Shown piece by piece: positions 1-62,583 of a stretch of DNA of 62,583 nt. The stretch spans positions 236,829-299,411 of the forward strand of contig NZ_GG700642.1 in the NCBI RefSeq assembly GCF_000159995.1, written 5' to 3'. A program made the position numbers and the translations under genes. Source of the DNA: Alloprevotella tannerae ATCC 51259 (GTDB taxonomy: Bacteria > Bacteroidota > Bacteroidia > Bacteroidales > Bacteroidaceae). The notes under the pieces were generated by a model. That model saw only the letters and a program-made list of their open reading frames with translations, ran no database searches and was not told the origin of the DNA. Position 1 is the first letter of the stretch; each line of letters begins with the position of its first letter.

Positions 1-229
1 CCACAATGGTCAGGATAACACTGATGTACTATGTGGATTTCTACAGCCTCTTTAATCATCCCGAAAAAGATTGGGAAGCATGCCTGAAAGAAGCGGCCGA
101 AAGCCCTCAAATGCCTTCGCTTTTTGATTAGGGGGCTTGGAATGCCAAAAAGAGAACCTCAACCGCATTGTTTCAGCGATTGAGGCGGTCTTTCCTACTC
201 TTTTTGACGTTTATCGGACAGCAATAATA
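1..229 (+). mobile_element. 3' end of an insertion sequence (transposase C-terminus plus IS end), cut by the window edge
   Basis: The first 131 bases encode the last about 42 residues of a protein read in frame from base 3 (an ATG lies at 6, the stop TAG at 129-131), ending in the residues MPSLFD. Bases 11-229 are repeated in inverted orientation, base for base as far as I can compare, at 62365-62583, which is how a multicopy IS behaves. Homology between the two copies stops just after GCAATAATA at 221-229, so the IS end is probably there. I cannot assign the transposase family from this short tail. The element continues leftwards out of the window. Confidence 0.7.
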
Positions 230-346
230 CTTTTATCTGAATATCTTCGTCTTATCTTTTGCTACTCCGCGTTTTGATCGTATTCGTTCAGCGCTAAGTA
301 TTTCCGATCAGAAAGACGCAAAGGGAAGCAAAAGACAGGATTTGTT

Positions 347-1912
347 TTATTTTTTTACACTAAACGAATAGCCGTTCCACTTAAATACAATATTTTCGCT
401 CGGTGACTCTACGTTTGAGTTCAGATAGATATCCTTGCCTCTTCGTGGCAGTTGAATGGCGCCTATATGCTTCATCTCGATAAGCTTCTTTAAGTCGGGT
501 AGGGGGCGCAACTTACGTGTTGTCGGATCATAGTCATAGCAATAGCATCTTGATGACATTCCGCCCATTAGTTGTTCCAATACCACAATCAACAGTTTGT
601 GTCCGTTATTTCTATTCCAAACTCCAGCTTCGAGATTTCTCGACAGGTCACTGTTGTTGGATGACAGCCATCCTTTTTTTAGGTTGTAGGTGATCGAACA
701 ATCATCTTCATAAAAAGCTTTTGTGCCGGTAACATTCGAAGTTTCCTCTGTGTCTACCTTCATAGTACGTTTGCCCGTAGCATATTCAACCAATATTTTT
801 CGTGGGTCTCCGTCATTGCCCATCCACTGTTTGCAGAAAGCAAGCGTCAGGTTGAAAATGTTGGGCGTACCTTCTGATTGAGGCAGACTTATCTGTGTTT
901 CTCCCCAGTAGTCTTCCAAGGCACTGCCAAATGCTGCGCGATGGTTTTCTGCTACATTCTCAGAAATCCATTCCTCTTCTTCTTCTCCACATTCACAATC
1001 ACTTCCCGCTCCTTTGTACCCATCTTCGCTTGCTTCTTTATTTGCTTTCATGTTTGAGCGTCCTGTAGGTCCGAAGCCGCGTCCCTCAAGATCATCATTG
1101 TCGTTGTAGAATTTTGTTGTTGGATACTTCTTGAGATTTATGTTACCAATCTTTCCAATATGATGAATCTCGCACTCATTCAGTGTTATCTCACTATTAT
1201 CTAAGCCGAAAAGCGTTCCCTCATTCTGTGATATACGGCACCGAGTGAAATTGGAATTTGTACAGTCCATAATCGAGATCATCGTAAACTCGCGACAACG
1301 ATAGAAGTCACAATCCTCAAAGGTCATATTTGCACAGTTGAGCAGTTCCATAATGCTGTAAGAGCAATCGCGGATGATACTTTTTTTGCAAACAAGATTC
1401 TTTGTATTCGTGGCCGTGATGCCCTCAATACCGCACCCGAAGAGGTCGCAGCGGTCTATTTCTATATCTTCACACTGCTTAAACTCCAATACACCGCCGG
1501 TGCAATACCCTTCGTCGGTATGCCCAGCTGTGAAGTTGATCAGCTTAATGCCCTTACACTTCAGGAAACTGAGCGGGTATGCATAGCGTGGAGATATAAG
1601 AATAGTAGCCCCATCTTTGCCTTTTATGGTGAGGTTTTTCACCTTGTTGAGGGTCAGCATGTGGCCATCTGTTTCGTAATTTCTTATCAGCATGCTCTTA
1701 GTGTCGATGTCGTATTCAGCTGCTTCCATACCCAGTTCCTTACATAAGTCACCATTCTCAAGAACATCCGACAGATTGATGACTCCCTCGACTATAATGG
1801 TGCGATTAGAACCCAATGCTTTGACAAATTCGAGGGCTGTGCTTACCTTATAGTCTTTAGCATTTAGGCCGATAGCCATTAGCAAAAAAAAGGATAAAAG
1901 AAATTTTCTCAT
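347..1912 (-). CDS. Secreted right-handed beta-helix protein (paralogue A)
   Basis: This 521-residue protein starts with a clean signal peptide (MRKFLLSFFLLMAIGLNA). Residues of about 90-260 form short repeats with regularly spaced Cys, Asn and Ile (CKSIIRDC, NMTFEDCDFYRCRE, ITLNECEIHHIG) typical of a right-handed parallel beta-helix (pectate-lyase-like fold). A short acidic linker (CECGEEEEEW) precedes a C-terminal domain ending in FKWNGYSFSVKK. It is about 60-65% identical by eye to the gene immediately upstream (2242-3810), so the pair is a tandem duplication. No catalytic residues can be named. An exported or surface role is inferred from the signal peptide and fold; the substrate is unknown. 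Confidence 0.8.
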   Translation of the reverse strand: MRKFLLSFFLLMAIGLNAKDYKVSTALEFVKALGSNRTIIVEGVINLSDVLENGDLCKELGMEAAEYDIDTKSMLIRNYETDGHMLTLNKVKNLTIKGKDGATILISPRYAYPLSFLKCKGIKLINFTAGHTDEGYCTGGVLEFKQCEDIEIDRCDLFGCGIEGITATNTKNLVCKKSIIRDCSYSIMELLNCANMTFEDCDFYRCREFTMISIMDCTNSNFTRCRISQNEGTLFGLDNSEITLNECEIHHIGKIGNINLKKYPTTKFYNDNDDLEGRGFGPTGRSNMKANKEASEDGYKGAGSDCECGEEEEEWISENVAENHRAAFGSALEDYWGETQISLPQSEGTPNIFNLTLAFCKQWMGNDGDPRKILVEYATGKRTMKVDTEETSNVTGTKAFYEDDCSITYNLKKGWLSSNNSDLSRNLEAGVWNRNNGHKLLIVVLEQLMGGMSSRCYCYDYDPTTRKLRPLPDLKKLIEMKHIGAIQLPRRGKDIYLNSNVESPSENIVFKWNGYSFSVKK

Positions 1913-2241
1913 AGTTATTTGTTTTTTAGATTATTGTAATAGAGATAGGTAAATAGCCCCCAAAGCTAGGCTGACTGCTGCGAGAACTGAAGCGACCTCA
2001 AGTTTACGCCTGGAGAAAGATGGGTGCAGTCTCTGTTCTTTATTTAATAGATGTGTAAATAACGTTTGCTGTCTAAATGTAGAGATGATATTTCTTGCGA
2101 ATGTAGTGAAATGTATGGAAGTAGGCAATATCTTCCTTTTCTTTTATCGTAAATCTGTGTACAAAGCTTTTCAAGTTTCCTGCGTTCTACTCTCAATGAC
2201 TGAGAGCAGAACGGACGCCAATGCCTGTAAGGCACACAAGC
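1913..2241. other. Intergenic spacer between the beta-helix paralogues, part of the duplicated unit
   Basis: There is no convincing gene here. The first 40 or so bases upstream of paralogue A (from about 1913) closely resemble those upstream of paralogue B (from about 3811), including the ATTGnAATAGAnA stretch, and shorter stretches of similarity continue. The duplication therefore took the upstream region together with the coding region. Confidence 0.6.
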
Positions 2242-3810
2242 TTATTTCCCCTTTTTTACATTAAACGAATAGCCGTTCCATTTGAATATGACATCTTCTC
2301 CGGCAGCATAGACGGTGAGCGTGATATCCTTTCCCTTCTTAGGCAGCATAATGTAGCCATAATGCTTCATTTCGATAAACTCTTTCATGTCGGGCAGGGG
2401 GCGTAGTTTGCGGGTCTCGGGGTCATAGTCATAGCAATAACACATCGCCGACATTTCGCGCTCAGGTTGCTCTAATATTAAAATCAACAGCTTGTGTTTG
2501 TCATTTCTATTCCAAATGGCGGCCTCAAGGTTTTTCATCTGCTTTGTGTTGTATGATGCAAGCCATCCATCTTTTATATTATAACCGATCGCACAACCAT
2601 CTCCAAAAAAACCTTTTGTGCCGCTAACATTAAAAATATCCTCCCCGTCTTCCTTCATAGAGCGTTTGCCCGTAGCGTATTCAAAAAAGATTCTCCGTGG
2701 GTCTTCATCATTACCCGTCCATTGTTTGCAGAAAGCAAGTGTCAGGTTGAAGATATTGGGTGCACCTTCCGATTGAGGCAAACTAATCTCTGTACTGCCC
2801 CAGTAGTCTTCCAAAGTATTACCAAAAGCTTTGCGATGATTTTTTTCAACCTCATTAGCATCCCAAAGGGCATAAAAATCATCATCTTCTATTCTTTCCT
2901 CTCCATCTTCACACTCTTCCGTCTCATCATCCTCTATGCTTGCTCTCAAGTTCGGGCGTCCGGTAGGTCCGAAGCCGCGACCTTCAAGCGCATCTTCGTC
3001 TTGGAAGAACTTCGTGGTAGGGTAGTCGTTGATGTTTATATTGCCGATAGGGCCAACGTGATGAATCTCGCACTCATTCAGTGTTATCTCGCTATAATAT
3101 AAGCCGAAAAGCGTTCCTCGGTTCTGTGATATGCGACATCTGATAAAATTCGTATTTGTGCATTTTAAGACTGGGATCATCGTAAGCTCGCGGCAGCGGT
3201 AGAAGTCACAATCCTCAAAGGTTGTATTTGAACAGTTACGCAGTGCCATAATGCTGTAAGTACAATCGCGGATAATACTCTTTTTGCAGACAAGGTTTGT
3301 CGTTCCTACGGCCGTGATGCCCTCAATACCGCATCCGAAGAGGTCGCAGCGCTCAATCTCTATATTTTGACATAGCTCGAATTTCAATACGCCGCCGGTA
3401 CAATACCCCTCATCGGTATGTCCTGCCGTGAAGTTGATCAATTTAATGTCCTTACACATTCGGAAACTGAGTGGGTAGGCATAGCGTGGGGATACCATAA
3501 TCGCAGCTCCGTCTTCGCCTTTTATGGTGAGGTTTTTCACTTTGTTGATGATCAGCATATGGCCATCGTATTCTTCTCTTCGTAGCAATGTAGACTTGGG
3601 TTCGAGGTCATCGTCGTATGCTTCTATGCCCAGTTGCTCACAGATGTAATCGTTCTCAAGAACATCCGACAGATTGATGATACCTTGGACTATAACAGTT
3701 CGATTAGGCTTCAATGCTTTGATGAAATCAAGTGCTGTACTTACCTTATAGTCTTTCGCATTTATCCCAACAGATATCAGCAAAAATAGGGATAAAAGTA
3801 ACTTTCTCAT
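2242..3810 (-). CDS. Secreted right-handed beta-helix protein (paralogue B)
   Basis: This 522-residue protein has the signal peptide MRKLLLSLFLLISVGINA and the same order as its downstream neighbour: a short N-terminal domain, beta-helix repeats from about residue 90 to 260, a highly acidic linker around residues 290-315 (many Glu and Asp), and a C-terminal domain ending in FKWNGYSFNVKKGK. The linker is the most divergent part of the pair, while the helix coils and the C-terminal domain are conserved. The start ATG is supported by the signal peptide. Each gene has its own similar upstream region, so both are probably transcribed. The function is unknown, and export is the only part I would rely on. 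Confidence 0.8.
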   Translation of the reverse strand: MRKLLLSLFLLISVGINAKDYKVSTALDFIKALKPNRTVIVQGIINLSDVLENDYICEQLGIEAYDDDLEPKSTLLRREEYDGHMLIINKVKNLTIKGEDGAAIMVSPRYAYPLSFRMCKDIKLINFTAGHTDEGYCTGGVLKFELCQNIEIERCDLFGCGIEGITAVGTTNLVCKKSIIRDCTYSIMALRNCSNTTFEDCDFYRCRELTMIPVLKCTNTNFIRCRISQNRGTLFGLYYSEITLNECEIHHVGPIGNININDYPTTKFFQDEDALEGRGFGPTGRPNLRASIEDDETEECEDGEERIEDDDFYALWDANEVEKNHRKAFGNTLEDYWGSTEISLPQSEGAPNIFNLTLAFCKQWTGNDEDPRRIFFEYATGKRSMKEDGEDIFNVSGTKGFFGDGCAIGYNIKDGWLASYNTKQMKNLEAAIWNRNDKHKLLILILEQPEREMSAMCYCYDYDPETRKLRPLPDMKEFIEMKHYGYIMLPKKGKDITLTVYAAGEDVIFKWNGYSFNVKKGK

Positions 3811-4410
3811 AATTATTTGTTTTTAGATTATTGCAATAGGAAGAGAGTTCTAACAAGTAGACCGGGCGTGAAGGCTGCAAGGGCAGAAGCAAGCCCGAAC
3901 TTATCAAGCGGATAGTGAGTTGTCGCAGCCTCTGTTCTTCATCTGAAGAAGTGTGGATAGCGTTTGTTTGCTAAATAATTTTATGATAGAGCTTGCGAAT
4001 GTAACGAAATATTCAGCAATCAGCCATCATTTCCTCTTTTTTTGTTGTAAATCTGTATATAAAACTTTTGGGGAGGTGTAAACTCATAGAAGTAGCAAAG
4101 CACCTTAAATTTACTAAGTGTAAATCATCTCGTATAGCTGTATGATAAAAAGATAAATCGTGATTGGCAAGCTTAAGCGGCAAGGCACGCTTAAGTTCCC
4201 ACAAGCTCTTAGGCTTGGCCTTTTGGCTGGACGAGCGTTGGAGCGAAGCGACAATACTGTCATAATGTGTTGGGAGATAGCAAGCCCTTAGGGTAGGGCT
4301 TTTAAAGTTTCCCCTCATGAGTTTTCACGACTGCTTTTTTGCAGTTACACCTCTTAGCTGTCTTAGCACGCGCGGCGGTTCAGGCAACAGTTTACTACTT
4401 GTTGTAAAAA
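3811..4410. other. Gene-free region upstream of paralogue B
   Basis: There is no supportable gene; the minus-strand ORF at 4013-4318 has no recognisable features and unnatural composition. The region holds the presumed promoter of paralogue B and a small hairpin at 4172-4195 (CTTAAGCG and its complement around an 8-base loop). It runs into the 22-bp repeat array at 4411. Confidence 0.5.
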
Positions 4411-4498
4411 TTCCCACCTATGGGGAGTAAATTTCCCACTTAAGGGAATTAAAATTTCCACCTATGGGAATTTATTTTCCCACGTAGGGAAATTTTTG
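4411..4498. repeat. 22-bp-period dyad array 1 (4 units)
   Basis: Four units start at 4411, 4433, 4455 and 4477, an exact 22-bp step. Each unit is a dyad of type TTCCC-N6-GGGAA: TTCCCACCTATGGGGA, TTCCCACTTAAGGGAA, TTTCCACCTATGGGAA and TTCCCACGTAGGGAAA. AT-rich linkers of about 6 bp separate the dyads. It lies between the promoter side of the beta-helix genes and an IS3 remnant. The architecture matches seven other arrays in this window although the core sequence differs. Confidence 0.9.
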
Positions 4499-4513
4499 AG
4501 GTCATAATGCGTC

Positions 4514-4639
4514 TGTAATGTCCTAGAATTAGTTGACAACTTTGGTTCTTAATTTAATTCTTCTTTGACAAGTTTATTTGCTAAGTTCAAATACGCTTGT
4601 CGTAGTCTTTTCTTAACTACATAGTTAGTTGACAGTTGT
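4514..4639. repeat. Direct repeat, left copy, flanking the IS3 remnant
   Basis: About 126 bp here recur in the same orientation at 4999-5124 (offset 485 bp), roughly 90% identical by eye. Both copies begin TGTAATGTCCTAGAATTAGT and end with TTAGTTGACAGTTGT. A short third piece beginning TGTCCTCGAAT lies at 5130. The 5' part looks like an IS end, but the orientation is direct, so simple terminal inverted repeats do not explain it. Confidence 0.75.
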
Positions 4640-4732
4640 CTTCTAATTGCAAAATTACTCTTTTATTTTCTTGTTGCGGTTGTTTCTGCCTCCTTCTTTT
4701 ATTGTTGGACTTAATAATGTGTGCCGAGGAAG

Positions 4733-5056
4733 TTATGCCGTCAACCTTCCGACTTCTTCCATTGGCGTTCTCATCTGCAGACTCTGATGCGGTCTGAACG
4801 TGTTGTACAGGTCGATGGCTTTCTTTGTGAGGCGCCTGACCTGCTGCAGACTTTTGTCTTCTGTACTGAAGAGCCATCCGTTCTTGAGCGTATTGTTCAT
4901 CCTCTCGGCCAGGGCGTTGTGCAATGGGTCTCCGCTTTGCGTCATACTTATTTGTATTCCAAGAGATTTGAGTTTGTCGACGTACTCATTGCAGCAGTTG
5001 TAATGTCCTAGAATTAGTTGACAACTTTGGTTCTTAATTTCATCCTTCTTTGACAA
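4733..5056 (-). pseudogene. IS3-family transposase (OrfB) remnant, C-terminal fragment
   Basis: The translation contains the end of an IS3/IS150-type integrase core (rve): residues reading GDPLHNALAERMNNTLKNGW, then YNTFRPHQSLQMRTPMEEV, which is the usual C-terminal signature of this family. Only about 90 residues of a roughly 280-residue transposase are present, and the first two catalytic Asp are missing. The first about 20 residues of the open frame are encoded by the flanking direct repeat (4999-5124) and are probably not transposase sequence. The element is dead. Confidence 0.8.
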
Positions 5057-5124
5057 GTTTATTTGTTAAATTCAGCTAGGCTTGTCGCAGTCTTTTCTTA
5101 ACTACACAGTTAGTTGACAGTTGT
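4999..5124. repeat. Direct repeat, right copy
   Basis: This is the second copy of the 126-bp repeat at 4514-4639. It is followed at 5127-5160 by a partial third copy of its first 18 or so bases. The repeats bracket the IS3 remnant, suggesting nested insertions or recombination between IS copies. Confidence 0.75.
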
Positions 5125-5235
5125 TGCAATGTCCTCGAATCAGTTGATGTCCTGCGATTGTCATTGAGTAGATAAAGAAGCATAGACTTTGGCCTAAAAG
5201 CCGTGCGACTGACTCGGTGAGTAAAAAGATTTACG

Positions 5236-5243
5236 TAACTTTG
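5236..5243 (+). promoter_or_regulatory. Bacteroidetes -7 box for the PD40 gene
   Basis: TAACTTTG matches the TAnnTTTG -7 consensus of the Bacteroidetes primary sigma factor and lies 28 bp before the ATG at 5272. I see no good -33 box at the usual 19-20 bp spacing. Confidence 0.45.
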
Positions 5244-5271
5244 CTGCTACGTTATTTACGCAGCAATAAAT

Positions 5272-6528
5272 ATGTACGCAAGATATTTAGCATTCTTATT
5301 ACCCTTGCTTATGCTCTCGCAAACTGCAGAAGCGCAACGACGAACAGGGGAAAAGGATCGTCCGGCATCGAAGGTCGCAGAAAAAAACGTAGATGCGGAA
5401 ACGCTCATTCGCACTTACCGCTTTGATGAGGCTATTAGCAGTTTGCAGCATCAAATAGCAACGGCTAAACGTCAGAAAAAAACTACTATACAGTTGGAGC
5501 AGGCGCTAAGTCGTGCCCGTTTAGGCGCTATAATGCTGTCGGCTACGGAGAAAGTTCGGATTATTGACAGTTTGGTCGTTGATCGCGGTAGCATTCCTAT
5601 TCCACAATTACGAAAAGGTTTGGGAAAACTACAAGCGGCGCAGACCTTGGCTGTTGCGCTTGGACTGACGGCTAAGCGTGTCGGCGAAGCTGCTTATATT
5701 AACGACTGGGGCGACAGGGCTTATTTCGCCATGGCCGATACGACGGAAAACCTGCGCTTATATGTGGCCAATCGTTTTGGACAGAAATGGGGAGAACCAT
5801 CACTTTTGCCGGGTTTTGCGCTGCAGGAGCGGAACGAAGATTTCCCTTTTATGGATCCAGATGGCGTGACCCTCTACTTCGCAGCAGATGGCGCAGAGAG
5901 TTTGGGCGGCTATGACCTCTTCCAAACACGCTATGATGCAGATGCCAAAGCCTTTTTGAAGCCCCAGAATCTGGGTATGCCTTTTAATTCGCCGGCCAAC
6001 GATTTCTTGATGGTCATTGATCGGGCGAATAATATGGGTTGGTTTGTCTCCGATCGTTATCAGCCGGTTGATAAGTTGTGTATTTACTCTTTTATTCCGA
6101 ATGATAATCGCGAAGTTTACGATGCCTCGACCCCTAAAAATACTTTGCGCCAATTGGCTATGCTGATGCCGCTGGAGCTTTCGCAGATTTCGCCGGAAGA
6201 ACGCCGCCAATTGGCCGCTGATTATGCGAAAAACAAGCAGGAAAGTAAGCGTGAGGATAAGAGCAACGTGTTTATTATCAATGATAACACGGTCTACCAC
6301 TCGCTGGATGAGTTTCGCCATACTGAAGCTCGCAAGGCAGCAAAAGAATGGTGGGATGCATCGCAGCGCTTACAAGCTGTCGGCGAACAACTTGACGAAC
6401 TTCGGCGCGTTTATGCAAAGCAAAAAACGGGCGGCGAGGAGATTCTCCGCTTAGAGCAAGAGCAGGCTGCACTGCAAGCAAAGGCTTCGGCCGCTGCGGT
6501 GCGTATGCGAGCATTGGAATTAAAATAA
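5272..6528 (+). CDS. Exported PD40 beta-propeller-repeat protein
   Basis: This 418-residue protein has signal peptide MYARYLAFLLPLLMLSQTAEAQ. Residues of about 45-120 look helical (TPR-like). Residues of about 140-275 carry WD40-like PD40 motifs (FPFMDPDGVTLYFAADG, GGYDLFQTRYD, DFLMVIDRANNMGWFVSDR). The C-terminal 80 residues are a charged coiled coil. PD40 proteins of this type in Bacteroidetes often have a C-terminal OmpA domain and act in the envelope or type IX secretion; this one has no OmpA domain, so I do not equate it with PorE. The next gene follows after 22 bp and may share its transcript. Confidence 0.7.
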   Translation: MYARYLAFLLPLLMLSQTAEAQRRTGEKDRPASKVAEKNVDAETLIRTYRFDEAISSLQHQIATAKRQKKTTIQLEQALSRARLGAIMLSATEKVRIIDSLVVDRGSIPIPQLRKGLGKLQAAQTLAVALGLTAKRVGEAAYINDWGDRAYFAMADTTENLRLYVANRFGQKWGEPSLLPGFALQERNEDFPFMDPDGVTLYFAADGAESLGGYDLFQTRYDADAKAFLKPQNLGMPFNSPANDFLMVIDRANNMGWFVSDRYQPVDKLCIYSFIPNDNREVYDASTPKNTLRQLAMLMPLELSQISPEERRQLAADYAKNKQESKREDKSNVFIINDNTVYHSLDEFRHTEARKAAKEWWDASQRLQAVGEQLDELRRVYAKQKTGGEEILRLEQEQAALQAKASAAAVRMRALELK

Positions 6529-6550
6529 TCTTGTTTGGAAAGAAAAAGAT

Positions 6551-7429
6551 ATGAAAAGTTATTTTGAACCTTCAGAATTGATTATCAATAGTGATGGCAG
6601 CGTATTCCACTTACATCTGAAGCCGGAGCAGTTGGCTGATAAAGTGATCTTAGTAGGCGACCCCGGCCGCGTGCCAATGGTGGCGAGCTTCTTTGATGAA
6701 AAGGAGTGTGATGTGCAAAGCCGAGAATTCAGAACCATTACAGGGCGCTTTCAAAACAAGCGAATAACGGTTGTCTCTACGGGCATTGGATGTGATAATA
6801 TAGATATTGTATTAAACGAACTGGACGCGCTGGCTAATATTGACTTTGAAACGCGCACGGTGAAACCGCAATTGCGTCAATTGGAGCTTGTGCGGATTGG
6901 GACGTGCGGCGGCTTGCAACCGAATACGCCTGAGGGCACTTTTGTCGCAAGCGTGAAGAGTATAGGTTTTGATGGCCTGCTCAACTTCTATGCCGGACGC
7001 GACGAGGCTTGCGACTTGGCGATGGAGAAAGCCTTCGTGCAGCATATGGGTTGGAAAGGAGCGCAGTGTATCGCTCACCCATATATCATCGATGCTGATA
7101 AGGAACTGATCGAGCGTGTTGCGTCAGAAGATATGGTGCGCGGCGTGACGATTGCTTGCGGCGGTTTCTTCGGTCCGCAAGGGCGCGAGTTGCGCATTCC
7201 GCTTGCCGACAGCAATCAGAATGAGAAGATTATGCATTTTGAATATGACGGCTTGCGCATTACAAACTTTGAAATGGAGAGCAGTGCCTTAGCCGGTCTC
7301 GCACGCTTAATGGGCCATAAGGCAATGACCTGCTGTATGGTGATTGCAAACCGCTTGGCCGGACGGGCGAATCCGAACTATAAAAACAGTATTGAGCTAT
7401 TGATCGAACGCGTATTGGAGCGTATCTGA
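6551..7429 (+). CDS. Nucleoside phosphorylase (uridine phosphorylase-like)
   Basis: This 292-residue enzyme belongs to the PNP/UDP phosphorylase (NP-I) family and cleaves nucleosides with phosphate to base plus pentose 1-phosphate in the cytoplasm. The phosphate-binding GDPGRV motif is near residue 37, STGIGCDN near residue 75, RIGTCGGLQ near residue 117, and the ribose/base-binding NFEMESSALAGLA near residue 240. The ExES-type motif and length fit uridine phosphorylase-like members, but the base specificity cannot be fixed by reading. It lies 22 bp after the PD40 gene and is convergent with feoAB. Confidence 0.85.
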   Translation: MKSYFEPSELIINSDGSVFHLHLKPEQLADKVILVGDPGRVPMVASFFDEKECDVQSREFRTITGRFQNKRITVVSTGIGCDNIDIVLNELDALANIDFETRTVKPQLRQLELVRIGTCGGLQPNTPEGTFVASVKSIGFDGLLNFYAGRDEACDLAMEKAFVQHMGWKGAQCIAHPYIIDADKELIERVASEDMVRGVTIACGGFFGPQGRELRIPLADSNQNEKIMHFEYDGLRITNFEMESSALAGLARLMGHKAMTCCMVIANRLAGRANPNYKNSIELLIERVLERI

Positions 7430-7609
7430 TTTCTAATTTATTTTGATTAAAAAAGTTCGATCATTATTTGGCAATATAAAGGGAAGATTGTATTTTTACC
7501 ACGTGACCTGATGCAATCTTTTTACCTTAATTGCTAATCAACTAATGAGAGCGAAAGGGCAGCTGAGTAAGAAGTGCTTGGTTGCCTTTCTTTTATGCTT
7601 TCTGCAAGA

Positions 7610-7651
7610 AAGCGGCGCACGCAATCGTGATGATGCGTGCGTCGCTTCTTT
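7610..7651. terminator. Bidirectional hairpin terminator between the phosphorylase gene and feoAB
   Basis: A strong stem pairs AAGCGGCGCACGCA with TGCGTGCGTCGCTT around a short loop. It is followed by a T-rich stretch in the plus direction and lies between two convergent genes. Confidence 0.75.
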
Positions 7652-7670
7652 ATAAAATGTGGCTACTGGT

Positions 7671-10145
7671 TTATAAGAAAAGCAAAGCCAAGCGATAGAC
7701 GATAAATGAAACGGCATAGGCGAGGCCGGTTGTGTAACAAACAGTAAATATTGCCCACTTCCAATGCCCGGTTTCGTTTTTGATAGCAGTCACTGTTGCA
7801 ATGCAGGGGAAATAAAGCAGGATAAATACTAAATAAGAGAGCGCTGAGGCCGGCGAAAGTGAGCGCGCGATGGCGCTTTGTAAGTGTGTGTCGTGACCGG
7901 CAGCGTCTGCGTCGTCGATTTTCTCGCCGGCGTACATTACGCCCATCGTAGAGACGACGAGTTCTTTTGCACTAACGCCGGACAAGATGCCGACATTCAT
8001 TCTCCAATCGAAGCCTAAGGGGGACATAATCGGACCGATGAGGCGTCCCGCCTGCTCTAAGTAAGACATTTGCGGTGCTGCGACCTCAGCAGAAGGCTGT
8101 GCCGTTTGCTGAGTGCTTGCTGTCGGTTGCGGAGATTGCGTCGGCGTTTCAGCAGGGCGGGGGAAATAACCTAAAAACCAGATAATAATGGAAGCCACTA
8201 AGATGATATGCCCCATTTTTCGCAAATATTGGCGGCCTTTTTCCCACGTATGGCGGCCGATGCTCTTAGCGGCAGGGAGGCGATAAGGCGGAAGTTCCAT
8301 CACAAAAGGCAAATCCACGCCTTTCAGCAAAACTTTGCTGAACAACTTCGCCATTACAACCGCCATGAATATGCCTAAAGCGTACAAGCCTAAGAGAACG
8401 AAAGCCGCATGATGTGGGAAAAACGTACCAATGAGCAGAATATAAATCGGAATACGCGCCGAGCAGGACATCATAGGAATAACCAGCATCGTAATGAGCC
8501 GGCTTTTAGGATTTTCAATCGTGCGTGTGGCGATGACGGCAGGCACATTGCAGCCAAAGCCCATAATCATCGGAATGAAACTCTTGCCGTGCAGTCCCAT
8601 ATGGTGCATTAGTCGATCCATAATAAAGGCCGCACGCGCCATATAGCCTGAATCTTCGAGCAGCGAAATAAAAGTATAGAGAATAAGAATGTTGGGTAAG
8701 AAGACGATCACAGCTCCCACACCGCCAATGATACCATCGACGAGCAAGTCGCGCAAAGTGCCGGGCGCCATGTTTCCTGACACAAACTCGCCGATACGAT
8801 CTACGAGCCACTGCAACCAGTCCATCGGGTACTGGCCTAAAGTAAACGTTGCCTCAAACATTAAAAAGAGCAGGGCAAAGAAGATGGGGAAGCCCCAAAT
8901 GCGGTGGGTCACGATACGATCGATGCGATCCGTGAGCGTGGGCTCTTCGCTGCGTTTTGCCGGGTGAAACGTTTCGCGCAGTGCGCCTTGAATAAAACCA
9001 TATTTGGCGTCAATCAGTGCCGACTCGGCCGATTCTCCCAATTCTTTTTGCAAGCGTTGTTGCTCGGCATAGCGTATGGAGATAATTTCGTCGTGGTTGG
9101 GTAGCTTGTCAATCAAGCTATCGACCTCCTTATCTCCCTCTAAGCATTTAATAGCTAAGTAACGCGTAGAATATTTGTAGCGTATCCGGTCATTGCGTTG
9201 AAAAGCTGCTTTTATTTTGTCAATGCTACTCTCCAGTTCTGGTCCATGATTGATATGAATGTGTCGAGATATTTTCGGATTATTACCATCATAGACAGCG
9301 ATAACTTTCTCAAACAATTCTTCTATCCCTCTTCCCGTGCGGCATACCGTGGGAATCATTGGCGTACCCAGCAATATGCCCAGCGTATGATGGTCCAATT
9401 GATCGCCGCGTGCCTCTAATTCGTCATACATATTCAGTGCGCAGACGAGCGGAAGGTTCATATCAATCAGTTGGGTCGTCAGGTAGAGATTTCGCTCCAG
9501 GTTCGATGCATCTATGACGTTAACAATCACGTCCGGCGTCTCTTCTATCAGCTGTTTGCGCACGTATAGTTCCTCCGGACTATAAGTTGATAGCGAGTAA
9601 GTGCCGGGCAGGTCGACTATTCTGAAATGATACGTGTTGCCGTTCTTCGCCGTGAAGTCGAAGAAGCCGTCTTTTGCTCCGACCGTCACGCCACTGTAGT
9701 TGCCAACGTGCTCGTGCGCTCCGCTGGCAATGTTAAACAGCGAAGTCTTGCCGCAATTCGGATTGCCAAGCAAGGCAACGTAGATCGTGCGTCGTTTCTC
9801 GTCGGCCATTTTCTCCATCTTGTGTAAGAGGCGCTGCTGCAACTCGGCTTCTTCTTCAGCCGTAGGGTGGAGCGGCATTCTGTTTTCTGGCGCCTCCTGC
9901 TGTGCTTTGGCTAAGGCTTCCTCCTCGCCGATAACCTCGATCAGGGCTGCCTCGCTGCGGCGCAAGGAAATCTTGTAGTCCATCACCTCATATTCGATAG
10001 GATCACGGAGTGGAGCGTTGAGAATGACGCGCACAGTTTTGCCTTTGATAAATCCCATCTCTACAATGCGCTTACGGAAACCGCCGTGGCCAAACACTTT
10101 GACAATGACGCCGCGCTCACCGGTATGTAGTTCGCTTAATCTCAT
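7671..10145 (-). CDS. feoB: Ferrous iron transporter, FeoA-FeoB fusion
   Basis: This 824-residue inner-membrane Fe(II) transporter carries its FeoA partner at the N-terminus. Residues 1-72 are the SH3-like FeoA domain (LHTGERGVIVKV, KRIVEMGFIKG). A linker of about 50 residues follows, then the G domain with GNPNCGKTSLFN at 127-138, DLPGTYSLS and NMYD. The membrane part has GFGCNVPAVIATRTIE and two homologous gate regions. A Gln/Thr/Pro-rich insert (about 680-710) lies in a loop before the last helices. FeoA-FeoB fusions are standard in Bacteroidales. Iron regulation is likely, but I could not find a convincing Fur box. Confidence 0.93.
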   Translation of the reverse strand: MRLSELHTGERGVIVKVFGHGGFRKRIVEMGFIKGKTVRVILNAPLRDPIEYEVMDYKISLRRSEAALIEVIGEEEALAKAQQEAPENRMPLHPTAEEEAELQQRLLHKMEKMADEKRRTIYVALLGNPNCGKTSLFNIASGAHEHVGNYSGVTVGAKDGFFDFTAKNGNTYHFRIVDLPGTYSLSTYSPEELYVRKQLIEETPDVIVNVIDASNLERNLYLTTQLIDMNLPLVCALNMYDELEARGDQLDHHTLGILLGTPMIPTVCRTGRGIEELFEKVIAVYDGNNPKISRHIHINHGPELESSIDKIKAAFQRNDRIRYKYSTRYLAIKCLEGDKEVDSLIDKLPNHDEIISIRYAEQQRLQKELGESAESALIDAKYGFIQGALRETFHPAKRSEEPTLTDRIDRIVTHRIWGFPIFFALLFLMFEATFTLGQYPMDWLQWLVDRIGEFVSGNMAPGTLRDLLVDGIIGGVGAVIVFLPNILILYTFISLLEDSGYMARAAFIMDRLMHHMGLHGKSFIPMIMGFGCNVPAVIATRTIENPKSRLITMLVIPMMSCSARIPIYILLIGTFFPHHAAFVLLGLYALGIFMAVVMAKLFSKVLLKGVDLPFVMELPPYRLPAAKSIGRHTWEKGRQYLRKMGHIILVASIIIWFLGYFPRPAETPTQSPQPTASTQQTAQPSAEVAAPQMSYLEQAGRLIGPIMSPLGFDWRMNVGILSGVSAKELVVSTMGVMYAGEKIDDADAAGHDTHLQSAIARSLSPASALSYLVFILLYFPCIATVTAIKNETGHWKWAIFTVCYTTGLAYAVSFIVYRLALLFL

Positions 10146-10548
10146 GGTTTATTCGCTTTTTTTGCCTATAAACTGTTGATAATTCCAGTCAGAAGCTATG
10201 CAAAGTTGCATAAAAAACTCTGTATAAAGATGGCTGTAGGCTGATTTTATTTGCGAAAAAACGCTTGCAGGCCAATATTTTTTTCGATGGAGGCCGGTGC
10301 CTTCTTTTCGAGGTCCTCGTAGGTGTGGTTGGGAGTAGTGCCGGGCAGTTTGATTGAAAGAAAAGTGTCTGCCTTTAGCACCTTTGACCGCCTTTGCTTT
10401 TGCTGATCGTTGAGAAAGAAGCGAGGTTGTTGTGTACGAACAAAACCATCTCAAACCGACAGAAAATGTGGCCCTGTTTTGATGAGATAAGAGCAAGGAA
10501 AACAATCGCTTAAGTCGTAATCTGCTGCGTCAATGATCCGATTGGGAG

Positions 10549-10636
10549 TTTTTGTCTCGTGAGGTGAAGCAGTTTTTATCACGAGCGCAGACTCTTTTCA
10601 TCACGATGGTACATATTTTTCGTCACGATGAAAAAG
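10549..10636. repeat. 22-bp-period dyad array 2 (4 units)
   Basis: The core hexamers TCGTGA, TCACGA, TCACGA and TCACGA start at 10557, 10579, 10601 and 10623, an exact 22-bp step. Left arms are T-rich (TTTTTGTC, TTTTTATC, CTTTTCATC, TTTTTCGTC) and right arms are GGTGAAG, GCGCAGA, TGGTACA and TGAAAAA. It shares core and arm words with the arrays at 25412, 35218, 42307 and 53119. Confidence 0.9.
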
Positions 10637-10878
10637 TGAGAATATGCAGCCTTTGGCGTGAAAAATCAAAAGGTGATTTTGTGAAAATGAGAGATGAGGC
10701 CGTATTTTTTAGTTATTGTTAGTCGGAAACAAAAGTCTCTTGCGCGGCTTGGTGAGAGAATGTTTGCCGTTCAAGTCTTGCGGGTGAAAATGCTTATATG
10801 CGTGGGGTGAAAACGAAGAGGATTGGATTTTTCATCCGGCAATAGATGAGCCGATTAAGCGTAAAGCTGCTATAATAA

Positions 10879-10915
10879 AACTCCGGCCGACAGTTTGTTT
10901 GCTGCCGGTCGGAGT
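10879..10915. terminator. Hairpin terminator downstream of the M13 peptidase gene
   Basis: ACTCCGGCCGACAG pairs with CTGCCGGTCGGAGT around an 8-base loop, with one mismatch. In minus-strand reading it is followed by TTTTATTATAG, as expected for the 3' end of the peptidase transcript. Confidence 0.75.
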
Positions 10916-10968
10916 AGGTGAAGGGCGAGCGAGAAATAAAGCGCTGCCCGTTGTTTTTTAGTCAGTCG

Positions 10969-12996
10969 TTACCAAACGTCTACACGCTTTGCTTTAGGAA
11001 CAAAGAGCGGATCCTTGGACGTAATATTGAAGGCCTTGTACCACGCATCGATTTGCGGAAGCGCAGCATTGACGCGCCAGCGTGCCGGAGCGTGCGGGTC
11101 CATCTTGTTGAGCATTCTCAGCTGCTCGGGACGAATGTTTTGTGCCCAGATCAAGCCAAATGAGAGGAAGAAGCGCTGCTCCGGTGTGAAGCCTTCCAGC
11201 GTTTCGCCTTTCTTCGTCTTCATCGTGTTTTGCAATGCTTGATATGCCACGTTCAAACCACCGTTGTCGGCGATGTTTTCGCCTAAGGTCAGTTTGCCGT
11301 TAGCCATCATACCCGGGAGCACTTCAATTTTGTTGAAGAAATCTTCCATCACTTTCGTGCGCTTTTCAAAATTCTTCTTATCAGCTTCCGTCCACCAGTT
11401 GCGCAGATTTCCGGTCTTGTCGAATTGTGCGCCTTGATCGTCGAAGCCGTGCGTCATTTCGTGACCGATAACCACGCCGATGGCGCCGTAGTTGGTCGCA
11501 TCGTCAGCCTCAATGTTGAAGAACGGCGGCTGCAGGATAGCTGCCGGGAAGCAGATCTCGTTGGTCGTCGGGTTGTAGTAAGCATTGATCGTTTGCGGCG
11601 TCATCAACCATTCGGTCTTATCCGTTGGTTTGTTGGCCTTGCGGCGGATAACGTCATCCGTATTAAACTCGGAAGCGCGGCTTAAGTTCTCGTAGAAAGA
11701 CAAAGATTCGTCGATCTGCAGCGCAGAGTAGTCGCGCCAAGTATCAGGATAGCCGACCTTCACGTAGAAGTTATTCAGCTTGTCGATAGCCTGCTCCTTG
11801 GTGGCCGGACTCATCCATTTCAAAGCCTTGATCCGTTCGCCGAGTGCTACTTGCAGGTTTCGCACCAATTCCAGCATACGCTTCTTGGCTGCTTCAGGGA
11901 AGTATTTTTCTACATACATCTTGCCCACAGCCATACCTAATACGCCGTTGACTACGCCTACTGCACGCTTCCAGCGCGGACGATCCTGCTGTGCGCCACT
12001 CATTGTCTTTGAATAGAAATCAAAGGATGCAGCGCGGAAGTTGTCGTCTAAGGCGTTGGCTGCGGCGTCGATCACCTTGAATTCTGCGTAAGCTTTCAAG
12101 TCGTCCAGAGTATAGTCGTTCAAAATCTTCTCTACTTCATGTAAAGGCTCGATTTGGTTGACCGTAACATCTTGGAAGGCGGGGAAACCTAAGGCCGTTC
12201 TCGTAGCTTCCCAATCGATGCCGGGGAAGTCTTTGAGCAATTGGGCATAGGACATTTTGTGGTAGTTGCCTTCTACGTCGCGCAGTTGCGTAGCGCTATA
12301 TGAGGCTTTGGCAATCTGCGTTTCTATGGCCATGACGGCTTGCATCTTCTTTTCAGCAGTCGATTGATCGTCGCCAACCATCGTAAAGAGTTTCTTGATA
12401 TATGCTTTGTAAGCATTGCGCACCTTTACCGTAGTGGAGTCGTCATTCAGGTAGTAATCGCGTTCTCCTAAAGAGATGCCGCCCTGGCTGATGTTGACGA
12501 GGTTCATTGCCGCATTGCGAATATCTGCACTGATGCCGAAATCGAACATCATCGCAGCAGCGCCTTTGCGGTCTAACTGTGCTACGACTAATTGGTAGTC
12601 TTTCTTGTTCTTAATGTCGCGTACCTTTGCCAAAACCGGGCGCAGCGGTGCGATGCCTTCGCGATTGCGGCGAACGCTGTCCATCGCTAAGTTGTAAAGA
12701 CTGCCGATCTTTTGGCCTAACGTGCCTTTTGCTTGCGGATGCTTGGCCAAATCCTCGATTAGCTCTCTTACTTGCGCTTGATTATTCTCGTGGAGCTGAT
12801 CAAATTGCCCGAAGCGCGTGTATTCAGGTGTGAGGGGATGAGCTTTCATCCAACCGCCTGCGGAATACTCGTAGAAGTCCTTACCGGGCTTTGCGCTAAG
12901 GTCCATGTTTTGCTTGCTAATGCCCGAAATGGTCTGTTGCCCGAAAGCTGAGGCAGCCATTAACGAGAACATTGGTAGCATTGTTTTAATTCTCAT
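10969..12996 (-). CDS. pepO: M13-family zinc metallopeptidase (neprilysin/PepO-like), exported
   Basis: This is a 675-residue M13 endopeptidase that cleaves oligopeptides. I start at the ATG at 12994-12996 because it gives a signal peptide (MRIKTMLPMFSLMAASAFGQ) and avoids overlap with the upstream ABC-F gene; the open frame itself extends 22 codons further. The zinc site HEMTH is at 512-516 (VIGHEMTHGFDDQG), the third ligand and structural motif GENIADNGGL follows at about 572-581, NAYYN is the substrate-binding NAYY-type motif, and the C-terminal Trp (VDVW) is typical of the family. It lies 20 bp downstream of the ABC-F gene on the same strand. Confidence 0.92.
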   Translation of the reverse strand: MRIKTMLPMFSLMAASAFGQQTISGISKQNMDLSAKPGKDFYEYSAGGWMKAHPLTPEYTRFGQFDQLHENNQAQVRELIEDLAKHPQAKGTLGQKIGSLYNLAMDSVRRNREGIAPLRPVLAKVRDIKNKKDYQLVVAQLDRKGAAAMMFDFGISADIRNAAMNLVNISQGGISLGERDYYLNDDSTTVKVRNAYKAYIKKLFTMVGDDQSTAEKKMQAVMAIETQIAKASYSATQLRDVEGNYHKMSYAQLLKDFPGIDWEATRTALGFPAFQDVTVNQIEPLHEVEKILNDYTLDDLKAYAEFKVIDAAANALDDNFRAASFDFYSKTMSGAQQDRPRWKRAVGVVNGVLGMAVGKMYVEKYFPEAAKKRMLELVRNLQVALGERIKALKWMSPATKEQAIDKLNNFYVKVGYPDTWRDYSALQIDESLSFYENLSRASEFNTDDVIRRKANKPTDKTEWLMTPQTINAYYNPTTNEICFPAAILQPPFFNIEADDATNYGAIGVVIGHEMTHGFDDQGAQFDKTGNLRNWWTEADKKNFEKRTKVMEDFFNKIEVLPGMMANGKLTLGENIADNGGLNVAYQALQNTMKTKKGETLEGFTPEQRFFLSFGLIWAQNIRPEQLRMLNKMDPHAPARWRVNAALPQIDAWYKAFNITSKDPLFVPKAKRVDVW

Positions 12997-13016
12997 AGTC
13001 ATATATATATTAAATG

Positions 13017-14951
13017 TTATTTTGATTGCATTTCTTCTAAGCGAGAGGCTGCTGCTTCCCAATCGGCCATGGTCTGTTCCAACTCTTTTTGCAGTGAAGC
13101 ATATTGTGAAATTAGTGCCGCGTCGGTCGCTCCTCCCGGAGTGGACATCTGCAGCTCTAAATCTTGCAAAGTTGCTTCGATTCGTGAGATGGCCTCTTCT
13201 TTTTCTTTTACCTCTTTTTCTACTTTGCGCAACTGACGCGCTTGCTCTTTTTGCTCTTCGTAGGAGAGCTTGCCTTGTGCTTGTCGGGGCGCATCGGCGT
13301 TTGCGGCGCTTTGCGTCGGTGCAGCTTCCAAACTCTTCAAGTCTTGCAGTTCCTTCTTTTGCAAGAAGTCGTAAATGCCGCCTAAGTGTTCGCGCACAAG
13401 TCCATCGCCGAATTCGTAAACCTTTGTGACGAGACCATCGAGGAAGTCGCGGTCGTGGCTCACCAAGATTACTGTGCCATCAAATGCTTGTATGGCTTCT
13501 TTCAATACGTCTTTGGTGCGCATATCCAAGTGGTTGGTCGGCTCATCTAAGATTAAGAAATTTACCGGCTCAAGCAAGAGGCGTATCATAGCTAACCTGC
13601 TACGTTCACCGCCCGACAGCACTTTTACCTTCTTATCTGAAGCTTCGCCGCCAAACATAAAGGCGCCGAGAATATCGCGAATCTTTAAGCGAATATCCCC
13701 TTTGGCTACGCTGTCGATCGTATCAAAAACCGTCAGGTTCTCATCTAAAAGTTGCGCTTGGTTTTGTGCGTAATAACCAATGGCTACGTTGTGCCCGAGT
13801 TTGAGATGTCCTGTATAAGGTATCTCTCCCATGATGCATTTTACCAAGGTTGATTTGCCCGCACCGTTCTTTCCTACGAATGCGACTTTCTCTCCGCGCT
13901 TCAGCGTTAGGTTGACATCGTGGAAAACGCAGTGGGAACCATAATCTTTTCGCAGATCTTCGCAGATTAGCGGGTAGTCGCCGGTGCGGCTGCAAGGCGG
14001 AAACTTTAAATGTAAGCTTGATCGATCAACTTCATCAACGACAATCGGCACAATCTTTTCCAATTGCTTGATGCGACTTTGTACTTGTACGGCTTTTGTA
14101 GGCTTATAGCGGAAGCGTTCTATGAAATCTTTGATGTCAGCAATTTCTTTTTGCTGGTTTTCATACGCTCGCAATTGCTGTTCGCGGCGCTCTTCGCGCA
14201 GCCGGACAAAGTCGTCATATTTTGCCTTGTAGTCAGCGATGCGTCCGCAAGAGATTTCGATCGTGCGGTTCGTGACATTATTTAAGAAAGCGCGGTCGTG
14301 ACTTACCAAGACTACGGCACTTGCACTGTGTTGCAGGAATTGCTCCAGCCAGCGAATGCTTTCGATGTCCAAGTGGTTGGTCGGCTCATCTAATAATAAG
14401 ATGTCCGGACTGCGAAGCAAAATTTTCGCCAACTCTATGCGCATACGCCAGCCGCCGCTAAACTCTTTTGTGGGTCGGTTGAAGTCTTCGTGCACAAAGC
14501 CCAAACCTAAAAGTGTGCGCTCCATTTGGGCACGATAATTTAAGCCCCCCATTAGCTGAAAGCGATCGTTATCGCGGGCAAAGCGTTCTACGAGTTCTAA
14601 GTAATCCTGGCTTTCATAATCGTCCCGATTAGCGAGCTCTTGGTTTTCTCGCTCTATGCGCTGCTGCAGGTCGCGGATATCGGCAAAGGCTTTCTCGGTC
14701 TCCTCAATGACGGTGTGGTCATCGCTAAGCACCATCACTTGCGGCAAGTAGCCTATCGTTGCTTCTTTTTCAATAGCAACGCTGCCGCTCGACGCTTTTT
14801 GGCTGCCGGATAGAATCTTTAGCAATGTAGACTTGCCCGCCCCGTTCTTTCCGACCAGCGCGATACGATCCTTCTTGTTTATATTAAAGCAGACGTTGGT
14901 GAATAGCGGAGTTGCACCGAACATTACTGCCAGTTGATCTACAGCTATCAA
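13017..14951 (-). CDS. ABC-F family ATPase (translation/ribosome-associated type)
   Basis: This 644-residue protein has two ABC domains and no membrane segments. Walker A GKNGAGKST occurs near residues 34-42 and again near 364-372. Signature motifs are FSGGWRMRIELA and LSGGERSRLAMIRL, and both halves have LLLDEPTNHLD-type Walker B. The linker between the domains has the charged ABC-F interdomain helix, and the C-terminus is a coiled coil as in Uup/YdiF-type members. Such proteins act on the ribosome or its assembly. It lies between proS (6 bp upstream) and the peptidase gene. Confidence 0.88.
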   Translation of the reverse strand: MIAVDQLAVMFGATPLFTNVCFNINKKDRIALVGKNGAGKSTLLKILSGSQKASSGSVAIEKEATIGYLPQVMVLSDDHTVIEETEKAFADIRDLQQRIERENQELANRDDYESQDYLELVERFARDNDRFQLMGGLNYRAQMERTLLGLGFVHEDFNRPTKEFSGGWRMRIELAKILLRSPDILLLDEPTNHLDIESIRWLEQFLQHSASAVVLVSHDRAFLNNVTNRTIEISCGRIADYKAKYDDFVRLREERREQQLRAYENQQKEIADIKDFIERFRYKPTKAVQVQSRIKQLEKIVPIVVDEVDRSSLHLKFPPCSRTGDYPLICEDLRKDYGSHCVFHDVNLTLKRGEKVAFVGKNGAGKSTLVKCIMGEIPYTGHLKLGHNVAIGYYAQNQAQLLDENLTVFDTIDSVAKGDIRLKIRDILGAFMFGGEASDKKVKVLSGGERSRLAMIRLLLEPVNFLILDEPTNHLDMRTKDVLKEAIQAFDGTVILVSHDRDFLDGLVTKVYEFGDGLVREHLGGIYDFLQKKELQDLKSLEAAPTQSAANADAPRQAQGKLSYEEQKEQARQLRKVEKEVKEKEEAISRIEATLQDLELQMSTPGGATDAALISQYASLQKELEQTMADWEAAASRLEEMQSK

Positions 14952-14956
14952 AACGA

Positions 14957-16441
14957 TTAGTAAGCTCTGGCGATGATTACTTTGTGTTTAGCAGGTTTGC
15001 CGGAGACCATATCAATGCCCGGATTTGTTTGGTCTACATTGAAAGGAATACAGCGGATTGTGGCCTGCGTTTCTTCTTTAATTTTCGCCTCAGTTTCTTC
15101 AGTTCCATCCCAAGGACAAAGGAAGAAGCCTCCATCTTTTACGCGCTTCTTAAAGTCGTCGTAGTTGTCGCAGGGGAAAATGCGCTCATCGCGGAATTTT
15201 GAAGCCTTATGAAACATATGCTGCTGAATCTCTTCCAAGAGTTTCTCTACATATTCTTCGATACCTTCGACCTGCAAGGTCTCTTTTTCGAGCGTATCGC
15301 GGCGCATCAGTTCGATGGTACCGTTTTGCAGGTCGCGCCCGCCCATTACCAAGCGCACTGGTACGCCCTTTAATTCGTAGTCGGCAAACTTGAAGCCCGG
15401 GCGTTTATTGTCTGCGTTATCATATTTTACGCGGATACCTTTGCCGCGAAGCGTTGAAGCGATCGCCTCCAAGCGCTCGTCGAGCTTTTGAAGTTCCTCG
15501 TTATTCTTATATATCGGTACGATGACCACTTGAATTGGAGCAAGGTGAGGTGGAAGCACGAGACCGTTGTCGTCAGAGTGCGTCATAATCAAAGCGCCCA
15601 TCATACGGGTTGATACGCCAAAACTCGTAGCCCACGGGTATTGCAACTGATTGTCTTTATCGACATATTGTACGCCAAAAGCCTTTGCGAAGTTTTGCCC
15701 TAAGAAGTGGCTCGTGCCGTTTTGTAATGCCTTGCCATCTTGCATCATTGCCTCAATCGTGTAAGTCTGTACAGCACCTGCAAAGCGTTCAGTAGCGCTC
15801 TTCATTCCGCGTACTACGGGGACGGCCATAACGTTTTCTACGCAGTCGGCATAAACGTCGAGCATCTGCCGTGCGCGCTGGTCAGCCTCTTCGCGCGTCG
15901 CGTGAGCTGTGTGTCCTTCTTGCCAAAGAAACTCAGAAGTGCGCAAGAACAGGCGCGTTCGCATTTCCCAACGCATAACGTTGCACCACTGGTTACAAAT
16001 GACGGGCAGATCTCGCCAAGAATGAATCCATTTGCGGTACGTATTCCAAAACATCGTTTCAGATGTAGGACGTATAATCAACTCTTCGTCGAGTTTGGCT
16101 TCGGGATCAACAACTACGCCCGTTTTCTCAGCGTTCGTCTTCAAGCGATAGTGCGTCACAACGGCACATTCCTTAGCGAAGCCCTCAACGTGTTCAGCCT
16201 CTTTCGAGAGAAAAGATTTTGGAATCAATAATGGGAAATACACATTTTGCACGCCCACATCCTTAAAGCGCGCGTCCATACTCTGTTGAATGCGTTCCCA
16301 TATTGCATAGCCGTAAGGTTTTATTACCATACAGCCGCGCACGTCGGATTGCTCTGCCAATTCGGCCTTTACAACCAATTCGTTATACCAGCGGGAGTAG
16401 TCCACACTTCTTTTCGTCAAATCTTTGAGTTCTTTCGCCAT
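14957..16441 (-). CDS. proS: Prolyl-tRNA synthetase, archaeal/eukaryotic type
   Basis: This 494-residue class II synthetase charges tRNA-Pro. Motif 2 and its surroundings read [19 protein letters not shown] and [29 protein letters not shown]; motif 3 lies at the [20 protein letters not shown] stretch. There is no bacterial INS editing insertion. An anticodon-binding domain (VVIVPIYKN) and a C-terminal zinc-binding-like domain ending in Tyr (IIARAY) follow, as in the archaeal-type enzyme that Bacteroidetes use. It is the first gene of the minus-strand run proS-abcF-pepO and is divergent from the OmpA lipoprotein gene. Confidence 0.95.
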
Positions 16442-16587
16442 TGATTCTTTCTAATTTATTTTGACCGCGAAGTTAGCAATTTCCATTCATATAAGGCGTT
16501 CCTAAGGTTTATTCTGCACAAAAACCGCTGTAAAAGTGTTCTGAAAGACTATAAAAAATAAAGTAGCTTGATTATTTGTTTGACAAA

Positions 16588-16619
16588 TTTGCATTTAATC
16601 GTCCTTTGCTCTATCTTTG
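16588..16619 (+). promoter_or_regulatory. Bacteroidetes promoter of the OmpA lipoprotein gene
   Basis: A -33 box TTTG at 16588-16591 and a -7 box TATCTTTG at 16612-16619 are separated by 20 bp. This closely fits the TTTG/TAnnTTTG consensus and lies about 30 bp before the ATG. Confidence 0.75.
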
Positions 16620-16648
16620 CGGCCTGTTAAATACAAAAAGATTTGGAA

Positions 16649-17353
16649 ATGAAGATGAAAGTTTCAGTTTTATGTTTATGTGCAGCGCTTCTGTTTAGCG
16701 GCTGTGATATGTCAAATAAGGCCAAGGGCGGACTAATCGGTGGCGGTGGTGGTGCTGCGCTTGGTGCAATCATCGGTGGCATTGCCGGTAAGGGCAAAGG
16801 AGCAGCTATTGGTGGCGCCATTGGTGCTGCTGTAGGTGCGGGTGCCGGTATTTTGATCGGCAATAAGATGGATAAGGCGCGTGAAGCAGCTCGCAGAGCC
16901 AATGCCGAGGCTGAAGTAATCAAGGATGATAAGACCGGACTTACTTACGTAAAGGTTACTTTCCCCTCAGGACTCTTATTCCAGACGGGACAGGATGTGT
17001 TGAGCTCTTCAGCTCGCAACGATTTGGCTACATTTGCTAAGAATCTGACATCAGATATGGATCTTTACGTCTATGGCTACACGGACAATCAAGGATGGCG
17101 CGGCGCTTCAGCATCAGAGAGCATGAATAAGAACCAAGTGCTTTCAGAGCAACGCGCTAATAGCGTAAGCAGCTACCTGCGTTCCAATGGTATCTCATCT
17201 TCACAAATGAAAGAAGTAAAAGGCTTCGGCGAGAGCAACCCTGTAGCTTCAAATGATTCAAGTACGGGTCGCGAGCAAAACCGCCGCGTAGAAGTTTACG
17301 TAATGCCGAGTAAAGAAATGATTAAGAACGCCAAGGCAGAAGCCGGCGAGTAA
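16649..17353 (+). CDS. OmpA-family lipoprotein with glycine-zipper
   Basis: The product is about 234 residues. The N-terminus MKMKVSVLCLCAALLFSGC is a lipoprotein signal with the lipobox Cys. It is followed by a Gly/Ala-rich glycine-zipper segment (residues of about 28-70), typical of membrane-inserting or oligomerising repeats. The C-terminal half is an OmpA/MotB peptidoglycan-binding domain (YVYGYTDNQG, LSEQRANSVSSYLRSNGI, GFGESNPVASNDSSTGREQNRRVEVYV). I prefer the ATG at 16649 over the in-frame TTG two codons earlier. It probably anchors the outer membrane to the cell wall. Its promoter and terminator are both visible, so it looks monocistronic. Confidence 0.88.
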   Translation: MKMKVSVLCLCAALLFSGCDMSNKAKGGLIGGGGGAALGAIIGGIAGKGKGAAIGGAIGAAVGAGAGILIGNKMDKAREAARRANAEAEVIKDDKTGLTYVKVTFPSGLLFQTGQDVLSSSARNDLATFAKNLTSDMDLYVYGYTDNQGWRGASASESMNKNQVLSEQRANSVSSYLRSNGISSSQMKEVKGFGESNPVASNDSSTGREQNRRVEVYVMPSKEMIKNAKAEAGE

Positions 17354-17376
17354 TTTCTTTTTCATTCTCATATAGT

Positions 17377-17414
17377 AAAGCGGGGTAGCATATAATGCAG
17401 CCCCGCTTTCTTTT
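17377..17414 (+). terminator. Rho-independent terminator of the OmpA lipoprotein gene
   Basis: AAAGCGGGG pairs with CCCCGCTTT around a 15-base loop and is followed by CTTTTG. It lies 24 bp after the stop codon. Confidence 0.8.
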
Positions 17415-17515
17415 GTTCCAAAAAAGTTGTAAGCCTGCAAGCGTTGGCGCGGCCTAAGTCCGCCTTCAACACCATCGCAGTGCGCTCACAAGCGTTCGCT
17501 TTTCGGCTTTTCATC

Positions 17516-17599
17516 GTTTGCTCCCGTCAAACGATGGTTTGCTGTTGCCAAACGAAGGTTTGCTCCCGCCAAACGATGGTTTGCTGCCGGCAAATGAGC
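17516..17599. repeat. 21-bp-period dyad array 3 (4 units)
   Basis: TTTGCT recurs at 17517, 17538, 17559 and 17580, an exact 21-bp step. Each unit is the dyad GTTTG-N7-CAAAC (the last ends CAAAT), with linkers such as GATG and GAAG. A weaker relative of the unit may precede it from about 17495. The architecture is the same as in the other arrays but the core is different and the period one base shorter. Confidence 0.88.
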
Positions 17600-17756
17600 A
17601 TCTCGTTGAACGGAGTAACGCGCAAGTCAGTGCGTCGCATTTTGAATCCCCGTTTGGGCACTCGCCAATAAAAAAGGTGCAGTAGCGTGGCTTGTGGTAA
17701 TCTTTGCTTGGCTTATCTTCAAATTAATTGTACTTTTGCTTGCAAAAGCAATTACT

Positions 17757-18311
17757 ATGATGGCATTGTCTACAGAGCAAGAATTTGTGCAAGTAATGGA
17801 AACTTGCCGCTCGCTGTTTGCCCACAAACTCCATGATTATGGTGCTGCGTGGCGCCTGCTTCGCATCCCCTCGCTGACAGACCAGCTACTGATAAAAGCG
17901 CGCCGCATCCGCTCCCTCGAAGAGAAAGGTAGCGCACTTGTAGATGAAGGCATCGTGCCCGAATTTATAGGTCTGGTCAATTATTCTATTATCGGTCTCA
18001 TTCAAATCGAGTTGGGGCATACAATAGATGAAGATTTGACGGTCGAGAAAGCGCTCGCGCTGTATGATGACAAAGCGGCCGAGAGTTTGGCGCTGATGCT
18101 GCGTAAAAATCACGACTACGACGAGGCTTGGCGGGCGATGCGCGTCTCCTCTTATACAGATCTCATACTTATGAAACTCTTCCGCGTTAAGCAGATAGAA
18201 GATCTAAAGGGCGAAACGCTCGTTTCCGAAGGTATTGGAGCCAATTATATGGATATAATGAATTATGCGGTTTTTGGTTTAATCAAACTTACGATTGAGG
18301 AGGAAGGCTAA
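17757..18311 (+). CDS. DUF1599 (nucleotide modification associated domain 1) protein, two tandem domains
   Basis: The product is about 184 residues and contains two copies of one domain: residues of about 10-90 ([42 protein letters not shown]) and 100-180 ([41 protein letters not shown]). Each carries the K..DYG/DY.AWR signature of DUF1599. I start at the ATG at 17757 (17760 is equally possible); the longer frame adds a hydrophobic tail not expected for this family. The biochemical role is unproven. The gene sits 5 bp before the DoxX-like gene, an association I recall as common in Bacteroidales. Confidence 0.8.
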
Positions 18312-18316
18312 GCCGG

Positions 18317-19480
18317 ATGAAGAAGCTGCTTTCAATCGTTGTCTTTTGGTTGGTCCGCATCAGCATCATTTTGCTGTCGGGTACATTCCTGTTCTCCGGC
18401 TTCGTAAAAGCCGTCGATCCGATGGGAATGTGCATCAAGCTCAATGCATATTTGGCCCATTTTGACCTGCACTTTGATGACAATTCGCTCTTATTGCAGT
18501 TTGTAGCCATAGCCCTCGCTACGACTGAGACGATGCTGGGCATGAATCTGCTCTTAGGTATAAGACGCCGACTGACAACTTTGGCCATCGCTGTGTTTAT
18601 GGCGATGATGACGGCTCTTACTATATATATATATATAGCCAACCCCGTGGTAGATTGCGGCTGCTTTGGCGAAGCGATCGTCTTATCAAATGGAGAGACG
18701 CTACTGAAAAATATTGTACTACTCACCGCAGCCTTATTCCTTTGCATTTCTCCAAGTCGCCACATCAGACTAATCTCCGAGCGCAACGAATGGGTTACGT
18801 CCATTTGGACGTTTGTCTATATTGTCAGTCTTGGCCTTTATACGCTTCACTATTTGCCGGTTGTTGATTTTACCGCTTACCCTGTAGGTGCAGACATCCG
18901 TGCGGCTTATAACGGAAAAATACCCGATCGCCGCGCTATGGAAAGGGCCAACTTTTATCTGCAGGATCAAACCGGTAATGATTTAACGGCTACTGTGCTT
19001 GAGGATACCAGTTATACGTTTTTGCTGACCTTGCCCGATGAAGTTACGGCTGACGACGGCAGCAATGATCGCATCAATGATTTATACGACTTTTGCGTGG
19101 ATAAAGGTTACGCCTTTTACGGCGTGACCACGGAACGTCCGCAGGCCGTTTCCGATTGGAAAGACCGCACGGGGGCAGCCTATCCTTTGTTGTATGGGTT
19201 GCCGGATCAACTCAAGGCTATGGTGCGCTCCAATCCCGGTTTGTTGCTGCTCAAAAATGGGCGCATCGAGGCTAAATGGAGCAACAATGAGTTGCCAATA
19301 GCTGACGGCAACATCTCGATTTTACAACTCATTCAGGAACACTCCAAACACAACGGGCCACTTCTCCTGCTTCTTTGGTTCATTGTTCCTCTGATTATTA
19401 GTATCTTTGCAGATCGTATATGGATAGGATCAAAGTATTACAGACATTATAACATCATAAAACGATTAAAAAACAAGGCT
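18317..19480 (+). CDS. DoxX/MauE-like membrane protein with thioredoxin-like domain, in one frame with tpiA
   Basis: These are the first 388 codons of a 640-codon open frame that runs without a stop into tpiA. Residues 1-150 form a four-helix DoxX/MauE-type membrane domain with [10 protein letters not shown]. Residues of about 205-335 resemble a periplasmic thioredoxin-like domain ([26 protein letters not shown]). A last helix at about 345-365 ends near FADRIWIG. After it come about 15 residues ([15 protein letters not shown]) that look like a translated AT-rich leader rather than protein. Related genomes, as I remember them, keep the two genes separate, so either the stop codon was lost or one base is wrong here. 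Redox or maturation functions are only inferred. Confidence 0.75.
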
Positions 19481-20239
19481 ATGAGAAAGAAAATTGTGGC
19501 AGGCAACTGGAAAATGAACCTTAACCTGCAAGAAGGCGTGGCATTGGCCAAGGAATTAAACGACGCGTTGAAGGCAGAAAAGCCCAACTGCGACGTAATC
19601 ATTTGCACGCCGTTCATTCATCTGGCCTCTATTGCAAACTTCTTGGATCAAAACGTCGTAGCGTTGGGGGCTGAGAACTGTGCAGACAAAGAAAAAGGAG
19701 CTTATACGGGTGAAGTTTCTGCAGAAATGGTGAAAAGTACCGGTGCAAGCTACGTGATTCTCGGTCATAGTGAGCGTCGCGCTTACTATCATGAGACGGC
19801 TGAAATCTTAAAAGAGAAAGTAAATCTGGCGCTTGCAAACGGCTTAAAGGTAATCTTCTGCGTGGGCGAAATTCTTGAAGAGCGTGAAGCTAATCGCCAA
19901 AACGACGTGGTTAAAGCACAGCTTGAAGGCTCTCTCTACGATTTGACGCCGGAGCAATTTGCAAATGTTGTGTTGGCTTACGAACCGGTTTGGGCTATTG
20001 GCACGGGCAAGACAGCTACGGCTGAACAGGCAGAGGAAATGCACGCATTTATCCGAGCTACGATTGCCGAGAAGTTTGGCAAGACGGCAGCAGAAGAGAC
20101 GAGCATCCTTTACGGCGGTAGCTGCAAAGCGTCAAACGCAAAAGAACTCTTTGCTAAACCGAACGTTGATGGTGGCCTTATTGGTGGCGCAGCACTCAAA
20201 GCTGATAGCTTCACAGGCATTATCGACGCTTGGAAATAA
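19481..20239 (+). CDS. tpiA: Triose-phosphate isomerase
   Basis: This glycolytic enzyme interconverts dihydroxyacetone phosphate and glyceraldehyde 3-phosphate. From the ATG at 19481 it is 252 residues, the normal family length, beginning [13 protein letters not shown]. Catalytic Lys11 (GNWKMN), His96 (GHSERR) and Glu168 ([11 protein letters not shown]) are all present, as is the phosphate loop ([21 protein letters not shown]). The reading frame upstream is open all the way through the DoxX-like gene, so translation could yield a 640-residue membrane-tethered fusion. A separate start at 19481 with an AT-rich leader before it is the more conservative reading. Confidence 0.93.
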
Positions 20240-20259
20240 GTATAGCGTAAGCTTTCAGA

Positions 20260-20290
20260 CCTCTCTCTGCCTTGGTGGAGAGAGGCCTTC
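20260..20290 (+). terminator. Terminator-like hairpin after tpiA
   Basis: CCTCTCTC pairs with GAGAGAGG around a 10-base loop and is followed by a short T-containing tail. It lies 20 bp after the tpiA stop and 17 bp before the SPOR gene, so it may only attenuate. Confidence 0.6.
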
Positions 20291-20306
20291 TTAAAAACAT
20301 CAACGA

Positions 20307-20876
20307 ATGACACGTATTGGAGGACTTCTTATCGTTTTTATCTTGACCTCATTTTGCGCAAAAGGGCAGACATTTACAGATCATGCGCGCAAGCAAAGCA
20401 ATGGTGGTGGACGCTTGACGGTTGTACAAGACGCAGATCTTGATAACATCGTCAACAACAAAAAAGGAAAGGCTACTCAAACAACTCAAACTGCAAAGAA
20501 AGCTGAAGCTAAGCCGGCTACAAATACAGCTAAACCAGCCTCGAAGCCTGCATCAACCGCTCGCAGTAGTAGTCCGCGTCAAGGTAATCGCTATGTGGCA
20601 CGCCAACGCGTGTCGGCGCAAGGCTATCGCATACAAATCTATACGGGAGGCAACTCACGTAATGATAAGAATGAAGCCCAACAGATGCGTGTGAAGTGCC
20701 AACAACACTTTCCGGAGTTGTCAGTATATGTGCATTTCCTATCTCCCCATTGGGTTTGCCGTGTTGGTGATTTCAGTACGCGAGAAGAAGCTGCACGCTA
20801 CGTAACTCGCTTACGAAAAGCCCGCATTTCTTATGAAGTGCGTGTTGTAAGCTCTAGAGTTCTTTCAATTAGATGA
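20307..20876 (+). CDS. Secreted SPOR-domain protein
   Basis: This 189-residue protein has signal peptide MTRIGGLLIVFILTSFCAKG, a low-complexity Lys/Ala/Thr/Ser linker (residues of about 50-95), and a C-terminal SPOR domain at about 108-185 (GYRIQIYTGGNSRNDKNEAQ, VHFLSPHWVCRVGDFSTREEAARYVTRLRK). SPOR domains bind peptidoglycan stripped of stem peptides at division sites. It is 18 bp upstream of folE. Confidence 0.85.
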   Translation: MTRIGGLLIVFILTSFCAKGQTFTDHARKQSNGGGRLTVVQDADLDNIVNNKKGKATQTTQTAKKAEAKPATNTAKPASKPASTARSSSPRQGNRYVARQRVSAQGYRIQIYTGGNSRNDKNEAQQMRVKCQQHFPELSVYVHFLSPHWVCRVGDFSTREEAARYVTRLRKARISYEVRVVSSRVLSIR

Positions 20877-20894
20877 ACGAAATTATTTTATATA

Positions 20895-21467
20895 ATGACG
20901 ACAGAAGATAGAATAGAAGGTCTCAAAACTTTATATAAAGAAGCCCTAACCGTTTTGGGTGAAGATACCGAACGAGAAGGCCTGCTTAAAACGCCGGAGC
21001 GTGTAGCGAAGGCTATGCTTGATCTTACGCGCGGTTATACAATGGATGCAGCCAAAGTCTTAACCTCCGCGAAGTTTAAAGAAGATTATCGCCATATGGT
21101 GATAGTTAAAGATATCAATTTTTACTCGCTTTGTGAGCATCATCTTTTGCCTTTCTATGGTAAAGCACATATTGCTTATATCCCTAATGGCTACATTACG
21201 GGGCTATCTAAGTTGGCCCGCGTTGTAGATATATTCTCCCATAGACTACAAGTGCAGGAAAGAATGACGCTCCAGATTAAAGAGTGTATAGAGCAGGCCT
21301 TGAATCCATTAGGCGTAATGGTCGTGTTGGAAGCCAAGCATATGTGTATGCAAATGCGCGGTATCGAAAAGGAAAATTCCATTACGACGACATCTGATTT
21401 CAGTGGCGCCTTTACGCAAGCCAAAACGCGTGAGGAGTTTTTAGCGTTAATTGCTCGTAAAGAATAG
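20895..21467 (+). CDS. folE: GTP cyclohydrolase I
   Basis: This 190-residue type I enzyme converts GTP to 7,8-dihydroneopterin triphosphate, the first step of folate (and queuosine/biopterin) synthesis. Zinc ligands Cys80 and His83 ([10 protein letters not shown]) and Cys151 (HMCMQMRG) are present. [23 protein letters not shown] and the C-terminal [10 protein letters not shown] are diagnostic. It lies in the tpiA-SPOR-folE run, followed after 4 bp by a lipoprotein gene. Confidence 0.95.
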
Positions 21468-21471
21468 TTGT

Positions 21472-22110
21472 ATGCGAAAATTGCCTTGGATTCTCTTCTG
21501 TTTTCTTATCTTGTTGTCCGGTTGCAACAAGATAGAATTACCCGGCAAGAAGAGCAAAGGCGGTAATCCTAAGGACACAACAAAGATAAAGCCGCCCGTA
21601 GTTGATCCCGACACAAACTTTGATACCCTCACGGTGGCTCAAGTGCAAAATTGTCCGGACGATGCTCTGCTTTACGTAAGAGGCTATATCGTAGGCTTTG
21701 TTGCGGGAACTACTTTATCTAAGGCGGTCTTTGGACTTCCTACGGCAGAAGATAAAAATACCAATATCCTCTTGGCCGATACGCCGGAAGAGACTGACGT
21801 GACGCGTTGCCTTCCAATCAAATTGAAGCCCGATGTACGAGGCGATCTGGGTTTGAAAGACCATCCCAAGCATTACAAAAGGCGTTTTGTCATCAAGGGC
21901 TTGACGGGGCAGTACTTTAAATGTAAAGGCTTGCTTGACGTTTACGAATTTTATGCAACATCTTTCGTTGATAAGCCTTCCGGAGGTGATGATCCGGGGA
22001 CGAACCCCGGCGGAGAAAAGCCCGGCGGCGGAGGCGCGGAAACGCCAAACGTCGATACAAATCCCGCGGTTGTTCACGAAGGGCGTAGCATAAAGCAGAA
22101 AGAACGTTGA
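21472..22110 (+). CDS. Lipoprotein with OB-like DUF6359-type domain
   Basis: The product is about 212 residues. The ATG at 21472 gives a lipoprotein signal MRKLPWILFCFLILLSGC with the lipobox Cys at residue 18. A Lys/Gly/Pro-rich spacer follows, then a domain with VRGYIVGFVAGTT, NILLADTPEETD, CLPIKLKPDVRGDLGLKDHP and FVIKGLTGQYFKCKGLLDVYEF, matching small OB-fold-like domains (DUF6359-type) in Bacteroidetes lipoproteins. The tail is a disordered Gly/Pro-rich stretch. The function is unknown. It is 4 bp from folE and so probably cotranscribed. Confidence 0.7.
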   Translation: MRKLPWILFCFLILLSGCNKIELPGKKSKGGNPKDTTKIKPPVVDPDTNFDTLTVAQVQNCPDDALLYVRGYIVGFVAGTTLSKAVFGLPTAEDKNTNILLADTPEETDVTRCLPIKLKPDVRGDLGLKDHPKHYKRRFVIKGLTGQYFKCKGLLDVYEFYATSFVDKPSGGDDPGTNPGGEKPGGGGAETPNVDTNPAVVHEGRSIKQKER

Positions 22111-22192
22111 TGGCGCAGGAAGAAATCCTTGTATCTACAGCCTTTTCTTTGATATTTTTCTTCCGACAGCGGTTGGTTTTATATAAATATAG

Positions 22193-22200
22193 TATCTTTG
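22193..22200 (+). promoter_or_regulatory. -7 box of the tRNA-Gly promoter
   Basis: TATCTTTG matches TAnnTTTG and lies 14 bp before the tRNA. The -33 element is not clear (TTGG at 22173 would give a short 16-bp spacer). Confidence 0.55.
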
Positions 22201-22214
22201 CGTCGTCAATTCAC

Positions 22215-22287
22215 GCGGTAGTAGCTCAGTTGGTAGAGCATTAGCTTCCCAAGCTAAGGGTCGCGGGTTCGAGTCCCGTTTACCGCT
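22215..22287 (+). tRNA. tRNA-Gly (anticodon CCC)
   Basis: A full cloverleaf can be drawn. The acceptor GCGGTAG pairs with TTACCGC (one G-T pair). The D arm contains GCTCAGTTGGTAGAGC. The anticodon stem TTAGC/GCTAA carries the loop TTCCCAA, giving anticodon CCC. The T arm contains GGGTTCGAGTCCC. CCA is not encoded. It sits alone between the lipoprotein gene and nhaD. Confidence 0.95.
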
Positions 22288-22315
22288 CTTGTTTTGGTAA
22301 TCAAACCGGAAGCTT

Positions 22316-23686
22316 ATGGAGCTCTTTATTACCGCGATATTTTTTATTGGAATTTCGCTCATCGCTACCGAAATTTTTAATAAGGTCAATAAAGCTGCCG
22401 TTGCTATGTTTATGGGCGTCACTTGTTGGCTATTATATATAGTAGCGGGGCGTCATTTCGTTATTACCCAGCATCTTTCAGCCTTTTTGGCTGCCGGCTA
22501 TCAGGCGATAGCCACCATACAAGAAGTGCGCACCTTTATTGCCGAGCACGTCTTCCTTTCCTATGCGATGAATGCCGCAGGCGTGGTTTTGTATCTCTTA
22601 GGTACGATGACGATAATCGAAGTCTTGGAAAATAACGGCTGCTTTGACTTTATCCATGAAGCCCTGCGCACGCGTCGCCCTAAGAAGTTTCTTTGGCTCA
22701 TCTCCATCATTACTTTCCTCTTGTCGGCCAATTTGGATAATCTGACAACAACCTGTCTGATGTTGGCCCTTTTGCATACGATGGTAGCCGATGCAGAGCT
22801 CCGCAAGCGCTTTGGTTCAGTCGTGGTTTTAGCCGCCAATTGTGGAGGAGCTTTTACTGTGATAGGCGATGTAACGAGCCTATCGCTTTGGGGCGTAGGT
22901 TTAGTGACGCCTACCCATTATTCTTCTATGCTTATCCTGCCGTGTATGGCAGCTTTATTCACAACGACTTACTTAGTGCACCGCAAATTGCCCCACAGCA
23001 TGAAGCTCGTGCACACCATACTCCCATATCGCGGAGACGATACCGTGTTGAACCGTTGGCAACGCCTGCTTATGCTCATTATCGGCATTGGAGGCTTGTG
23101 GTTTATACCCACCTTCCATCGTCTTACGCAGCTTCCCTCTTTCGTTGGGGCGCTGTGTGTACTCGGCGTGTTGTGGATTGTCGACGAGTTCTGCAATAGA
23201 AGTTTGCTGACAAGCGATAAAATGGTGAGCCGGCGTCGCCCGATGGCCCTGCAATATCAGAATTTGCAGAACATGCTCTACTTTATCGGCATCTCTTTGG
23301 CGGTTGGCGCACTCAACGAAACCGGACTTTTGCAGCAAGTAGCTGTTTGGACAATGACGCACTTACACAATATATATATAATAGGCGGCCTTGCCGGACT
23401 TTTGTCCGCATGCTTTAACAACATGACCGTGATGCTGAGCGATATAGCCCTCTTCCGCCATGTAGAACATTTACCGGCGTTCAGCCCGAATGGTGATTTC
23501 TGGCCCCTATTAAGCTACGTCACAGCGCTTGGTGGCTCTTTGTGGCTCATTGGTAGCACAGCCGGCTTAGCCTTGTGGAGAATGGAAGGCATAAGTTTTG
23601 GCGGTTATTTGAAACACTTTATGCCAAAAGTGCTTGTGGGCGGTCTCGTGGGCGCTTTAGTCTTTTGGCTGACCACTTTACTATAA
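22316..23686 (+). CDS. nhaD: NhaD-type sodium/proton antiporter
   Basis: This 456-residue polytopic inner-membrane protein has about 11-12 helices and belongs to the ion-transporter superfamily (NhaD/ArsB fold). Indicative stretches are FLLSANLDNLTTTCLMLALL, VLAANCGGAFTVIGDVTSLSLWG (charged residues within helices, typical of NhaD) and LSACFNNMTVMLSDIALF. It exports Na+ in exchange for protons. It starts 28 bp after the tRNA and pfkA follows after 21 bp, so a shared transcript with pfkA is possible. Confidence 0.85.
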   Translation: MELFITAIFFIGISLIATEIFNKVNKAAVAMFMGVTCWLLYIVAGRHFVITQHLSAFLAAGYQAIATIQEVRTFIAEHVFLSYAMNAAGVVLYLLGTMTIIEVLENNGCFDFIHEALRTRRPKKFLWLISIITFLLSANLDNLTTTCLMLALLHTMVADAELRKRFGSVVVLAANCGGAFTVIGDVTSLSLWGVGLVTPTHYSSMLILPCMAALFTTTYLVHRKLPHSMKLVHTILPYRGDDTVLNRWQRLLMLIIGIGGLWFIPTFHRLTQLPSFVGALCVLGVLWIVDEFCNRSLLTSDKMVSRRRPMALQYQNLQNMLYFIGISLAVGALNETGLLQQVAVWTMTHLHNIYIIGGLAGLLSACFNNMTVMLSDIALFRHVEHLPAFSPNGDFWPLLSYVTALGGSLWLIGSTAGLALWRMEGISFGGYLKHFMPKVLVGGLVGALVFWLTTLL

Positions 23687-23707
23687 ACTAAATTAGACAA
23701 GAACAAT

Positions 23708-24685
23708 ATGGGGAAAATACGATGTATAGGGGTTTTGACCTCAGGCGGCGATGCACCCGGAATGAATGCTGCTATCCGCGCCGTGACGCGCAGTGGCATT
23801 GTAAATGGTTTTAAGATCAAAGGCATTTATCGTGGTTATGACGGACTGATTAACGGCGATATTGCGCCGTTTACCACAGAAAATGTCAGCAACATCATAC
23901 AACGTGGCGGCACGATCTTGCGCACCGCTCGCTGCCAGGCTTTTACGACACCCGAAGGTCGCGGAAAGGCCTACGAAACCTTGCAACGCGAAAATATCGA
24001 TGCACTCGTCGTTATCGGCGGAAACGGTTCGCTGAGCGGCGCGTTGGAATTGGCTGAAGAATACGACTTTCCCTGTATCGGATTGCCCGGAACGATCGAC
24101 AATGACCTTTATGGCACGGACAGCACCATTGGCTACGACACCACGTTGAACACGATCAAAGAGTGTGTAGACAAGATTCGCGACACAGCAACCAGTCATG
24201 AGCGCATCTTCTTTGTGGAAGTAATGGGTCGAGATGCCGGTTTTTTAGCACAAAACAGTGCGATTGCGGCCGGTGCTGAGGCTGCGATTATTCCGGAAGA
24301 CTCTACCGATAGCGACCAGTTGATCGAATTTATGCAACGCGGTATTCGCAAGAGCAAAAAGAGCTGTATCGTAATTGTCAGCGAAAGCCCCAAGTGCGGC
24401 GCGATGTATTATGCCGACCGCGTGAAAAAGGAATATCCTGAATACGATGTGCGCGTATCCATTTTGGGCCACTTGCAGCGCGGCGGATCGCCGTCGGCCC
24501 ACGACCGAATTCTGGCCAGTGTGACCGGTGTCGGAGCTATTCAAGCTATCGTTCAAGGCCAGCGTAACGTAATGGTGGGTGTACGCAACAATGAAGTCGT
24601 TTACGTTCCCTTCATTGATGCTGTCTCTAAGAAGAAACCGATCGATAAAAACCTTATTAAGGTCCTCAACGAGCTTTCTATATAA
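23708..24685 (+). CDS. pfkA: ATP-dependent 6-phosphofructokinase
   Basis: This 325-residue group A PFK phosphorylates fructose 6-phosphate. [22 protein letters not shown] is at residues 6-27. The ATP site includes RTARCQAF and [10 protein letters not shown]. The catalytic motif is [19 protein letters not shown] (Asp in IDND), with [11 protein letters not shown] and [15 protein letters not shown] further on. The Gly in the GGNGS motif fits an ATP-dependent rather than pyrophosphate-dependent enzyme. It lies directly downstream of nhaD. Confidence 0.94.
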
Positions 24686-24869
24686 TTTTTTTTCGTCGGA
24701 GCGGCTTGCTTTTGTCAAGAGGTCGCGCCGCTACCGCATTACCCAATGGCTACTTTTTCTGTCGGTTTTCCGGCGGTTTCAAGTTGACTTCTTTCAGCTA
24801 CAGATCGCAGCGTTCAACGCTGAAGATCGGCGAACGCACGCTGCCGACGCTTACCATCAATTTTTAGCT

Positions 24870-25385
24870 ATGCCACGCGCTTTTCAAGACGCTCCGCGCC
24901 TCCTCGTTCGTCCGGCCTTGCCTGATGATCTTCCTGCAATGTCGGCCATTTATGCCGCTGCGCGCCGCTTGATGCGTAGCCGGGGAAACCTGCATCAATG
25001 GGTCAACGGCTATCCCTCGGACGAACTCCTCTTAACTGACATTCGCGCGCAACGCAGCTTTGTTTGTACGACCGAAGATGGGCAAATAGCTGGCGCTTTT
25101 TGCCTGCTTTGCGGCATCGAGCCCACGTATCAGCGTTTGTATGATGGGGTGTGGCCCAACGATTTGCCTTATGTGACGATTCATCGGCTTGCTTCTGATG
25201 GGCGAGTAGGGGGCATTTTTCGCGCCTGTCTTAGTTTTGCCCGCAGCAAGTCGGCCGTAGTTCGTGCCGATACGCACAAGGATAACCTGAAGATGCAGCA
25301 ATTATTGGTGCAGAATGGTTTTCAGCGCTGTGGCATCATTTATCTGGAGGACCAATCGCAGCGCATCGCTTACCAACTCGGATAA
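24870..25385 (+). CDS. GNAT-family N-acetyltransferase
   Basis: The product is about 171 residues from the ATG at 24870. The open frame begins far upstream inside pfkA in another phase, and that part has no sensible composition. The acetyl-CoA fold is visible: an N-terminal strand RLLVRPALPDDLPAMSAIY, a central QIAGAFCLLC strand, YVTIHRLASDGRVGGIFRACLSFA covering the CoA-binding turn, and ADTHKDNLKMQQLLVQNGFQRCGIIYL at the end. The substrate is unknown. The 184 bp before the start hold nothing obvious. Confidence 0.75.
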   Translation: MPRAFQDAPRLLVRPALPDDLPAMSAIYAAARRLMRSRGNLHQWVNGYPSDELLLTDIRAQRSFVCTTEDGQIAGAFCLLCGIEPTYQRLYDGVWPNDLPYVTIHRLASDGRVGGIFRACLSFARSKSAVVRADTHKDNLKMQQLLVQNGFQRCGIIYLEDQSQRIAYQLG

Positions 25386-25411
25386 TCAGCGCCGCAGTAC
25401 GCTACAGGTTC

Positions 25412-25499
25412 GTTTTTTATCACGACAACAAAGGTTTGCGCTCGTGAGCGCAAAGGCTTACGCTCACGATGAAAAAGGTTTCCGCTCACGAGCGCACAC
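25412..25499. repeat. 22-bp-period dyad array 4 (4 units)
   Basis: Cores TCACGA, TCGTGA, TCACGA and TCACGA start at 25420, 25442, 25464 and 25486, an exact 22-bp step. Left arms include TTTGCGC, TTACGC and TTCCGC; right arms include CAACAAA, GCGCAAA, TGAAAAA and GCGCACA. The second unit is a near-perfect palindrome centred on GCTCGTGAGC. Confidence 0.92.
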
Positions 25500-25639
25500 G
25501 AACGAAGTGGGTTGTTGTCGATCGCCTTCTTTGTCGTGAGACTTATAAATGTTGATTTGCAGCGTTCTGTTCTAAAGCGTCCTTTCTGTGGCTTGCTTCG
25601 CAGCCTTACTTTTTAGACCCAATGATTCAAAATAACAAG

Positions 25640-25676
25640 AGAGACGACTCGTCATTGCGACAAGCCGTCTCTTTTG
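25640..25676. terminator. Terminator hairpin between the acetyltransferase gene and udk
   Basis: AGAGACG pairs with CGTCTCT around a loop that adds further pairs, followed by TTTTG in the plus direction. It serves the convergent pair. Confidence 0.6.
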
Positions 25677-25721
25677 TATCTATACGCAGCAAAGGAAATC
25701 AACCCCTTTGCCTAACGATTC

Positions 25722-26345
25722 TTATTCCGTAGGGCGACCACACAATACTTGGTCCAGATAAGAACGGAGTATGCCGATGGCTTTCTCGTTCTCGCCGCCT
25801 TGCGGTATGATGATGTCGGCATATTCCTTGGTCGGTTCGATAAATTCGCGGTGCATCGGCTTTAATGTGTGCAAGTAGCGCTCCATCACGATCGAGGCTG
25901 TGCGGCCGCGTTCTACGACATCGCGATTGATTACTCGGATCAAGCGTTCATCAGGATCAGCGTCGACGTAGATTCGCAGGTCCATCATATCTCTCAATTC
26001 CTTACGATATAAGGCCATAATACCTTCTATGATGATCACCTTCGAAGGTTTTACCAAAATAGTTTCTTCGCAGCGGTCGCAGGTGAGCACCGAATAGACC
26101 GGTTGACGTATGGCACGCTCCGCACGCAGTTCGCGCACGTGCTCTTCTAAGAGTTCCCAATCAAAAGCATCGGGGTGGTCATAATTCATCTTGCGCAAGT
26201 CTTCGATAGAGTAGCCCTTGGGGGCCCGCTTATAATATGAATCTTGCGGCAATACGGATACTTGCTCCGCGGGGAGCTGTGCGATGATTTTTCTTACGAC
26301 GGTCGATTTTCCGGATCCGGTTCCGCCGGCTATACCTATGATCAT
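25722..26345 (-). CDS. udk: Uridine kinase
   Basis: This 207-residue P-loop kinase phosphorylates uridine and cytidine in pyrimidine salvage. Walker A GGTGSGKSTVVR is at residues 7-18. The nucleoside-binding region follows (LPQDSYYKRAPKG, NYDHPDAFDWELLEEHV, QPVYSVLTCDRCEETI), then the VIIEGIMALY strand and RLIRVINRDVVERGR. It is the last gene of the long minus-strand Bat run, 30 bp after batD-batE. Confidence 0.92.
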   Translation of the reverse strand: MIIGIAGGTGSGKSTVVRKIIAQLPAEQVSVLPQDSYYKRAPKGYSIEDLRKMNYDHPDAFDWELLEEHVRELRAERAIRQPVYSVLTCDRCEETILVKPSKVIIIEGIMALYRKELRDMMDLRIYVDADPDERLIRVINRDVVERGRTASIVMERYLHTLKPMHREFIEPTKEYADIIIPQGGENEKAIGILRSYLDQVLCGRPTE

Positions 26346-26375
26346 GAGGTGCTTGTTTTTTTGTTTGTTTGCTGA

Positions 26376-29000
26376 TTATACTTGCTCCATCGTGGCCGAT
26401 TGAGCCCATACTTCGCGCCCATCGGGTAAGCGGACGCGCCACCATTGTGTTGTCTTGTCCGTGATGGTCACGGTTGTGCCCTCGTTCAGTTGTCCGGCTT
26501 GCTTAGAAGCACCATCCGGACTGATAAATACGGTCGTGGGGCGCATCACTACGGCTTTCTGCTCATCGAAGTAGGCGCGTGTGGCCCGCCAAGCAAAGAC
26601 ATTGCAGCAGATGGTAAGCAGGAGTCCTACAAGAAGTGTAGTGAAACCAATCTTTCGCCCGATGACGCGGCCCGAGAAGCGGAAGAGCAAACCGCCCAGT
26701 AAGGCCATGATGAACATAAACAGACTGATACGTGCCCAAGCGTCGGCCGTGAAGAATCGCATCAGAGCCTTCGCCCAAGAGATGAGGAACATCTCTGACT
26801 GCATATTGTCGTGCGTTGGCAGATGGGCGCGAGCTACGGCTAAATTGTGGCGAATGTCGGCATTGGTAGGTGACAGGCGTAGCGCACGTTCGTAATAAAG
26901 AATGGCCTGCGGCAGATTCCTTGTGCGGTAATAGGCATTGCCTAAATTGTAATAGGATGCTGCTGACGGATTGGCCTTGGCGGTGCGCTCGAAAGCGGCA
27001 ACCGCGCCAATGTAATCGTGCTTGGCGTAGAGGGTTTCGCCTTCTGCTTGGGTTGATGGGGCAGCCGACAATGATAAACTATGCAGTGCGCCCATCAAGG
27101 TCAATAGGAGTAGAAGTAGCGGTAGTGGTGGCAACTTGCCTTTACGACCTCCTGATTGGAAGGCTGTTTCTACGCGATCAATAATCTGCGCCACTTGCCG
27201 GTATAAATCGTTCTTTTGCATATCGTTTGCAGCCGGAGCGAAGCGTGCATACTCGCAAGCTGACCAAGCATCAGCTACGGCTTGAATCGTATCAGGTGCA
27301 ATCTGGCGGGCGGCCAATGCTGCTTTTACGGCATCGAGCGATAAGTCGACCGTAGAGATGTTGAATTTTGCTGCTAAATAAGTTTGCAACGTATTATTCA
27401 AGGCTTCGTAGAACGGCTTCTCTTGTTGTTGCGCTAAAAGTTGGTAGGTCTGCTTCAATTGTCGCTTGGCCGCTTTGCCGGCTTTGGATTGGCGGCGGCC
27501 CACTTTGTCGGCATTGCGCACCACTTTGCGCTGAATGAGGACATAAGCACCACCGGCAGCGAACAACAGTAAGAGGTAGGCTGCAAAATATGTCCACGAA
27601 CCCCACCAGAAAGGATGTGCTGCATCAAAAGTAGGCTCTGCCGGGAGCAAAGGATGAATGTCGCTATTGCGCAAAGCCAACTCGCGCTGCACATCTGCGG
27701 ACGAATGGCGGCCTTTGCCGATACTTAGGAGCATCGCGGCTGTTCGTAAGGTTTCATATTTGCCGCTTGATGGGTTGAAATAGACAAACTGCACGGCCGG
27801 TAATGTGTACTTCCCCACATTGTGTGGGACAAAAGTATAATCAAACACGACTTGGCCGGAAGTTCCATCAACGCCGACTTTCACATCTTGCGTCGTTTTC
27901 GGAGTGAAAGTATCGAAGTCTTTTGGGAAAACGACACTTGGCGGCGTGATAAGTTTGAGGTTGCCGTTGCCTTTTATGATGACGCGATACGTAGCAATAT
28001 CGTTGGTCCTCAAATCTTTTGTGAGCAACTGACCGGAGATGGAGAAACGCCCTACGCCGCCGGAGAACGCCGCTGGCTGCGGCTGTGGGAGCGGATCAAC
28101 CGTAACGGTTGTGGGCGCCGAGGCGCGTTGTACTTGTACGCCGACTTCACCTCCGCCATTGAAGAAGGCTTCAATAGGATCGGAAAAATCGACTGAGCGG
28201 CGAACAACCGTGCAGGTGAAATTGATACCGGGGATGGTGAGCTTGCCTTCTTGTTGCGGGAAGACAAGGTATTGCAGGATGATGCCCGTGCGATACGACT
28301 TTCCGTTGATGCGCTCCAGACTTGTTTGTACGGTAGAGTGGGGTATTTCTTGCGAAACCCAGCCCTTGAAATCGGGCTTGCTGCTCATCATGACATTTTG
28401 CAGGCTTATGCCGACAGCGCTATGCACGCGATAGGTGAGCAAAATGGCTTCTTGTCGAAAAACGCGGCGACGGCTGGGCGTCACAGTAATAAAAAGGTCT
28501 CGACTATTTATAGGTCCGTCAGCCGTAACTTGCGCGGAGGAAGCGCTGCGATTGCTTGCGGCGTTGGCGGTTTGCGACTTTCCGGGCGTACCCGTTACGT
28601 TAATGGTCACGGAGCGGGAGTGAAGCGTTTTTCCGCCTACTTGTACAGAAGCAGATCCTATCGTTAAAGTGCCTTTGCGGCGGGGTTGTAGGATAAAAGT
28701 ATAAGTTGTTGATTCGTTATTGGTCGTGCGGCCATTGATCATCTTGTAGTTGGAACTCTGCGCTACATTCGGGCCGGACAGAATGATAAAATCGGACAAC
28801 GCCGGCGCTTGAAAACCGGATGCGGATGTAGTCGCTACTTTATATTTTAAGTGGAAATAGCCGTTGATATCGGCTGTTGAGGGGGCTTCTACGCTTAGTT
28901 GTTGGGCCTGCGCCGTAGGCTGTAGTCCAAAGAGTAGAAGCAGGAGGAAGAATGTAGTATATATATAATGTATACTTCCGTTGGTCTTATCTTGTTTCAT
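26376..29000 (-). CDS. batD: BatD-BatE fusion (oxygen tolerance domain, TPR, SH3)
   Basis: This 874-residue envelope protein joins two Bat proteins. After the signal peptide come the BatD oxygen-tolerance domain (residues of about 35-450; ADINGYFHLKYKV, YTFILQPRRKGTLTIGSASVQVGG, YRTGIILQYLVFPQQEGKLTIPGI), a transmembrane helix near 475, a basic helical cytoplasmic stretch, and a second hydrophobic segment near 630. A BatE-like part follows: TPR repeats (ASYYNLGNAYYRTRNLPQAILYYERAL), two helices and a bacterial SH3 domain at the C-terminus (WWRVRLPDGREVWAQ). In Bacteroides, batD and batE are described as separate genes. The stop of batC is 4 bp upstream. Confidence 0.85.
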   Translation of the reverse strand: MKQDKTNGSIHYIYTTFFLLLLLFGLQPTAQAQQLSVEAPSTADINGYFHLKYKVATTSASGFQAPALSDFIILSGPNVAQSSNYKMINGRTTNNESTTYTFILQPRRKGTLTIGSASVQVGGKTLHSRSVTINVTGTPGKSQTANAASNRSASSAQVTADGPINSRDLFITVTPSRRRVFRQEAILLTYRVHSAVGISLQNVMMSSKPDFKGWVSQEIPHSTVQTSLERINGKSYRTGIILQYLVFPQQEGKLTIPGINFTCTVVRRSVDFSDPIEAFFNGGGEVGVQVQRASAPTTVTVDPLPQPQPAAFSGGVGRFSISGQLLTKDLRTNDIATYRVIIKGNGNLKLITPPSVVFPKDFDTFTPKTTQDVKVGVDGTSGQVVFDYTFVPHNVGKYTLPAVQFVYFNPSSGKYETLRTAAMLLSIGKGRHSSADVQRELALRNSDIHPLLPAEPTFDAAHPFWWGSWTYFAAYLLLLFAAGGAYVLIQRKVVRNADKVGRRQSKAGKAAKRQLKQTYQLLAQQQEKPFYEALNNTLQTYLAAKFNISTVDLSLDAVKAALAARQIAPDTIQAVADAWSACEYARFAPAANDMQKNDLYRQVAQIIDRVETAFQSGGRKGKLPPLPLLLLLLTLMGALHSLSLSAAPSTQAEGETLYAKHDYIGAVAAFERTAKANPSAASYYNLGNAYYRTRNLPQAILYYERALRLSPTNADIRHNLAVARAHLPTHDNMQSEMFLISWAKALMRFFTADAWARISLFMFIMALLGGLLFRFSGRVIGRKIGFTTLLVGLLLTICCNVFAWRATRAYFDEQKAVVMRPTTVFISPDGASKQAGQLNEGTTVTITDKTTQWWRVRLPDGREVWAQSATMEQV

Positions 29001-29004
29001 AGGA

Positions 29005-29685
29005 TCACCAATTCTTATCCAATTTGCGTGGTTGCGCTTGCGACTTGTTTACCTTCTGACGCGCTTGCTGCTCGGCTTGACGCGCGAGGTTTAGGAGTTG
29101 TTGTACCTCCTGTTCGGACTGCGAAGCGTTGTTTTTTTGCTGTTGGGGCGATTGTTGCTGTTGCTTATTTTGTTGTTGACGAGGCTGCTGGCGAGGTTGT
29201 TGCTGCGGACGCTGCTGTTGCTGGTTTTTGTCGCGTTTCAGTTGGTGCTGACAAAGCGCCAAATTATAGCGCGTCCGATCGCTTTGCGGATTGTTGCGCA
29301 AGGAGGCTTTGTAATGCTCAATCGCTTCCTGCAAATACTGCTGCTTTTGCTCACCGTTTGCATCCAAAGCCGCCGCTTGATTGATCACGCCCATATTATG
29401 ATAGGCCATCGCTTTCAGTTGCTTGTTCTTCTCTGCTTGAGCAACGGCCTGAAATTGTTTGATCGCAGCTTTGCCGTCTTTTTTAGCCAAATAAGTGTCG
29501 CCTAAATTAAAATGAGCACGCGTATTATTGGGATTTTGCTTGATGGCTTGCAGATACAGTTGTTCCGCCTTATCATATTGTTTTGCCTCAAAGGCCCTGT
29601 TGCCGCGGTGCATTAGTTTCCAATCGGCCGTTTGTGCGGCAGCCGATAAACTAATGGAGAGAAAGAGTAATATCAAATGCTTCAT
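29005..29685 (-). CDS. batC: BatC, TPR protein with Gln-rich tail
   Basis: This 226-residue exported TPR protein has signal peptide MKHLILLFLSISLSAAAQ. TPR repeats follow (KLMHRGNRAFEAKQYDKAEQ, ARAHFNLGDTYLAKKD, RTRYNLALCQHQL), then from about residue 155 a run of Gln, Pro and Lys typical of BatC, and a basic C-terminus. Its start codon overlaps the batB stop by 4 bp (ATGA), indicating translational coupling. Confidence 0.85.
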   Translation of the reverse strand: MKHLILLFLSISLSAAAQTADWKLMHRGNRAFEAKQYDKAEQLYLQAIKQNPNNTRAHFNLGDTYLAKKDGKAAIKQFQAVAQAEKNKQLKAMAYHNMGVINQAAALDANGEQKQQYLQEAIEHYKASLRNNPQSDRTRYNLALCQHQLKRDKNQQQQRPQQQPRQQPRQQQNKQQQQSPQQQKNNASQSEQEVQQLLNLARQAEQQARQKVNKSQAQPRKLDKNW

Positions 29686-30701
29686 TGCTTTCGATTAAAA
29701 AGATGCCAGCGTTGTACCCAAGGATTTTTCGTTTCGCAAACAAAACTTTCGATGAACAACAAGAGTAAAAGAATCAGCGCAACGGCTTGAAATTGCTCGT
29801 TGTAGCTTGTGTAGTCGGTATGCTCTGAAGCTTGTTGCAGTTGCCCCAAAGCAGCTTGCAACTGCTCTTGGGCCGCGTTCGAATTATCTACGTGCAAGTA
29901 AAGACCATCGCCGGCTTTAGCTACTTCGCGACACATTTGCTCGTTTAATTTCGTTACTACAACTTGCCCATTGTTGTCTTTTAAGTAGTCATTGCCCAAG
30001 GGTATTTGTGCGCCACCGGGGTTTCCGATGCCCAAGATGTACACTTTTCGGCCCTCTTTGGCTGCTGCGGCCGCCGCTTCCTCAGCTCCGCCTTGGTGGT
30101 CTTCCCCATCGGTGATGATAATGATGGCTTTGCCTACGCGTTTTTTGTCCGTAAAACTTTTATCGGCTAAGTTGATGGCCGCCGCAAGGTTTGTTCCCTG
30201 CAGCGTAACCATTCCCGGCGTAATCGAATTCAGAAATAGTTTGGCCGCGCCGTAATCTCCTGTGATGGGCAATTGAGGATAAGCCTCGCCGGCAAAGACG
30301 CCTAACGCTATCTTGTCGTTTTGCATACGGTCAATAAGCGTAGAGACGAGCAGCTTCGCACGCTCTAGGCGATTGGGGCTGACATCCTGCGCCAGCATTG
30401 AGTTGGAAACGTCCAGCATCACAGCTACTTCTATTCCTTTTTTGTTTTCGCTGGTTGTAGTTAGACCATTTTGCGGCCGGGCTAAGAGTACGATCAACGT
30501 AATCAAAGCCGACAAAAGCAAAACAAACTTTACCAAAGGTTTGCGGCGGGAATAAGCCGGCACCAATGCGATCAGCAGTTGCGGGTCTCCGAACTTGCGC
30601 AAGCGCCGCTTGTTTCGAAGGGCCGTAAGTAGGTAAATCCCGATCAAAAAAGGGATTAGCAGCAACAAATATAAGTATTCCGGATCAGCAAATCTGAACA
30701 T
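29682..30701 (-). CDS. batB: BatB, von Willebrand factor A-domain membrane protein
   Basis: This 339-residue protein has two N-terminal membrane helices, a VWA domain (residues of about 88-270) and a C-terminal helix near 305-325. The metal-ion (MIDAS) site is intact: AVMLDVSNSM (DxSxS), the GTNLAAAI Thr and IIITDGEDHQGG. It is a paralogue of batA immediately upstream; BatA and BatB are thought to form a membrane complex energised by the MoxR ATPase. Confidence 0.9.
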   Translation of the reverse strand: MFRFADPEYLYLLLLIPFLIGIYLLTALRNKRRLRKFGDPQLLIALVPAYSRRKPLVKFVLLLSALITLIVLLARPQNGLTTTSENKKGIEVAVMLDVSNSMLAQDVSPNRLERAKLLVSTLIDRMQNDKIALGVFAGEAYPQLPITGDYGAAKLFLNSITPGMVTLQGTNLAAAINLADKSFTDKKRVGKAIIIITDGEDHQGGAEEAAAAAAKEGRKVYILGIGNPGGAQIPLGNDYLKDNNGQVVVTKLNEQMCREVAKAGDGLYLHVDNSNAAQEQLQAALGQLQQASEHTDYTSYNEQFQAVALILLLLLFIESFVCETKNPWVQRWHLFNRKQ

Positions 30702-30724
30702 AAATTTCGCGTCGTGGGTTAAAG

Positions 30725-31738
30725 CTAAGGAATACGTCTAAACCAAGTCAGACGCAACAATATTTCCAGTGCAAACGTAAAGAGCGCAACTAAAGCAAAC
30801 AATTGATAGGCTTCGTAGTGTCGATTATAATTGCTCACCTTCAGCTTTGTCTTCTCTAAACGGTCTATGTTTTGATAGATATCTCTTAATTTCGCTTTGC
30901 TTCGGGCTTGATAGAATTTCCCGCCCGTTGAGTTTGCGATTGCCTCCAAGGTTTTCGGGTCTGTGTTCTGCTTAATCGCCGCTTCGTAGGTCTCACCGTT
31001 GGGCAGCGTTGCTACGGTTTGATTGACCGCAGCGTCCGTCCCTACAGAAATCGTATAGATGCGGATGCCCAAGCGCTTTGCCATTTCAGCCGCAGTAAGC
31101 GGAGATATTTCACCGGCGTTGTTTTCGCCGTCCGTCAGAAGAATGATTACCTTACTCTTCGACTTACTTTGCTCCAAATGAGATACGGCGCTCGATAAGC
31201 CCATACCGATAGCCGTTCCCGGGCTTATGACTCCTTCCTTCTGCAAGTCGCAATTTACTTGCTTAAACATATTGAGTAGCGCAGAATGGTCCGTTGTTAA
31301 GGGACATTGCGTGTATGCCTCGCCGCCAAAGACAGTCAAGCCGATGTTGTCGTCCGGACGATTATTGATGAACTCGTAAGCCACCTGTTTGGCAGTTTCA
31401 ATACGACTGGGCGGGAGGTCCGGCGTGAGCATACTCGTTGAGACGTCGATAGCCATCATTATATTGATGCCTTCCGTCTCTTTATTGCTCAACGCATTGT
31501 GCGTCTGCGGGCGGGCCAGCGCAAAGATTATGCAAGTAAAAGTCAAGATCCTTAGTAAGAAAGGCAAATGAATGAGCGCCGTACGCGGCGTTCGAGGCAA
31601 CTGCCTATAAGGATCCGTCGTCGATAAGGTTAAAGTAGATTCGCGCTTCCCTTTTAGCAAAAAATGCCACAAGATAAGCGGAATCAACAGCAAGAATAAT
31701 AAGAAATAATAGGGCTGGGCAAATGTCATACGCGTCAA
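30725..31738 (-). CDS. batA: BatA, von Willebrand factor A-domain membrane protein
   Basis: This 337-residue protein has N-terminal helices (YYFLLFLLLIPLILWHFLL and a second near 55-75), a VWA domain with intact MIDAS (MMAIDVSTSM, GTAIGMGL, ILLTDGENNAGE), and a C-terminal helix. It starts within the stop of the upstream gene (4-bp overlap), so the two are probably translationally coupled. It belongs to the aerotolerance-type Bat operon. Confidence 0.9.
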   Translation of the reverse strand: MTRMTFAQPYYFLLFLLLIPLILWHFLLKGKRESTLTLSTTDPYRQLPRTPRTALIHLPFLLRILTFTCIIFALARPQTHNALSNKETEGINIMMAIDVSTSMLTPDLPPSRIETAKQVAYEFINNRPDDNIGLTVFGGEAYTQCPLTTDHSALLNMFKQVNCDLQKEGVISPGTAIGMGLSSAVSHLEQSKSKSKVIILLTDGENNAGEISPLTAAEMAKRLGIRIYTISVGTDAAVNQTVATLPNGETYEAAIKQNTDPKTLEAIANSTGGKFYQARSKAKLRDIYQNIDRLEKTKLKVSNYNRHYEAYQLFALVALFTFALEILLRLTWFRRIP

Positions 31739-32811
31739 AAGAAAGTTTCTACAATTTCAACAATCAAATAGACGGCCAAGCTCAAGCTCAATAGCGACAA
31801 GACAAGGCCCGTCCCCCAATAAATCCGGCGTATGTTTCTTTGCTGCGTTTCGCCCGGTGTCACGATTTTTACAACCGGCTTCGGCAATTGCGTCGCTGCA
31901 GGCTTTGTCGTGTTCACAAAGTCTACAGCTTGCAGCAAACTGCGATCTGTTTCATTGAGTGAAGATTCATATTTTGCAAACTTTACCAAGTCTGCTGTTT
32001 CAAAGATCTCGCGTAGTTCACGCAAGGCCGTCTCATCTCCCGTGTGCAGCAAGGCGTTTATGATTTCCCCCGAGGTCATTTCGCGGGCGTTAATCCCGAA
32101 GCGGCCGGAAATATACGCTCGTAGCGCATCCGTCAGCTGCATATAATAATCCTTGTTGGCCACTTGAGCGCTTGCCCTTGCCGTTTTGAGTTGCTCAATG
32201 CGCGCCATCGCTTCTTGATGTGGCGGAACGGCCGGTGGAATCACCACTCGCTTCGTAACCGGACGCTTATCTGAAAGACGCACGACGCAGATGAAAATGC
32301 CGCCAACCAGCAGAAGCAGCAAGAAAGCCAACAAAAGTAAGCGCCACGTCCATACAAAACTTCCTTCGACTACGCCATCCGGCCCCTCAAAGCGCTCCAC
32401 GTGGGCTGTATCAACCGAAACGGTACTCACTTTAAGGCCAACAATATCGCGTGCCGCAATCGTATCGCCGCCCACAAGCACATAGGGGCGCAACGAATAA
32501 AGCGCTGAGTCAAAACTCGTCACCATATAGCGATGTATCAGCGTAATGCGGTCGTCGCCGTCTTGCTTTAGCGTGTCCGTCTTCCCATTGTCGACTACTT
32601 CCACGCCGGGCGTGATCTGATCCTCCTGTGCATAAACAGGAAAGATTATGTGTGTGCGCTTGTCGGTCGTCGCTTTTACCTGCAATTGCACTTGCTGACC
32701 GATCAAGATGTCGGCTGTATCCAGCTTTGCCTCCACCACGACTTGCGAGAAGCCGCGCAGCGTCGACAAGCACAGACACAATAATATATATATACGTATA
32801 GGGTTCAGCAT
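31735..32811 (-). CDS. Bat-operon membrane protein (BatD-like N-terminus, single helix)
   Basis: This 358-residue protein has a signal peptide (MLNPIRIYILLCLCLSTLRGFS). A BatD-like beta-rich periplasmic domain of about 110 residues follows (LDTADILIGQQVQLQVKATTD). A strong transmembrane helix lies at about 150-172, then a cytoplasmic helical domain with DYYMQLTDALRAYISGRFGINAREMTSGEIINALL, a pattern shared with BatD-type and DUF4381-type proteins, and a final helix near the C-terminus. It lies between the DUF58 gene (18 bp) and batA (overlap), the usual place of this accessory gene in Bacteroidales. Confidence 0.75.
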   Translation of the reverse strand: MLNPIRIYILLCLCLSTLRGFSQVVVEAKLDTADILIGQQVQLQVKATTDKRTHIIFPVYAQEDQITPGVEVVDNGKTDTLKQDGDDRITLIHRYMVTSFDSALYSLRPYVLVGGDTIAARDIVGLKVSTVSVDTAHVERFEGPDGVVEGSFVWTWRLLLLAFLLLLLVGGIFICVVRLSDKRPVTKRVVIPPAVPPHQEAMARIEQLKTARASAQVANKDYYMQLTDALRAYISGRFGINAREMTSGEIINALLHTGDETALRELREIFETADLVKFAKYESSLNETDRSLLQAVDFVNTTKPAATQLPKPVVKIVTPGETQQRNIRRIYWGTGLVLSLLSLSLAVYLIVEIVETFF

Positions 32812-32829
32812 ATTCTTTTTTCTATCCGA

Positions 32830-33699
32830 CTATGCGCGTTGTCGGAGGATGTTCCGCAAGGCTACCACGTAGTCTTCTACCGTCGAGATCGCCGTGAAAT
32901 CGACTTTCGATTTGCGAAACAGCTCTTTCAAGCGCTGATCTTCATCCGCCCACCAACGGCGTTGCAATTCGCGTATGCGCTTACTTGATGTATCTAGATA
33001 CAATTCGTGTCCAGTTTCCGCGTCGCCCACGCGCATCAAGCCCACATCCGGCAGTTCCGCCATCCGGTGGTCATACACTCTGACGGCAACTACATCGTGT
33101 TTGCGCGAAGCGATGCGCAGCGATTGCGAGAAGTCCTTCCGGTCGATGAAGTCAGAGAGTACGAAAGCAATGCAGCGTTTCGAAATGGCTCTGACCAGAT
33201 ATTCCAAGCCTACGCCAAGATCCGTGCGCCGCGATTGCGGCGTAAACGTAAGCAGTTCGCGGATAATATATAATATATGGCGGCGCCCCTTCTGCGGAGG
33301 AATGAATTTTTCCACGCGATCCGAGAAAAAGAGCACACCGATTTTATCGTTGTTCTGTATGGCTGAAAAGGCGAGCGTCGCAGCTATTTCCGCAATCAAG
33401 TCGCGTTGTGTGCAGCGTTGCGAGCCAAAGGACAGACTGCCCGAGACGTCGACAAGCAGCATCACCGTCAGTTCGCGCTCTTCCTCATACACTTTTACGT
33501 AAGGGCGATTCGTACGAGCGGTCACGTTCCAGTCGATGTCGCGCACGTCATCTCCCGGCTGATATTCTCTCACCTCGGAAAAGGACATACCGCGCCCCTT
33601 AAACGCCGAGTGATACTCGCCGGCGAAGATATTATTCGTCAGTCGGCGGGTTTTTATCTCTATGCGCCTTACTTGCTTCAGCAGGTCTTGCGTCTCCAT
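32830..33699 (-). CDS. DUF58-domain protein of the Bat/MoxR operon
   Basis: This 289-residue protein has the hallmark YQPGDDVRDIDWNVTARTNRPYVKVYEEERE (DUF58), followed by a VWA-like fold with LLVDVSGSLSFGS (DxSxS). DUF58 proteins are regularly encoded next to MoxR ATPases and are assumed to be its cytoplasmic partner. It lies 30 bp after moxR. Confidence 0.88.
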   Translation of the reverse strand: METQDLLKQVRRIEIKTRRLTNNIFAGEYHSAFKGRGMSFSEVREYQPGDDVRDIDWNVTARTNRPYVKVYEEERELTVMLLVDVSGSLSFGSQRCTQRDLIAEIAATLAFSAIQNNDKIGVLFFSDRVEKFIPPQKGRRHILYIIRELLTFTPQSRRTDLGVGLEYLVRAISKRCIAFVLSDFIDRKDFSQSLRIASRKHDVVAVRVYDHRMAELPDVGLMRVGDAETGHELYLDTSSKRIRELQRRWWADEDQRLKELFRKSKVDFTAISTVEDYVVALRNILRQRA

Positions 33700-33729
33700 C
33701 TTTCAGGCTTTTTCTTCTAACGATAGCGT

Positions 33730-34728
33730 TTAGGGCACTTCGACCTTATTGATCACCTCGGTGATAATGGCATCCGTCGTCACGTTGTCGGCCTCAGCTT
33801 CGTAAGTCAGACCGATGCGATGGCGGAGTACGTCGTGCGCCGCTTCGCGCACGTCTTCCGGTATCACGTAGCCGCGGCGCTTCAAGAAAGCACGCGTGCG
33901 GCTTGCCAAAGCCAAATTTATGCCCGCACGCGGACTGCCGCCGAAACTGATATAACGCTTCATTTCCGGCATCTTGTAAGATTCCGGGCGACGCGTTGCG
34001 AAAACGATGTCGGCGATGTATTGCTCAATGCGCTCATCAACGTAAACCTTCTTGACGATCTCGCGTGCGTGGAGAATCTTATCCAGACTGACAACGGGTT
34101 TAACCTCTTCCGAGTAATGCTCGTCCAAATGGTTGCGGATGATCTTCTTTTCTTCTTCCAACGTAGGATAGTCAATGACTACTTTCAGCATAAAGCGGTC
34201 TACCTGGGCCTCGGGTAGCGTATACGTACCCTCCTGTTCGATCGGGTTCTGCGTAGCCAGCACCAAGAAGGGGTGGGGGAGCGCAAAGGTCTCCTCGCCA
34301 ATCGTCACTTGATGCTCTTGCATCGCTTCGAGCAGTGCACTCTGCACTTTCGCCGGCGCACGATTGATCTCATCGGCCAAGACAAAGTTGGCAAAAATCG
34401 GTCCTTTCTTTGTCGAAAAGCGCTCGTCGCGCTGACTATAAATCAATGTGCCGATAATGTCGGAGGGTAAAAGGTCGGGCGTAAACTGCACGCGACTAAA
34501 GCGGGCTTCAATGAGCGAAGCCAGCGTTTTAATGGCGAGTGTCTTGGCCAGACCCGGAACGCCTTCGAGCAGAATGTGCCCGTCGCTCAAAAGGCCTGTG
34601 AGCAGGGAATCAATCAAATGGCGTTGCCCTACAATGTTACGCTCCATGCCGGTCGTCAGATCGGTCAGGAAGCCTGATTGCGCTTCGATGAGTGCGTTAA
34701 GTTCGCGTATGTCGATTGCTGTTGCCAT
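33730..34728 (-). CDS. moxR: MoxR-family AAA+ ATPase
   Basis: The product is 332 residues, starting at the ATG at 34726-34728 (MATAIDIRELNALI). The open frame extends 37 codons further upstream, but that part is basic, low quality and outside the family's usual length. Walker A is GVPGLAKT, Walker B FVLADEINRAPAKVQSALLEAMQE, and sensor 1 is VLATQNPIEQEGTYTLPEAQVDRFM. A C-terminal lid domain follows. It is first in the Bat run moxR-DUF58-accessory-batA-batB-batC-batDE-udk and probably acts as the chaperone of the VWA proteins. Confidence 0.92.
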   Translation of the reverse strand: MATAIDIRELNALIEAQSGFLTDLTTGMERNIVGQRHLIDSLLTGLLSDGHILLEGVPGLAKTLAIKTLASLIEARFSRVQFTPDLLPSDIIGTLIYSQRDERFSTKKGPIFANFVLADEINRAPAKVQSALLEAMQEHQVTIGEETFALPHPFLVLATQNPIEQEGTYTLPEAQVDRFMLKVVIDYPTLEEEKKIIRNHLDEHYSEEVKPVVSLDKILHAREIVKKVYVDERIEQYIADIVFATRRPESYKMPEMKRYISFGGSPRAGINLALASRTRAFLKRRGYVIPEDVREAAHDVLRHRIGLTYEAEADNVTTDAIITEVINKVEVP

Positions 34729-35602
34729 ACTTTTCTTGTTTTTTCTGTTTGAGCAGCACTGTTTTTGCACTGCCTGTCGGCTTGCTGTTCGTTCGCCCGT
34801 CTTTTTTTTGAAGTCATGGCGTTGGAACTTAGCAAGCACTCAGGGGCAAAGTTAGCAATAAATCCTATACTTTCAAACAAGAAAGTGCCCACATCGGGTC
34901 GATGCTAACAAGATTTGTGCCTCATCAGGCTTGAGATTAAAAATTGAAAAATACGCTTTTTGCGATCAACTCGCAGCCTTCAGCGGGCTTTTCCGTCGTT
35001 TTTTATGTGAAGCGCTTGTTCTCTTGCGCGGCGCGCGCTGTTTGCAGGGTCGAAGGGGGCATCGCGGCTCGAGCAAATCACTTGCCTACTAAGGCTTCCC
35101 GCTTTTTCGCTTGCGTAGCCTCCGAGCGCGTTTATCGAAAGTTCGACAGCAGCTGACGAAGTCTGATACCACGGGCCCGCCCCCGCATCATCGAAGGCTA
35201 AAGGATGCTGGTGCGGAGTTTGCGCTCACGATGAAAAAGTCTTCCGCTCACGATCGTAAAGGTTTACGCTCACGATGAAAAAGGTTTGTGCTCACGATGA
35301 AAAACCTGCGCGGTAGGATTATGTTGTTCTAAAAGTTTGGTTTTTAGATTGTTGTTCCTTTGTTCTCGCCGTGCAGGTTAAGTCCCTCATGAGCTGTGTC
35401 GAGACGCAAACGGCCGGTCGCGCATCGCTGCCGTTATGGCATTGGTCGGTAGCCGTCCTTTACGGAAGTGGCGTAAGGTGCATTTACAACAACCGATACT
35501 GTTTCCACGACTAAAAAAATGAGCGATGAACATTTTTTCGCTGCTCCTTGCGTGTTCGCAATGCGCAAAAGCGTTATCTTCGCTTCGTAAATAGTCGAAA
35601 GT
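34729..35602. other. Gene-free divergent region of about 870 bp
   Basis: No gene is supportable between moxR (leftwards) and the membrane protein gene (rightwards). Small frames such as 34944-35156 have no features. It contains the moxR promoter side, repeat array 5 at 35218-35305 and a possible -7 box (TATCTTCG, 35575-35582) for the rightward gene. I see no tRNA or known RNA fold, but an unannotated small RNA cannot be excluded. Confidence 0.6.
35218..35305. repeat. 22-bp-period dyad array 5 (4 units), the most regular copy
   Basis: TCACGA starts at 35226, 35248, 35270 and 35292, an exact 22-bp step. Units 1, 3 and 4 are nearly identical, of the form GTTTnCGCTCACGATGAAAA. Unit 2 differs in both arms (CTTCCGC left, TCGTAAA right). 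It lies in the largest divergent intergenic region of the window. Confidence 0.95.
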
Positions 35603-36553
35603 ATGACAATTCACACATCATCTGATTACGATTTCAGCGTTCGGCGGGCCGTCGTTGAGGCTTGGAAAAAGTTTGCCTTGCATTGGCGCACCTATCTTCG
35701 CTACCTCTGGCCGTTTCTCTTGATGGCCGGCATCGGGAGCGGGTTGTTTGTCGTGGCACTGAGTACGTATCTCGCTCAACACGCCATTCCCTTTTTCGCT
35801 GTAGTGAAATCAGGACTCGGCGCTCAAGTGGGCTTGGCGCTGCTTTTCCCCTCGTGGGGAACGCTGATTGCCTTAGTCGTAGGCCTCCTGCTCTGGCTGC
35901 TCGGACAGAGTGGTTTGGGCGGTGGTTTTGCCTTGCAATACAAGCGCAATATCAGTAGTCGTTGCGGGCTTTGCCTCTTTAAGCATAAAGTTTTGCGTCG
36001 CGTATGGCTGCAAAGAAGTGCTCGTTGCTTGCTGCTCCTCCTTATATATAATGTCCTCAACGCGATGGTGCTTGGGGGCACAGTTTGGTTGACGCGCGAA
36101 CATACATCGCTTTGGTGGATTCCGGCCGTGATGATCTGCATCGGTCTGCTGATTGCTTATAGTATGACTTTCGTACATTACGTTATCTATAAACGAACCG
36201 CTCTGCAAAGTCTGTGCGCCACGTTTAGCCACCGCCGCTTAGGGGCAATGGTCATCCTTTTCTTGCTCACGGCGATCCCCTTTGGCACAATAATGCTCGT
36301 TGGGCAAATGCCGACACTCATCTTGCTTATGAGCAAGATGACCAACGCTTGGGGTGTTATGCTGGGCGATACGAACGGGTTGCCGGGCTATTTTGATGTG
36401 CTACTCTTCGGCTGTATGGCCTTAGGCAGCATCATTGGGTACTTCTTGTACAGCATACAAATCGGCGGCATCGTCTACATAGCCCAAGAAAAGAAGAAAA
36501 CGATTTTAGCGCGTCGGACCTTCGCTCCGATACCTCCCCGAATAAAGAGGTAA
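35603..36553 (+). CDS. Integral membrane protein of unknown function
   Basis: This 316-residue protein has about six hydrophobic segments (near residues 30-55, 75-105, 145-165, 175-200, 215-235 and 265-290) and a basic C-terminus. The N-terminal cytoplasmic stretch reads FSVRRAVVEAWKKFALHWRTYLRYLWPF, which recalls membrane proteins of the DUF4013/glycerophosphodiesterase-membrane-domain kind, but I cannot assign it. It lies 161 bp upstream of gyrA on the same strand. Confidence 0.65.
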   Translation: MTIHTSSDYDFSVRRAVVEAWKKFALHWRTYLRYLWPFLLMAGIGSGLFVVALSTYLAQHAIPFFAVVKSGLGAQVGLALLFPSWGTLIALVVGLLLWLLGQSGLGGGFALQYKRNISSRCGLCLFKHKVLRRVWLQRSARCLLLLLIYNVLNAMVLGGTVWLTREHTSLWWIPAVMICIGLLIAYSMTFVHYVIYKRTALQSLCATFSHRRLGAMVILFLLTAIPFGTIMLVGQMPTLILLMSKMTNAWGVMLGDTNGLPGYFDVLLFGCMALGSIIGYFLYSIQIGGIVYIAQEKKKTILARRTFAPIPPRIKR

Positions 36554-36632
36554 AAGCGCTTAGCGCAAAAGAAAATGGGCTTAAATCGAAACTTTTACCC
36601 CAAACACCTACTTTTATTTCAAGAAAAAGCCT

Positions 36633-36640
36633 TACTTTTG
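36633..36640 (+). promoter_or_regulatory. Possible -7 box for gyrA
   Basis: TACTTTTG fits TAnnTTTG and lies about 75 bp before the gyrA ATG. The -33 box is uncertain. Confidence 0.4.
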
Positions 36641-36714
36641 CTTCAAAATAAGATGGAAATAATGCCTCTCAATTGCAGGGCGGCTGAAATTTCATGCTTT
36701 TAAGAACCAATTAA

Positions 36715-39267
36715 ATGATAGATCAAGACAGAATCATTAAAGTCGATATCGAAAAGGAGATGAAAACCTCCTATATCGACTATTCAATGTCCGTTATAGT
36801 ATCTCGTGCCTTGCCGGATGTGCGCGACGGCTTCAAACCCGTACAGCGACGCATCTTATATGCAATGATGAATATCGGAAATACGCACGACAAAGCTTAT
36901 ATGAAGTCGGCCCGCACCGTGGGTGAAGTGCTCGGTAAATATCACCCGCACGGTGATAGCTCAATCTATGGCGCGTTGACGCGTATGGCGCAGGATTGGA
37001 ACTTGCGCTACCCCTTAGTGGACGGACAAGGAAACTTTGGTTCGATCGACGGCGACTCGCCGGCTGCTATGCGTTATACGGAATCGCGCATGAGCCTTAT
37101 GGGCGAAACCATGATGCTCGATCTGGATAAGGAAACGGTAGATATGCAAAACAACTTCGACGATAAGTTGAAGGAACCTACCGTTTTGCCGACGCGCATC
37201 CCTAACTTCTTGGTCAATGGTGCGACGGGTATCGCCGTGGGTATGGCCACGAATGTGCCGACCCATAACTTGAGCGAGGTAATCGACGGTTGCGTGGCTT
37301 ATATTGATAATCCGGAGATCGATGTCGAAGGCTTGATGGAGCATATCAAGGCGCCGGACTTCCCGACGGGAGCTTTCATTATGGGGCTGCAAGGCGTAAG
37401 AAGCGCTTACGAAACCGGACATGGGCGCATTATCTTACGTGCTAAGACGGAAATAGAAAACGGGCCGCAACATGATACGATTGTCGTAAACGAAATCCCT
37501 TACGGCGTAAACAAAGCTGAGTTGATCAAGGACATTGCTCGCTTGGTGAACGAAAAACGCATAGAGGGCATCAGCGACGTAAACGATGAAAGCGACCGCG
37601 AAGGAATGCGCATCGTCATAGAGGTGAAGCGCGATGCGAACGCTAACGTGCTGTTGAACAAACTTTTCAAGATGACTGCGCTGCAAAGCAGTTTCGCGGT
37701 CAACTGTGTGGGCTTGGTGCACGGCCGCCCCAAAGTGCTTTCGCTGAAGGATTGTATTCGTACGTTTGTAGACCATCGTCACGAGGTGGTAATCCGTCGT
37801 ACGAAGTATGATTTGCGTAAGGCGCAAGAGCGTGCTCATATCTTGGAGGGCTTAATCATAGCCAGCGATAATATAGATGAGGTCGTGCGACTCATTCGCG
37901 CCAGCAAGACGCCCGCAGAAGCCATCGAAGCACTTAAAAAGCGCTTTGAACTGGACGATATTCAAGCTAAAGCGATTGTCGACATGCGTCTGGCGCAGCT
38001 GACAAACATACAGCAGGATAAGCTACATCAAGAGTATGAGGAGCTGGAACGCAAGATAGATTACTACAACCGCATTCTTACCGATGACGAACTTTGTCGT
38101 CAGGTGATGAAAGATGAGTTGAACGAAGTCAAAGAAAAGTATGGCGACGTGCGTCGTACGGAGATTAAGCTTTCTGCTGAAGAGTTTAATCCTGAAGACT
38201 TTTACGCCGACGACGAGGTTATTATTACCATCAGCCATTTGGGCTACATTAAGCGCACACCATTGGCCGAATTTCGCGCACAAGGCCGCGGCGGCGTAGG
38301 AAGTCGCGGCGGAACGACACGCGATGCAGACTTCATCGAATACATTTACCCGGCTACGATGCACAATACGATGCTTTTCTTCACCGCAAAAGGCCGCTGT
38401 TATTGGCTAAAGGTGTATGAGTTGCCGGAAGGTGCGAAGAACGCGAAAGGACGTGCGATTCAAAATATGCTAAACATAGAGGCGGACGACTCAGTCAACG
38501 CTTTCCTCTACATAAAGAAGCTCAATGATCCCGAGTTTAACAAGTCTCATTACGTTGTGTTCTGTACTGCGGAGGGCATCATCAAGAAAACTTGCCTCGA
38601 AGAGTACTCTCGGCCGCGCACAAACGGCGTTAAGGCGATCACGATTCGAGAAGAAGATCGCGTAGTCAGCGTTGTGCTCACCAATGGCCAAGACGAGCTG
38701 GTCATAGCTAACCGCAACGGCCGCGCAATTCGCTTTAATGAAGACGCCGTGCGCACTATGGGGCGCGTTTCTACAGGTGTACGCGGCATTCGTCTTGATG
38801 AAGACGGCGAGGATCAAGCTGTCGGAATGGTATGTATAAACGATCCCGAAAAGGAAACCATCATGGTGGTCAGCGATCAAGGTTTCGGAAAGCGTAGCGC
38901 TATCGAAGATTATCGCAAAACCAATCGTGGCGGCAAGGGTGTCAAGACTTTGCAACTCACGGACAAGACCGGAAAAGTCGCAGCCATAAAGAGCGTAACA
39001 GACGACAATGATTTGATGATCATCAATCGCAGCGGCATCACGCTACGTCTGAAAGTTGCCGACGTTCGTGTGATGGGACGCGCTACGCAAGGCGTTAAAC
39101 TCATCAATCTGACAAAGCGCAACGACAGCATAAGCAGTGTTTGCGTCGTAACGACAGAAGATGAGGACGCAGAAGCCCTTGATGCGACAACTGAAGCTGT
39201 AGATGCGCCGATCACGTCCGATGCTCCGGAAACAACAATAGAAACAAGCGAACAAATAGACAATTAA
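36715..39267 (+). CDS. gyrA: DNA gyrase subunit A
   Basis: This 850-residue type IIA topoisomerase subunit breaks and rejoins DNA during supercoiling. The catalytic Tyr is residue 121 ([10 protein letters not shown]). The N-terminal winged helix region includes [21 protein letters not shown] and [21 protein letters not shown]. The C-terminal beta-pinwheel (from about 500) has a GyrA-box-like NRGGKG stretch, supporting GyrA over ParC although the box is shortened. In the quinolone region, Ser82 corresponds to E. coli Ser83 and Gly86 occupies the E. coli Asp87 position. The C-terminus is acidic and disordered (about 40 residues rich in Glu, Asp and Thr). Confidence 0.93.
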
Positions 39268-39342
39268 CGGAATAGATAACCTTTTATTCGGTCACACCGC
39301 ATCGTATCTGCCGTTGTCGAAAGACCAACTTGGCGATCGAAG

Positions 39343-39350
39343 TAAGGAGG
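39343..39350 (+). promoter_or_regulatory. Shine-Dalgarno sequence of the first TPR gene
   Basis: AAGGAGG ends 10 bp before the ATG at 39361 and 4 bp before an in-frame GTG at 39355. Strong SD sequences are rare in this phylum and in this window. Its spacing supports the ATG, which also gives the better signal peptide. Confidence 0.55.
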
Positions 39351-39360
39351 CCCTGTGATT

Positions 39361-40596
39361 ATGAAAAAAGTTTTTTCGACCATTGCATTGACAATGCTTG
39401 CAGGAGTTGGCCTTGCGCAAAACTCTGCATTGCAGAAGGCGCAAAGCGCACTGCAGAATCGTGACTTCAACAGTACGATTTCGATTCTTAATGAAGCGCT
39501 TCAGAATCCTAAGACGACGAAGTTTGCTGAAATGTACAACCTTTTAGCCGACGCTCACACACGTTTGATGGAACCGGAGTTGCAAAAGGCGGCACAAAGC
39601 CAACCTTTCGATACGGCAGGCTACTGCGTAAATTTGGACAAGGCTATCATTAACTACACGAAAAGCTATGAGGCTGACAACAAGGCTGATGAAAAAGGCA
39701 AGGTTAAGCCAAAATTCAACGCAATTAACGGCCCGCGCATCGCTGCGATGTTGGATTATTACAACTACGCTGCGCTTTTCGTGAACCAAAACGGCAATCG
39801 CAACGAGGCCATCACTTATTTCAAGAAGTTTATTGAGCTTCCGAAGAATCCCGTCTTTACCCCCCAGCAGACCGACTCTATCTACAAGGCTAAGAAGACG
39901 GAGTACGCACAAGCAGCCTACAACTTGACGATCCTTTGCTACGGCCAAAACGACTGGGATGACGTGTTGAAATATGCCGATCTCGCCTTGCAAGACGAAA
40001 CAGGCACACGCGATCTCTACATTATGAAGATGCAAGCCTACTTGGGCAAGCAAGATTCTGCTGCCTATTTGAAGACCTTGCAGGAAGCTGTGATTCGCAC
40101 CGAGACGCCTAACTTTATTCAGAACCTGCTCTATCATTACATTCAGAAGGACGATAGAGCCGGTGCTTTAGCTATGGCTGACAAGCTCGTAAATGAGCAT
40201 CAGGGGAGCAAAGCGGCTTATTATTTGCGTGGTAGCGTTTATTTAAATATGAAGCCCTTCAATTATGCAAAGGCAGAAGAAGACTTTGGCAAAGCCTTAA
40301 TTATTGATCCCAACTTCGTAGAAGCGAATATCGGTATGGCTTACAGTTACATGAACGACGTCGTAACACAGGTACAAAACCGCGTCATCAAGATTCCGCC
40401 TACTTACTCCAAGCTTTACAAGCAAGTAATGGAGACAAAAGTGCAGCCTTACTACCGCAAGGCGCTTCCTTACTTCGAAAAAGTACGCACATTGCTGCCG
40501 GATGAGCCGAAGCGTTGGGCTTCTCCCCTTCAGCAGATCTATAACAATTTGGATATGACAGATAAGTCGAAAGAAATGGACCAATATCTGCGTTAA
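39361..40596 (+). CDS. Exported TPR protein 1
   Basis: The product is about 411 residues with signal peptide MKKVFSTIALTMLAGVGLAQ. TPR-like helices run through the protein (ALQNRDFNSTISILNEALQN, EMYNLLADAHTRLMEP, AAYYLRGSVYLNMKPFNYAKAEEDFGKALIIDPNFVEANIGMAYSYM), and the last 100 residues form a conserved domain with YYRKALPYFEKVRTLLPDEPKRWASPLQQIYNNL. It is a diverged paralogue of the next gene (same ending pattern with RPNEAKSWGPLLYNAYLSL). It follows gyrA by 93 bp. The role is unknown, probably periplasmic scaffolding. Confidence 0.82.
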   Translation: MKKVFSTIALTMLAGVGLAQNSALQKAQSALQNRDFNSTISILNEALQNPKTTKFAEMYNLLADAHTRLMEPELQKAAQSQPFDTAGYCVNLDKAIINYTKSYEADNKADEKGKVKPKFNAINGPRIAAMLDYYNYAALFVNQNGNRNEAITYFKKFIELPKNPVFTPQQTDSIYKAKKTEYAQAAYNLTILCYGQNDWDDVLKYADLALQDETGTRDLYIMKMQAYLGKQDSAAYLKTLQEAVIRTETPNFIQNLLYHYIQKDDRAGALAMADKLVNEHQGSKAAYYLRGSVYLNMKPFNYAKAEEDFGKALIIDPNFVEANIGMAYSYMNDVVTQVQNRVIKIPPTYSKLYKQVMETKVQPYYRKALPYFEKVRTLLPDEPKRWASPLQQIYNNLDMTDKSKEMDQYLR

Positions 40597-40836
40597 GCAC
40601 ATTGCCGATTCATTTCTCCACGGATTCCTTCGGGGCAAGAAGAGCAGATCAAACCTCTGATATTGTTTTAGCATTTCCCGGCGGAGTCCGTGGATTTCCT
40701 TTGCAAAAACCTTTCTGTGTTGCCGACAGACTGCTGCAGTTTTACGCAGATTAAATGGCGAAAACCGACAACGCCAATACCGCCCACAACGGACTTCTAA
40801 ACGAATCACATCTCGCTCTTATCGCATATTTTATAT
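40597..40836. other. Spacer between the two TPR genes with a long-range inverted repeat
   Basis: CCACGGATTCC at 40618-40628 can pair with GGAGTCCGTGG at 40683-40693 (one mismatch) across a 54-base loop. There is no gene. It could be the remains of a small element or a structured leader of the second TPR gene. Confidence 0.4.
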
Positions 40837-42069
40837 ATGAAATACATATTGTATTGCCTGCTATCTTTCTGTTCTGTTGCTTTTGCGGCCAATCCGCTCA
40901 AGCCGGTTCATGCTTTACTCAAAGCCGGCCGCCCGCTTGATGCGCTCAATGCCGCCAAGCGCTTGATGGCCGATTCTGCGCTTCGCGATAATCCAAAATT
41001 GTATGTGCTTGGAATGGACGCAGCCGTAGCAGCCAACAGCGTGGAGAATGAAAAAATCTATTTGCATAAAGCTTACGACACCCTCAGTTTCTTTCAGACC
41101 ACCTACGATTTCTTCAATTGTGCGCGGCGTTATGATGCCCTTACCCAAAAGTCGAACAACAAGAAACTGAGTCGCCAGCTTCACGATTTTTACCCCAATT
41201 TGCTGGCCGGCGGACTTTTCATGTACGAGCACAAGCAGTATGCAGAAGCTATCAAGTTGCTGCAAATGGCCGACGATGTCTTAGATCTTCCCTTGTGGCT
41301 CCAATTATCGCCGAACTTACCCCGACAGCAGCGAGAACTTATTCGCAACATTTTGATCCGGAGTGCCTTTCAAGAAAAAAAATACGATTTGGTCTTGCAT
41401 TTTACGGACGATAGTATTCAGAATGCTACCTATCGCCAGATGGCAATAGAGTATCGCGCTCGCACGAATGCCGCCTTGGGGGAGATCAAGGCCTACGTGA
41501 AAAATTTGCAAGTCGGAATCAGCGATGCCGGCCATCATCCCTACTTTTTCACGCACTTGTTTGATCACTACCTCCAGCAAAATCAAGCCGAAGCGGCGTT
41601 GCGTTTGTCCGACAGTCTCTTGTCGGTTTATCCCTTACAGTCGCAAAATCGCCCCGCGCCGCCCACAGTCGCCGATTCAGCCTTCTACTTGACGCTCCTC
41701 TCGGCTAAGGCTTTGGCGCAGATCAATCTACATGCCTACAAGGACGCCATAGAAACGTGTAAGGCCTATCAGGCTATCGACTCAAGCAATGTAGATATAG
41801 ATTTCTATTTCGGAACAGCCTATAGCAATGCCGCAGCTGAAGTAGATTTACCTACGAGTATCAACAGCGCAGCTTATAAATCGGCGCAGGCAGAAAGGCG
41901 TAAACTCTATGTCAAGGCCGTACCTTATCTGGAGCGCTATCGGAAAGCCCGCCCCAATGAGGCAAAATCTTGGGGGCCATTGCTTTACAACGCCTACCTC
42001 TCATTAAACCAAGGCAAGAAGTTTGCCGAAATGGAGAAGTTGCTCAAAGCCAAACTTTTCAGTCGGTAG
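40837..42069 (+). CDS. Exported TPR protein 2
   Basis: This 410-residue protein has signal peptide MKYILYCLLSFCSVAFAANP. TPR-like helical pairs follow (PVHALLKAGRPLDALNAAKRLMAD, YEHKQYAEAIKLLQMADDV, LRLSDSLLSVYPL, HAYKDAIETCKAYQAIDSSNVDIDFYFGTAYSNAA). The C-terminal part mirrors that of TPR protein 1, so the two arose by tandem duplication with strong divergence. A terminator follows at 42202. Confidence 0.8.
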   Translation: MKYILYCLLSFCSVAFAANPLKPVHALLKAGRPLDALNAAKRLMADSALRDNPKLYVLGMDAAVAANSVENEKIYLHKAYDTLSFFQTTYDFFNCARRYDALTQKSNNKKLSRQLHDFYPNLLAGGLFMYEHKQYAEAIKLLQMADDVLDLPLWLQLSPNLPRQQRELIRNILIRSAFQEKKYDLVLHFTDDSIQNATYRQMAIEYRARTNAALGEIKAYVKNLQVGISDAGHHPYFFTHLFDHYLQQNQAEAALRLSDSLLSVYPLQSQNRPAPPTVADSAFYLTLLSAKALAQINLHAYKDAIETCKAYQAIDSSNVDIDFYFGTAYSNAAAEVDLPTSINSAAYKSAQAERRKLYVKAVPYLERYRKARPNEAKSWGPLLYNAYLSLNQGKKFAEMEKLLKAKLFSR

Positions 42070-42201
42070 GCTTTGCACCCACTTTTCGCGCCTACTTACC
42101 TGCATCGCTGCCCGCCTCGCCGAACTCCCTACTTACTTTCGGCCCGTTGGCACTTGCGGAGACCAAACGAAGCATAGGGCCAACTTTTTCTTAGAACTAT
42201 A

Positions 42202-42243
42202 CACGTAGGACGACTTCTGTTAGTTGTCCTACGTGCTTTTTTC
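42202..42243 (+). terminator. Rho-independent terminator after TPR protein 2
   Basis: CACGTAGGAC pairs with GTCCTACGTG around a 15-base loop and is followed by CTTTTTTCCCC. Confidence 0.85.
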
Positions 42244-42306
42244 CCCTCCAACTTAGCCTTTATTCGCCCGACAATTGATTTTTGGCGATCCAATCTTCTA
42301 TCCGCC

Positions 42307-42394
42307 GTTTGCGCTCGTGAGGTGAAACCTTTGTTATCGTGAGGTGAAGCTCTTTTCATCACGAGCGTAAACCTTTGTTATCGTGAGCGCACAC
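42307..42394. repeat. 22-bp-period dyad array 6 (4 units)
   Basis: Cores TCGTGA, TCGTGA, TCACGA and TCGTGA start at 42315, 42337, 42359 and 42381, an exact 22-bp step. It is mostly the reverse-complement register of array 5: left arms are TTTGCGC, CTTTGTTA, CTTTTCA and CTTTGTTA; right arms are GGTGAAA, GGTGAAG, GCGTAAA and GCGCACA. Confidence 0.93.
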
Positions 42395-42668
42395 TCCGCC
42401 GGCCGACTTTGGGCGTGCGGAAGTTTGTTGTCGATATGTATAAAAAGCCCTCTTAGTCAGTAGACAATGAGTGTAGGAGAGGACGCTACCAACTGTTCTT
42501 GCTCCACATCTTTGCCTCATCTTGCGCCGGCGCGAAATGCTCCATTTCTCGTAAACCCCGCCTTAGGTAGAGTTCATACAGCCTCCGTCCGCATCGCGTT
42601 GTCCGCAAGAAATAGCTGCATACAAAGATTGAAAGCCCTGATTCTCGTAGGTTTCCATCGAAAAGTAG

Positions 42669-42676
42669 TATCTTTG
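42669..42676 (+). promoter_or_regulatory. -7 box of aspS
   Basis: TATCTTTG fits TAnnTTTG and lies about 30 bp before the ATG. No clear -33 box is seen. Confidence 0.55.
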
Positions 42677-42706
42677 CCATAGAATTTAGCATAATCTTAA
42701 TAAAGA

Positions 42707-44479
42707 ATGTATAGAACGAAGACGTGCGGAGAGTTGCGCTTAGCCAATGTTGGCGAGCAAGTAGTGCTGGCCGGTTGGGTGCAGCGGCTTCGCAAGATGG
42801 GCGGAATGACATTTGTAGATTTGCGCGACCGCTATGGCATCACGCAATTAGTATTCAACACCGAGACAGATGCCGCCCTATGTGAGCGCGCGAACCAATT
42901 AGGACGCGAATATGTATTGCAGGTGACAGGAAGCGTGAACGAGCGCTTCAGCAAAAACGACAAGATCCCCACAGGCGATATAGAAGTAATCGTCAATGAA
43001 TTGGTGGTGCTCAATGAGAGCCTTACGCCGCCATTTATCATAGAAGATGAGACCGATGGCGGCGATGATCTGCGCATGAAATATCGCTTCCTTGACCTGC
43101 GCCGCAACTGCGTGCGTCGGAATATGGAATTGCGCCATAAGATGACGCTCGAAGTGCGCCGCTTCTTAGACGAAAAAGGCTTCTTGGAGATAGAGACGCC
43201 GGCCCTGATCGGCTCTACGCCTGAAGGCGCACGCGATTTTGTGGTGCCGTCACGTATGAATCCCGGTTGCTTCTATGCGCTTCCGCAGAGTCCGCAAACG
43301 CTGAAGCAGTTGTTGATGGTTGCCGGAATGGATCGTTACTTTCAGATCGTAAAATGCTTTAGAGACGAAGATTTACGCGCTGATCGCCAGCCCGAATTTA
43401 CGCAAATCGACTGCGAAATGAGTTTCGTAGAACAAGATGACGTGATCAACACATTTGAAGAGATGACCAAGTATCTCTTTAAGTCCGTGCGCGGCGTCGA
43501 TTTGGGCGAAGAACCCTTCTTGCGTCTGAGTTGGGCGGAGGCAATGCGCCGCTTTGGTTCTGACAAACCCGATATGCGCTTCGGCATGGAGTTTGTCGAA
43601 CTTATGGATCAGTTGAAAGGCACCGGCACGTTTGGCGTCTTTAACGAAGCAGTCTACATTGGTGGTATTTGCGTGCCGGGTTGTGCCGTTTATACACGGA
43701 AGCAGCTCGACGAATTGACCGACTTCGTGCGCAGTCCGCAAATCGGCGCGAAAGGCCTTGTGTATGCCCGCGTTCAAGAAGACGGCAGCGTGAAGAGTTC
43801 GGTAGACAAATTCTACGATGCAGCCGTTCTCAATGGTTTAAAAGATAAGATGCAGGCACGTCCTGGCGATTTGATTTTGATCATTTCCGGCCCGGATACG
43901 CAGAAGGCTCGCAAACAGTTGTGCGAACTGCGCCTTTTGATGGGCGGACGCTTGGGCTTGCGCGATAAAAATAAGTTTGCCTTACTTTGGGTCGTAGACT
44001 TCCCGATGTTTGAATGGAGCGAGGAAGAAAGCCGCTTGATGGCGATGCACCATCCCTTTACGGCGCCAAAGCCGGAAGACGTCGGCTTGCTCGATAGTGC
44101 GCCCGAGCGCGTCTGCGCCAATGCCTACGATATGGTGTGCAATGGTGTGGAAGTTGGCGGTGGCAGTATCCGTATCCACGATGCAGAGTTGCAGGCTAAA
44201 ATCTTTAAAGCACTTGGCTTTACTCAGGAAAGCGCGCAAGAGCAGTTTGGCTTCTTGATGAATGCCTTTAAGTATGGTGCTCCTCCTCACGGCGGCCTTG
44301 CCTATGGTTTGGATCGCTGGGTGAGCATCTTCGCCGGACTCGATAGTATTCGCGACTGCATTGCTTTCCCGAAGAATAATAATGGGCGCGACGTGATGCT
44401 TGATGCGCCGTCGACGGTAGATCAAAAGCAATTGGACGAACTCCACATTGCGCTGCAGCCCATCGAAAAGAACGATTAA
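42707..44479 (+). CDS. aspS: Aspartyl-tRNA synthetase, bacterial type
   Basis: This 590-residue class II synthetase has an OB-fold anticodon-binding domain at residues of about 1-110 ([32 protein letters not shown]). The catalytic core includes [70 protein letters not shown] (motif 2) and [16 protein letters not shown] (motif 3). The bacterial-type GAD insertion lies between motifs 2 and 3. It has its own promoter and terminator. Confidence 0.96.
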
Positions 44480-44498
44480 GCCTTTCGGCTTTACAAGG

Positions 44499-44529
44499 AA
44501 GCGCCTTCTGATAAGCGGAAGGCGCTTTT
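44499..44529 (+). terminator. Rho-independent terminator of aspS
   Basis: AAGCGCCTTC pairs with GAAGGCGCTT around a short loop, followed by TT and G. It lies 20 bp after the stop. Confidence 0.85.
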
Positions 44530-44689
44530 GCCTTATAAATTATTGTGTAGGGAAAGCATTAGTCTGAATGAAGCGCCTCATATTTTGTTGCAGTAGAGTA
44601 AAGTTGGACAACAGAAACGCGTACTTTCAAAATACTCTGAAAGAAATGAGAAAAAATGATTTTGAAACGGAATAAATCATACCGCAATG

Positions 44690-44720
44690 TTGGCACTTCG
44701 TGCCCCATTTACTAACTTTG
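44690..44720 (+). promoter_or_regulatory. Promoter of the purH-mre operon
   Basis: A -33 box TTGG at 44690-44693 and a -7 box TAACTTTG at 44713-44720 have a 19-bp spacer, a good Bacteroidetes promoter 30 bp before the purH-like ATG. Confidence 0.65.
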
Positions 44721-44750
44721 CGGGCAAAACGTTTTCATTCAGAGAAATCT

Positions 44751-45350
44751 ATGTCAGAAATCAAAACTATTCGCACGGCACTTATTTCCGTATATCATAA
44801 AGATGGCTTGGAAGAAATCCTTGCCGCCCTGCACCGCGAGGGGGTAAAATTGCTTTCAACCGGTGGTACGCAAAAATTTATCGAATCGTTGGGCTACCCT
44901 TGTCAGCGCGTAGAGGATGTGACGGCGTACCCGTCGATACTTGGTGGGCGCGTCAAGACGCTGCATCCGAAAATCTTTGGTGGAATCTTGAGCCGCCGGG
45001 GTTTGGCTGAGGACGAGGCAGAGATTTTGAAGTATGCAATCTCTCCAATCGATTTGGTGATCGTCGATCTCTATCCTTTTGAGGCTACAGTTGCAAGCGG
45101 GGCTACATCTGCCGAGATTATAGAGAAGATAGATATAGGTGGCATCAGTTTGATTAGAGCCGGAGCAAAGAATTTCAAAGACGTAGTGATTATCCCGTCA
45201 AAGTCTGAATATGCAGCTTTAACCGACATTCTTCAGGAGGGAGCACAGACGACAATAGAACAACGCCGCCGGTTTGCAGCACGTGCTTTTGAAGTTAGCA
45301 GCCAATATGATACTGCAATTCATGCTTGGTTTGAGACTTCGGAAAAATGA
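44751..45350 (+). CDS. purH: IMP cyclohydrolase, PurH N-terminal domain only
   Basis: This 199-residue protein covers exactly the MGS-like IMP cyclohydrolase domain of PurH: RTALISVYHKDGLEEILAAL at the start, LLSTGGTQKFIES, VTAYPSILGGRVKTLHPKIFGGIL, DLVIVDLYPFE, EKIDIGGISLIRAGAKNFKDVVII, ending after FEVSSQYDTAIHAWFE. The usual C-terminal AICAR transformylase domain (about 310 residues) is absent and no remnant lies in the 62 bp before mreB. A separate transformylase must be encoded elsewhere if purine synthesis is complete. The start at 44751 is preferred over an upstream in-frame codon because it matches the family and the promoter. It heads the mre/mrd operon. Confidence 0.88.
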   Translation: MSEIKTIRTALISVYHKDGLEEILAALHREGVKLLSTGGTQKFIESLGYPCQRVEDVTAYPSILGGRVKTLHPKIFGGILSRRGLAEDEAEILKYAISPIDLVIVDLYPFEATVASGATSAEIIEKIDIGGISLIRAGAKNFKDVVIIPSKSEYAALTDILQEGAQTTIEQRRRFAARAFEVSSQYDTAIHAWFETSEK

Positions 45351-45412
45351 TGTAAAGCACAGCCGCTCAAAGGTTGAGCACTGTGAATAGGGCGATAGAA
45401 AATAAAGAGATA

Positions 45413-46447
45413 ATGAGTTTTTTCAGTAAGTTATTCTCCTTTACGCAGGAGTTGGCCATCGACTTAGGTACGGCCAATACAATCATCATCAATGGCGATC
45501 AAATTATCGTAGATCAGCCTTCTGTAGTAGCGTTGGATGAACATTCGGATCGTATGATTGCAGTGGGCGAACAAGCCAAACTGATGTACGAGAAGACAAA
45601 TAATAAGATACGCGTTATTCGCCCATTGCGTGATGGCGTGATTGCGGACTTTAATGCCTGCGAGCAGATGATGCGCGGCCTTATCCGTATGGTACATAAA
45701 GGTAAACGCCTCTTTTCGCCGGCATTGCGCATGGTGATCGGCGTCCCGTCGGGTTCTACGGAAGTGGAGCTTCGTGCCGTACGTGATTCCGCGGAGCACG
45801 CCGGTGGACGTGACGTTTTCTTGATTTATGAACCAATGGCAGCCGCCATCGGTATAGGTCTGGACGTTAATGCGCCTGAAGGCAATATGATTGTAGACAT
45901 AGGTGGCGGTACGACAGAAATCGCTGTGATTTCGCTTGGCGGTATTGTTTCTAATAATAGCATCAAGATGGCCGGCGATGACTTTACGGCCGATATTCAG
46001 GAATACATGAGTCGTCAGCATAACGTGCGTGTCAGCGAGAGAATGGCTGAGCGCATCAAAATCAATGTTGGTGCTGCTCAAACAGACCTTGGCGAAAGTG
46101 CGCCGGAAGATTTCATCGTACACGGTCCTAACCGTATCACGGCTATGCCGATGGAGGTGCCTGTCTGCTACCAAGAAATTGCGCATTGCTTGGAGAAGAG
46201 CATTGCCAAAATAGAGCAGGCCGTCATCAACGCACTAGAAAATACGCCGCCAGAGCTTTATGCGGATATTGTGCACAACGGAATTTATCTGACTGGTGGC
46301 GGCGCACTGCTGCGCGGCCTTGACAAACGCTTGACGGATAAGATTAATATCCCGTTCCACGTAGCGGAAGAACCCTTGTTGTGCGTGGCGCGCGGAACGG
46401 GCGTTGCATTAAAACACGTCGACGACTATACATTCTTGATGCGTTGA
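45413..46447 (+). CDS. mreB: Rod-shape-determining actin-like protein MreB
   Basis: The product is 344 residues from the ATG at 45413 (MSFFSKLFSFTQELAIDLGTANT), which places the phosphate-1 loop at the normal distance; the longer frame adds 13 atypical residues. Actin-fold motifs are IDLGTANTIII, MVIGVPSGST, EPMAAAIGIGLD, NMIVDIGGGTTEIAVISLGGI and IYLTGGGALLRGL. The N-terminal FFSKLFSF helix is an amphipathic membrane-binding sequence. It organises sidewall synthesis with MreC, MreD, PBP2 and RodA, which follow. Confidence 0.95.
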   Translation: MSFFSKLFSFTQELAIDLGTANTIIINGDQIIVDQPSVVALDEHSDRMIAVGEQAKLMYEKTNNKIRVIRPLRDGVIADFNACEQMMRGLIRMVHKGKRLFSPALRMVIGVPSGSTEVELRAVRDSAEHAGGRDVFLIYEPMAAAIGIGLDVNAPEGNMIVDIGGGTTEIAVISLGGIVSNNSIKMAGDDFTADIQEYMSRQHNVRVSERMAERIKINVGAAQTDLGESAPEDFIVHGPNRITAMPMEVPVCYQEIAHCLEKSIAKIEQAVINALENTPPELYADIVHNGIYLTGGGALLRGLDKRLTDKINIPFHVAEEPLLCVARGTGVALKHVDDYTFLMR

Positions 46448-46552
46448 GCGTAACGTAATATAAAATATTGATGGGGAAGAGGGCGCGCGGCTGTGTGGCA
46501 GCTCTCTTTTCCTTTCTTTTCCCTTTTAGTGCCTTACGGGGCAGCAAAAACG

Positions 46553-47434
46553 ATGCGCACGTTTCTCGACTTTCTTCGTAAATATAATTACTTCTTCGTG
46601 TTTCTGTTCTTAGAAGCTGTCAGCTTGACGATTTTGTTTCGCTTTAACAGCTTCCAAGGTAGTGTTTGGTTTACGGCCGCCAATGATGCCGTGGCCGGAA
46701 TAAATCGTTGGTATGCCGATGGCTTATCGTATATGAATTTGGGCGAAGTAAATCGTGAGCTAACTGCGCAAAACGTGGCGTTGGCTCAACAGAATGCAAC
46801 CCTCCGAGAGCTCTTGGCCGATACGCAAAAGGATTCGACGATTACCAACCAGCTGATGATGGAGCGCCTTAAGGGATATACACTTATTCCGGCAACAGTT
46901 GTTTCCAATGAGACTTCGCGCGCCAATAATTATATTGTCATTGACCGCGGCACAGAAGATGGCGTGCGGCCGGAAATGGGCGTCGTCAGTGGGCGCGGCG
47001 TTGTGGGTATTGTTTATCTTGCTGCCGCTCATCACGCATTAGTAATTCCCGTGACTAATCGCAAGTCGAGCATTAGTTGCCGTGTGCGTGGGCAGAACTA
47101 TTTTGGTTTTTTACAGTGGTCAGGTGGGAATCTGTTTCACGCAGACGTTAACGACATTCCGCGTTATGCCCGTGTGCATCCCGGAGCGATAGTTGAGACG
47201 AGCGGCTACAGTGCAGTCTTTCCCCCGGGGCTTTTCGTAGGCCGCGTTCGTAAGCTTGAAAATTCAGCAGATGGTCAGAGTTATAAATTGCGCATAACGT
47301 TAGGGACGAACTTTCGCAACTTACGTAACGTAGAGGTGATCGCTACGCCCTATAAGTCTGAAATAGATACGCTGCGCAATCGTGTGACTCAACAAGAAGC
47401 CCAAGATGCGATGAGTGGTGGCTTAACTAATTAG
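46553..47434 (+). CDS. mreC: Rod shape-determining protein MreC
   Basis: The product is 293 residues from the ATG at 46553 (MRTFLDFLRKYNYFFVFLFLEAVSL); the frame extends 20 codons upstream without a better start. It has one N-terminal membrane helix, a coiled coil (VNRELTAQNVALAQQNATLRELL) and a beta-rich periplasmic core (NYIVIDRGTEDGVRPEMGVVSGRGVVGIVYL, GAIVETSGYSAVFPPGLFVGRV). It links MreB to the periplasmic synthases. Confidence 0.93.
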   Translation: MRTFLDFLRKYNYFFVFLFLEAVSLTILFRFNSFQGSVWFTAANDAVAGINRWYADGLSYMNLGEVNRELTAQNVALAQQNATLRELLADTQKDSTITNQLMMERLKGYTLIPATVVSNETSRANNYIVIDRGTEDGVRPEMGVVSGRGVVGIVYLAAAHHALVIPVTNRKSSISCRVRGQNYFGFLQWSGGNLFHADVNDIPRYARVHPGAIVETSGYSAVFPPGLFVGRVRKLENSADGQSYKLRITLGTNFRNLRNVEVIATPYKSEIDTLRNRVTQQEAQDAMSGGLTN

Positions 47435-47442
47435 TAGGAGTT

Positions 47443-47952
47443 ATGGTACAGACTTTTCTTTCTCGTTTCGGGTGGTTCATATCCTTACTTCTTTTGCAGG
47501 TGTTGGTGTTTAATCACATTCACATCTTTGGCTTTGCCACCCCAATGCCTTACATTTACTTCTTATTGATCTTGCCCGGAGAGACAGCGCGCTGGCTGTA
47601 CATCGTCTTAGGCTTTGTGATGGGGATGCTTGTCGACCTTTTTGCAACCACGCCCGGCGTTGCAGCGTCCTCAATGGCGGCTATGGGCTTGATTGTTCCG
47701 TTGCTATTGCGACTTTTCGGACCAACGGATCGCGATGAGAACGTGCCGTTTCTTCCGGGTGTAAAAATGATGGAGTGGGGCCCATTCTTGCGTTACGCCT
47801 TTGCGACCTCTTTGCTAAATTGTACGCTTTTCTTCAGCATAGAAGCCTTTAGTTTCTTCAATTGGCAATATCTCTTAATGAGCATAGGCGGAAGCACAAT
47901 CCTCACTCTGCTGATTGTTGCGGCAATGGAGCGTATTAGAAACGAAAAATAA
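47443..47952 (+). CDS. mreD: Rod shape-determining protein MreD
   Basis: This 169-residue protein with about five hydrophobic segments starts 9 bp after mreC. LPGETARWLYIVLGFVMGMLVDLFATTPGVAASSM contains the conserved GxxxDL of MreD. It completes the MreBCD complex. Confidence 0.88.
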   Translation: MVQTFLSRFGWFISLLLLQVLVFNHIHIFGFATPMPYIYFLLILPGETARWLYIVLGFVMGMLVDLFATTPGVAASSMAAMGLIVPLLLRLFGPTDRDENVPFLPGVKMMEWGPFLRYAFATSLLNCTLFFSIEAFSFFNWQYLLMSIGGSTILTLLIVAAMERIRNEK

Positions 47953-47968
47953 AGACTCACCATTTGTT

Positions 47969-49819
47969 TTGAAAGTCTACAAAAATTATAGTAACCGGAA
48001 GTTTGTGATTGGCGGCGTAGCCGTTGGCATCATTCTTATATATCTGATTCGCTTGCTCACACTGCAATTGTTTAGCGACGACTATAAGAAGAATGCCGAC
48101 TCCAATGCTTTTCGCAAAGATGTCTTGTTTCCATCGCGTGGCTTGATATTTGCCCGCAATGGCGAGTTGCTTGTTTACAATGAGCCATCCTATAATATTA
48201 TGGTGACGATGAATGAGCAGCACGGCATAGATACGCTAGACTTTTGTCGCACCATAGGAATCACGCCGGAGTTTTACAAACAACGTTGCGAGGAAATAAA
48301 AGATCCGCAAAAGAATCCCGGTTATTCCCGATATACGCCACAGGTCTTTATGACGCAAATTCCGGCTCGCGAGTTCTCCCTCTTTCGTGAAAAGCTTTTC
48401 CGTTTCAACGGCTTTTCCATAGAGAAGCGCAGCATACGTCGTTATGCAGATTCTTTTGCCGCTCATATTTTGGGTGATGTCGGTGAGGTGAATCAGAAAG
48501 AAATAGACGCCGACCCTTATTATGCAAGTGGCGATTACATCGGCAAGTTGGGTGTAGAGCGCTCTTATGAAAAAATCTTGCGTGGTGAGAAAGGCTTGCG
48601 CATTATGTTGCGTGATGTTCACGGGCGAACCAAAGGCCATTACCTAAATGGCAAATATGATAAACATCCCGTGGCCGGAAAGAATCTTACGCTGAGTATT
48701 GATATAAAAACGCAGCAATTAGCCGAACGTTTATTAGAAGGCAAATTAGGTGCGATCGTAGCTATCGAGCCCTCTACCGGCCAAATCATCTGTATGGCCT
48801 CTTCGCCGACTTACAACCCACAGATTATGGTTGGACGCGACCGTGGCCGTAACCATAGGATACTGGATAAAGATCCGATGAAGCCGATGCTTAACCGCGC
48901 CATTATGGGTATGTATCCTCCCGGTTCGACCTTCAAGATTACGCAAGCCCTCATAGGTTTACAAGAGGGTAGCATTACTCCGCAAGTAGCCTTCCCCTGC
49001 CACCATGGTTTCAATTATAAAGGCCTCCATGTTGGTTGCCACGGACACGCATCCCCAATAAATCTTGTGCCGGCCATTGGTACTTCCTGCAACTCCTATT
49101 TCTGTTGGAATCTCTACCGCCTTTTATCCATGAAGCGCAAGTATGGTTCCGTGCAACGCGCACTTACCTGCTGGAAAGATCATTTGGTGAAGATGGGATA
49201 TGGTTATAAATTGGGTGTCGATTTACCCGGCGAGAAGCGAGGTATGATTCCCAACGCACAGTATTATGATAAGGCCTATCATGGCGCTTGGAATGGCCTC
49301 ACAGTGATCTCCATTGCGATAGGGCAGGGTGAAGTTACCGCTACACCTTTGCAGATTTGCAATTTGGCTGCCACTGTTGCCAACCGCGGCTATTTCTATA
49401 CGCCCCACGTCGTCAAGAGTGTGCAAGACGGCCGCTTGGATCCGAAGTACTACCGTCGTAATTTCACCGGTGTTGATCGCCACTGGTACGACTACAGCGT
49501 AGCCGGTATGCGGCGTGCCGTATTATCCGGTACTTGCCGAGGTGCAAACATTCCCGGCATTGAGGTTTGCGGAAAAACCGGTACTGCGCAGAATCGCGGT
49601 CAGGACCACTCGGCCTTTATGGGATTTGCTCCCATGAACAATCCCAAAATAGCTGTGGCCGTCTATGTCGAGAATGGCGGTTTTGGCGACGCTTATGGCG
49701 TTCCCTTGGGCGCACTGATTATGGAGCAGTTTATAAATGGTCGTTTGTCAGCCTCATCGGCAGCGAAGGCCAACGTTTTCCAACATCGTAGAATCAATTA
49801 CGGAGGTTATGAACGATAG
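47969..49819 (+). CDS. mrdA: Penicillin-binding protein 2 (cell elongation transpeptidase)
   Basis: This class B transpeptidase cross-links sidewall peptidoglycan. No ATG is available before the single N-terminal helix (FVIGGVAVGIILIYLIRLL). I choose the TTG at 47969, 17 bp after the mreD stop, giving 616 residues; the alternative TTG at 47915 lies inside mreD. The dimerisation domain includes FPSRGLIFARNGELLVYNEPSYNI. Active-site motifs are PGSTFK (SxxK), TSCNS (SxN) and CGKTGTAQN (KTG). It overlaps rodA by 11 bp. Confidence 0.92.
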   Translation: MKVYKNYSNRKFVIGGVAVGIILIYLIRLLTLQLFSDDYKKNADSNAFRKDVLFPSRGLIFARNGELLVYNEPSYNIMVTMNEQHGIDTLDFCRTIGITPEFYKQRCEEIKDPQKNPGYSRYTPQVFMTQIPAREFSLFREKLFRFNGFSIEKRSIRRYADSFAAHILGDVGEVNQKEIDADPYYASGDYIGKLGVERSYEKILRGEKGLRIMLRDVHGRTKGHYLNGKYDKHPVAGKNLTLSIDIKTQQLAERLLEGKLGAIVAIEPSTGQIICMASSPTYNPQIMVGRDRGRNHRILDKDPMKPMLNRAIMGMYPPGSTFKITQALIGLQEGSITPQVAFPCHHGFNYKGLHVGCHGHASPINLVPAIGTSCNSYFCWNLYRLLSMKRKYGSVQRALTCWKDHLVKMGYGYKLGVDLPGEKRGMIPNAQYYDKAYHGAWNGLTVISIAIGQGEVTATPLQICNLAATVANRGYFYTPHVVKSVQDGRLDPKYYRRNFTGVDRHWYDYSVAGMRRAVLSGTCRGANIPGIEVCGKTGTAQNRGQDHSAFMGFAPMNNPKIAVAVYVENGGFGDAYGVPLGALIMEQFINGRLSASSAAKANVFQHRRINYGGYER

Positions 49820-51272
49820 ACGTATAGGCAACCCGGCCTTGCGGGCAGATAAGGTAGTAATACTCCTGTACCTCCTCCTCTTAGTTGGCGGTTGGTTTAG
49901 TATATGCGGTGCGAGCCACGAAATAGGTGACACCGACTTCTTCAGTTGGAGCACGCGCTCCGGCAAGCAATTGGTTTGGATAGCTTGCTCAATAGGTTTG
50001 GGAACATTCCTTTTGATGTTAGACGACAAGTATTTCGACTCCCTTTCCGGCCTTTTATACATTGCCTTTATGGTCCTATTGTTGATCACGCCTTTTATCG
50101 CAAAAGACATAAAAGGGTCGCGATCGTGGATTAGCTTAGGTTCCGTCAGTTTGCAGCCCGCAGAGTTTGCGAAGTGTGCCACGGCTTTGGCCCTGGCCAA
50201 ACTCATGAATCAGTATGGTTTTACCATTGATAACATGCGTAATTTTGCGAAAGCCATACTCCTAATTTTGCTGCCCATGGTTTTGATTGTGATGCAGCAA
50301 GAGACGGGGTCAGCCTTAGTTTACTTCGCTTTTTTCTTGGTGCTATACCGTGAAGGAATGCCGGGTTGTATTCTGTTTACAGCCGTAGCTGCTGTCGTCT
50401 TCTTCGTAGTCGGTATACGTTTTTCGGAGATCACATTGCCCCAAACGACGGCGATGATTGGTCAATCCGTTGTGCTTTTCCTCATCTGGTTAAGCACCGT
50501 TGGCTTAGTGGCTACTTATTGTCGTCGCCCATCACTGACGTGGCGTCTTTTCGGGGGCGGATTGTTGATTCAGTTGATCGCTTACGGCGTATCAGCCTTC
50601 GTCTATCCCTTTGATATTTCTTGGGTGCAACTCATCTGCATCATCTTTATGGCAGGCTATATTGCTTGGATTGGTTTAGGAAGCAGAGTTCACAGCTATG
50701 CGTTCATAGCGATCTTCACTTTAGGCGCAACGGCCTTCCTCTATTCCTCAGATTATATGCTCAACAACGTCTTGGAGCCCCATCAGCAGACGCGTGTAAA
50801 AGTCTTGTTAGGGTTAGAAGAAGACCTTAATGGTGCCGGCTACAACGTACATCAAAGTAAGATAGCGATTGGCTCCGGCGGTCTCGAAGGCAAAGGTTTT
50901 ATGAACGGCACCCAGACCAAACTAAAATATGTGCCGGAGCAAGATACCGACTTCATTTTCTGCACGGTTGGCGAAGAGCAAGGCTTTGTTGGCTCAGCCG
51001 GCGTCCTCTTCCTGTTTCTTATCTTAATTTTGCGATTAGTTTATTTAAGCGAACGCCAGCAGACGACCTTTGGGCGCGTCTATGGTTATAGCGTAGTGAG
51101 CATTCTACTCTTTCATGTATTTATCAATGTCGGGATGGTTATCGGCCTCACCCCCGTTATCGGGATCCCCCTGCCGTTTTTCAGTTATGGAGGCTCAAGC
51201 CTTTGGGGCTTTACGATCCTTCTTTTTATCTTTTTGCGTATAGATGCGGGCGATCGTGTCCGTCTTAGGTGA
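49809..51272 (+). CDS. rodA: Peptidoglycan polymerase RodA (SEDS family)
   Basis: The product is 487 residues from the ATG at 49809 (MNDRRIGNPALRADKVVILLY), overlapping the mrdA stop by 11 bp. It has about ten helices. SEDS signatures are IKGSRSWISLGSVSLQPAEFAKCATALALAKLM, IAIGSGGLEGKGFMNGTQTKLKYVPEQDTDFIFCTVGEEQGF, and GLTPVIGIPLPFFSYGGSSLWGF. The long middle loop accounts for the length above the usual about 400 residues. It polymerises glycan strands together with PBP2. Confidence 0.94.
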   Translation: MNDRRIGNPALRADKVVILLYLLLLVGGWFSICGASHEIGDTDFFSWSTRSGKQLVWIACSIGLGTFLLMLDDKYFDSLSGLLYIAFMVLLLITPFIAKDIKGSRSWISLGSVSLQPAEFAKCATALALAKLMNQYGFTIDNMRNFAKAILLILLPMVLIVMQQETGSALVYFAFFLVLYREGMPGCILFTAVAAVVFFVVGIRFSEITLPQTTAMIGQSVVLFLIWLSTVGLVATYCRRPSLTWRLFGGGLLIQLIAYGVSAFVYPFDISWVQLICIIFMAGYIAWIGLGSRVHSYAFIAIFTLGATAFLYSSDYMLNNVLEPHQQTRVKVLLGLEEDLNGAGYNVHQSKIAIGSGGLEGKGFMNGTQTKLKYVPEQDTDFIFCTVGEEQGFVGSAGVLFLFLILILRLVYLSERQQTTFGRVYGYSVVSILLFHVFINVGMVIGLTPVIGIPLPFFSYGGSSLWGFTILLFIFLRIDAGDRVRLR

Positions 51273-51292
51273 AAAAATAACCGTATTTAATA

Positions 51293-51760
51293 ATGAGTAA
51301 TTATAACAAGCCGAAGAATAAATATACATTCCTGCTGATCTGTTTCGGATTGCTTTGCATCGGAGCTATCATTTGGCTCAAACTGGTCGGCGATAAGCGC
51401 ACATCTTCCGGCCGCGATATACCCGTAGCGCCGCAAGATTCTTCCAACGCTGTTGTTGTGCCGGATACATCAATCGATGCGGGCACCTTGTCCTCATCGC
51501 CCGATTCTTTCGATGTAGCTCCGCCCGACAGTATTGGAAAAGATCGCCGCCCGCCTTTTGAGGCCGGCGACGAAGACGGCTATTTGGCCGGTATGGACGA
51601 CGGTGCTGCCCATACGCCTCAAGCTTCTTATGATGAATCCAACAGTTTTAAGACGATCGACGAGCGTGCAGCCTACGTGCGCGGTTATCGCGAAGGCTAT
51701 GCCAAAGGTTTTGAAGACGGAAGTAAGGGCCGCCAGTTTAATATCTCTTCTAACAATTGA
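51293..51760 (+). CDS. Small membrane-anchored protein with Gly/Asp repeat tail
   Basis: This 155-residue protein has one N-terminal helix (FLLICFGLLCIGAIIWLKL), a disordered Ser/Asp/Pro-rich stretch, and two C-terminal short motifs of alternating aromatic, Gly and acidic residues (DEDGYLAGMDDG and VRGYREGYAKGFEDGSKG). It follows rodA by 20 bp and probably belongs to the elongation operon. I do not recognise the family. Confidence 0.65.
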   Translation: MSNYNKPKNKYTFLLICFGLLCIGAIIWLKLVGDKRTSSGRDIPVAPQDSSNAVVVPDTSIDAGTLSSSPDSFDVAPPDSIGKDRRPPFEAGDEDGYLAGMDDGAAHTPQASYDESNSFKTIDERAAYVRGYREGYAKGFEDGSKGRQFNISSNN

Positions 51761-51830
51761 CACCGCGCACACCTGCTGTTCGTAGAGTAGCAGTTCTGTG
51801 TGCTAACGTCCTTAAATTCTTTCCGAAAAT

Positions 51831-53060
51831 ATGGAAGATACGAAACACATACAAATAAAAGACTACAACTATACGCTACCTGAAGATCGCATCGCAAAAT
51901 ATCCGGTTGCTCCGCGCGATCATTCCAAACTCTTGCTCTATCGTGACGGCCGGGTAAGTGAGGATTCGTTCTACAATCTGCCCACTTACCTGAAGCCGGG
52001 GGCTTTGATGGTCTTCAATAACACAAAAGTAATCTTTGCGCGCCTTCATTTTCAAAAGGCAACGGGCGCACTCATTGAGATCTTCTGTTTAGAACCGCAT
52101 ACGCCGGCCGATTATCAGCAATCGTTTGCCGCAACGCGCCGCGTCACGTGGACGTGTTTGGTCGGCAATATGAAGAAATGGAAGGAGGGGCGCTTGGAGC
52201 GCACGGTTAAAGTAGGGGATAGGGAACTACTCCTTACGGCAGAGCACAAAGGCCCTGCGGGAACGGGTTTCGAAATAGCCTTCGACTGGGGCGATGATGC
52301 GGTTAGCTTCTCTGAAGTGTTGGATGCCATTGGCGAATTGCCTATTCCGCCATACTTAAATCGCCAAACGGAGCAGAGCGATCTCAACAATTACCAGACG
52401 GTCTATTCGAAAATTGAAGGTTCTGTGGCTGCACCGACGGCCGGACTCCATTTTACCGATGACGTTCTTCGGCGTTTGGATGAGGCCGGTATTGTACGCG
52501 AAGAGATTACATTGCATGTAGGAGCGGGAACTTTCAAACCTGTGAAGAGCGAGGAGATAGAAGGCCACACGATGCACGCAGAATGGATTGCCGTGAGTCG
52601 GCAAAACATTGAGCACCTCTTGGCCCACGACTGCTCGTGCATAGCTGTCGGTACGACCAGTGTGCGCACGCTGGAGAGTCTCTATTATATCGGTGTCTTG
52701 ATTCATCGTAACCCTCACGTAGCGCCCGAAGACTTGCACGTACCGCAATGGTTACCTTACGAATATGAGACATCGACGGAAGAAAAGCTGACCCCGGAGG
52801 CTGCTTTGCGCGAAATCTTGGCTTATTTGGACCGCAATCGTATGAGCGTCTTGCATACTGCCACGCAAATCATCATAGCGCCGGGCTATACGTATAAGAT
52901 CGTGAAGACGATGGTCACAAATTTTCACCAGCCGCAAAGCACGCTTTTGCTGCTGGTTTCAGCTTTTGTCGGCGGCAATTGGCGCACTATTTATGACTAC
53001 GCACTTGCGCACGATTTTCGCTTTTTAAGTTATGGCGATAGTTCGCTACTCAATTATTAA
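51831..53060 (+). CDS. queA: S-adenosylmethionine:tRNA ribosyltransferase-isomerase
   Basis: This 409-residue enzyme transfers the ribosyl moiety of SAM to preQ1-modified tRNA in queuosine synthesis. Family motifs are DYNYTLPEDRIAKYPVAPRDHSKLL near the N-terminus, PGALMVFNNTKVIFARL, EGSVAAPTAGLHFTDDVLRRL, ITLHVGAGTFKPVKSEEIEGHTMHAEW, AVGTTSVRTLESL and VTNFHQPQSTLLLLVSAFVG. The length is slightly above the common about 350, as in other Bacteroidetes. Confidence 0.94.
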   Translation: MEDTKHIQIKDYNYTLPEDRIAKYPVAPRDHSKLLLYRDGRVSEDSFYNLPTYLKPGALMVFNNTKVIFARLHFQKATGALIEIFCLEPHTPADYQQSFAATRRVTWTCLVGNMKKWKEGRLERTVKVGDRELLLTAEHKGPAGTGFEIAFDWGDDAVSFSEVLDAIGELPIPPYLNRQTEQSDLNNYQTVYSKIEGSVAAPTAGLHFTDDVLRRLDEAGIVREEITLHVGAGTFKPVKSEEIEGHTMHAEWIAVSRQNIEHLLAHDCSCIAVGTTSVRTLESLYYIGVLIHRNPHVAPEDLHVPQWLPYEYETSTEEKLTPEAALREILAYLDRNRMSVLHTATQIIIAPGYTYKIVKTMVTNFHQPQSTLLLLVSAFVGGNWRTIYDYALAHDFRFLSYGDSSLLNY

Positions 53061-53118
53061 ACTCGCACTTTCGCAAGGCGTTTAGTTAATGCTACAACTT
53101 GCAGGGCCTGTCCCTGTC

Positions 53119-53206
53119 GTGTACGTTCACGAGCGTACACCTTTGCGCTCGTGATGATAAACGCGTACGCTCGTGAGAAAAAACTCTTCTCCTCACGAGC
53201 GTAAAC
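53119..53206. repeat. 22-bp-period dyad array 7 (4 units)
   Basis: Cores TCACGA, TCGTGA, TCGTGA and TCACGA start at 53127, 53149, 53171 and 53193, an exact 22-bp step. The first unit is a near-perfect palindrome, TGTACGTTCACGAGCGTACA. Right arms are GCGTACA, TGATAAA, GAAAAAA and GCGTAAA. It lies in the 285-bp gap between the convergent queA and small-membrane-protein genes. Confidence 0.93.
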
Positions 53207-53287
53207 GTTTTCAGCGGGTTTTTATCGCCTGTCTGGGCGTAGCAACGCGCTTCAAATGCAAAACTTACTAACATACTTTTCTATACA

Positions 53288-53327
53288 AAGCGGCGCGGAA
53301 GTGAGTTAAAACTCTTCCGCGCCGCTT
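53288..53327. terminator. Strong bidirectional terminator between convergent genes
   Basis: AAGCGGCGCGGAAG pairs perfectly with CTTCCGCGCCGCTT around a short loop, between queA and the 94-residue membrane protein gene. Confidence 0.88.
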
Positions 53328-53345
53328 CGTTATCGTTCCTCTTCG

Positions 53346-53630
53346 CTAAAGGATAAATAGAATATCAAGAAGCGTCAAAATATTACCGCACACGAGTATG
53401 GCAATGCCGCGTTTTTGGTAGCCTCTGCGATAGTCGTTGAGGCCTATAAAAAAGGCTACGATAGGCAAAATCCATAGTAGGTTGACCAAGAGATAGATAA
53501 GAAGTCCAATGAAAGCTCCCCAGCTGCTCGGCGCTTTGAATAGTCCGCCAAAGAGAAAGAATACGCTGAAAAATACCGGAATGGTATTCAGAAAAGCTAA
53601 GGCCAAAAGCCATTTAGGATAATTTTTCAT
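53346..53630 (-). CDS. Small membrane protein, three helices
   Basis: This 94-residue protein has three hydrophobic segments (residues of about 8-30, 38-63 and 72-93) separated by short loops with NDYRRGYQKRG. The initiator is the ATG at 53628-53630. I do not recognise the family. It lies 67 bp downstream of the TPR gene on the same strand. Confidence 0.6.
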   Translation of the reverse strand: MKNYPKWLLALAFLNTIPVFFSVFFLFGGLFKAPSSWGAFIGLLIYLLVNLLWILPIVAFFIGLNDYRRGYQKRGIAILVCGNILTLLDILFIL

Positions 53631-53697
53631 CGGTTCAATGTCTTATATATTGCTGTCGAAATCTGTTCTTCGCATCGCCATTGTAGGGGTTAGACGC

Positions 53698-54603
53698 TTA
53701 TGGCTCATCATGTTCGCCTGCGCGCAAGTCGGCCGCCGTTTTTTCATCTTCCTCGGCAGCTTCCGGAGCGTTGTTTTTGCGGAATAGCACTGCTCGGCGA
53801 TCGTAGAGATTGGGGTTGGCGGGCTGCAAGTCGATGGCGTCGTCGCAATGCGTAATTGCCTTGGCCAAGTCTCCACGCTGTTCGGCCAGTCTACTTAACA
53901 AAGCGTGGGCTTCTACGTTGAACGGATTCAGTTCGCTTACTTTTTGGCACGCAGCTTCAGCTTCAGCGCTTCGTCCTGCCGCCGCAAGTGTCTCGGCTTG
54001 GAGCAGTGCATAATCCTCATGGTCCGGTGCGTCCTTTAATAAGCGCTCTGCATCAGCCAGAGCTTCGTCGTAGCGCGTCAAAGCTGAAAGCACTTGCACA
54101 CGCAGTTGGATGGCTTGTGCATAATCAGCACGCTCGCTGATCGCATCGTCGAGAAAGTTGAGCGCTTCTTCGTGCTTGTCTAATGCGTATGCGGCCTTAG
54201 CCGACAAATAAAGGAGTCGCGGCTCTTTCGCCTCAATGTCCGCGAGCGTGGTGCAGATTTGCTGCATCGACTCGTAGTCTTCCGTCTCTCCATATGTATT
54301 GGCCAGCAATAGACCTATTTCTAAATTGCTGGTTTCTTCAGTGTGAAGTTCTTGCAAGAGGGGCAGCGCAGCGGCATAGTTTTGCTGCATCAACTGCACT
54401 TCAGCCAAAAAGCCTACGACGCGAAGTTCGCGCTTAATTTCCAGCGCCTCCGTGAAGCATTTTTCCGCAAAGTCGACCATCCCCATTTGTTTTGCGCGTA
54501 AACCATCGTCACAAAGAATGTTGAAACGGCGCTCTGCGTCCTTGGCGGCCTTTTCTTCTGTCGGTTCTTCGGACGCGCCGAATAGTTTTTTGAGGAAACT
54601 CAT
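53698..54603 (-). CDS. TPR protein (cytoplasmic)
   Basis: This 301-residue protein has no signal peptide. The N-terminus MSFLKKLFGASEEPTEEKAAKDAERRFN is an amphipathic helix plus acidic linker. About seven TPR-like repeats follow (DDGLRAKQMGMVDFAEKCFTEALEI, YLSAKAAYALDKHEEALNFLDDAI, ARYDEALADAERLLKDAP-type pattern, ALLSRLAEQRGDLAKAITHCDDAI). The C-terminus is acidic. It probably mediates protein contacts; the partner is unknown. It starts 10 bp after the EamA transporter stop. Confidence 0.75.
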   Translation of the reverse strand: MSFLKKLFGASEEPTEEKAAKDAERRFNILCDDGLRAKQMGMVDFAEKCFTEALEIKRELRVVGFLAEVQLMQQNYAAALPLLQELHTEETSNLEIGLLLANTYGETEDYESMQQICTTLADIEAKEPRLLYLSAKAAYALDKHEEALNFLDDAISERADYAQAIQLRVQVLSALTRYDEALADAERLLKDAPDHEDYALLQAETLAAAGRSAEAEAACQKVSELNPFNVEAHALLSRLAEQRGDLAKAITHCDDAIDLQPANPNLYDRRAVLFRKNNAPEAAEEDEKTAADLRAGEHDEP

Positions 54604-54613
54604 AGGTGTAATC

Positions 54614-55579
54614 TTATTTTCGTCCGCGTGTGAAGATGATCATAATCACGGCAGGAATAATTAGTGACAAACCAATAAGGATGCTCGTCGTCAATGGCTC
54701 GTTGAAGAAAATCAACCCTAAGGTAACGGCCGTCAGCGGCTCGAGTGCGCCTAAAACAGACGTCATTGTAGAACCAATATTCTTAACGGCAACAATCAAG
54801 CACAGGTTGGTTACAACTGTACTTACGAGGCCCATAATCGAAAGCGAAACCAGCTGTGTCTGGGTCGTAATCATCTCGAATTTGTTCTCTAAGAGAGCGT
54901 AGCCCATAAAGATCATGGCGCCGAACAGCATAATATAGAATGTCATCTTCAAAGCATCCATATCTCTAACTCGCGAGCGGTTGACGCGAATCAAATAGAG
55001 CGCATAGCAAAGGGCGGAAATCAACTCGATAATTACGCCGCGCCAATCGACGGTTCCGTCTGATTGCCACGAAAGTACGCCGACACCGACGACAGCCAGC
55101 GTCACGGCGATGATGGTCGAGAGTTTGCGCGCCTCGTTGTAAAACATCATCATCAAGATTGTGGTAAAAGCCGGATACATAAAGTGAAGCGTCGTAGCCA
55201 CACCGGTCGACATATACTGATAACCACCAAAGAGGAAGAGTGCAGACCCATCGGAAAGGAACGCAAGGTAGAGTAGCGTAACGAGTTCGCCGCGCGTAAT
55301 GCGAAAACTCTTCCGCTTAATGAGCATAACGAGCCCTATTATGAGGGCCGCACTCATAAATCGATAGAAGAGAATCGAGAGGTTAGGCATGAAATCTTCA
55401 GGCTTTGCTGCTGCATTTGACTCGCTCATCGGTAGAACGAGCGTCGGCAAAAGACCGTAACAAATTGCAGCAATTAAAGCGCAAATTGTACCTTGTAAAG
55501 CCGCGCTTGGTCCGCCGCCTAAAGTTTTGTGCTCATGTCCGGAAATCCGACGAAAGAAGTGGAAAATGGGGTTACTCAT
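54614..55579 (-). CDS. EamA/DMT-family transporter
   Basis: This 321-residue inner-membrane protein has ten helices arranged as two EamA repeats. First half: AICYGLLPTLVLP, FYRFMSAALIIGLVMLIKR, GVATTLHFMYPAFTTILMMMFYNEARKL. Second half: ELISALCYALYLIRVNRSR, MLFGAMIFMGYALL, GSTMTSVLGALEPLTAVTLGLIFFNEPLT. The substrate is unknown. The N-terminal 25 residues (FFRRISGHEHKTLGGGPS) are a cytoplasmic extension. Confidence 0.85.
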   Translation of the reverse strand: MSNPIFHFFRRISGHEHKTLGGGPSAALQGTICALIAAICYGLLPTLVLPMSESNAAAKPEDFMPNLSILFYRFMSAALIIGLVMLIKRKSFRITRGELVTLLYLAFLSDGSALFLFGGYQYMSTGVATTLHFMYPAFTTILMMMFYNEARKLSTIIAVTLAVVGVGVLSWQSDGTVDWRGVIIELISALCYALYLIRVNRSRVRDMDALKMTFYIMLFGAMIFMGYALLENKFEMITTQTQLVSLSIMGLVSTVVTNLCLIVAVKNIGSTMTSVLGALEPLTAVTLGLIFFNEPLTTSILIGLSLIIPAVIMIIFTRGRK

Positions 55580-55882
55580 AAGTTTAACTCTACAAATATT
55601 TGCGCTGCTACCGATGTCATCTCTTGAAAGTACTTAGGCGGCACACAGCACTCAAGTTGTGTTTATTAAAAGCGCCAACGGCTTTCGCCGCCATTGCCGC
55701 TTGATGTGTGTTTCATTCGTCCTCCTGCCGTCATCGGTTGAAGGGACGTGCAAATGTAAGCATTTATTCTTTCTTACCTCTTTTCTAAGCGACAGAAAGC
55801 GGGATAAAATGAGATAGTGCCACAATTATTTACTCTGTCTGAATATCCTTGATCGCGTGAATGACCCACTTAAGGATTAGAA

Positions 55883-55992
55883 CGTTCCTTTTAAGGAAAA
55901 GATCCGCACCTTTTGAGCAAAACGTCCGTACTTTTTACGAAAAAGGAGCGCACCTTTTGCTGAAAAGGTACGCTCCTTTCTTGTGAAGACTG
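55883..55992. repeat. 22-bp-period dyad array 8 (4 units plus a degenerate fifth)
   Basis: The CCTTTT element (CTTTTT in unit 3) recurs at 55887, 55909, 55931, 55953 and, weakly, 55975, an exact 22-bp step. Each unit is a dyad of type CCTTTT-N4-AAAAGG (the best is CCTTTTGCTGAAAAGG), linked by CGCAC, CGTAC or GCGCA-like words. It has the same architecture as the other arrays with a different core. Confidence 0.9.
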
Positions 55993-56091
55993 TAGTTGCT
56001 GTATTTATATTTTGCTTATGAGGTGCGTGAAAGTGATAAGTCTTTATGAAGTGACATTCGCATCGATCCCACATTGACTGTTTATTATAAA

Positions 56092-56123
56092 AGTCCCCAA
56101 TGGTAGAAATGCCATTGGGGACT
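56092..56123. terminator. Perfect hairpin terminator downstream of the KAP cassette
   Basis: AGTCCCCAATGG pairs perfectly with CCATTGGGGACT around an 8-base loop. Reading leftwards it is followed by TTTATAAT, as expected for the minus-strand cassette ending at 56277. Confidence 0.8.
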
Positions 56124-56276
56124 ATATCATCCTTAATTTACTTTTACTTCACTTCCTCAAATATATCTAACATTGATTATCAATGAATTACATTCTTATG
56201 GTACAAAAATGTTTCCTCAATTTGAGTAGTATTGATTAGAAACGATCTTGGATGTTATCACCATTACACCTTAGTC

Positions 56277-56798
56277 TTAATACAGTTTGTTAAATAACTC
56301 ATGATAGGTTCTCGTTTGTTCTACACAATTATAAGCATTATTTAGCTCTCTATGAAAGCTTTCTCTAGATATTTCTAATCGTATATACTTAATAACTTTT
56401 GCTTTATTGCAAAGATACTCATAACAAGGACTGAAAGTATGTGTTCCTGCTTTCCAATATTCGTTTACAAATGAATCAATTCCATTTTTACCACAAAAGC
56501 GTAAAGCATCAAGTATATTATCAAGTTTATTCATATCACCTCGAAAAAGCGGCTTATCACGTTCTATTTCTACTTCATAAATATTGCCTCCATACTTAGA
56601 GAAGAAAATCAAAGCGTGATACAATGAATTAAAAAGGAATAAGTACTCTTTACGAGTTTTTTTTATGGTTCTCTTTTCATCAAGTTTCCTTTCTAATATC
56701 TCTTTGTCCTCATTATTTAGTGCCTGGGGATAATTTGTGTCTGGTAGAATTTCGTCCCCTACATTATATAATCTTTTATCGACTCTATATAGTTTCAT
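56277..56798 (-). CDS. Small protein of unknown function, possible ADP-ribosyltransferase-like fold
   Basis: The product is about 173 residues from the ATG at 56796-56798 (MKLYRVDKRLYNVGDEILP). An earlier frame start at 56837 would overlap the KAP stop and adds poly-Asn. The N-terminal pattern (Tyr-Arg-Val, then GDEI) and the spacing of YEVEIERDKPLFRGDMN resemble DUF2441/ART-like small proteins, but no catalytic triad can be proven by eye. A late NEYW is followed by CYEYLCNKAKVIKYIRLE. It starts 7 bp after the KAP stop on the same strand, so it is almost certainly a partner of that gene. It is AT-rich like the rest of the cassette. Confidence 0.6.
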   Translation of the reverse strand: MKLYRVDKRLYNVGDEILPDTNYPQALNNEDKEILERKLDEKRTIKKTRKEYLFLFNSLYHALIFFSKYGGNIYEVEIERDKPLFRGDMNKLDNILDALRFCGKNGIDSFVNEYWKAGTHTFSPCYEYLCNKAKVIKYIRLEISRESFHRELNNAYNCVEQTRTYHELFNKLY

Positions 56799-56805
56799 AT
56801 TGTTA

Positions 56806-59800
56806 TTATTTTTCATTTTTTTGAATTGGAATTTCAATTTTCAAATTAGAGAAAAGGTGCTTTATCTCTTCATTCTCCTTATAAGACGGGTATACAGTTT
56901 TAAGCTTATCAATAAAATCCTGTGATTCATCGGAAGGTGCTTTCTTAACAATTTTACTTAATATTTTGTTGTATTTGAGTAATAAAGTTATAATGTTAGA
57001 ATCGTCTAAAAGGGAAGAAATAAAAACCGTTCTTAACGATTCTTCCTTTTCTTCTAATTTACCATTCGACATTAATCCCTCACCTATTAATTTAAATAAT
57101 TCAGGCGTCATTATAGCACTTCCTTTACAGTACAGATCACGTATGTTCTTAAAGAAACTGACGAAAGAACGTTTACTAAATATTGACATCAACTCTTTAT
57201 AAGTTTCAATTGACAGGTTTAAAGATTGATTAATACAACTTTCTTCTACAACTTCCTTAAAGGCATCAAAACAATTTTGTGTATCACACTTTAATACACT
57301 CATTAACTGATAATCATAGGCATTTTCTTTAATTGTCTCTTTCCAACTATCCTTCTGAATAGTTCCTATGTATTTTTTTGCTGTTTGAATACAATGTGTG
57401 GTTAGATCGTTATTTACAGACAAGGCATCCTTAAAAAATGGTATAGGAATGTTCTTAACATTACTTTCAACTATTTCCTTTACAGCATATTTTCTCCATC
57501 CATCTAATTTTTTAAGCAAACTCTGTGGACTGAGTTTTTCCAAACTATTCAGTATGCTATCATATCTAAATAGGGTTTCTTTTATATTTAGTCGCTGCAC
57601 GCCATAAGATTCTTCTGTTAACCTTATAACAACAGCTTTGTATAAAGCATAGTCCAACAACGGAGCATTCCTCAATAAATCTCCATAACAAATATAATTT
57701 TCTATTTGAGATGCAACTTTATCTACCCAAACTTCATCTGTTTTTGATAAAGCCTCTGTAAAAGGAGAATCGTATGAGGAATTATACGAAGAATCACTTG
57801 CTATCCGCATGCATAAAAGATCAATGTAAAATTCGTCATCATTAGTAGTAGCATTTGCAAGATTATATATGACATCCCAGCTAAGTATCTTTTCTACCGG
57901 CTTACCTAACTCCTTAAAGTGATTATATAAGATACTAAGAGATTGTGCAGAATTAGTATTTTGATCTATCAATGCTTTTAGATTATCTTTATATCTTGGT
58001 AGTTTATATTCATCTATAATATATTTTATACCTGAAATGTTACTAATTTCATTAACATCAATATTACCAAGGTATTCATCCAATTTATCATTGTCACATT
58101 TTATACGGTACTTATTGTAATCCTTGCATGAAATTCCAATATATTTAATAAAATCTTGATATTCTATAACCTTGTTTTTCAAGTACTTTATTGGGTTGAT
58201 ACCATCAATACCACTCAATTCTTTTATATCATTATAAAAGTTAATTGCATCAAAGCCTGAGCTATTATAAAAACATGTAATTATGTTTTTAAGATACGTT
58301 TCTTTATCTTTGCTATTAGGTATTTTAGTAAGCAAAACTTTTTGGTAATCTTGTAAGGAGTCTTCTTCTCTCTCTTTAAGGCTTTTCCAAACGCAAGTCC
58401 AAATACCTTTCTCAAAAGAGTTATTTTTGTTCAAACATTCATTTAATACCATAGTGGTATTTGCTGTATTTGTTATAGATGCAATCGCATTTTCTAATAG
58501 ATTAGGAAATAGTGCTAAGTTCTGAATATCTTTTACACGCTCAACATTTCCTTCATTGAGCGCACGTTTCAGTTGATCTACATATATCAAATCCAAAGCT
58601 TTTTCTACTGGTAATTGATAGTATAGTGCAGAAATATACTTAGGTAAATCTGTATCATTACCATAGAGAAATGACAAAGCACCTAAATAGTGGGGAGATA
58701 AAATCTCTTTATTTGGATTTTTAGAAATCTCATTTTTCTTTAAGATGAAAATTGCAATATATTTATCAGGAATATTCTCTTCTATGAAGAGTTGTTTAAT
58801 AGAAACAAACTCATTAATAAAAGCTATTATTTTACGTGGTGTATGTGCACTTGTCAATAGGTCATACACCTGGGGCACGGACTCATCTGGTTCTGAAGCT
58901 TCACCAAAAGCACTTTTCCAAATAGTTCTAAAATACTCTTTCCAATTACGCATAGTAGGAGGAGAGACTCTATAAACAACATTAAATGTTTTATTTATAA
59001 AATCGTCTCCATAAGAGATTTCATTAAGATTGTCTGAGATGACTGTGTTTTGATCGGAACATGATTTTGCTTGATATTCTATGTTTTCTGCCTTAAATGC
59101 TGTTTTGACATGTTCTCGGTCAAAAGGTATAATAATATGAATATTAGAATATGTTTCTTCTGCAAAAAATGTATGAATTGCCGCCCAAAGTTCCTGCACT
59201 TTTTTCTTTGGGAGTCTATCCATATTATCAAAGACAATTATTAAATTCTGCTTTAACTTAGACAAATCCTTATTTATATCGTTAATCCAAGTTTTGAAAT
59301 CTCTTGAAGAAGGTTCTTCTTCATATATTGTTTCATACTTTAGAACTTCATCCAATGTTTCTTCTCCTTTATAATCAAGATATGAAAAGAACAACTCATG
59401 CAATACATTCTTAAACGATGTATCTTGCCCATACTTTATCATATTAGAGATTTGTAATCTATATGTAATAAAGAGAACAATAGCGAAAAGTAAAGAATAA
59501 ACTACATATATCGTTGTAGAACTATTCAGAAGTCTTAGCAGTATAAAGAATAGTGGACTAAAAATTGATAAAACTGAAGCAACCTTTGAAACTGCACTCA
59601 GTTCTTTAACGGTTTTAGCACCAGCACTTCGCTTCCGTGATAATAATTTATATAGGCGCCCCTCCCATTTCTTCTTATCTAAGCCAGGAAACTCTTTAAC
59701 TATAAATGATGTAAGATTTTCTAAGATACTTCGTCTTTGAAAATCAGTTTGAAATCCCCAAGCATCATATTCAAAAATATGGTATTTACCTTTAGTATTT

Positions 59801-60012
59801 GTATCTTCTTCCAGTTGCTTTTTTACCAATTTGATTAAATTTGATTTGCCTGATCCCCAACCACCATCTATACCAATCACTCTGCAAGTATCATTGGACA
59901 ATATAAGCTTCTTTATGTTTTTTGCAATAGTTTTGTGTGATTTTCCTTCAAACAAGTCCTCTCCACATGGAGCATTTTGCAAGAAGTGAGGATAATTCCG
60001 ATTAGTTGCCAT
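56806..60012 (-). CDS. KAP-family P-loop NTPase, large membrane-associated
   Basis: This is a 1068-residue KAP NTPase. Walker A GGWGSGKSN is at 50-58 (IGIDGGWGSGKSNLIKL), followed by HIFEYDAWGFQTDFQRRSILENL, a typical KAP motif. Two closely spaced transmembrane helices at about 143-187 interrupt the NTPase domain, as in the KAP family. Walker B LIIVFDNMDRLPKKK is at 257-271, and PPTMRNWKEYFRTIW and HTPRKIIAFINEFV follow. Residues 400-1068 are helical with no named domain, presumably a sensor. The family includes the phage-exclusion protein PifA, so a defence role is plausible but inferred. It starts 58 bp after the Fic gene. Confidence 0.85.
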   Translation of the reverse strand: MATNRNYPHFLQNAPCGEDLFEGKSHKTIAKNIKKLILSNDTCRVIGIDGGWGSGKSNLIKLVKKQLEEDTNTKGKYHIFEYDAWGFQTDFQRRSILENLTSFIVKEFPGLDKKKWEGRLYKLLSRKRSAGAKTVKELSAVSKVASVLSIFSPLFFILLRLLNSSTTIYVVYSLLFAIVLFITYRLQISNMIKYGQDTSFKNVLHELFFSYLDYKGEETLDEVLKYETIYEEEPSSRDFKTWINDINKDLSKLKQNLIIVFDNMDRLPKKKVQELWAAIHTFFAEETYSNIHIIIPFDREHVKTAFKAENIEYQAKSCSDQNTVISDNLNEISYGDDFINKTFNVVYRVSPPTMRNWKEYFRTIWKSAFGEASEPDESVPQVYDLLTSAHTPRKIIAFINEFVSIKQLFIEENIPDKYIAIFILKKNEISKNPNKEILSPHYLGALSFLYGNDTDLPKYISALYYQLPVEKALDLIYVDQLKRALNEGNVERVKDIQNLALFPNLLENAIASITNTANTTMVLNECLNKNNSFEKGIWTCVWKSLKEREEDSLQDYQKVLLTKIPNSKDKETYLKNIITCFYNSSGFDAINFYNDIKELSGIDGINPIKYLKNKVIEYQDFIKYIGISCKDYNKYRIKCDNDKLDEYLGNIDVNEISNISGIKYIIDEYKLPRYKDNLKALIDQNTNSAQSLSILYNHFKELGKPVEKILSWDVIYNLANATTNDDEFYIDLLCMRIASDSSYNSSYDSPFTEALSKTDEVWVDKVASQIENYICYGDLLRNAPLLDYALYKAVVIRLTEESYGVQRLNIKETLFRYDSILNSLEKLSPQSLLKKLDGWRKYAVKEIVESNVKNIPIPFFKDALSVNNDLTTHCIQTAKKYIGTIQKDSWKETIKENAYDYQLMSVLKCDTQNCFDAFKEVVEESCINQSLNLSIETYKELMSIFSKRSFVSFFKNIRDLYCKGSAIMTPELFKLIGEGLMSNGKLEEKEESLRTVFISSLLDDSNIITLLLKYNKILSKIVKKAPSDESQDFIDKLKTVYPSYKENEEIKHLFSNLKIEIPIQKNEK

Positions 60013-60070
60013 ATTTTATAAGTAATTATAATTTGAATGTTTTTAATAAGTAACTGCAGATGTATAATTT

Positions 60071-60964
60071 CTATTCCTGTTCATAATAATATGAATGGTC
60101 GATACCTTTCATGAACATTTCTCGGTCTCCTATCTTGGTTGTGAGTGCTGGCTGTACCAAAGCCTTGATGTGCGTGCTATCAGAAACACTCTCACGCATG
60201 GCAGACAGAAAATCGTTCTTATCTATCTGACTCCAATCCACACACCGTTTGAGAGAACGCTTCAGCATGAGGTCAAGCCAAATACGAGTACTGCGACCAT
60301 TGCCATCCATAAAGGGATGGGCTACGTTCATCTCCACGTATTTGTCCATTATCTCATCAAAGGTTGTTTCGGGCATTCGTTCAATTGCTTGCAGCGTATC
60401 GGGAAAGTGCATACAATTAGCAAACGTAAAACCTCCTTTGGATATATTCTTGGTACGGATTTGTCCTGCAAAGTCATACAGTCCTCCAAAGAGATAAGCG
60501 TGTATCTGTTGCAGACACTTGATACTGCCAGGTTCTGCCGTTTGCAAGATGCCACTTTCAAAGAGTTGATAAGCTTTTTTCTTACTCTGCCCATCAATGG
60601 TGTTGTCGCTGTAGGTAAACCAATCAAGAAAGTCATTAGCACGATTGTTGGGGTAGTTCTTTGCCAACAATACAACATCCTCACTATTAAGAATATCTGC
60701 CACGCGTAACTTCCCATCAGGAGCTTCAAACTTGAACTCGTGAGTGGCACTCACGAGTTCGACATCTTTTTGCTTCAACTTCCTTTTAAGCCATCGCCAA
60801 TAGTTACTGGCTTTAGTATAGTCCGGTTCATTGTTAATAGCACGAACAATATCTGTTGCTGAGAACCACCAACAGTTTTGTTCCTCATCCCATACCGCCC
60901 TCACTTCACAGTCGTTGAAAAAACGAATAGATTTTTTATGCTCTACCATAATAAAGTTACTCAT
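60071..60964 (-). CDS. Fic-domain protein with N-terminal BRO-like domain
   Basis: This 297-residue protein has residues of about 12-120 resembling a BRO-N/antirepressor-type domain (IRFFNDCEVRAVWDEEQNCWWFSATDIVRAIN, RVADILNSEDVVLLAK). A Fic domain follows from about 140 to 285: the flap TKNISKGGFTFAN (171-183) and the complete active site HPFMDGNGRSTR at 216-227 with the catalytic His216. Fic proteins transfer AMP or other groups to target proteins. I see no obvious inhibitory (S/T)xxxE(G/N) helix in this chain. The start overlaps the upstream XRE gene by 8 bp, the coupling seen in toxin-antitoxin pairs. Confidence 0.87.
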   Translation of the reverse strand: MSNFIMVEHKKSIRFFNDCEVRAVWDEEQNCWWFSATDIVRAINNEPDYTKASNYWRWLKRKLKQKDVELVSATHEFKFEAPDGKLRVADILNSEDVVLLAKNYPNNRANDFLDWFTYSDNTIDGQSKKKAYQLFESGILQTAEPGSIKCLQQIHAYLFGGLYDFAGQIRTKNISKGGFTFANCMHFPDTLQAIERMPETTFDEIMDKYVEMNVAHPFMDGNGRSTRIWLDLMLKRSLKRCVDWSQIDKNDFLSAMRESVSDSTHIKALVQPALTTKIGDREMFMKGIDHSYYYEQE

Positions 60965-61163
60965 CTGGGGTGTTAATCAATTCCTTTGGATTCACCTGCA
61001 AGATCTCTGCTATCTGAAATAGCAATTCTAGGCTTGGCTGTCGACGATTGCAAACGTATGAGTTCACTATCGTAAAACTCTTACCGAGTTTCTCTGCAAG
61101 CCATGTTTGCTTAATCCCTTTCTCGATAAGCACCTCTTTAATTCTATTAGTTGGACTTTCCAT
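60957..61163 (-). CDS. XRE-family helix-turn-helix regulator (putative antitoxin)
   Basis: The product is 68 residues from the ATG at 61161-61163 (MESPTNRIKEVLIEKGIKQ); an upstream in-frame start at 61172 adds three residues. It is a single HTH_3 domain: KGIKQTWLAEKLGKSFTIVNSYVCNRRQPSLELLFQIAEILQVNPKELI. It is the first gene of the cassette, overlaps the Fic gene by 8 bp, and probably autoregulates the operon and may neutralise Fic. Confidence 0.85.
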   Translation of the reverse strand: MESPTNRIKEVLIEKGIKQTWLAEKLGKSFTIVNSYVCNRRQPSLELLFQIAEILQVNPKELINTPDE

Positions 61164-61183
61164 AAATATCATCTGATTGTTTG

Positions 61184-61191
61184 CAAATATA
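61184..61191 (-). promoter_or_regulatory. -7 box for the XRE-Fic-KAP cassette
   Basis: On the minus strand, TATATTTG lies about 20 bp before the XRE gene start and fits TAnnTTTG. No firm -33 box is visible in this AT-rich stretch. Confidence 0.5.
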
Positions 61192-61240
61192 GTAAATTTT
61201 CTTGTATGAAATACTTAATAAGAGGGGAATTTTTCCCTCT

Positions 61241-62209
61241 TACCTTAATTCCGCAGCATAAACTCTTGTGAGAACTCCAAGTGCCTGAGAAACAAAGTTC
61301 TCAAAACACTTGGATATGTTAGAATTTTCACCTATCTTGGTGCTGCAAACATAACAAGTAAGCAAAAATCTGACATGACAAAGGTAGCAATTAAAAACGA
61401 GAATATCACTTCTTTTAGTGGAAATTATCCAAACCGTAGAGCAGCGCTGCAACACGTTCTATATACGTGCAACCAACTGCGACAGCCGATGTGAGGACTT
61501 CCGCCGGCTGAAAGAATGGAAGAGTGTTGAGGTTGGTTATGAGAGATGCGATGTCACCTCCGTCAGCATAGACAACTTAATAGAAGGAAAGTCATACAGG
61601 CTTGTCGTACAGCGTACTCCCTTGAAAGACAAGGATGGCAGAGAGCAGACGGATATGTTCGGAGTAATATACACATACCGCTGTATACTTACCAACAACT
61701 GGACATCTACCGAGAAAGACATCATTACATTTTATAATGAGCGTGGAGCAATCGAAAAGAACTTCGACATACAGAACAATGACTTCGGATGGTCACATCT
61801 GCCCTTTTCCTTTATGGCTGAGAACATGGTTTTCATGATGGTTACCGCCATGCTGAAGAACTTCTATCTCGTCCGTCATATCAGCGATAAGGTCAAGCCA
61901 TTTAAAAAGACAAGCAGGCTGAAAGCCTTTATCCTACATTTTGTCAGCGTGCCAGCAAAATGGGTGCGCACTGGAAGACAGAACGTTCTGAACCTATATA
62001 CAAATAAAACCTACTACGCTGAAGTCTTCATAGAATAAATAGTATTTCTTTGTGGTTATTATACTTCCCCATTGGTTTGGGTGGGGGTATTTATGCTTAG
62101 AAAAGACCCAAGAAACACCGAAGCACCTCATATCAACATATAGAGTTCCAAAAAGACATCTCAACATATAAAATTTTCTCACAAGAAAAAATACTACGGA
62201 ATTAAGGTA
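61241..62209 (+). mobile_element. Internally deleted IS1380-family element
   Basis: Perfect 13-bp terminal inverted repeats TACCTTAATTCCG (61241-61253) and CGGAATTAAGGTA (62197-62209) bound a 969-bp element. It encodes the first 14 residues and the last about 200 residues of an IS1380-type transposase but lacks about half of the element's usual roughly 1.7 kb. I see no clear target duplication (TCTT on the left, TTAT on the right). With intact ends it could still be moved by a full copy elsewhere. Confidence 0.8.
61375..62038 (+). pseudogene. IS1380-family transposase, internal deletion with frameshift
   Basis: The N-terminus MTKVAIKNENITSF (61375-61416) is the standard start of Bacteroidetes IS1380 transposases. 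At about 61417 the sequence jumps, out of frame, to the C-terminal third beginning EIIQTVEQRCNTFYIRA and running to the stop at 62038. The C-terminal part retains FYNERGAIEKNFDIQNNDFGWSHLPFSF, with the last catalytic Glu, and KWVRTGRQ. Catalytic Asp residues are lost in the deletion. Confidence 0.82.
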
Positions 62210-62210
62210 T

Positions 62211-62354
62211 TATATCAATTTAAAATTTCAAATCGTCTTCAATATCTATGACGAAAAAGAAGTAGGCTTCTTCACTTATGACTCTGATACCAGAAAAACT
62301 AAATATGCAGTAAGGGCAGATGGTAATCCGATTTTCTTCTATTCCTTTGGATAA
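62211..62354 (+). pseudogene. 3' fragment of a gene interrupted by the IS1380 remnant
   Basis: An open frame from the IS edge to the stop at 62352-62354 encodes about 47 residues (FQIVFNIYDEKEVGFFTYD and a tail ending DGNPIFFYSFG). The spacing of its YDSDTRK and final IFFYSFG faintly recalls the C-terminal YDPETRK and IFKWNGYSF of the two beta-helix proteins at the left of the window, so it may be a third, broken relative. The 5' part is not found between the IS and the XRE gene. Confidence 0.4.
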
Positions 62355-62364
62355 CAGTATACGC

Positions 62365-62583
62365 TATTATTGCTGTCCGATAAACGTCAAAAAGAGTAGG
62401 AAAGACCGCCTCAATCGCTGAAACAATGCGGTTGAGGTTCTCTTTTTGGCATTCCAAGCCCCCTAATCAAAAAGCGAAGGCATTTGAGGGCTTTCGGCCG
62501 CTTCTTTCAGGCATGCTTCCCAATCTTTTTCGGGATGATTAAAGAGGCTGTAGAAATCCACATAGTACATCAGTGTTATCCTG
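62365..62583 (-). mobile_element. Second, inverted copy of the IS end, cut by the window edge
   Basis: This is the exact reverse complement of 11-229. On the minus strand it encodes the same transposase C-terminus, with the stop at 62463-62465. The element continues rightwards out of the window, so the two IS copies face each other with their 3' ends inwards. Confidence 0.75.

Follow-up and report, generated by a model that had tools for sequence, protein, structure and literature searches.

HU and IHF are DNA-bending dimers, and nucleoid proteins of the HU family are regarded as nearly sequence-blind, classical HU binding with little sequence preference. Sequence-specific nucleoid proteins with dispersed chromosomal sites (ParB-parS, MatP-matS, Noc and SlmA) resemble in this respect the model proposed below, but their sites are single rather than phased tetrads, and they are not known to form many families side by side. 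Plasmid iterons and ParR centromere repeats, which like the arrays described here are tandem sites of about 20-22 bp in helical phase, occupy one locus per replicon. Among dispersed repeats, REP/BIME sequences with RAYT transposases are intergenic, palindromic, high in copy number and lineage-specific, as our arrays are, and BIMEs are made up of regularly spaced units in alternating orientation and act as binding sites for proteins (PMC3733652, PMC2817692); the arrays differ by their exact 21-22 bp chain, their usual four units and the presence of several families per genome. The BrickBuilt MITE of Porphyromonas gingivalis, also of the Bacteroidales, likewise lies between genes and contains a 23-nt direct repeat in tandem, but it is bigger, adding a leader, a tail and terminal inverted repeats that resemble those of the IS5-family ISPg elements (PMC4596501), whereas the F1 arrays below have nothing beyond their four units. 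We found no description of this class of array in the literature searched, including the accessible parts of PMC5771137, PMC4596501 and PMC3733652, nor of the phased four-dyad layout beside HU genes; private dispersed arrays for HU-type proteins of the HU-HIG clade were not found described either, in a coverage that leaves most subscription papers outside, and a search of PMC2267715 for Bacteroidetes names gave none.

The window, by which we mean the whole stretch of 62,583 nucleotides of Alloprevotella tannerae ATCC 51259 that was analysed, contains the following arrays (F numbers are our labels for unit families):

4407..4491, unstranded: F3 array (TTCCC-ACCTAT-GGGAA type), four units at 22 bp, preceded by an A-run and followed by a T-run
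10549..10636, unstranded: F1 array (TTT-N4-TC(AC/GT)GA-N4-AAA), four units at 22 bp
17514..17598, unstranded: F2 array (GTTTG-SYSSSRS-CAAAC), four units at 21 bp
25412..25499, unstranded: F1 array, four units at 22 bp, the same DNA that locus L013 covers
35218..35305, unstranded: F1 array, four units at 22 bp, in a divergent gap
42307..42394, unstranded: F1 array, four units at 22 bp
53119..53206, unstranded: F1 array, four units at 22 bp
55883..55980, unstranded: F8 array (CCTTTT-N4-AAAAGG plus TCCGCA), about 4.2 units at 22 bp

All eight positions of the preliminary description hold an array when the sequence is written out at 22 bp, with the exceptional 21-bp period at 17516 as it had given and, taking ORFs of at least 80 aa, in its mixture of gap types (five tandem, two convergent and one divergent). 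Its count of four units is good in general and gives way at 55883; intergenic placement stands for the eight, with a few arrays elsewhere overlapping short called ORFs; and unit sequences do differ between arrays, not as unrelated singletons but as genome-wide families, the TC(AC/GT)GA motif that it read in five of the eight being a single TCRYGA family (F1). Tandem Repeats Finder reports five arrays as rows of period 21-22 (4407, 17516, 35217, 42315 and 55887), and its list lacks those at 10549, 25412 and 53119, which are plain at a 22-bp line width. Autocorrelation over the window (66-bp frames, at least 36 matches) gives seven frames at lag 22 and three at lag 21, with zero to two at each other lag from 8 to 59 except lag 44, twice 22, which has four. 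In an Rfam scan of the window tRNA alone reached the gathering score, the arrays matching no known structured RNA.

Fixed period and unit number, variable unit sequence

The preliminary description had staked its arrays on a genome-wide excess of lag 22 in intergenic DNA, and such an excess exists at lags 21 and 22. Across 402,583 contiguous bases of the same genome, these two lags give 37 intergenic sites (one or two of which are not clear dyads by eye) and ten control lags give none; the threshold-based scan, which misses weak arrays, returned 43 sites in total, the six inside called ORFs being, by eye, three arrays in doubtful ORFs and three coding repeats. Over 462,583 bp (the window plus 20 sampled 20-kb stretches), again with at least 36 matches per 66 bp, lag 21 has 27 sites and lag 22 has 34, with 24 at lag 44, 22 at lag 42 and five to eight at the other lags from 10 to 43, every count including five N-masked runs.

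Family-wide counts support the earlier claim that period and copy number are conserved while unit sequence varies. Counting chains of three or more, exactly four units make up 40 of 41 TCRYGA (F1) arrays and 27 of 28 GTTTG-N7-CAAAC (F2) arrays, one F2 array having six, and the period of 21-22 bp recurs with unrelated unit sequences. F1 arrays, searched for genome-wide with the window array 35218..35305 as query, are 4 x 22 = 88 bp blocks that end where the four units end, only about 68% alike, their flanks sharing no common sequence (30 loci, by eye), which sets them apart from BrickBuilt and other MITEs. Among 133 F1 units, invariant half-site letters stand next to freely varying ones and the centre is AC or GT, in either orientation, in every unit (158 of 160 in a wider set), a pattern that counts in favour of protein binding.

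Tandem units with a single period are also what ordinary minisatellites arising by local slippage would give, and unit number does differ between the three gene copies of a 23-bp family, as it does in the six-unit F2 array; yet the number is exactly four in nearly all F1 and F2 arrays, the period is the same across unrelated units, and F1 units within an array are about as different from each other as from units of other arrays (14.7 of 22 against 13.6-15.5), so that we find this origin, raised in the preliminary description as one of two outcomes that would undo its claim, hardly credible. With strands pooled, most unit pairs show a modest excess of direct likeness within arrays (z about 3 to 7), and F1 units 1 and 4 have z -2.4. 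Common descent of whole F1 arrays was set aside, its position signal being weak enough for 45 of 500 shuffles to reach it. The units of F1 (22 bp) and F2 (21 bp) adjoin one another directly, with none of the unique spacers that separate the conserved repeats of a CRISPR array. A plasmid or phage origin was dropped as well: one F1 array compared with plasmids and one F2 array compared with phages had no match at E 0.01.

HU-HIG genes beside the arrays

Genes adjoining the arrays match the HU-HIG clade of the HU/IHF superfamily (PF18291), which has 30 matches in this genome, 24 of them reaching 50 bits. Among solved structures HU and IHF come closest to the long HU-HIG proteins, and four of the five long proteins scanned carry sub-threshold HTH or winged-helix matches in their C-terminal part, the fifth (L307) having no HTH match. 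When near-identical copies are collapsed by eye and the F5 group is left out, the HU domain start is preceded by an array at no more than 300 bp (observed 82-255 bp) in six of ten HU-HIG groups, compared with 12 of 270 control ORFs of at least 130 aa (Fisher P = 5e-6), a comparison not quite equivalent in that control distances run from the longest ORF start. A seventh group has its array at 435 bp, and an eighth (L291) has, by eye, decayed F1-like units only. The adjacent families include two of the window's own, F1 at 82 bp ahead of the L307 gene and F2 at 92 bp ahead of the L309 gene, along with F5, F6, F7 and two further ones, while no HU-HIG partner was found for F3, F4, F8 and F9. F5 occupies 33 places, including a weaker 118-position span at C6:1265821 (E 4e-9): each of the 15 strong ones (E 2e-34 or better) follows an HU-HIG match at a distance of 184-214 bp, and the remaining 18, that span among them, have no PF18291 match within 1 kb. 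Since 37 arrays share 139 gaps of at least 110 bp in the 402,583 bases, single adjacencies of array and gene can be chance.

The association extends to other genomes. In G007 and the sister species G008 and G020, an array lies no more than 300 bp away, on one side or the other, from 8 of 12 strong HU-HIG genes, orthologs and paralogs counted alike, as against 59 of 295 control ORFs (P = 0.0008; controls from G008 and G020, none for G007). A further 114 loci (80 named, 34 from relatives) contained a single HU-HIG gene, in an uncultured Bacteroides (L088), and a 4 x 22 bp array precedes it by 80 bp. Three strong HU-HIG genes (L319, L331 and L334) have no array, one of them at a contig end. For the commonest G008/G020 family no clearly private HU-HIG gene was found: its distance to such a gene is 412 bp in G020, and in both species it occurs some 245 bp away from a weak HU match that is probably classical. 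Array content and HU-HIG presence are compatible in the five genomes looked at: four array-bearing ones have 1, 4, 7 and 24 PF18291 matches of at least 50 bits, and the sole array-free one, the congener G004, has three of 24-35 bits and none stronger, no dyad array being seen in the 280 kb of it that was sampled (at least 38 matches: no site at lag 22, and one at lag 21, a coding-like repeat).

With arrays of the same kinds adjoining HU-type genes, the intergenic arrays are probably private landing strips for HU-type proteins. More precisely, we think it rather likely that each unit family is a putative binding array of one HU-HIG paralog, placed at its own promoter and chromosome-wide. Each dyad would take one dimer of the HU-superfamily protein and, the step of 21-23 bp being two helical turns, about four dimers would stack on one face of the DNA, bending or wrapping the array into a single nucleoprotein unit; the preliminary description had envisaged an oligomerising protein on one DNA face, to which adjacency now adds a candidate family. 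Every unit family would be matched to one paralog or to several nearly identical copies: the HU-HIG gene at C6:314862 would go with F1, that at C5:189467 with F2, a small HU-HIG gene present in 15 copies with F5, and other HU-HIG genes with F6 and F7. The gene-adjacent array would serve autoregulation, and the dozens of dispersed copies could recruit the same protein along the chromosome for nucleoid architecture or insulation. Against this model count the families with no HU-HIG partner, the commonest G008/G020 family, the three strong genes that have no array, the room for chance in single adjacencies and the missing HTH match in L307, the F1 partner, and further that (i) most F1 and F2 arrays and the 18 unpartnered F5 places lie far from any PF18291 match, dispersed sites that the model expects and that adjacency cannot explain, and (ii) in G008 the array at the HU-HIG gene of L320 and a second array share their arms and differ in their cores, which speaks against strict co-evolution.

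Shared sites and rewritten units in relatives

Other Bacteroidales carry their own versions of the arrays according to a lag scan of relatives, where some lag-22 sites are coding or not dyads and lag 44 is also prominent (16); one F1 and one F2 array had no match in 60 relatives at E 1e-6. Between G008 and G020, hand correction leaves 15 of 17 G008 chains with a counterpart in the corresponding gap of G020 (A100251 pairs with B93197 and A187466 is shared; A144917 and A186028 are not), and five G020 arrays face a matching G008 gap with no array. In the comparison of syntenic sites suggested by the preliminary description, most sites are shared and their unit contents rewritten (a one-base offset affects one of 16 pairs compared); in one orthologous pair the middle core has been cleanly inverted. 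The 53 G008/G020 arrays kept are those in which three units chained (elsewhere 8 of 42 chains had two), and their ends read AAAAT in 39 and ATTTT in 36. Ends with an A-run and a T-run are a trait of both F3 and the G008/G020 family.

These results bear on whether the arrays could be intergenic repeats of the REP/BIME kind, selfish or domesticated, that a transposase has spread, that no protein is dedicated to binding and that merely carry HU genes along. The families are indeed high-copy, intergenic, dyadic and lineage-specific, F5 occurs as 15 dispersed gene-plus-array modules about 87% alike, 11 of them with a RAYT-type REP sequence just upstream (by eye), and the five G020 arrays without a G008 counterpart would fit. 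We nevertheless regard this explanation as unlikely, since F1 arrays are so dissimilar, with unrelated flanks, most G008 chains recur in the corresponding G020 gap, adjacency to HU-HIG genes is left unexplained, and the single Y1_Tnp match in the genome lies within a block of other REPs, CCAACCCTATGGGGTTG, the array nearest to it being an F5 module. The F5 modules share flanking sequence, in which no TIR/TSD pair was recognised by eye.

Extending the proposed binding of HU-HIG paralogs to their arrays, we advance tentatively, at somewhat less than even confidence, that Bacteroidales have several parallel private nucleoid networks in one cell, in which fast-diversifying HU-superfamily paralogs would each have an address code, consisting of some four dyads in phase every two helical turns and placed at the paralog's own promoter and at dozens to hundreds of intergenic sites, many of them old. 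Rewriting of the code by core inversion and exchange between arrays would make codes lineage-specific and leave the architecture unchanged. If each HU-HIG paralog does have a private, phased array, many sequence-addressed HU-type networks would operate side by side in Bacteroidales, and the arrays would mark where each HU-HIG protein sits. This would (i) account for a kind of intergenic DNA that is abundant in oral and gut bacteria and for which we found no name, (ii) offer a system in which to follow changes of a DNA-binding code over many sites and (iii) open the function of the HU-HIG clade to direct testing.

Folding and placement of the arrays

The preliminary description had pictured the arrays, as RNA, as a ladder of small hairpins, which we dropped as unsupported: no array in the window takes the shape of four unit hairpins, shuffling improves the fold of that at 35218 (z +2.1), the other seven arrays beat their own shuffles (z -2.8 to -7.1) through pairing between units, and in F1 and F2 several variable dyad partners avoid complementarity (0.00 observed at the F1 centre against 0.49 expected). 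A broader structural role, with hairpins or cruciforms as supercoil buffers, transcript ends or template-switching sites in DNA or RNA, would accommodate the seven better-folding arrays and much of what is seen in G008/G020, where units 1 and 3 are more complementary when taken from one array (11.0 of 15) than from different arrays (10.2, sd 0.29) and show compensatory variants, the array ends are AAAAT and ATTTT, and a core was cleanly inverted. The avoided complementarity and the array at 35218 tell against it, as does placement, dispersed arrays occupying all gap types at near-background rates and lying less than 60 bp from a stop in 0 of 37 cases in their own genome (background 11.8%), and roughly as often as the background in G008 (3 of 10) and G020 (5 of 20); we consider it quite unlikely. 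Intrinsic terminators are GC-rich hairpins with a T-run shortly past stop codons, a class that arrays with these stop distances do not fit.

Could ordinary local transcription factors use the arrays as operators, each family serving a single regulon and HU-HIG genes forming one class of targets? Arrays do lie near HU-HIG gene starts, and seven of the 11 inspected have a TAnnTTTG box within 260 bp, but in the own genome arrays occupy six divergent gaps where 8.2 are expected and 1 of 39 array-to-start distances is below 60 bp, dispersed arrays not being enriched near starts; with the G020 figure (5 of 14 below 60 bp, background 21%), which we also list against it, this leaves such operators very unlikely. 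Ordinary gene terminators and promoters were dropped on the same gap-type, stop- and start-distance counts. A tie to lon was dropped as well, arrays upstream of lon in relatives being scattered hits with lag 22 in just 8 of 75 loci.

Along the chromosome, array spacing is regular in G020 (CV 0.53, P = 0.0045) and not in G008 (P = 0.79) or the own genome as a whole (CV 1.09, P = 0.91), where regularity appears (P = 0.0002) once two array-free stretches are dropped post hoc. These two stretches are not both islands, one having two integrases and a DndB match and the other core genes. Finally, among the places scored in the family searches (40 of about 90 candidates each for F1 and F2, and 40 of 41 for F5), region C5:0-498 kb holds no F1 array, one F5 place and eight F2 places.

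Distribution of the arrays

The eight intergenic arrays of dyad units that the preliminary description had reported in the window are all present as described, five of them being 88-bp blocks of one unit family, F1 (TTT-N4-TC(AC or GT)GA-N4-AAA), when the sequence is laid out at 22 bp. The array at 17516 belongs to a 21-bp family, F2 (GTTTG-SYSSSRS-CAAAC), while those at 4407 (F3) and 55883 (F8) represent other families. In lag scans, lag 22 is prominent within the window, as are lags 21 and 22 in 462,583 bp combining the window with sampled genome. Across 402,583 contiguous bases there are 37 intergenic sites at lags 21/22 versus none at ten other lags. This genome (2,585,719 bases in six contigs, the window being C6:236829-299411; a GC content of 46.7% is given for its DNA) contains additional unit families, mostly four-unit although some have three to six. 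The 38 gap-placed arrays show no preference for gene stops, and they occupy 27 tandem, 6 divergent and 5 convergent gaps, where 25.0, 8.2 and 4.9 are expected.

Among the scored candidates (40 of about 90 for F1 and for F2, 40 of 41 for F5), the first 498,000 bases of contig C5, a fifth of the genome, hold no F1 place, one F5 place and eight of the forty F2 places. A stretch of C6 at about 354-400 kb (L255-L257) is array-free and low in GC (40.2%); it carries a DndB match as well as a pair of tyrosine integrases, and part of it is probably an island.

Two queries, a single F1 array and a single F2 array, had no hit at E 1e-6 when searched against 60 relatives, including 36 congeners. A set of 80 named Bacteroidales loci totalling 1.45 Mb has 30 sites with at least 40 matches at lag 22, some of them coding or non-dyad; with multiples of three set aside, other lags give 0-6, except lag 44 with 16. 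Unit sequences differ from locus to locus. Among congeners, arrays are present in 20-kb samples of G005, G007, G008 and G020; no dyad array was found in 280 kb sampled from the complete genome G004. The 850-aa protein encoded at 36715-39267 of the window has its closest named relatives in Prevotellaceae and Alloprevotella MAGs (79-82% identity).

Unit number and motif constraint

Unit number is close to fixed. Four chained F1 units are found in 32 of 33 arrays (five in the other) and in 40 of 41 arrays of a wider, overlapping set; F2 arrays have four units in 27 of 28 cases and six in one, and all 86 F2 steps measure 21 bp. In 133 F1 units the invariant letters are a T five bases before the core, TC, GA (the constancy of TC and GA being imposed by the search pattern) and the A after, with four variable letters between constant positions. 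The centre, which the pattern left free, is AC 63 times and GT 70 times, with no other form (158 of 160 in the wider set), and its orientation is independent of the array (alike in 97 of 202 pairs).

Units diverge about as much within an array as between arrays, apart from a modest likeness that tracks array orientation. In this the motifs vary as binding sites do and not as slipped repeats do. Watson-Crick pairs are avoided at several variable dyad partners, namely the F1 centre (0.00 observed vs 0.49 expected), the F1 junction (0.10 vs 0.35), the F2 loop (0.17 vs 0.47) and the F2 outer positions (0.09 vs 0.28), but not at F2 positions 9/11 (0.47 vs 0.48) or some other partners.

HU-HIG genes beside arrays

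Of the 33 places of family F5, 15 are strong, and every one of these follows, at a distance of 184-214 bp, a match to HU-HIG, a clade of the HU superfamily (Pfam PF18291); the 18 weaker ones have no such match within 1 kb. Upon inspection of every match, most other HU-HIG matches proved to have upstream arrays too.

Arrays beside other HU-HIG genes of the genome, by locus
L307: F1 array upstream
L309: F2 array upstream
L292: F2 array 435 bp from the gene
L310, L311, L313: F7 array upstream
L312: F6 array upstream
L289: TTTCACCACGGTGA family array upstream
L314-L316: 23-bp TCCTTATAGGA family array upstream

Locus L291 has decayed F1-like units alone, with no intact array, and the weak matches L317 and L318, probably classical HU, have no array upstream. 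When the HU-HIG matches other than those of the F5 modules are collapsed by eye into ten groups, six of the groups have an array at most 300 bp upstream; among control ORFs, 12 of 270 do (P = 5e-6). Within the sampled stretches, F6 and F7 are by eye confined to these genes. The adjacency recurs in G007, G008 and G020, where 8 of 12 strong HU-HIG genes have an array at most 300 bp away on one side (P = 0.0008), and in the one HU-HIG gene that a profile of these proteins found in 114 other loci (L088, uncultured Bacteroides), which is preceded at 80 bp by an array of four 22-bp units. In G004, PF18291 matches number only three, at 24-35 bits.

L320 and L321 are orthologs, and each has its array beginning 168 bp upstream of the ATG. 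Agreement is 51/60 bases before the array, 72/80 after it and 329/369 at the gene start, versus 66/88 within it, where the unit cores account for most differences, being TTAGGG-like in G008 and TGCGCA-like in G020. The proteins of L307, L309, L289, L291, L320, L321 and L327 have about 200 residues and are alignable over their length. All five of those scanned carry an N-terminal HU-HIG domain, followed in four by sub-threshold HTH or winged-helix matches; the L307 protein has no such match behind the domain. Their solved relatives are mostly HU and IHF, with a few weak ones among winged-helix-like proteins, for example S25 and DDRGK1.

HU-HIG adjacency, copy number and motif constraint are observed. 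We lean towards the view that each unit family serves a single HU-HIG paralog as its binding array; the binding itself, its cooperativity, autoregulation and a role in the nucleoid are putative. HU-HIG dimers would sit on dyads at a spacing of two turns, with about four dimers next to one another, both at the promoter of their own gene and at dispersed intergenic sites. Against this view, some unit families have no HU-HIG partner and some strong HU-HIG genes no array, and the commonest family of G008 and G020 is an uncertain case. Such arrays may work like ParB-parS or MatP-matS, but they are phased tetrads with many families per genome.

As far as tested, the arrays do not fit RAYT-REPs, BrickBuilt-type MITEs, CRISPRs, terminators or slippage minisatellites, lacking features that define each class, and no published description of them was found in the literature searched.

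The small HU-HIG gene and its F5 array form 15 dispersed modules, about 87% alike, on C5 and C6 (L293-L306, L308). Beside the L308 module is a long GT dinucleotide run, roughly 600 bp ahead of the HU domain. The near-identical HU-like genes of L314, L315 and L316 have, by eye, about 6, 4-5 and 5 upstream units.

Array turnover in sister species, and a REP block

The family common to the sister species G008 and G020 has three 15-bp units, with 21-bp steps in 75 of 76 cases. Aligned pieces of the two genomes are 68-90% identical (mostly 78-87%). After correction by hand, 15 of 17 G008 chains are partnered in the corresponding G020 gap, and five G020 arrays have no partner in G008. Matched bases average 42.3 of 57 in orthologous arrays and 40.0 in non-orthologous ones (P = 0.018, 16 pairs), and the contents of orthologous arrays are nearly unlinked. 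One pair is identical over the array save for an inverted five-base core of the middle unit; in another, units 1 and 3 show paired changes. Taken with the shared gaps and near-unlinked contents, these cases suggest that many array sites persist while their units are flipped and exchanged.

REP-type hairpins also occur in the A. tannerae genome, at two places in locus L161.

REPs in L161
L161:2319-2424
L161:9446-11978

The sole Y1 (IS200-like) transposase match of the genome (L161:9857-10330, C6:839856-840329) lies inside a block of these hairpins (CCAACCCTATGGGGTTG), and REPs of this type are, by eye, also found directly upstream of 11 of 15 F5 modules. An ORF at L161:2783-3895 has a thiol-activated-cytolysin Pfam match and lies in a region containing repeated paralogous DNA, with neighbouring repeated ORFs.
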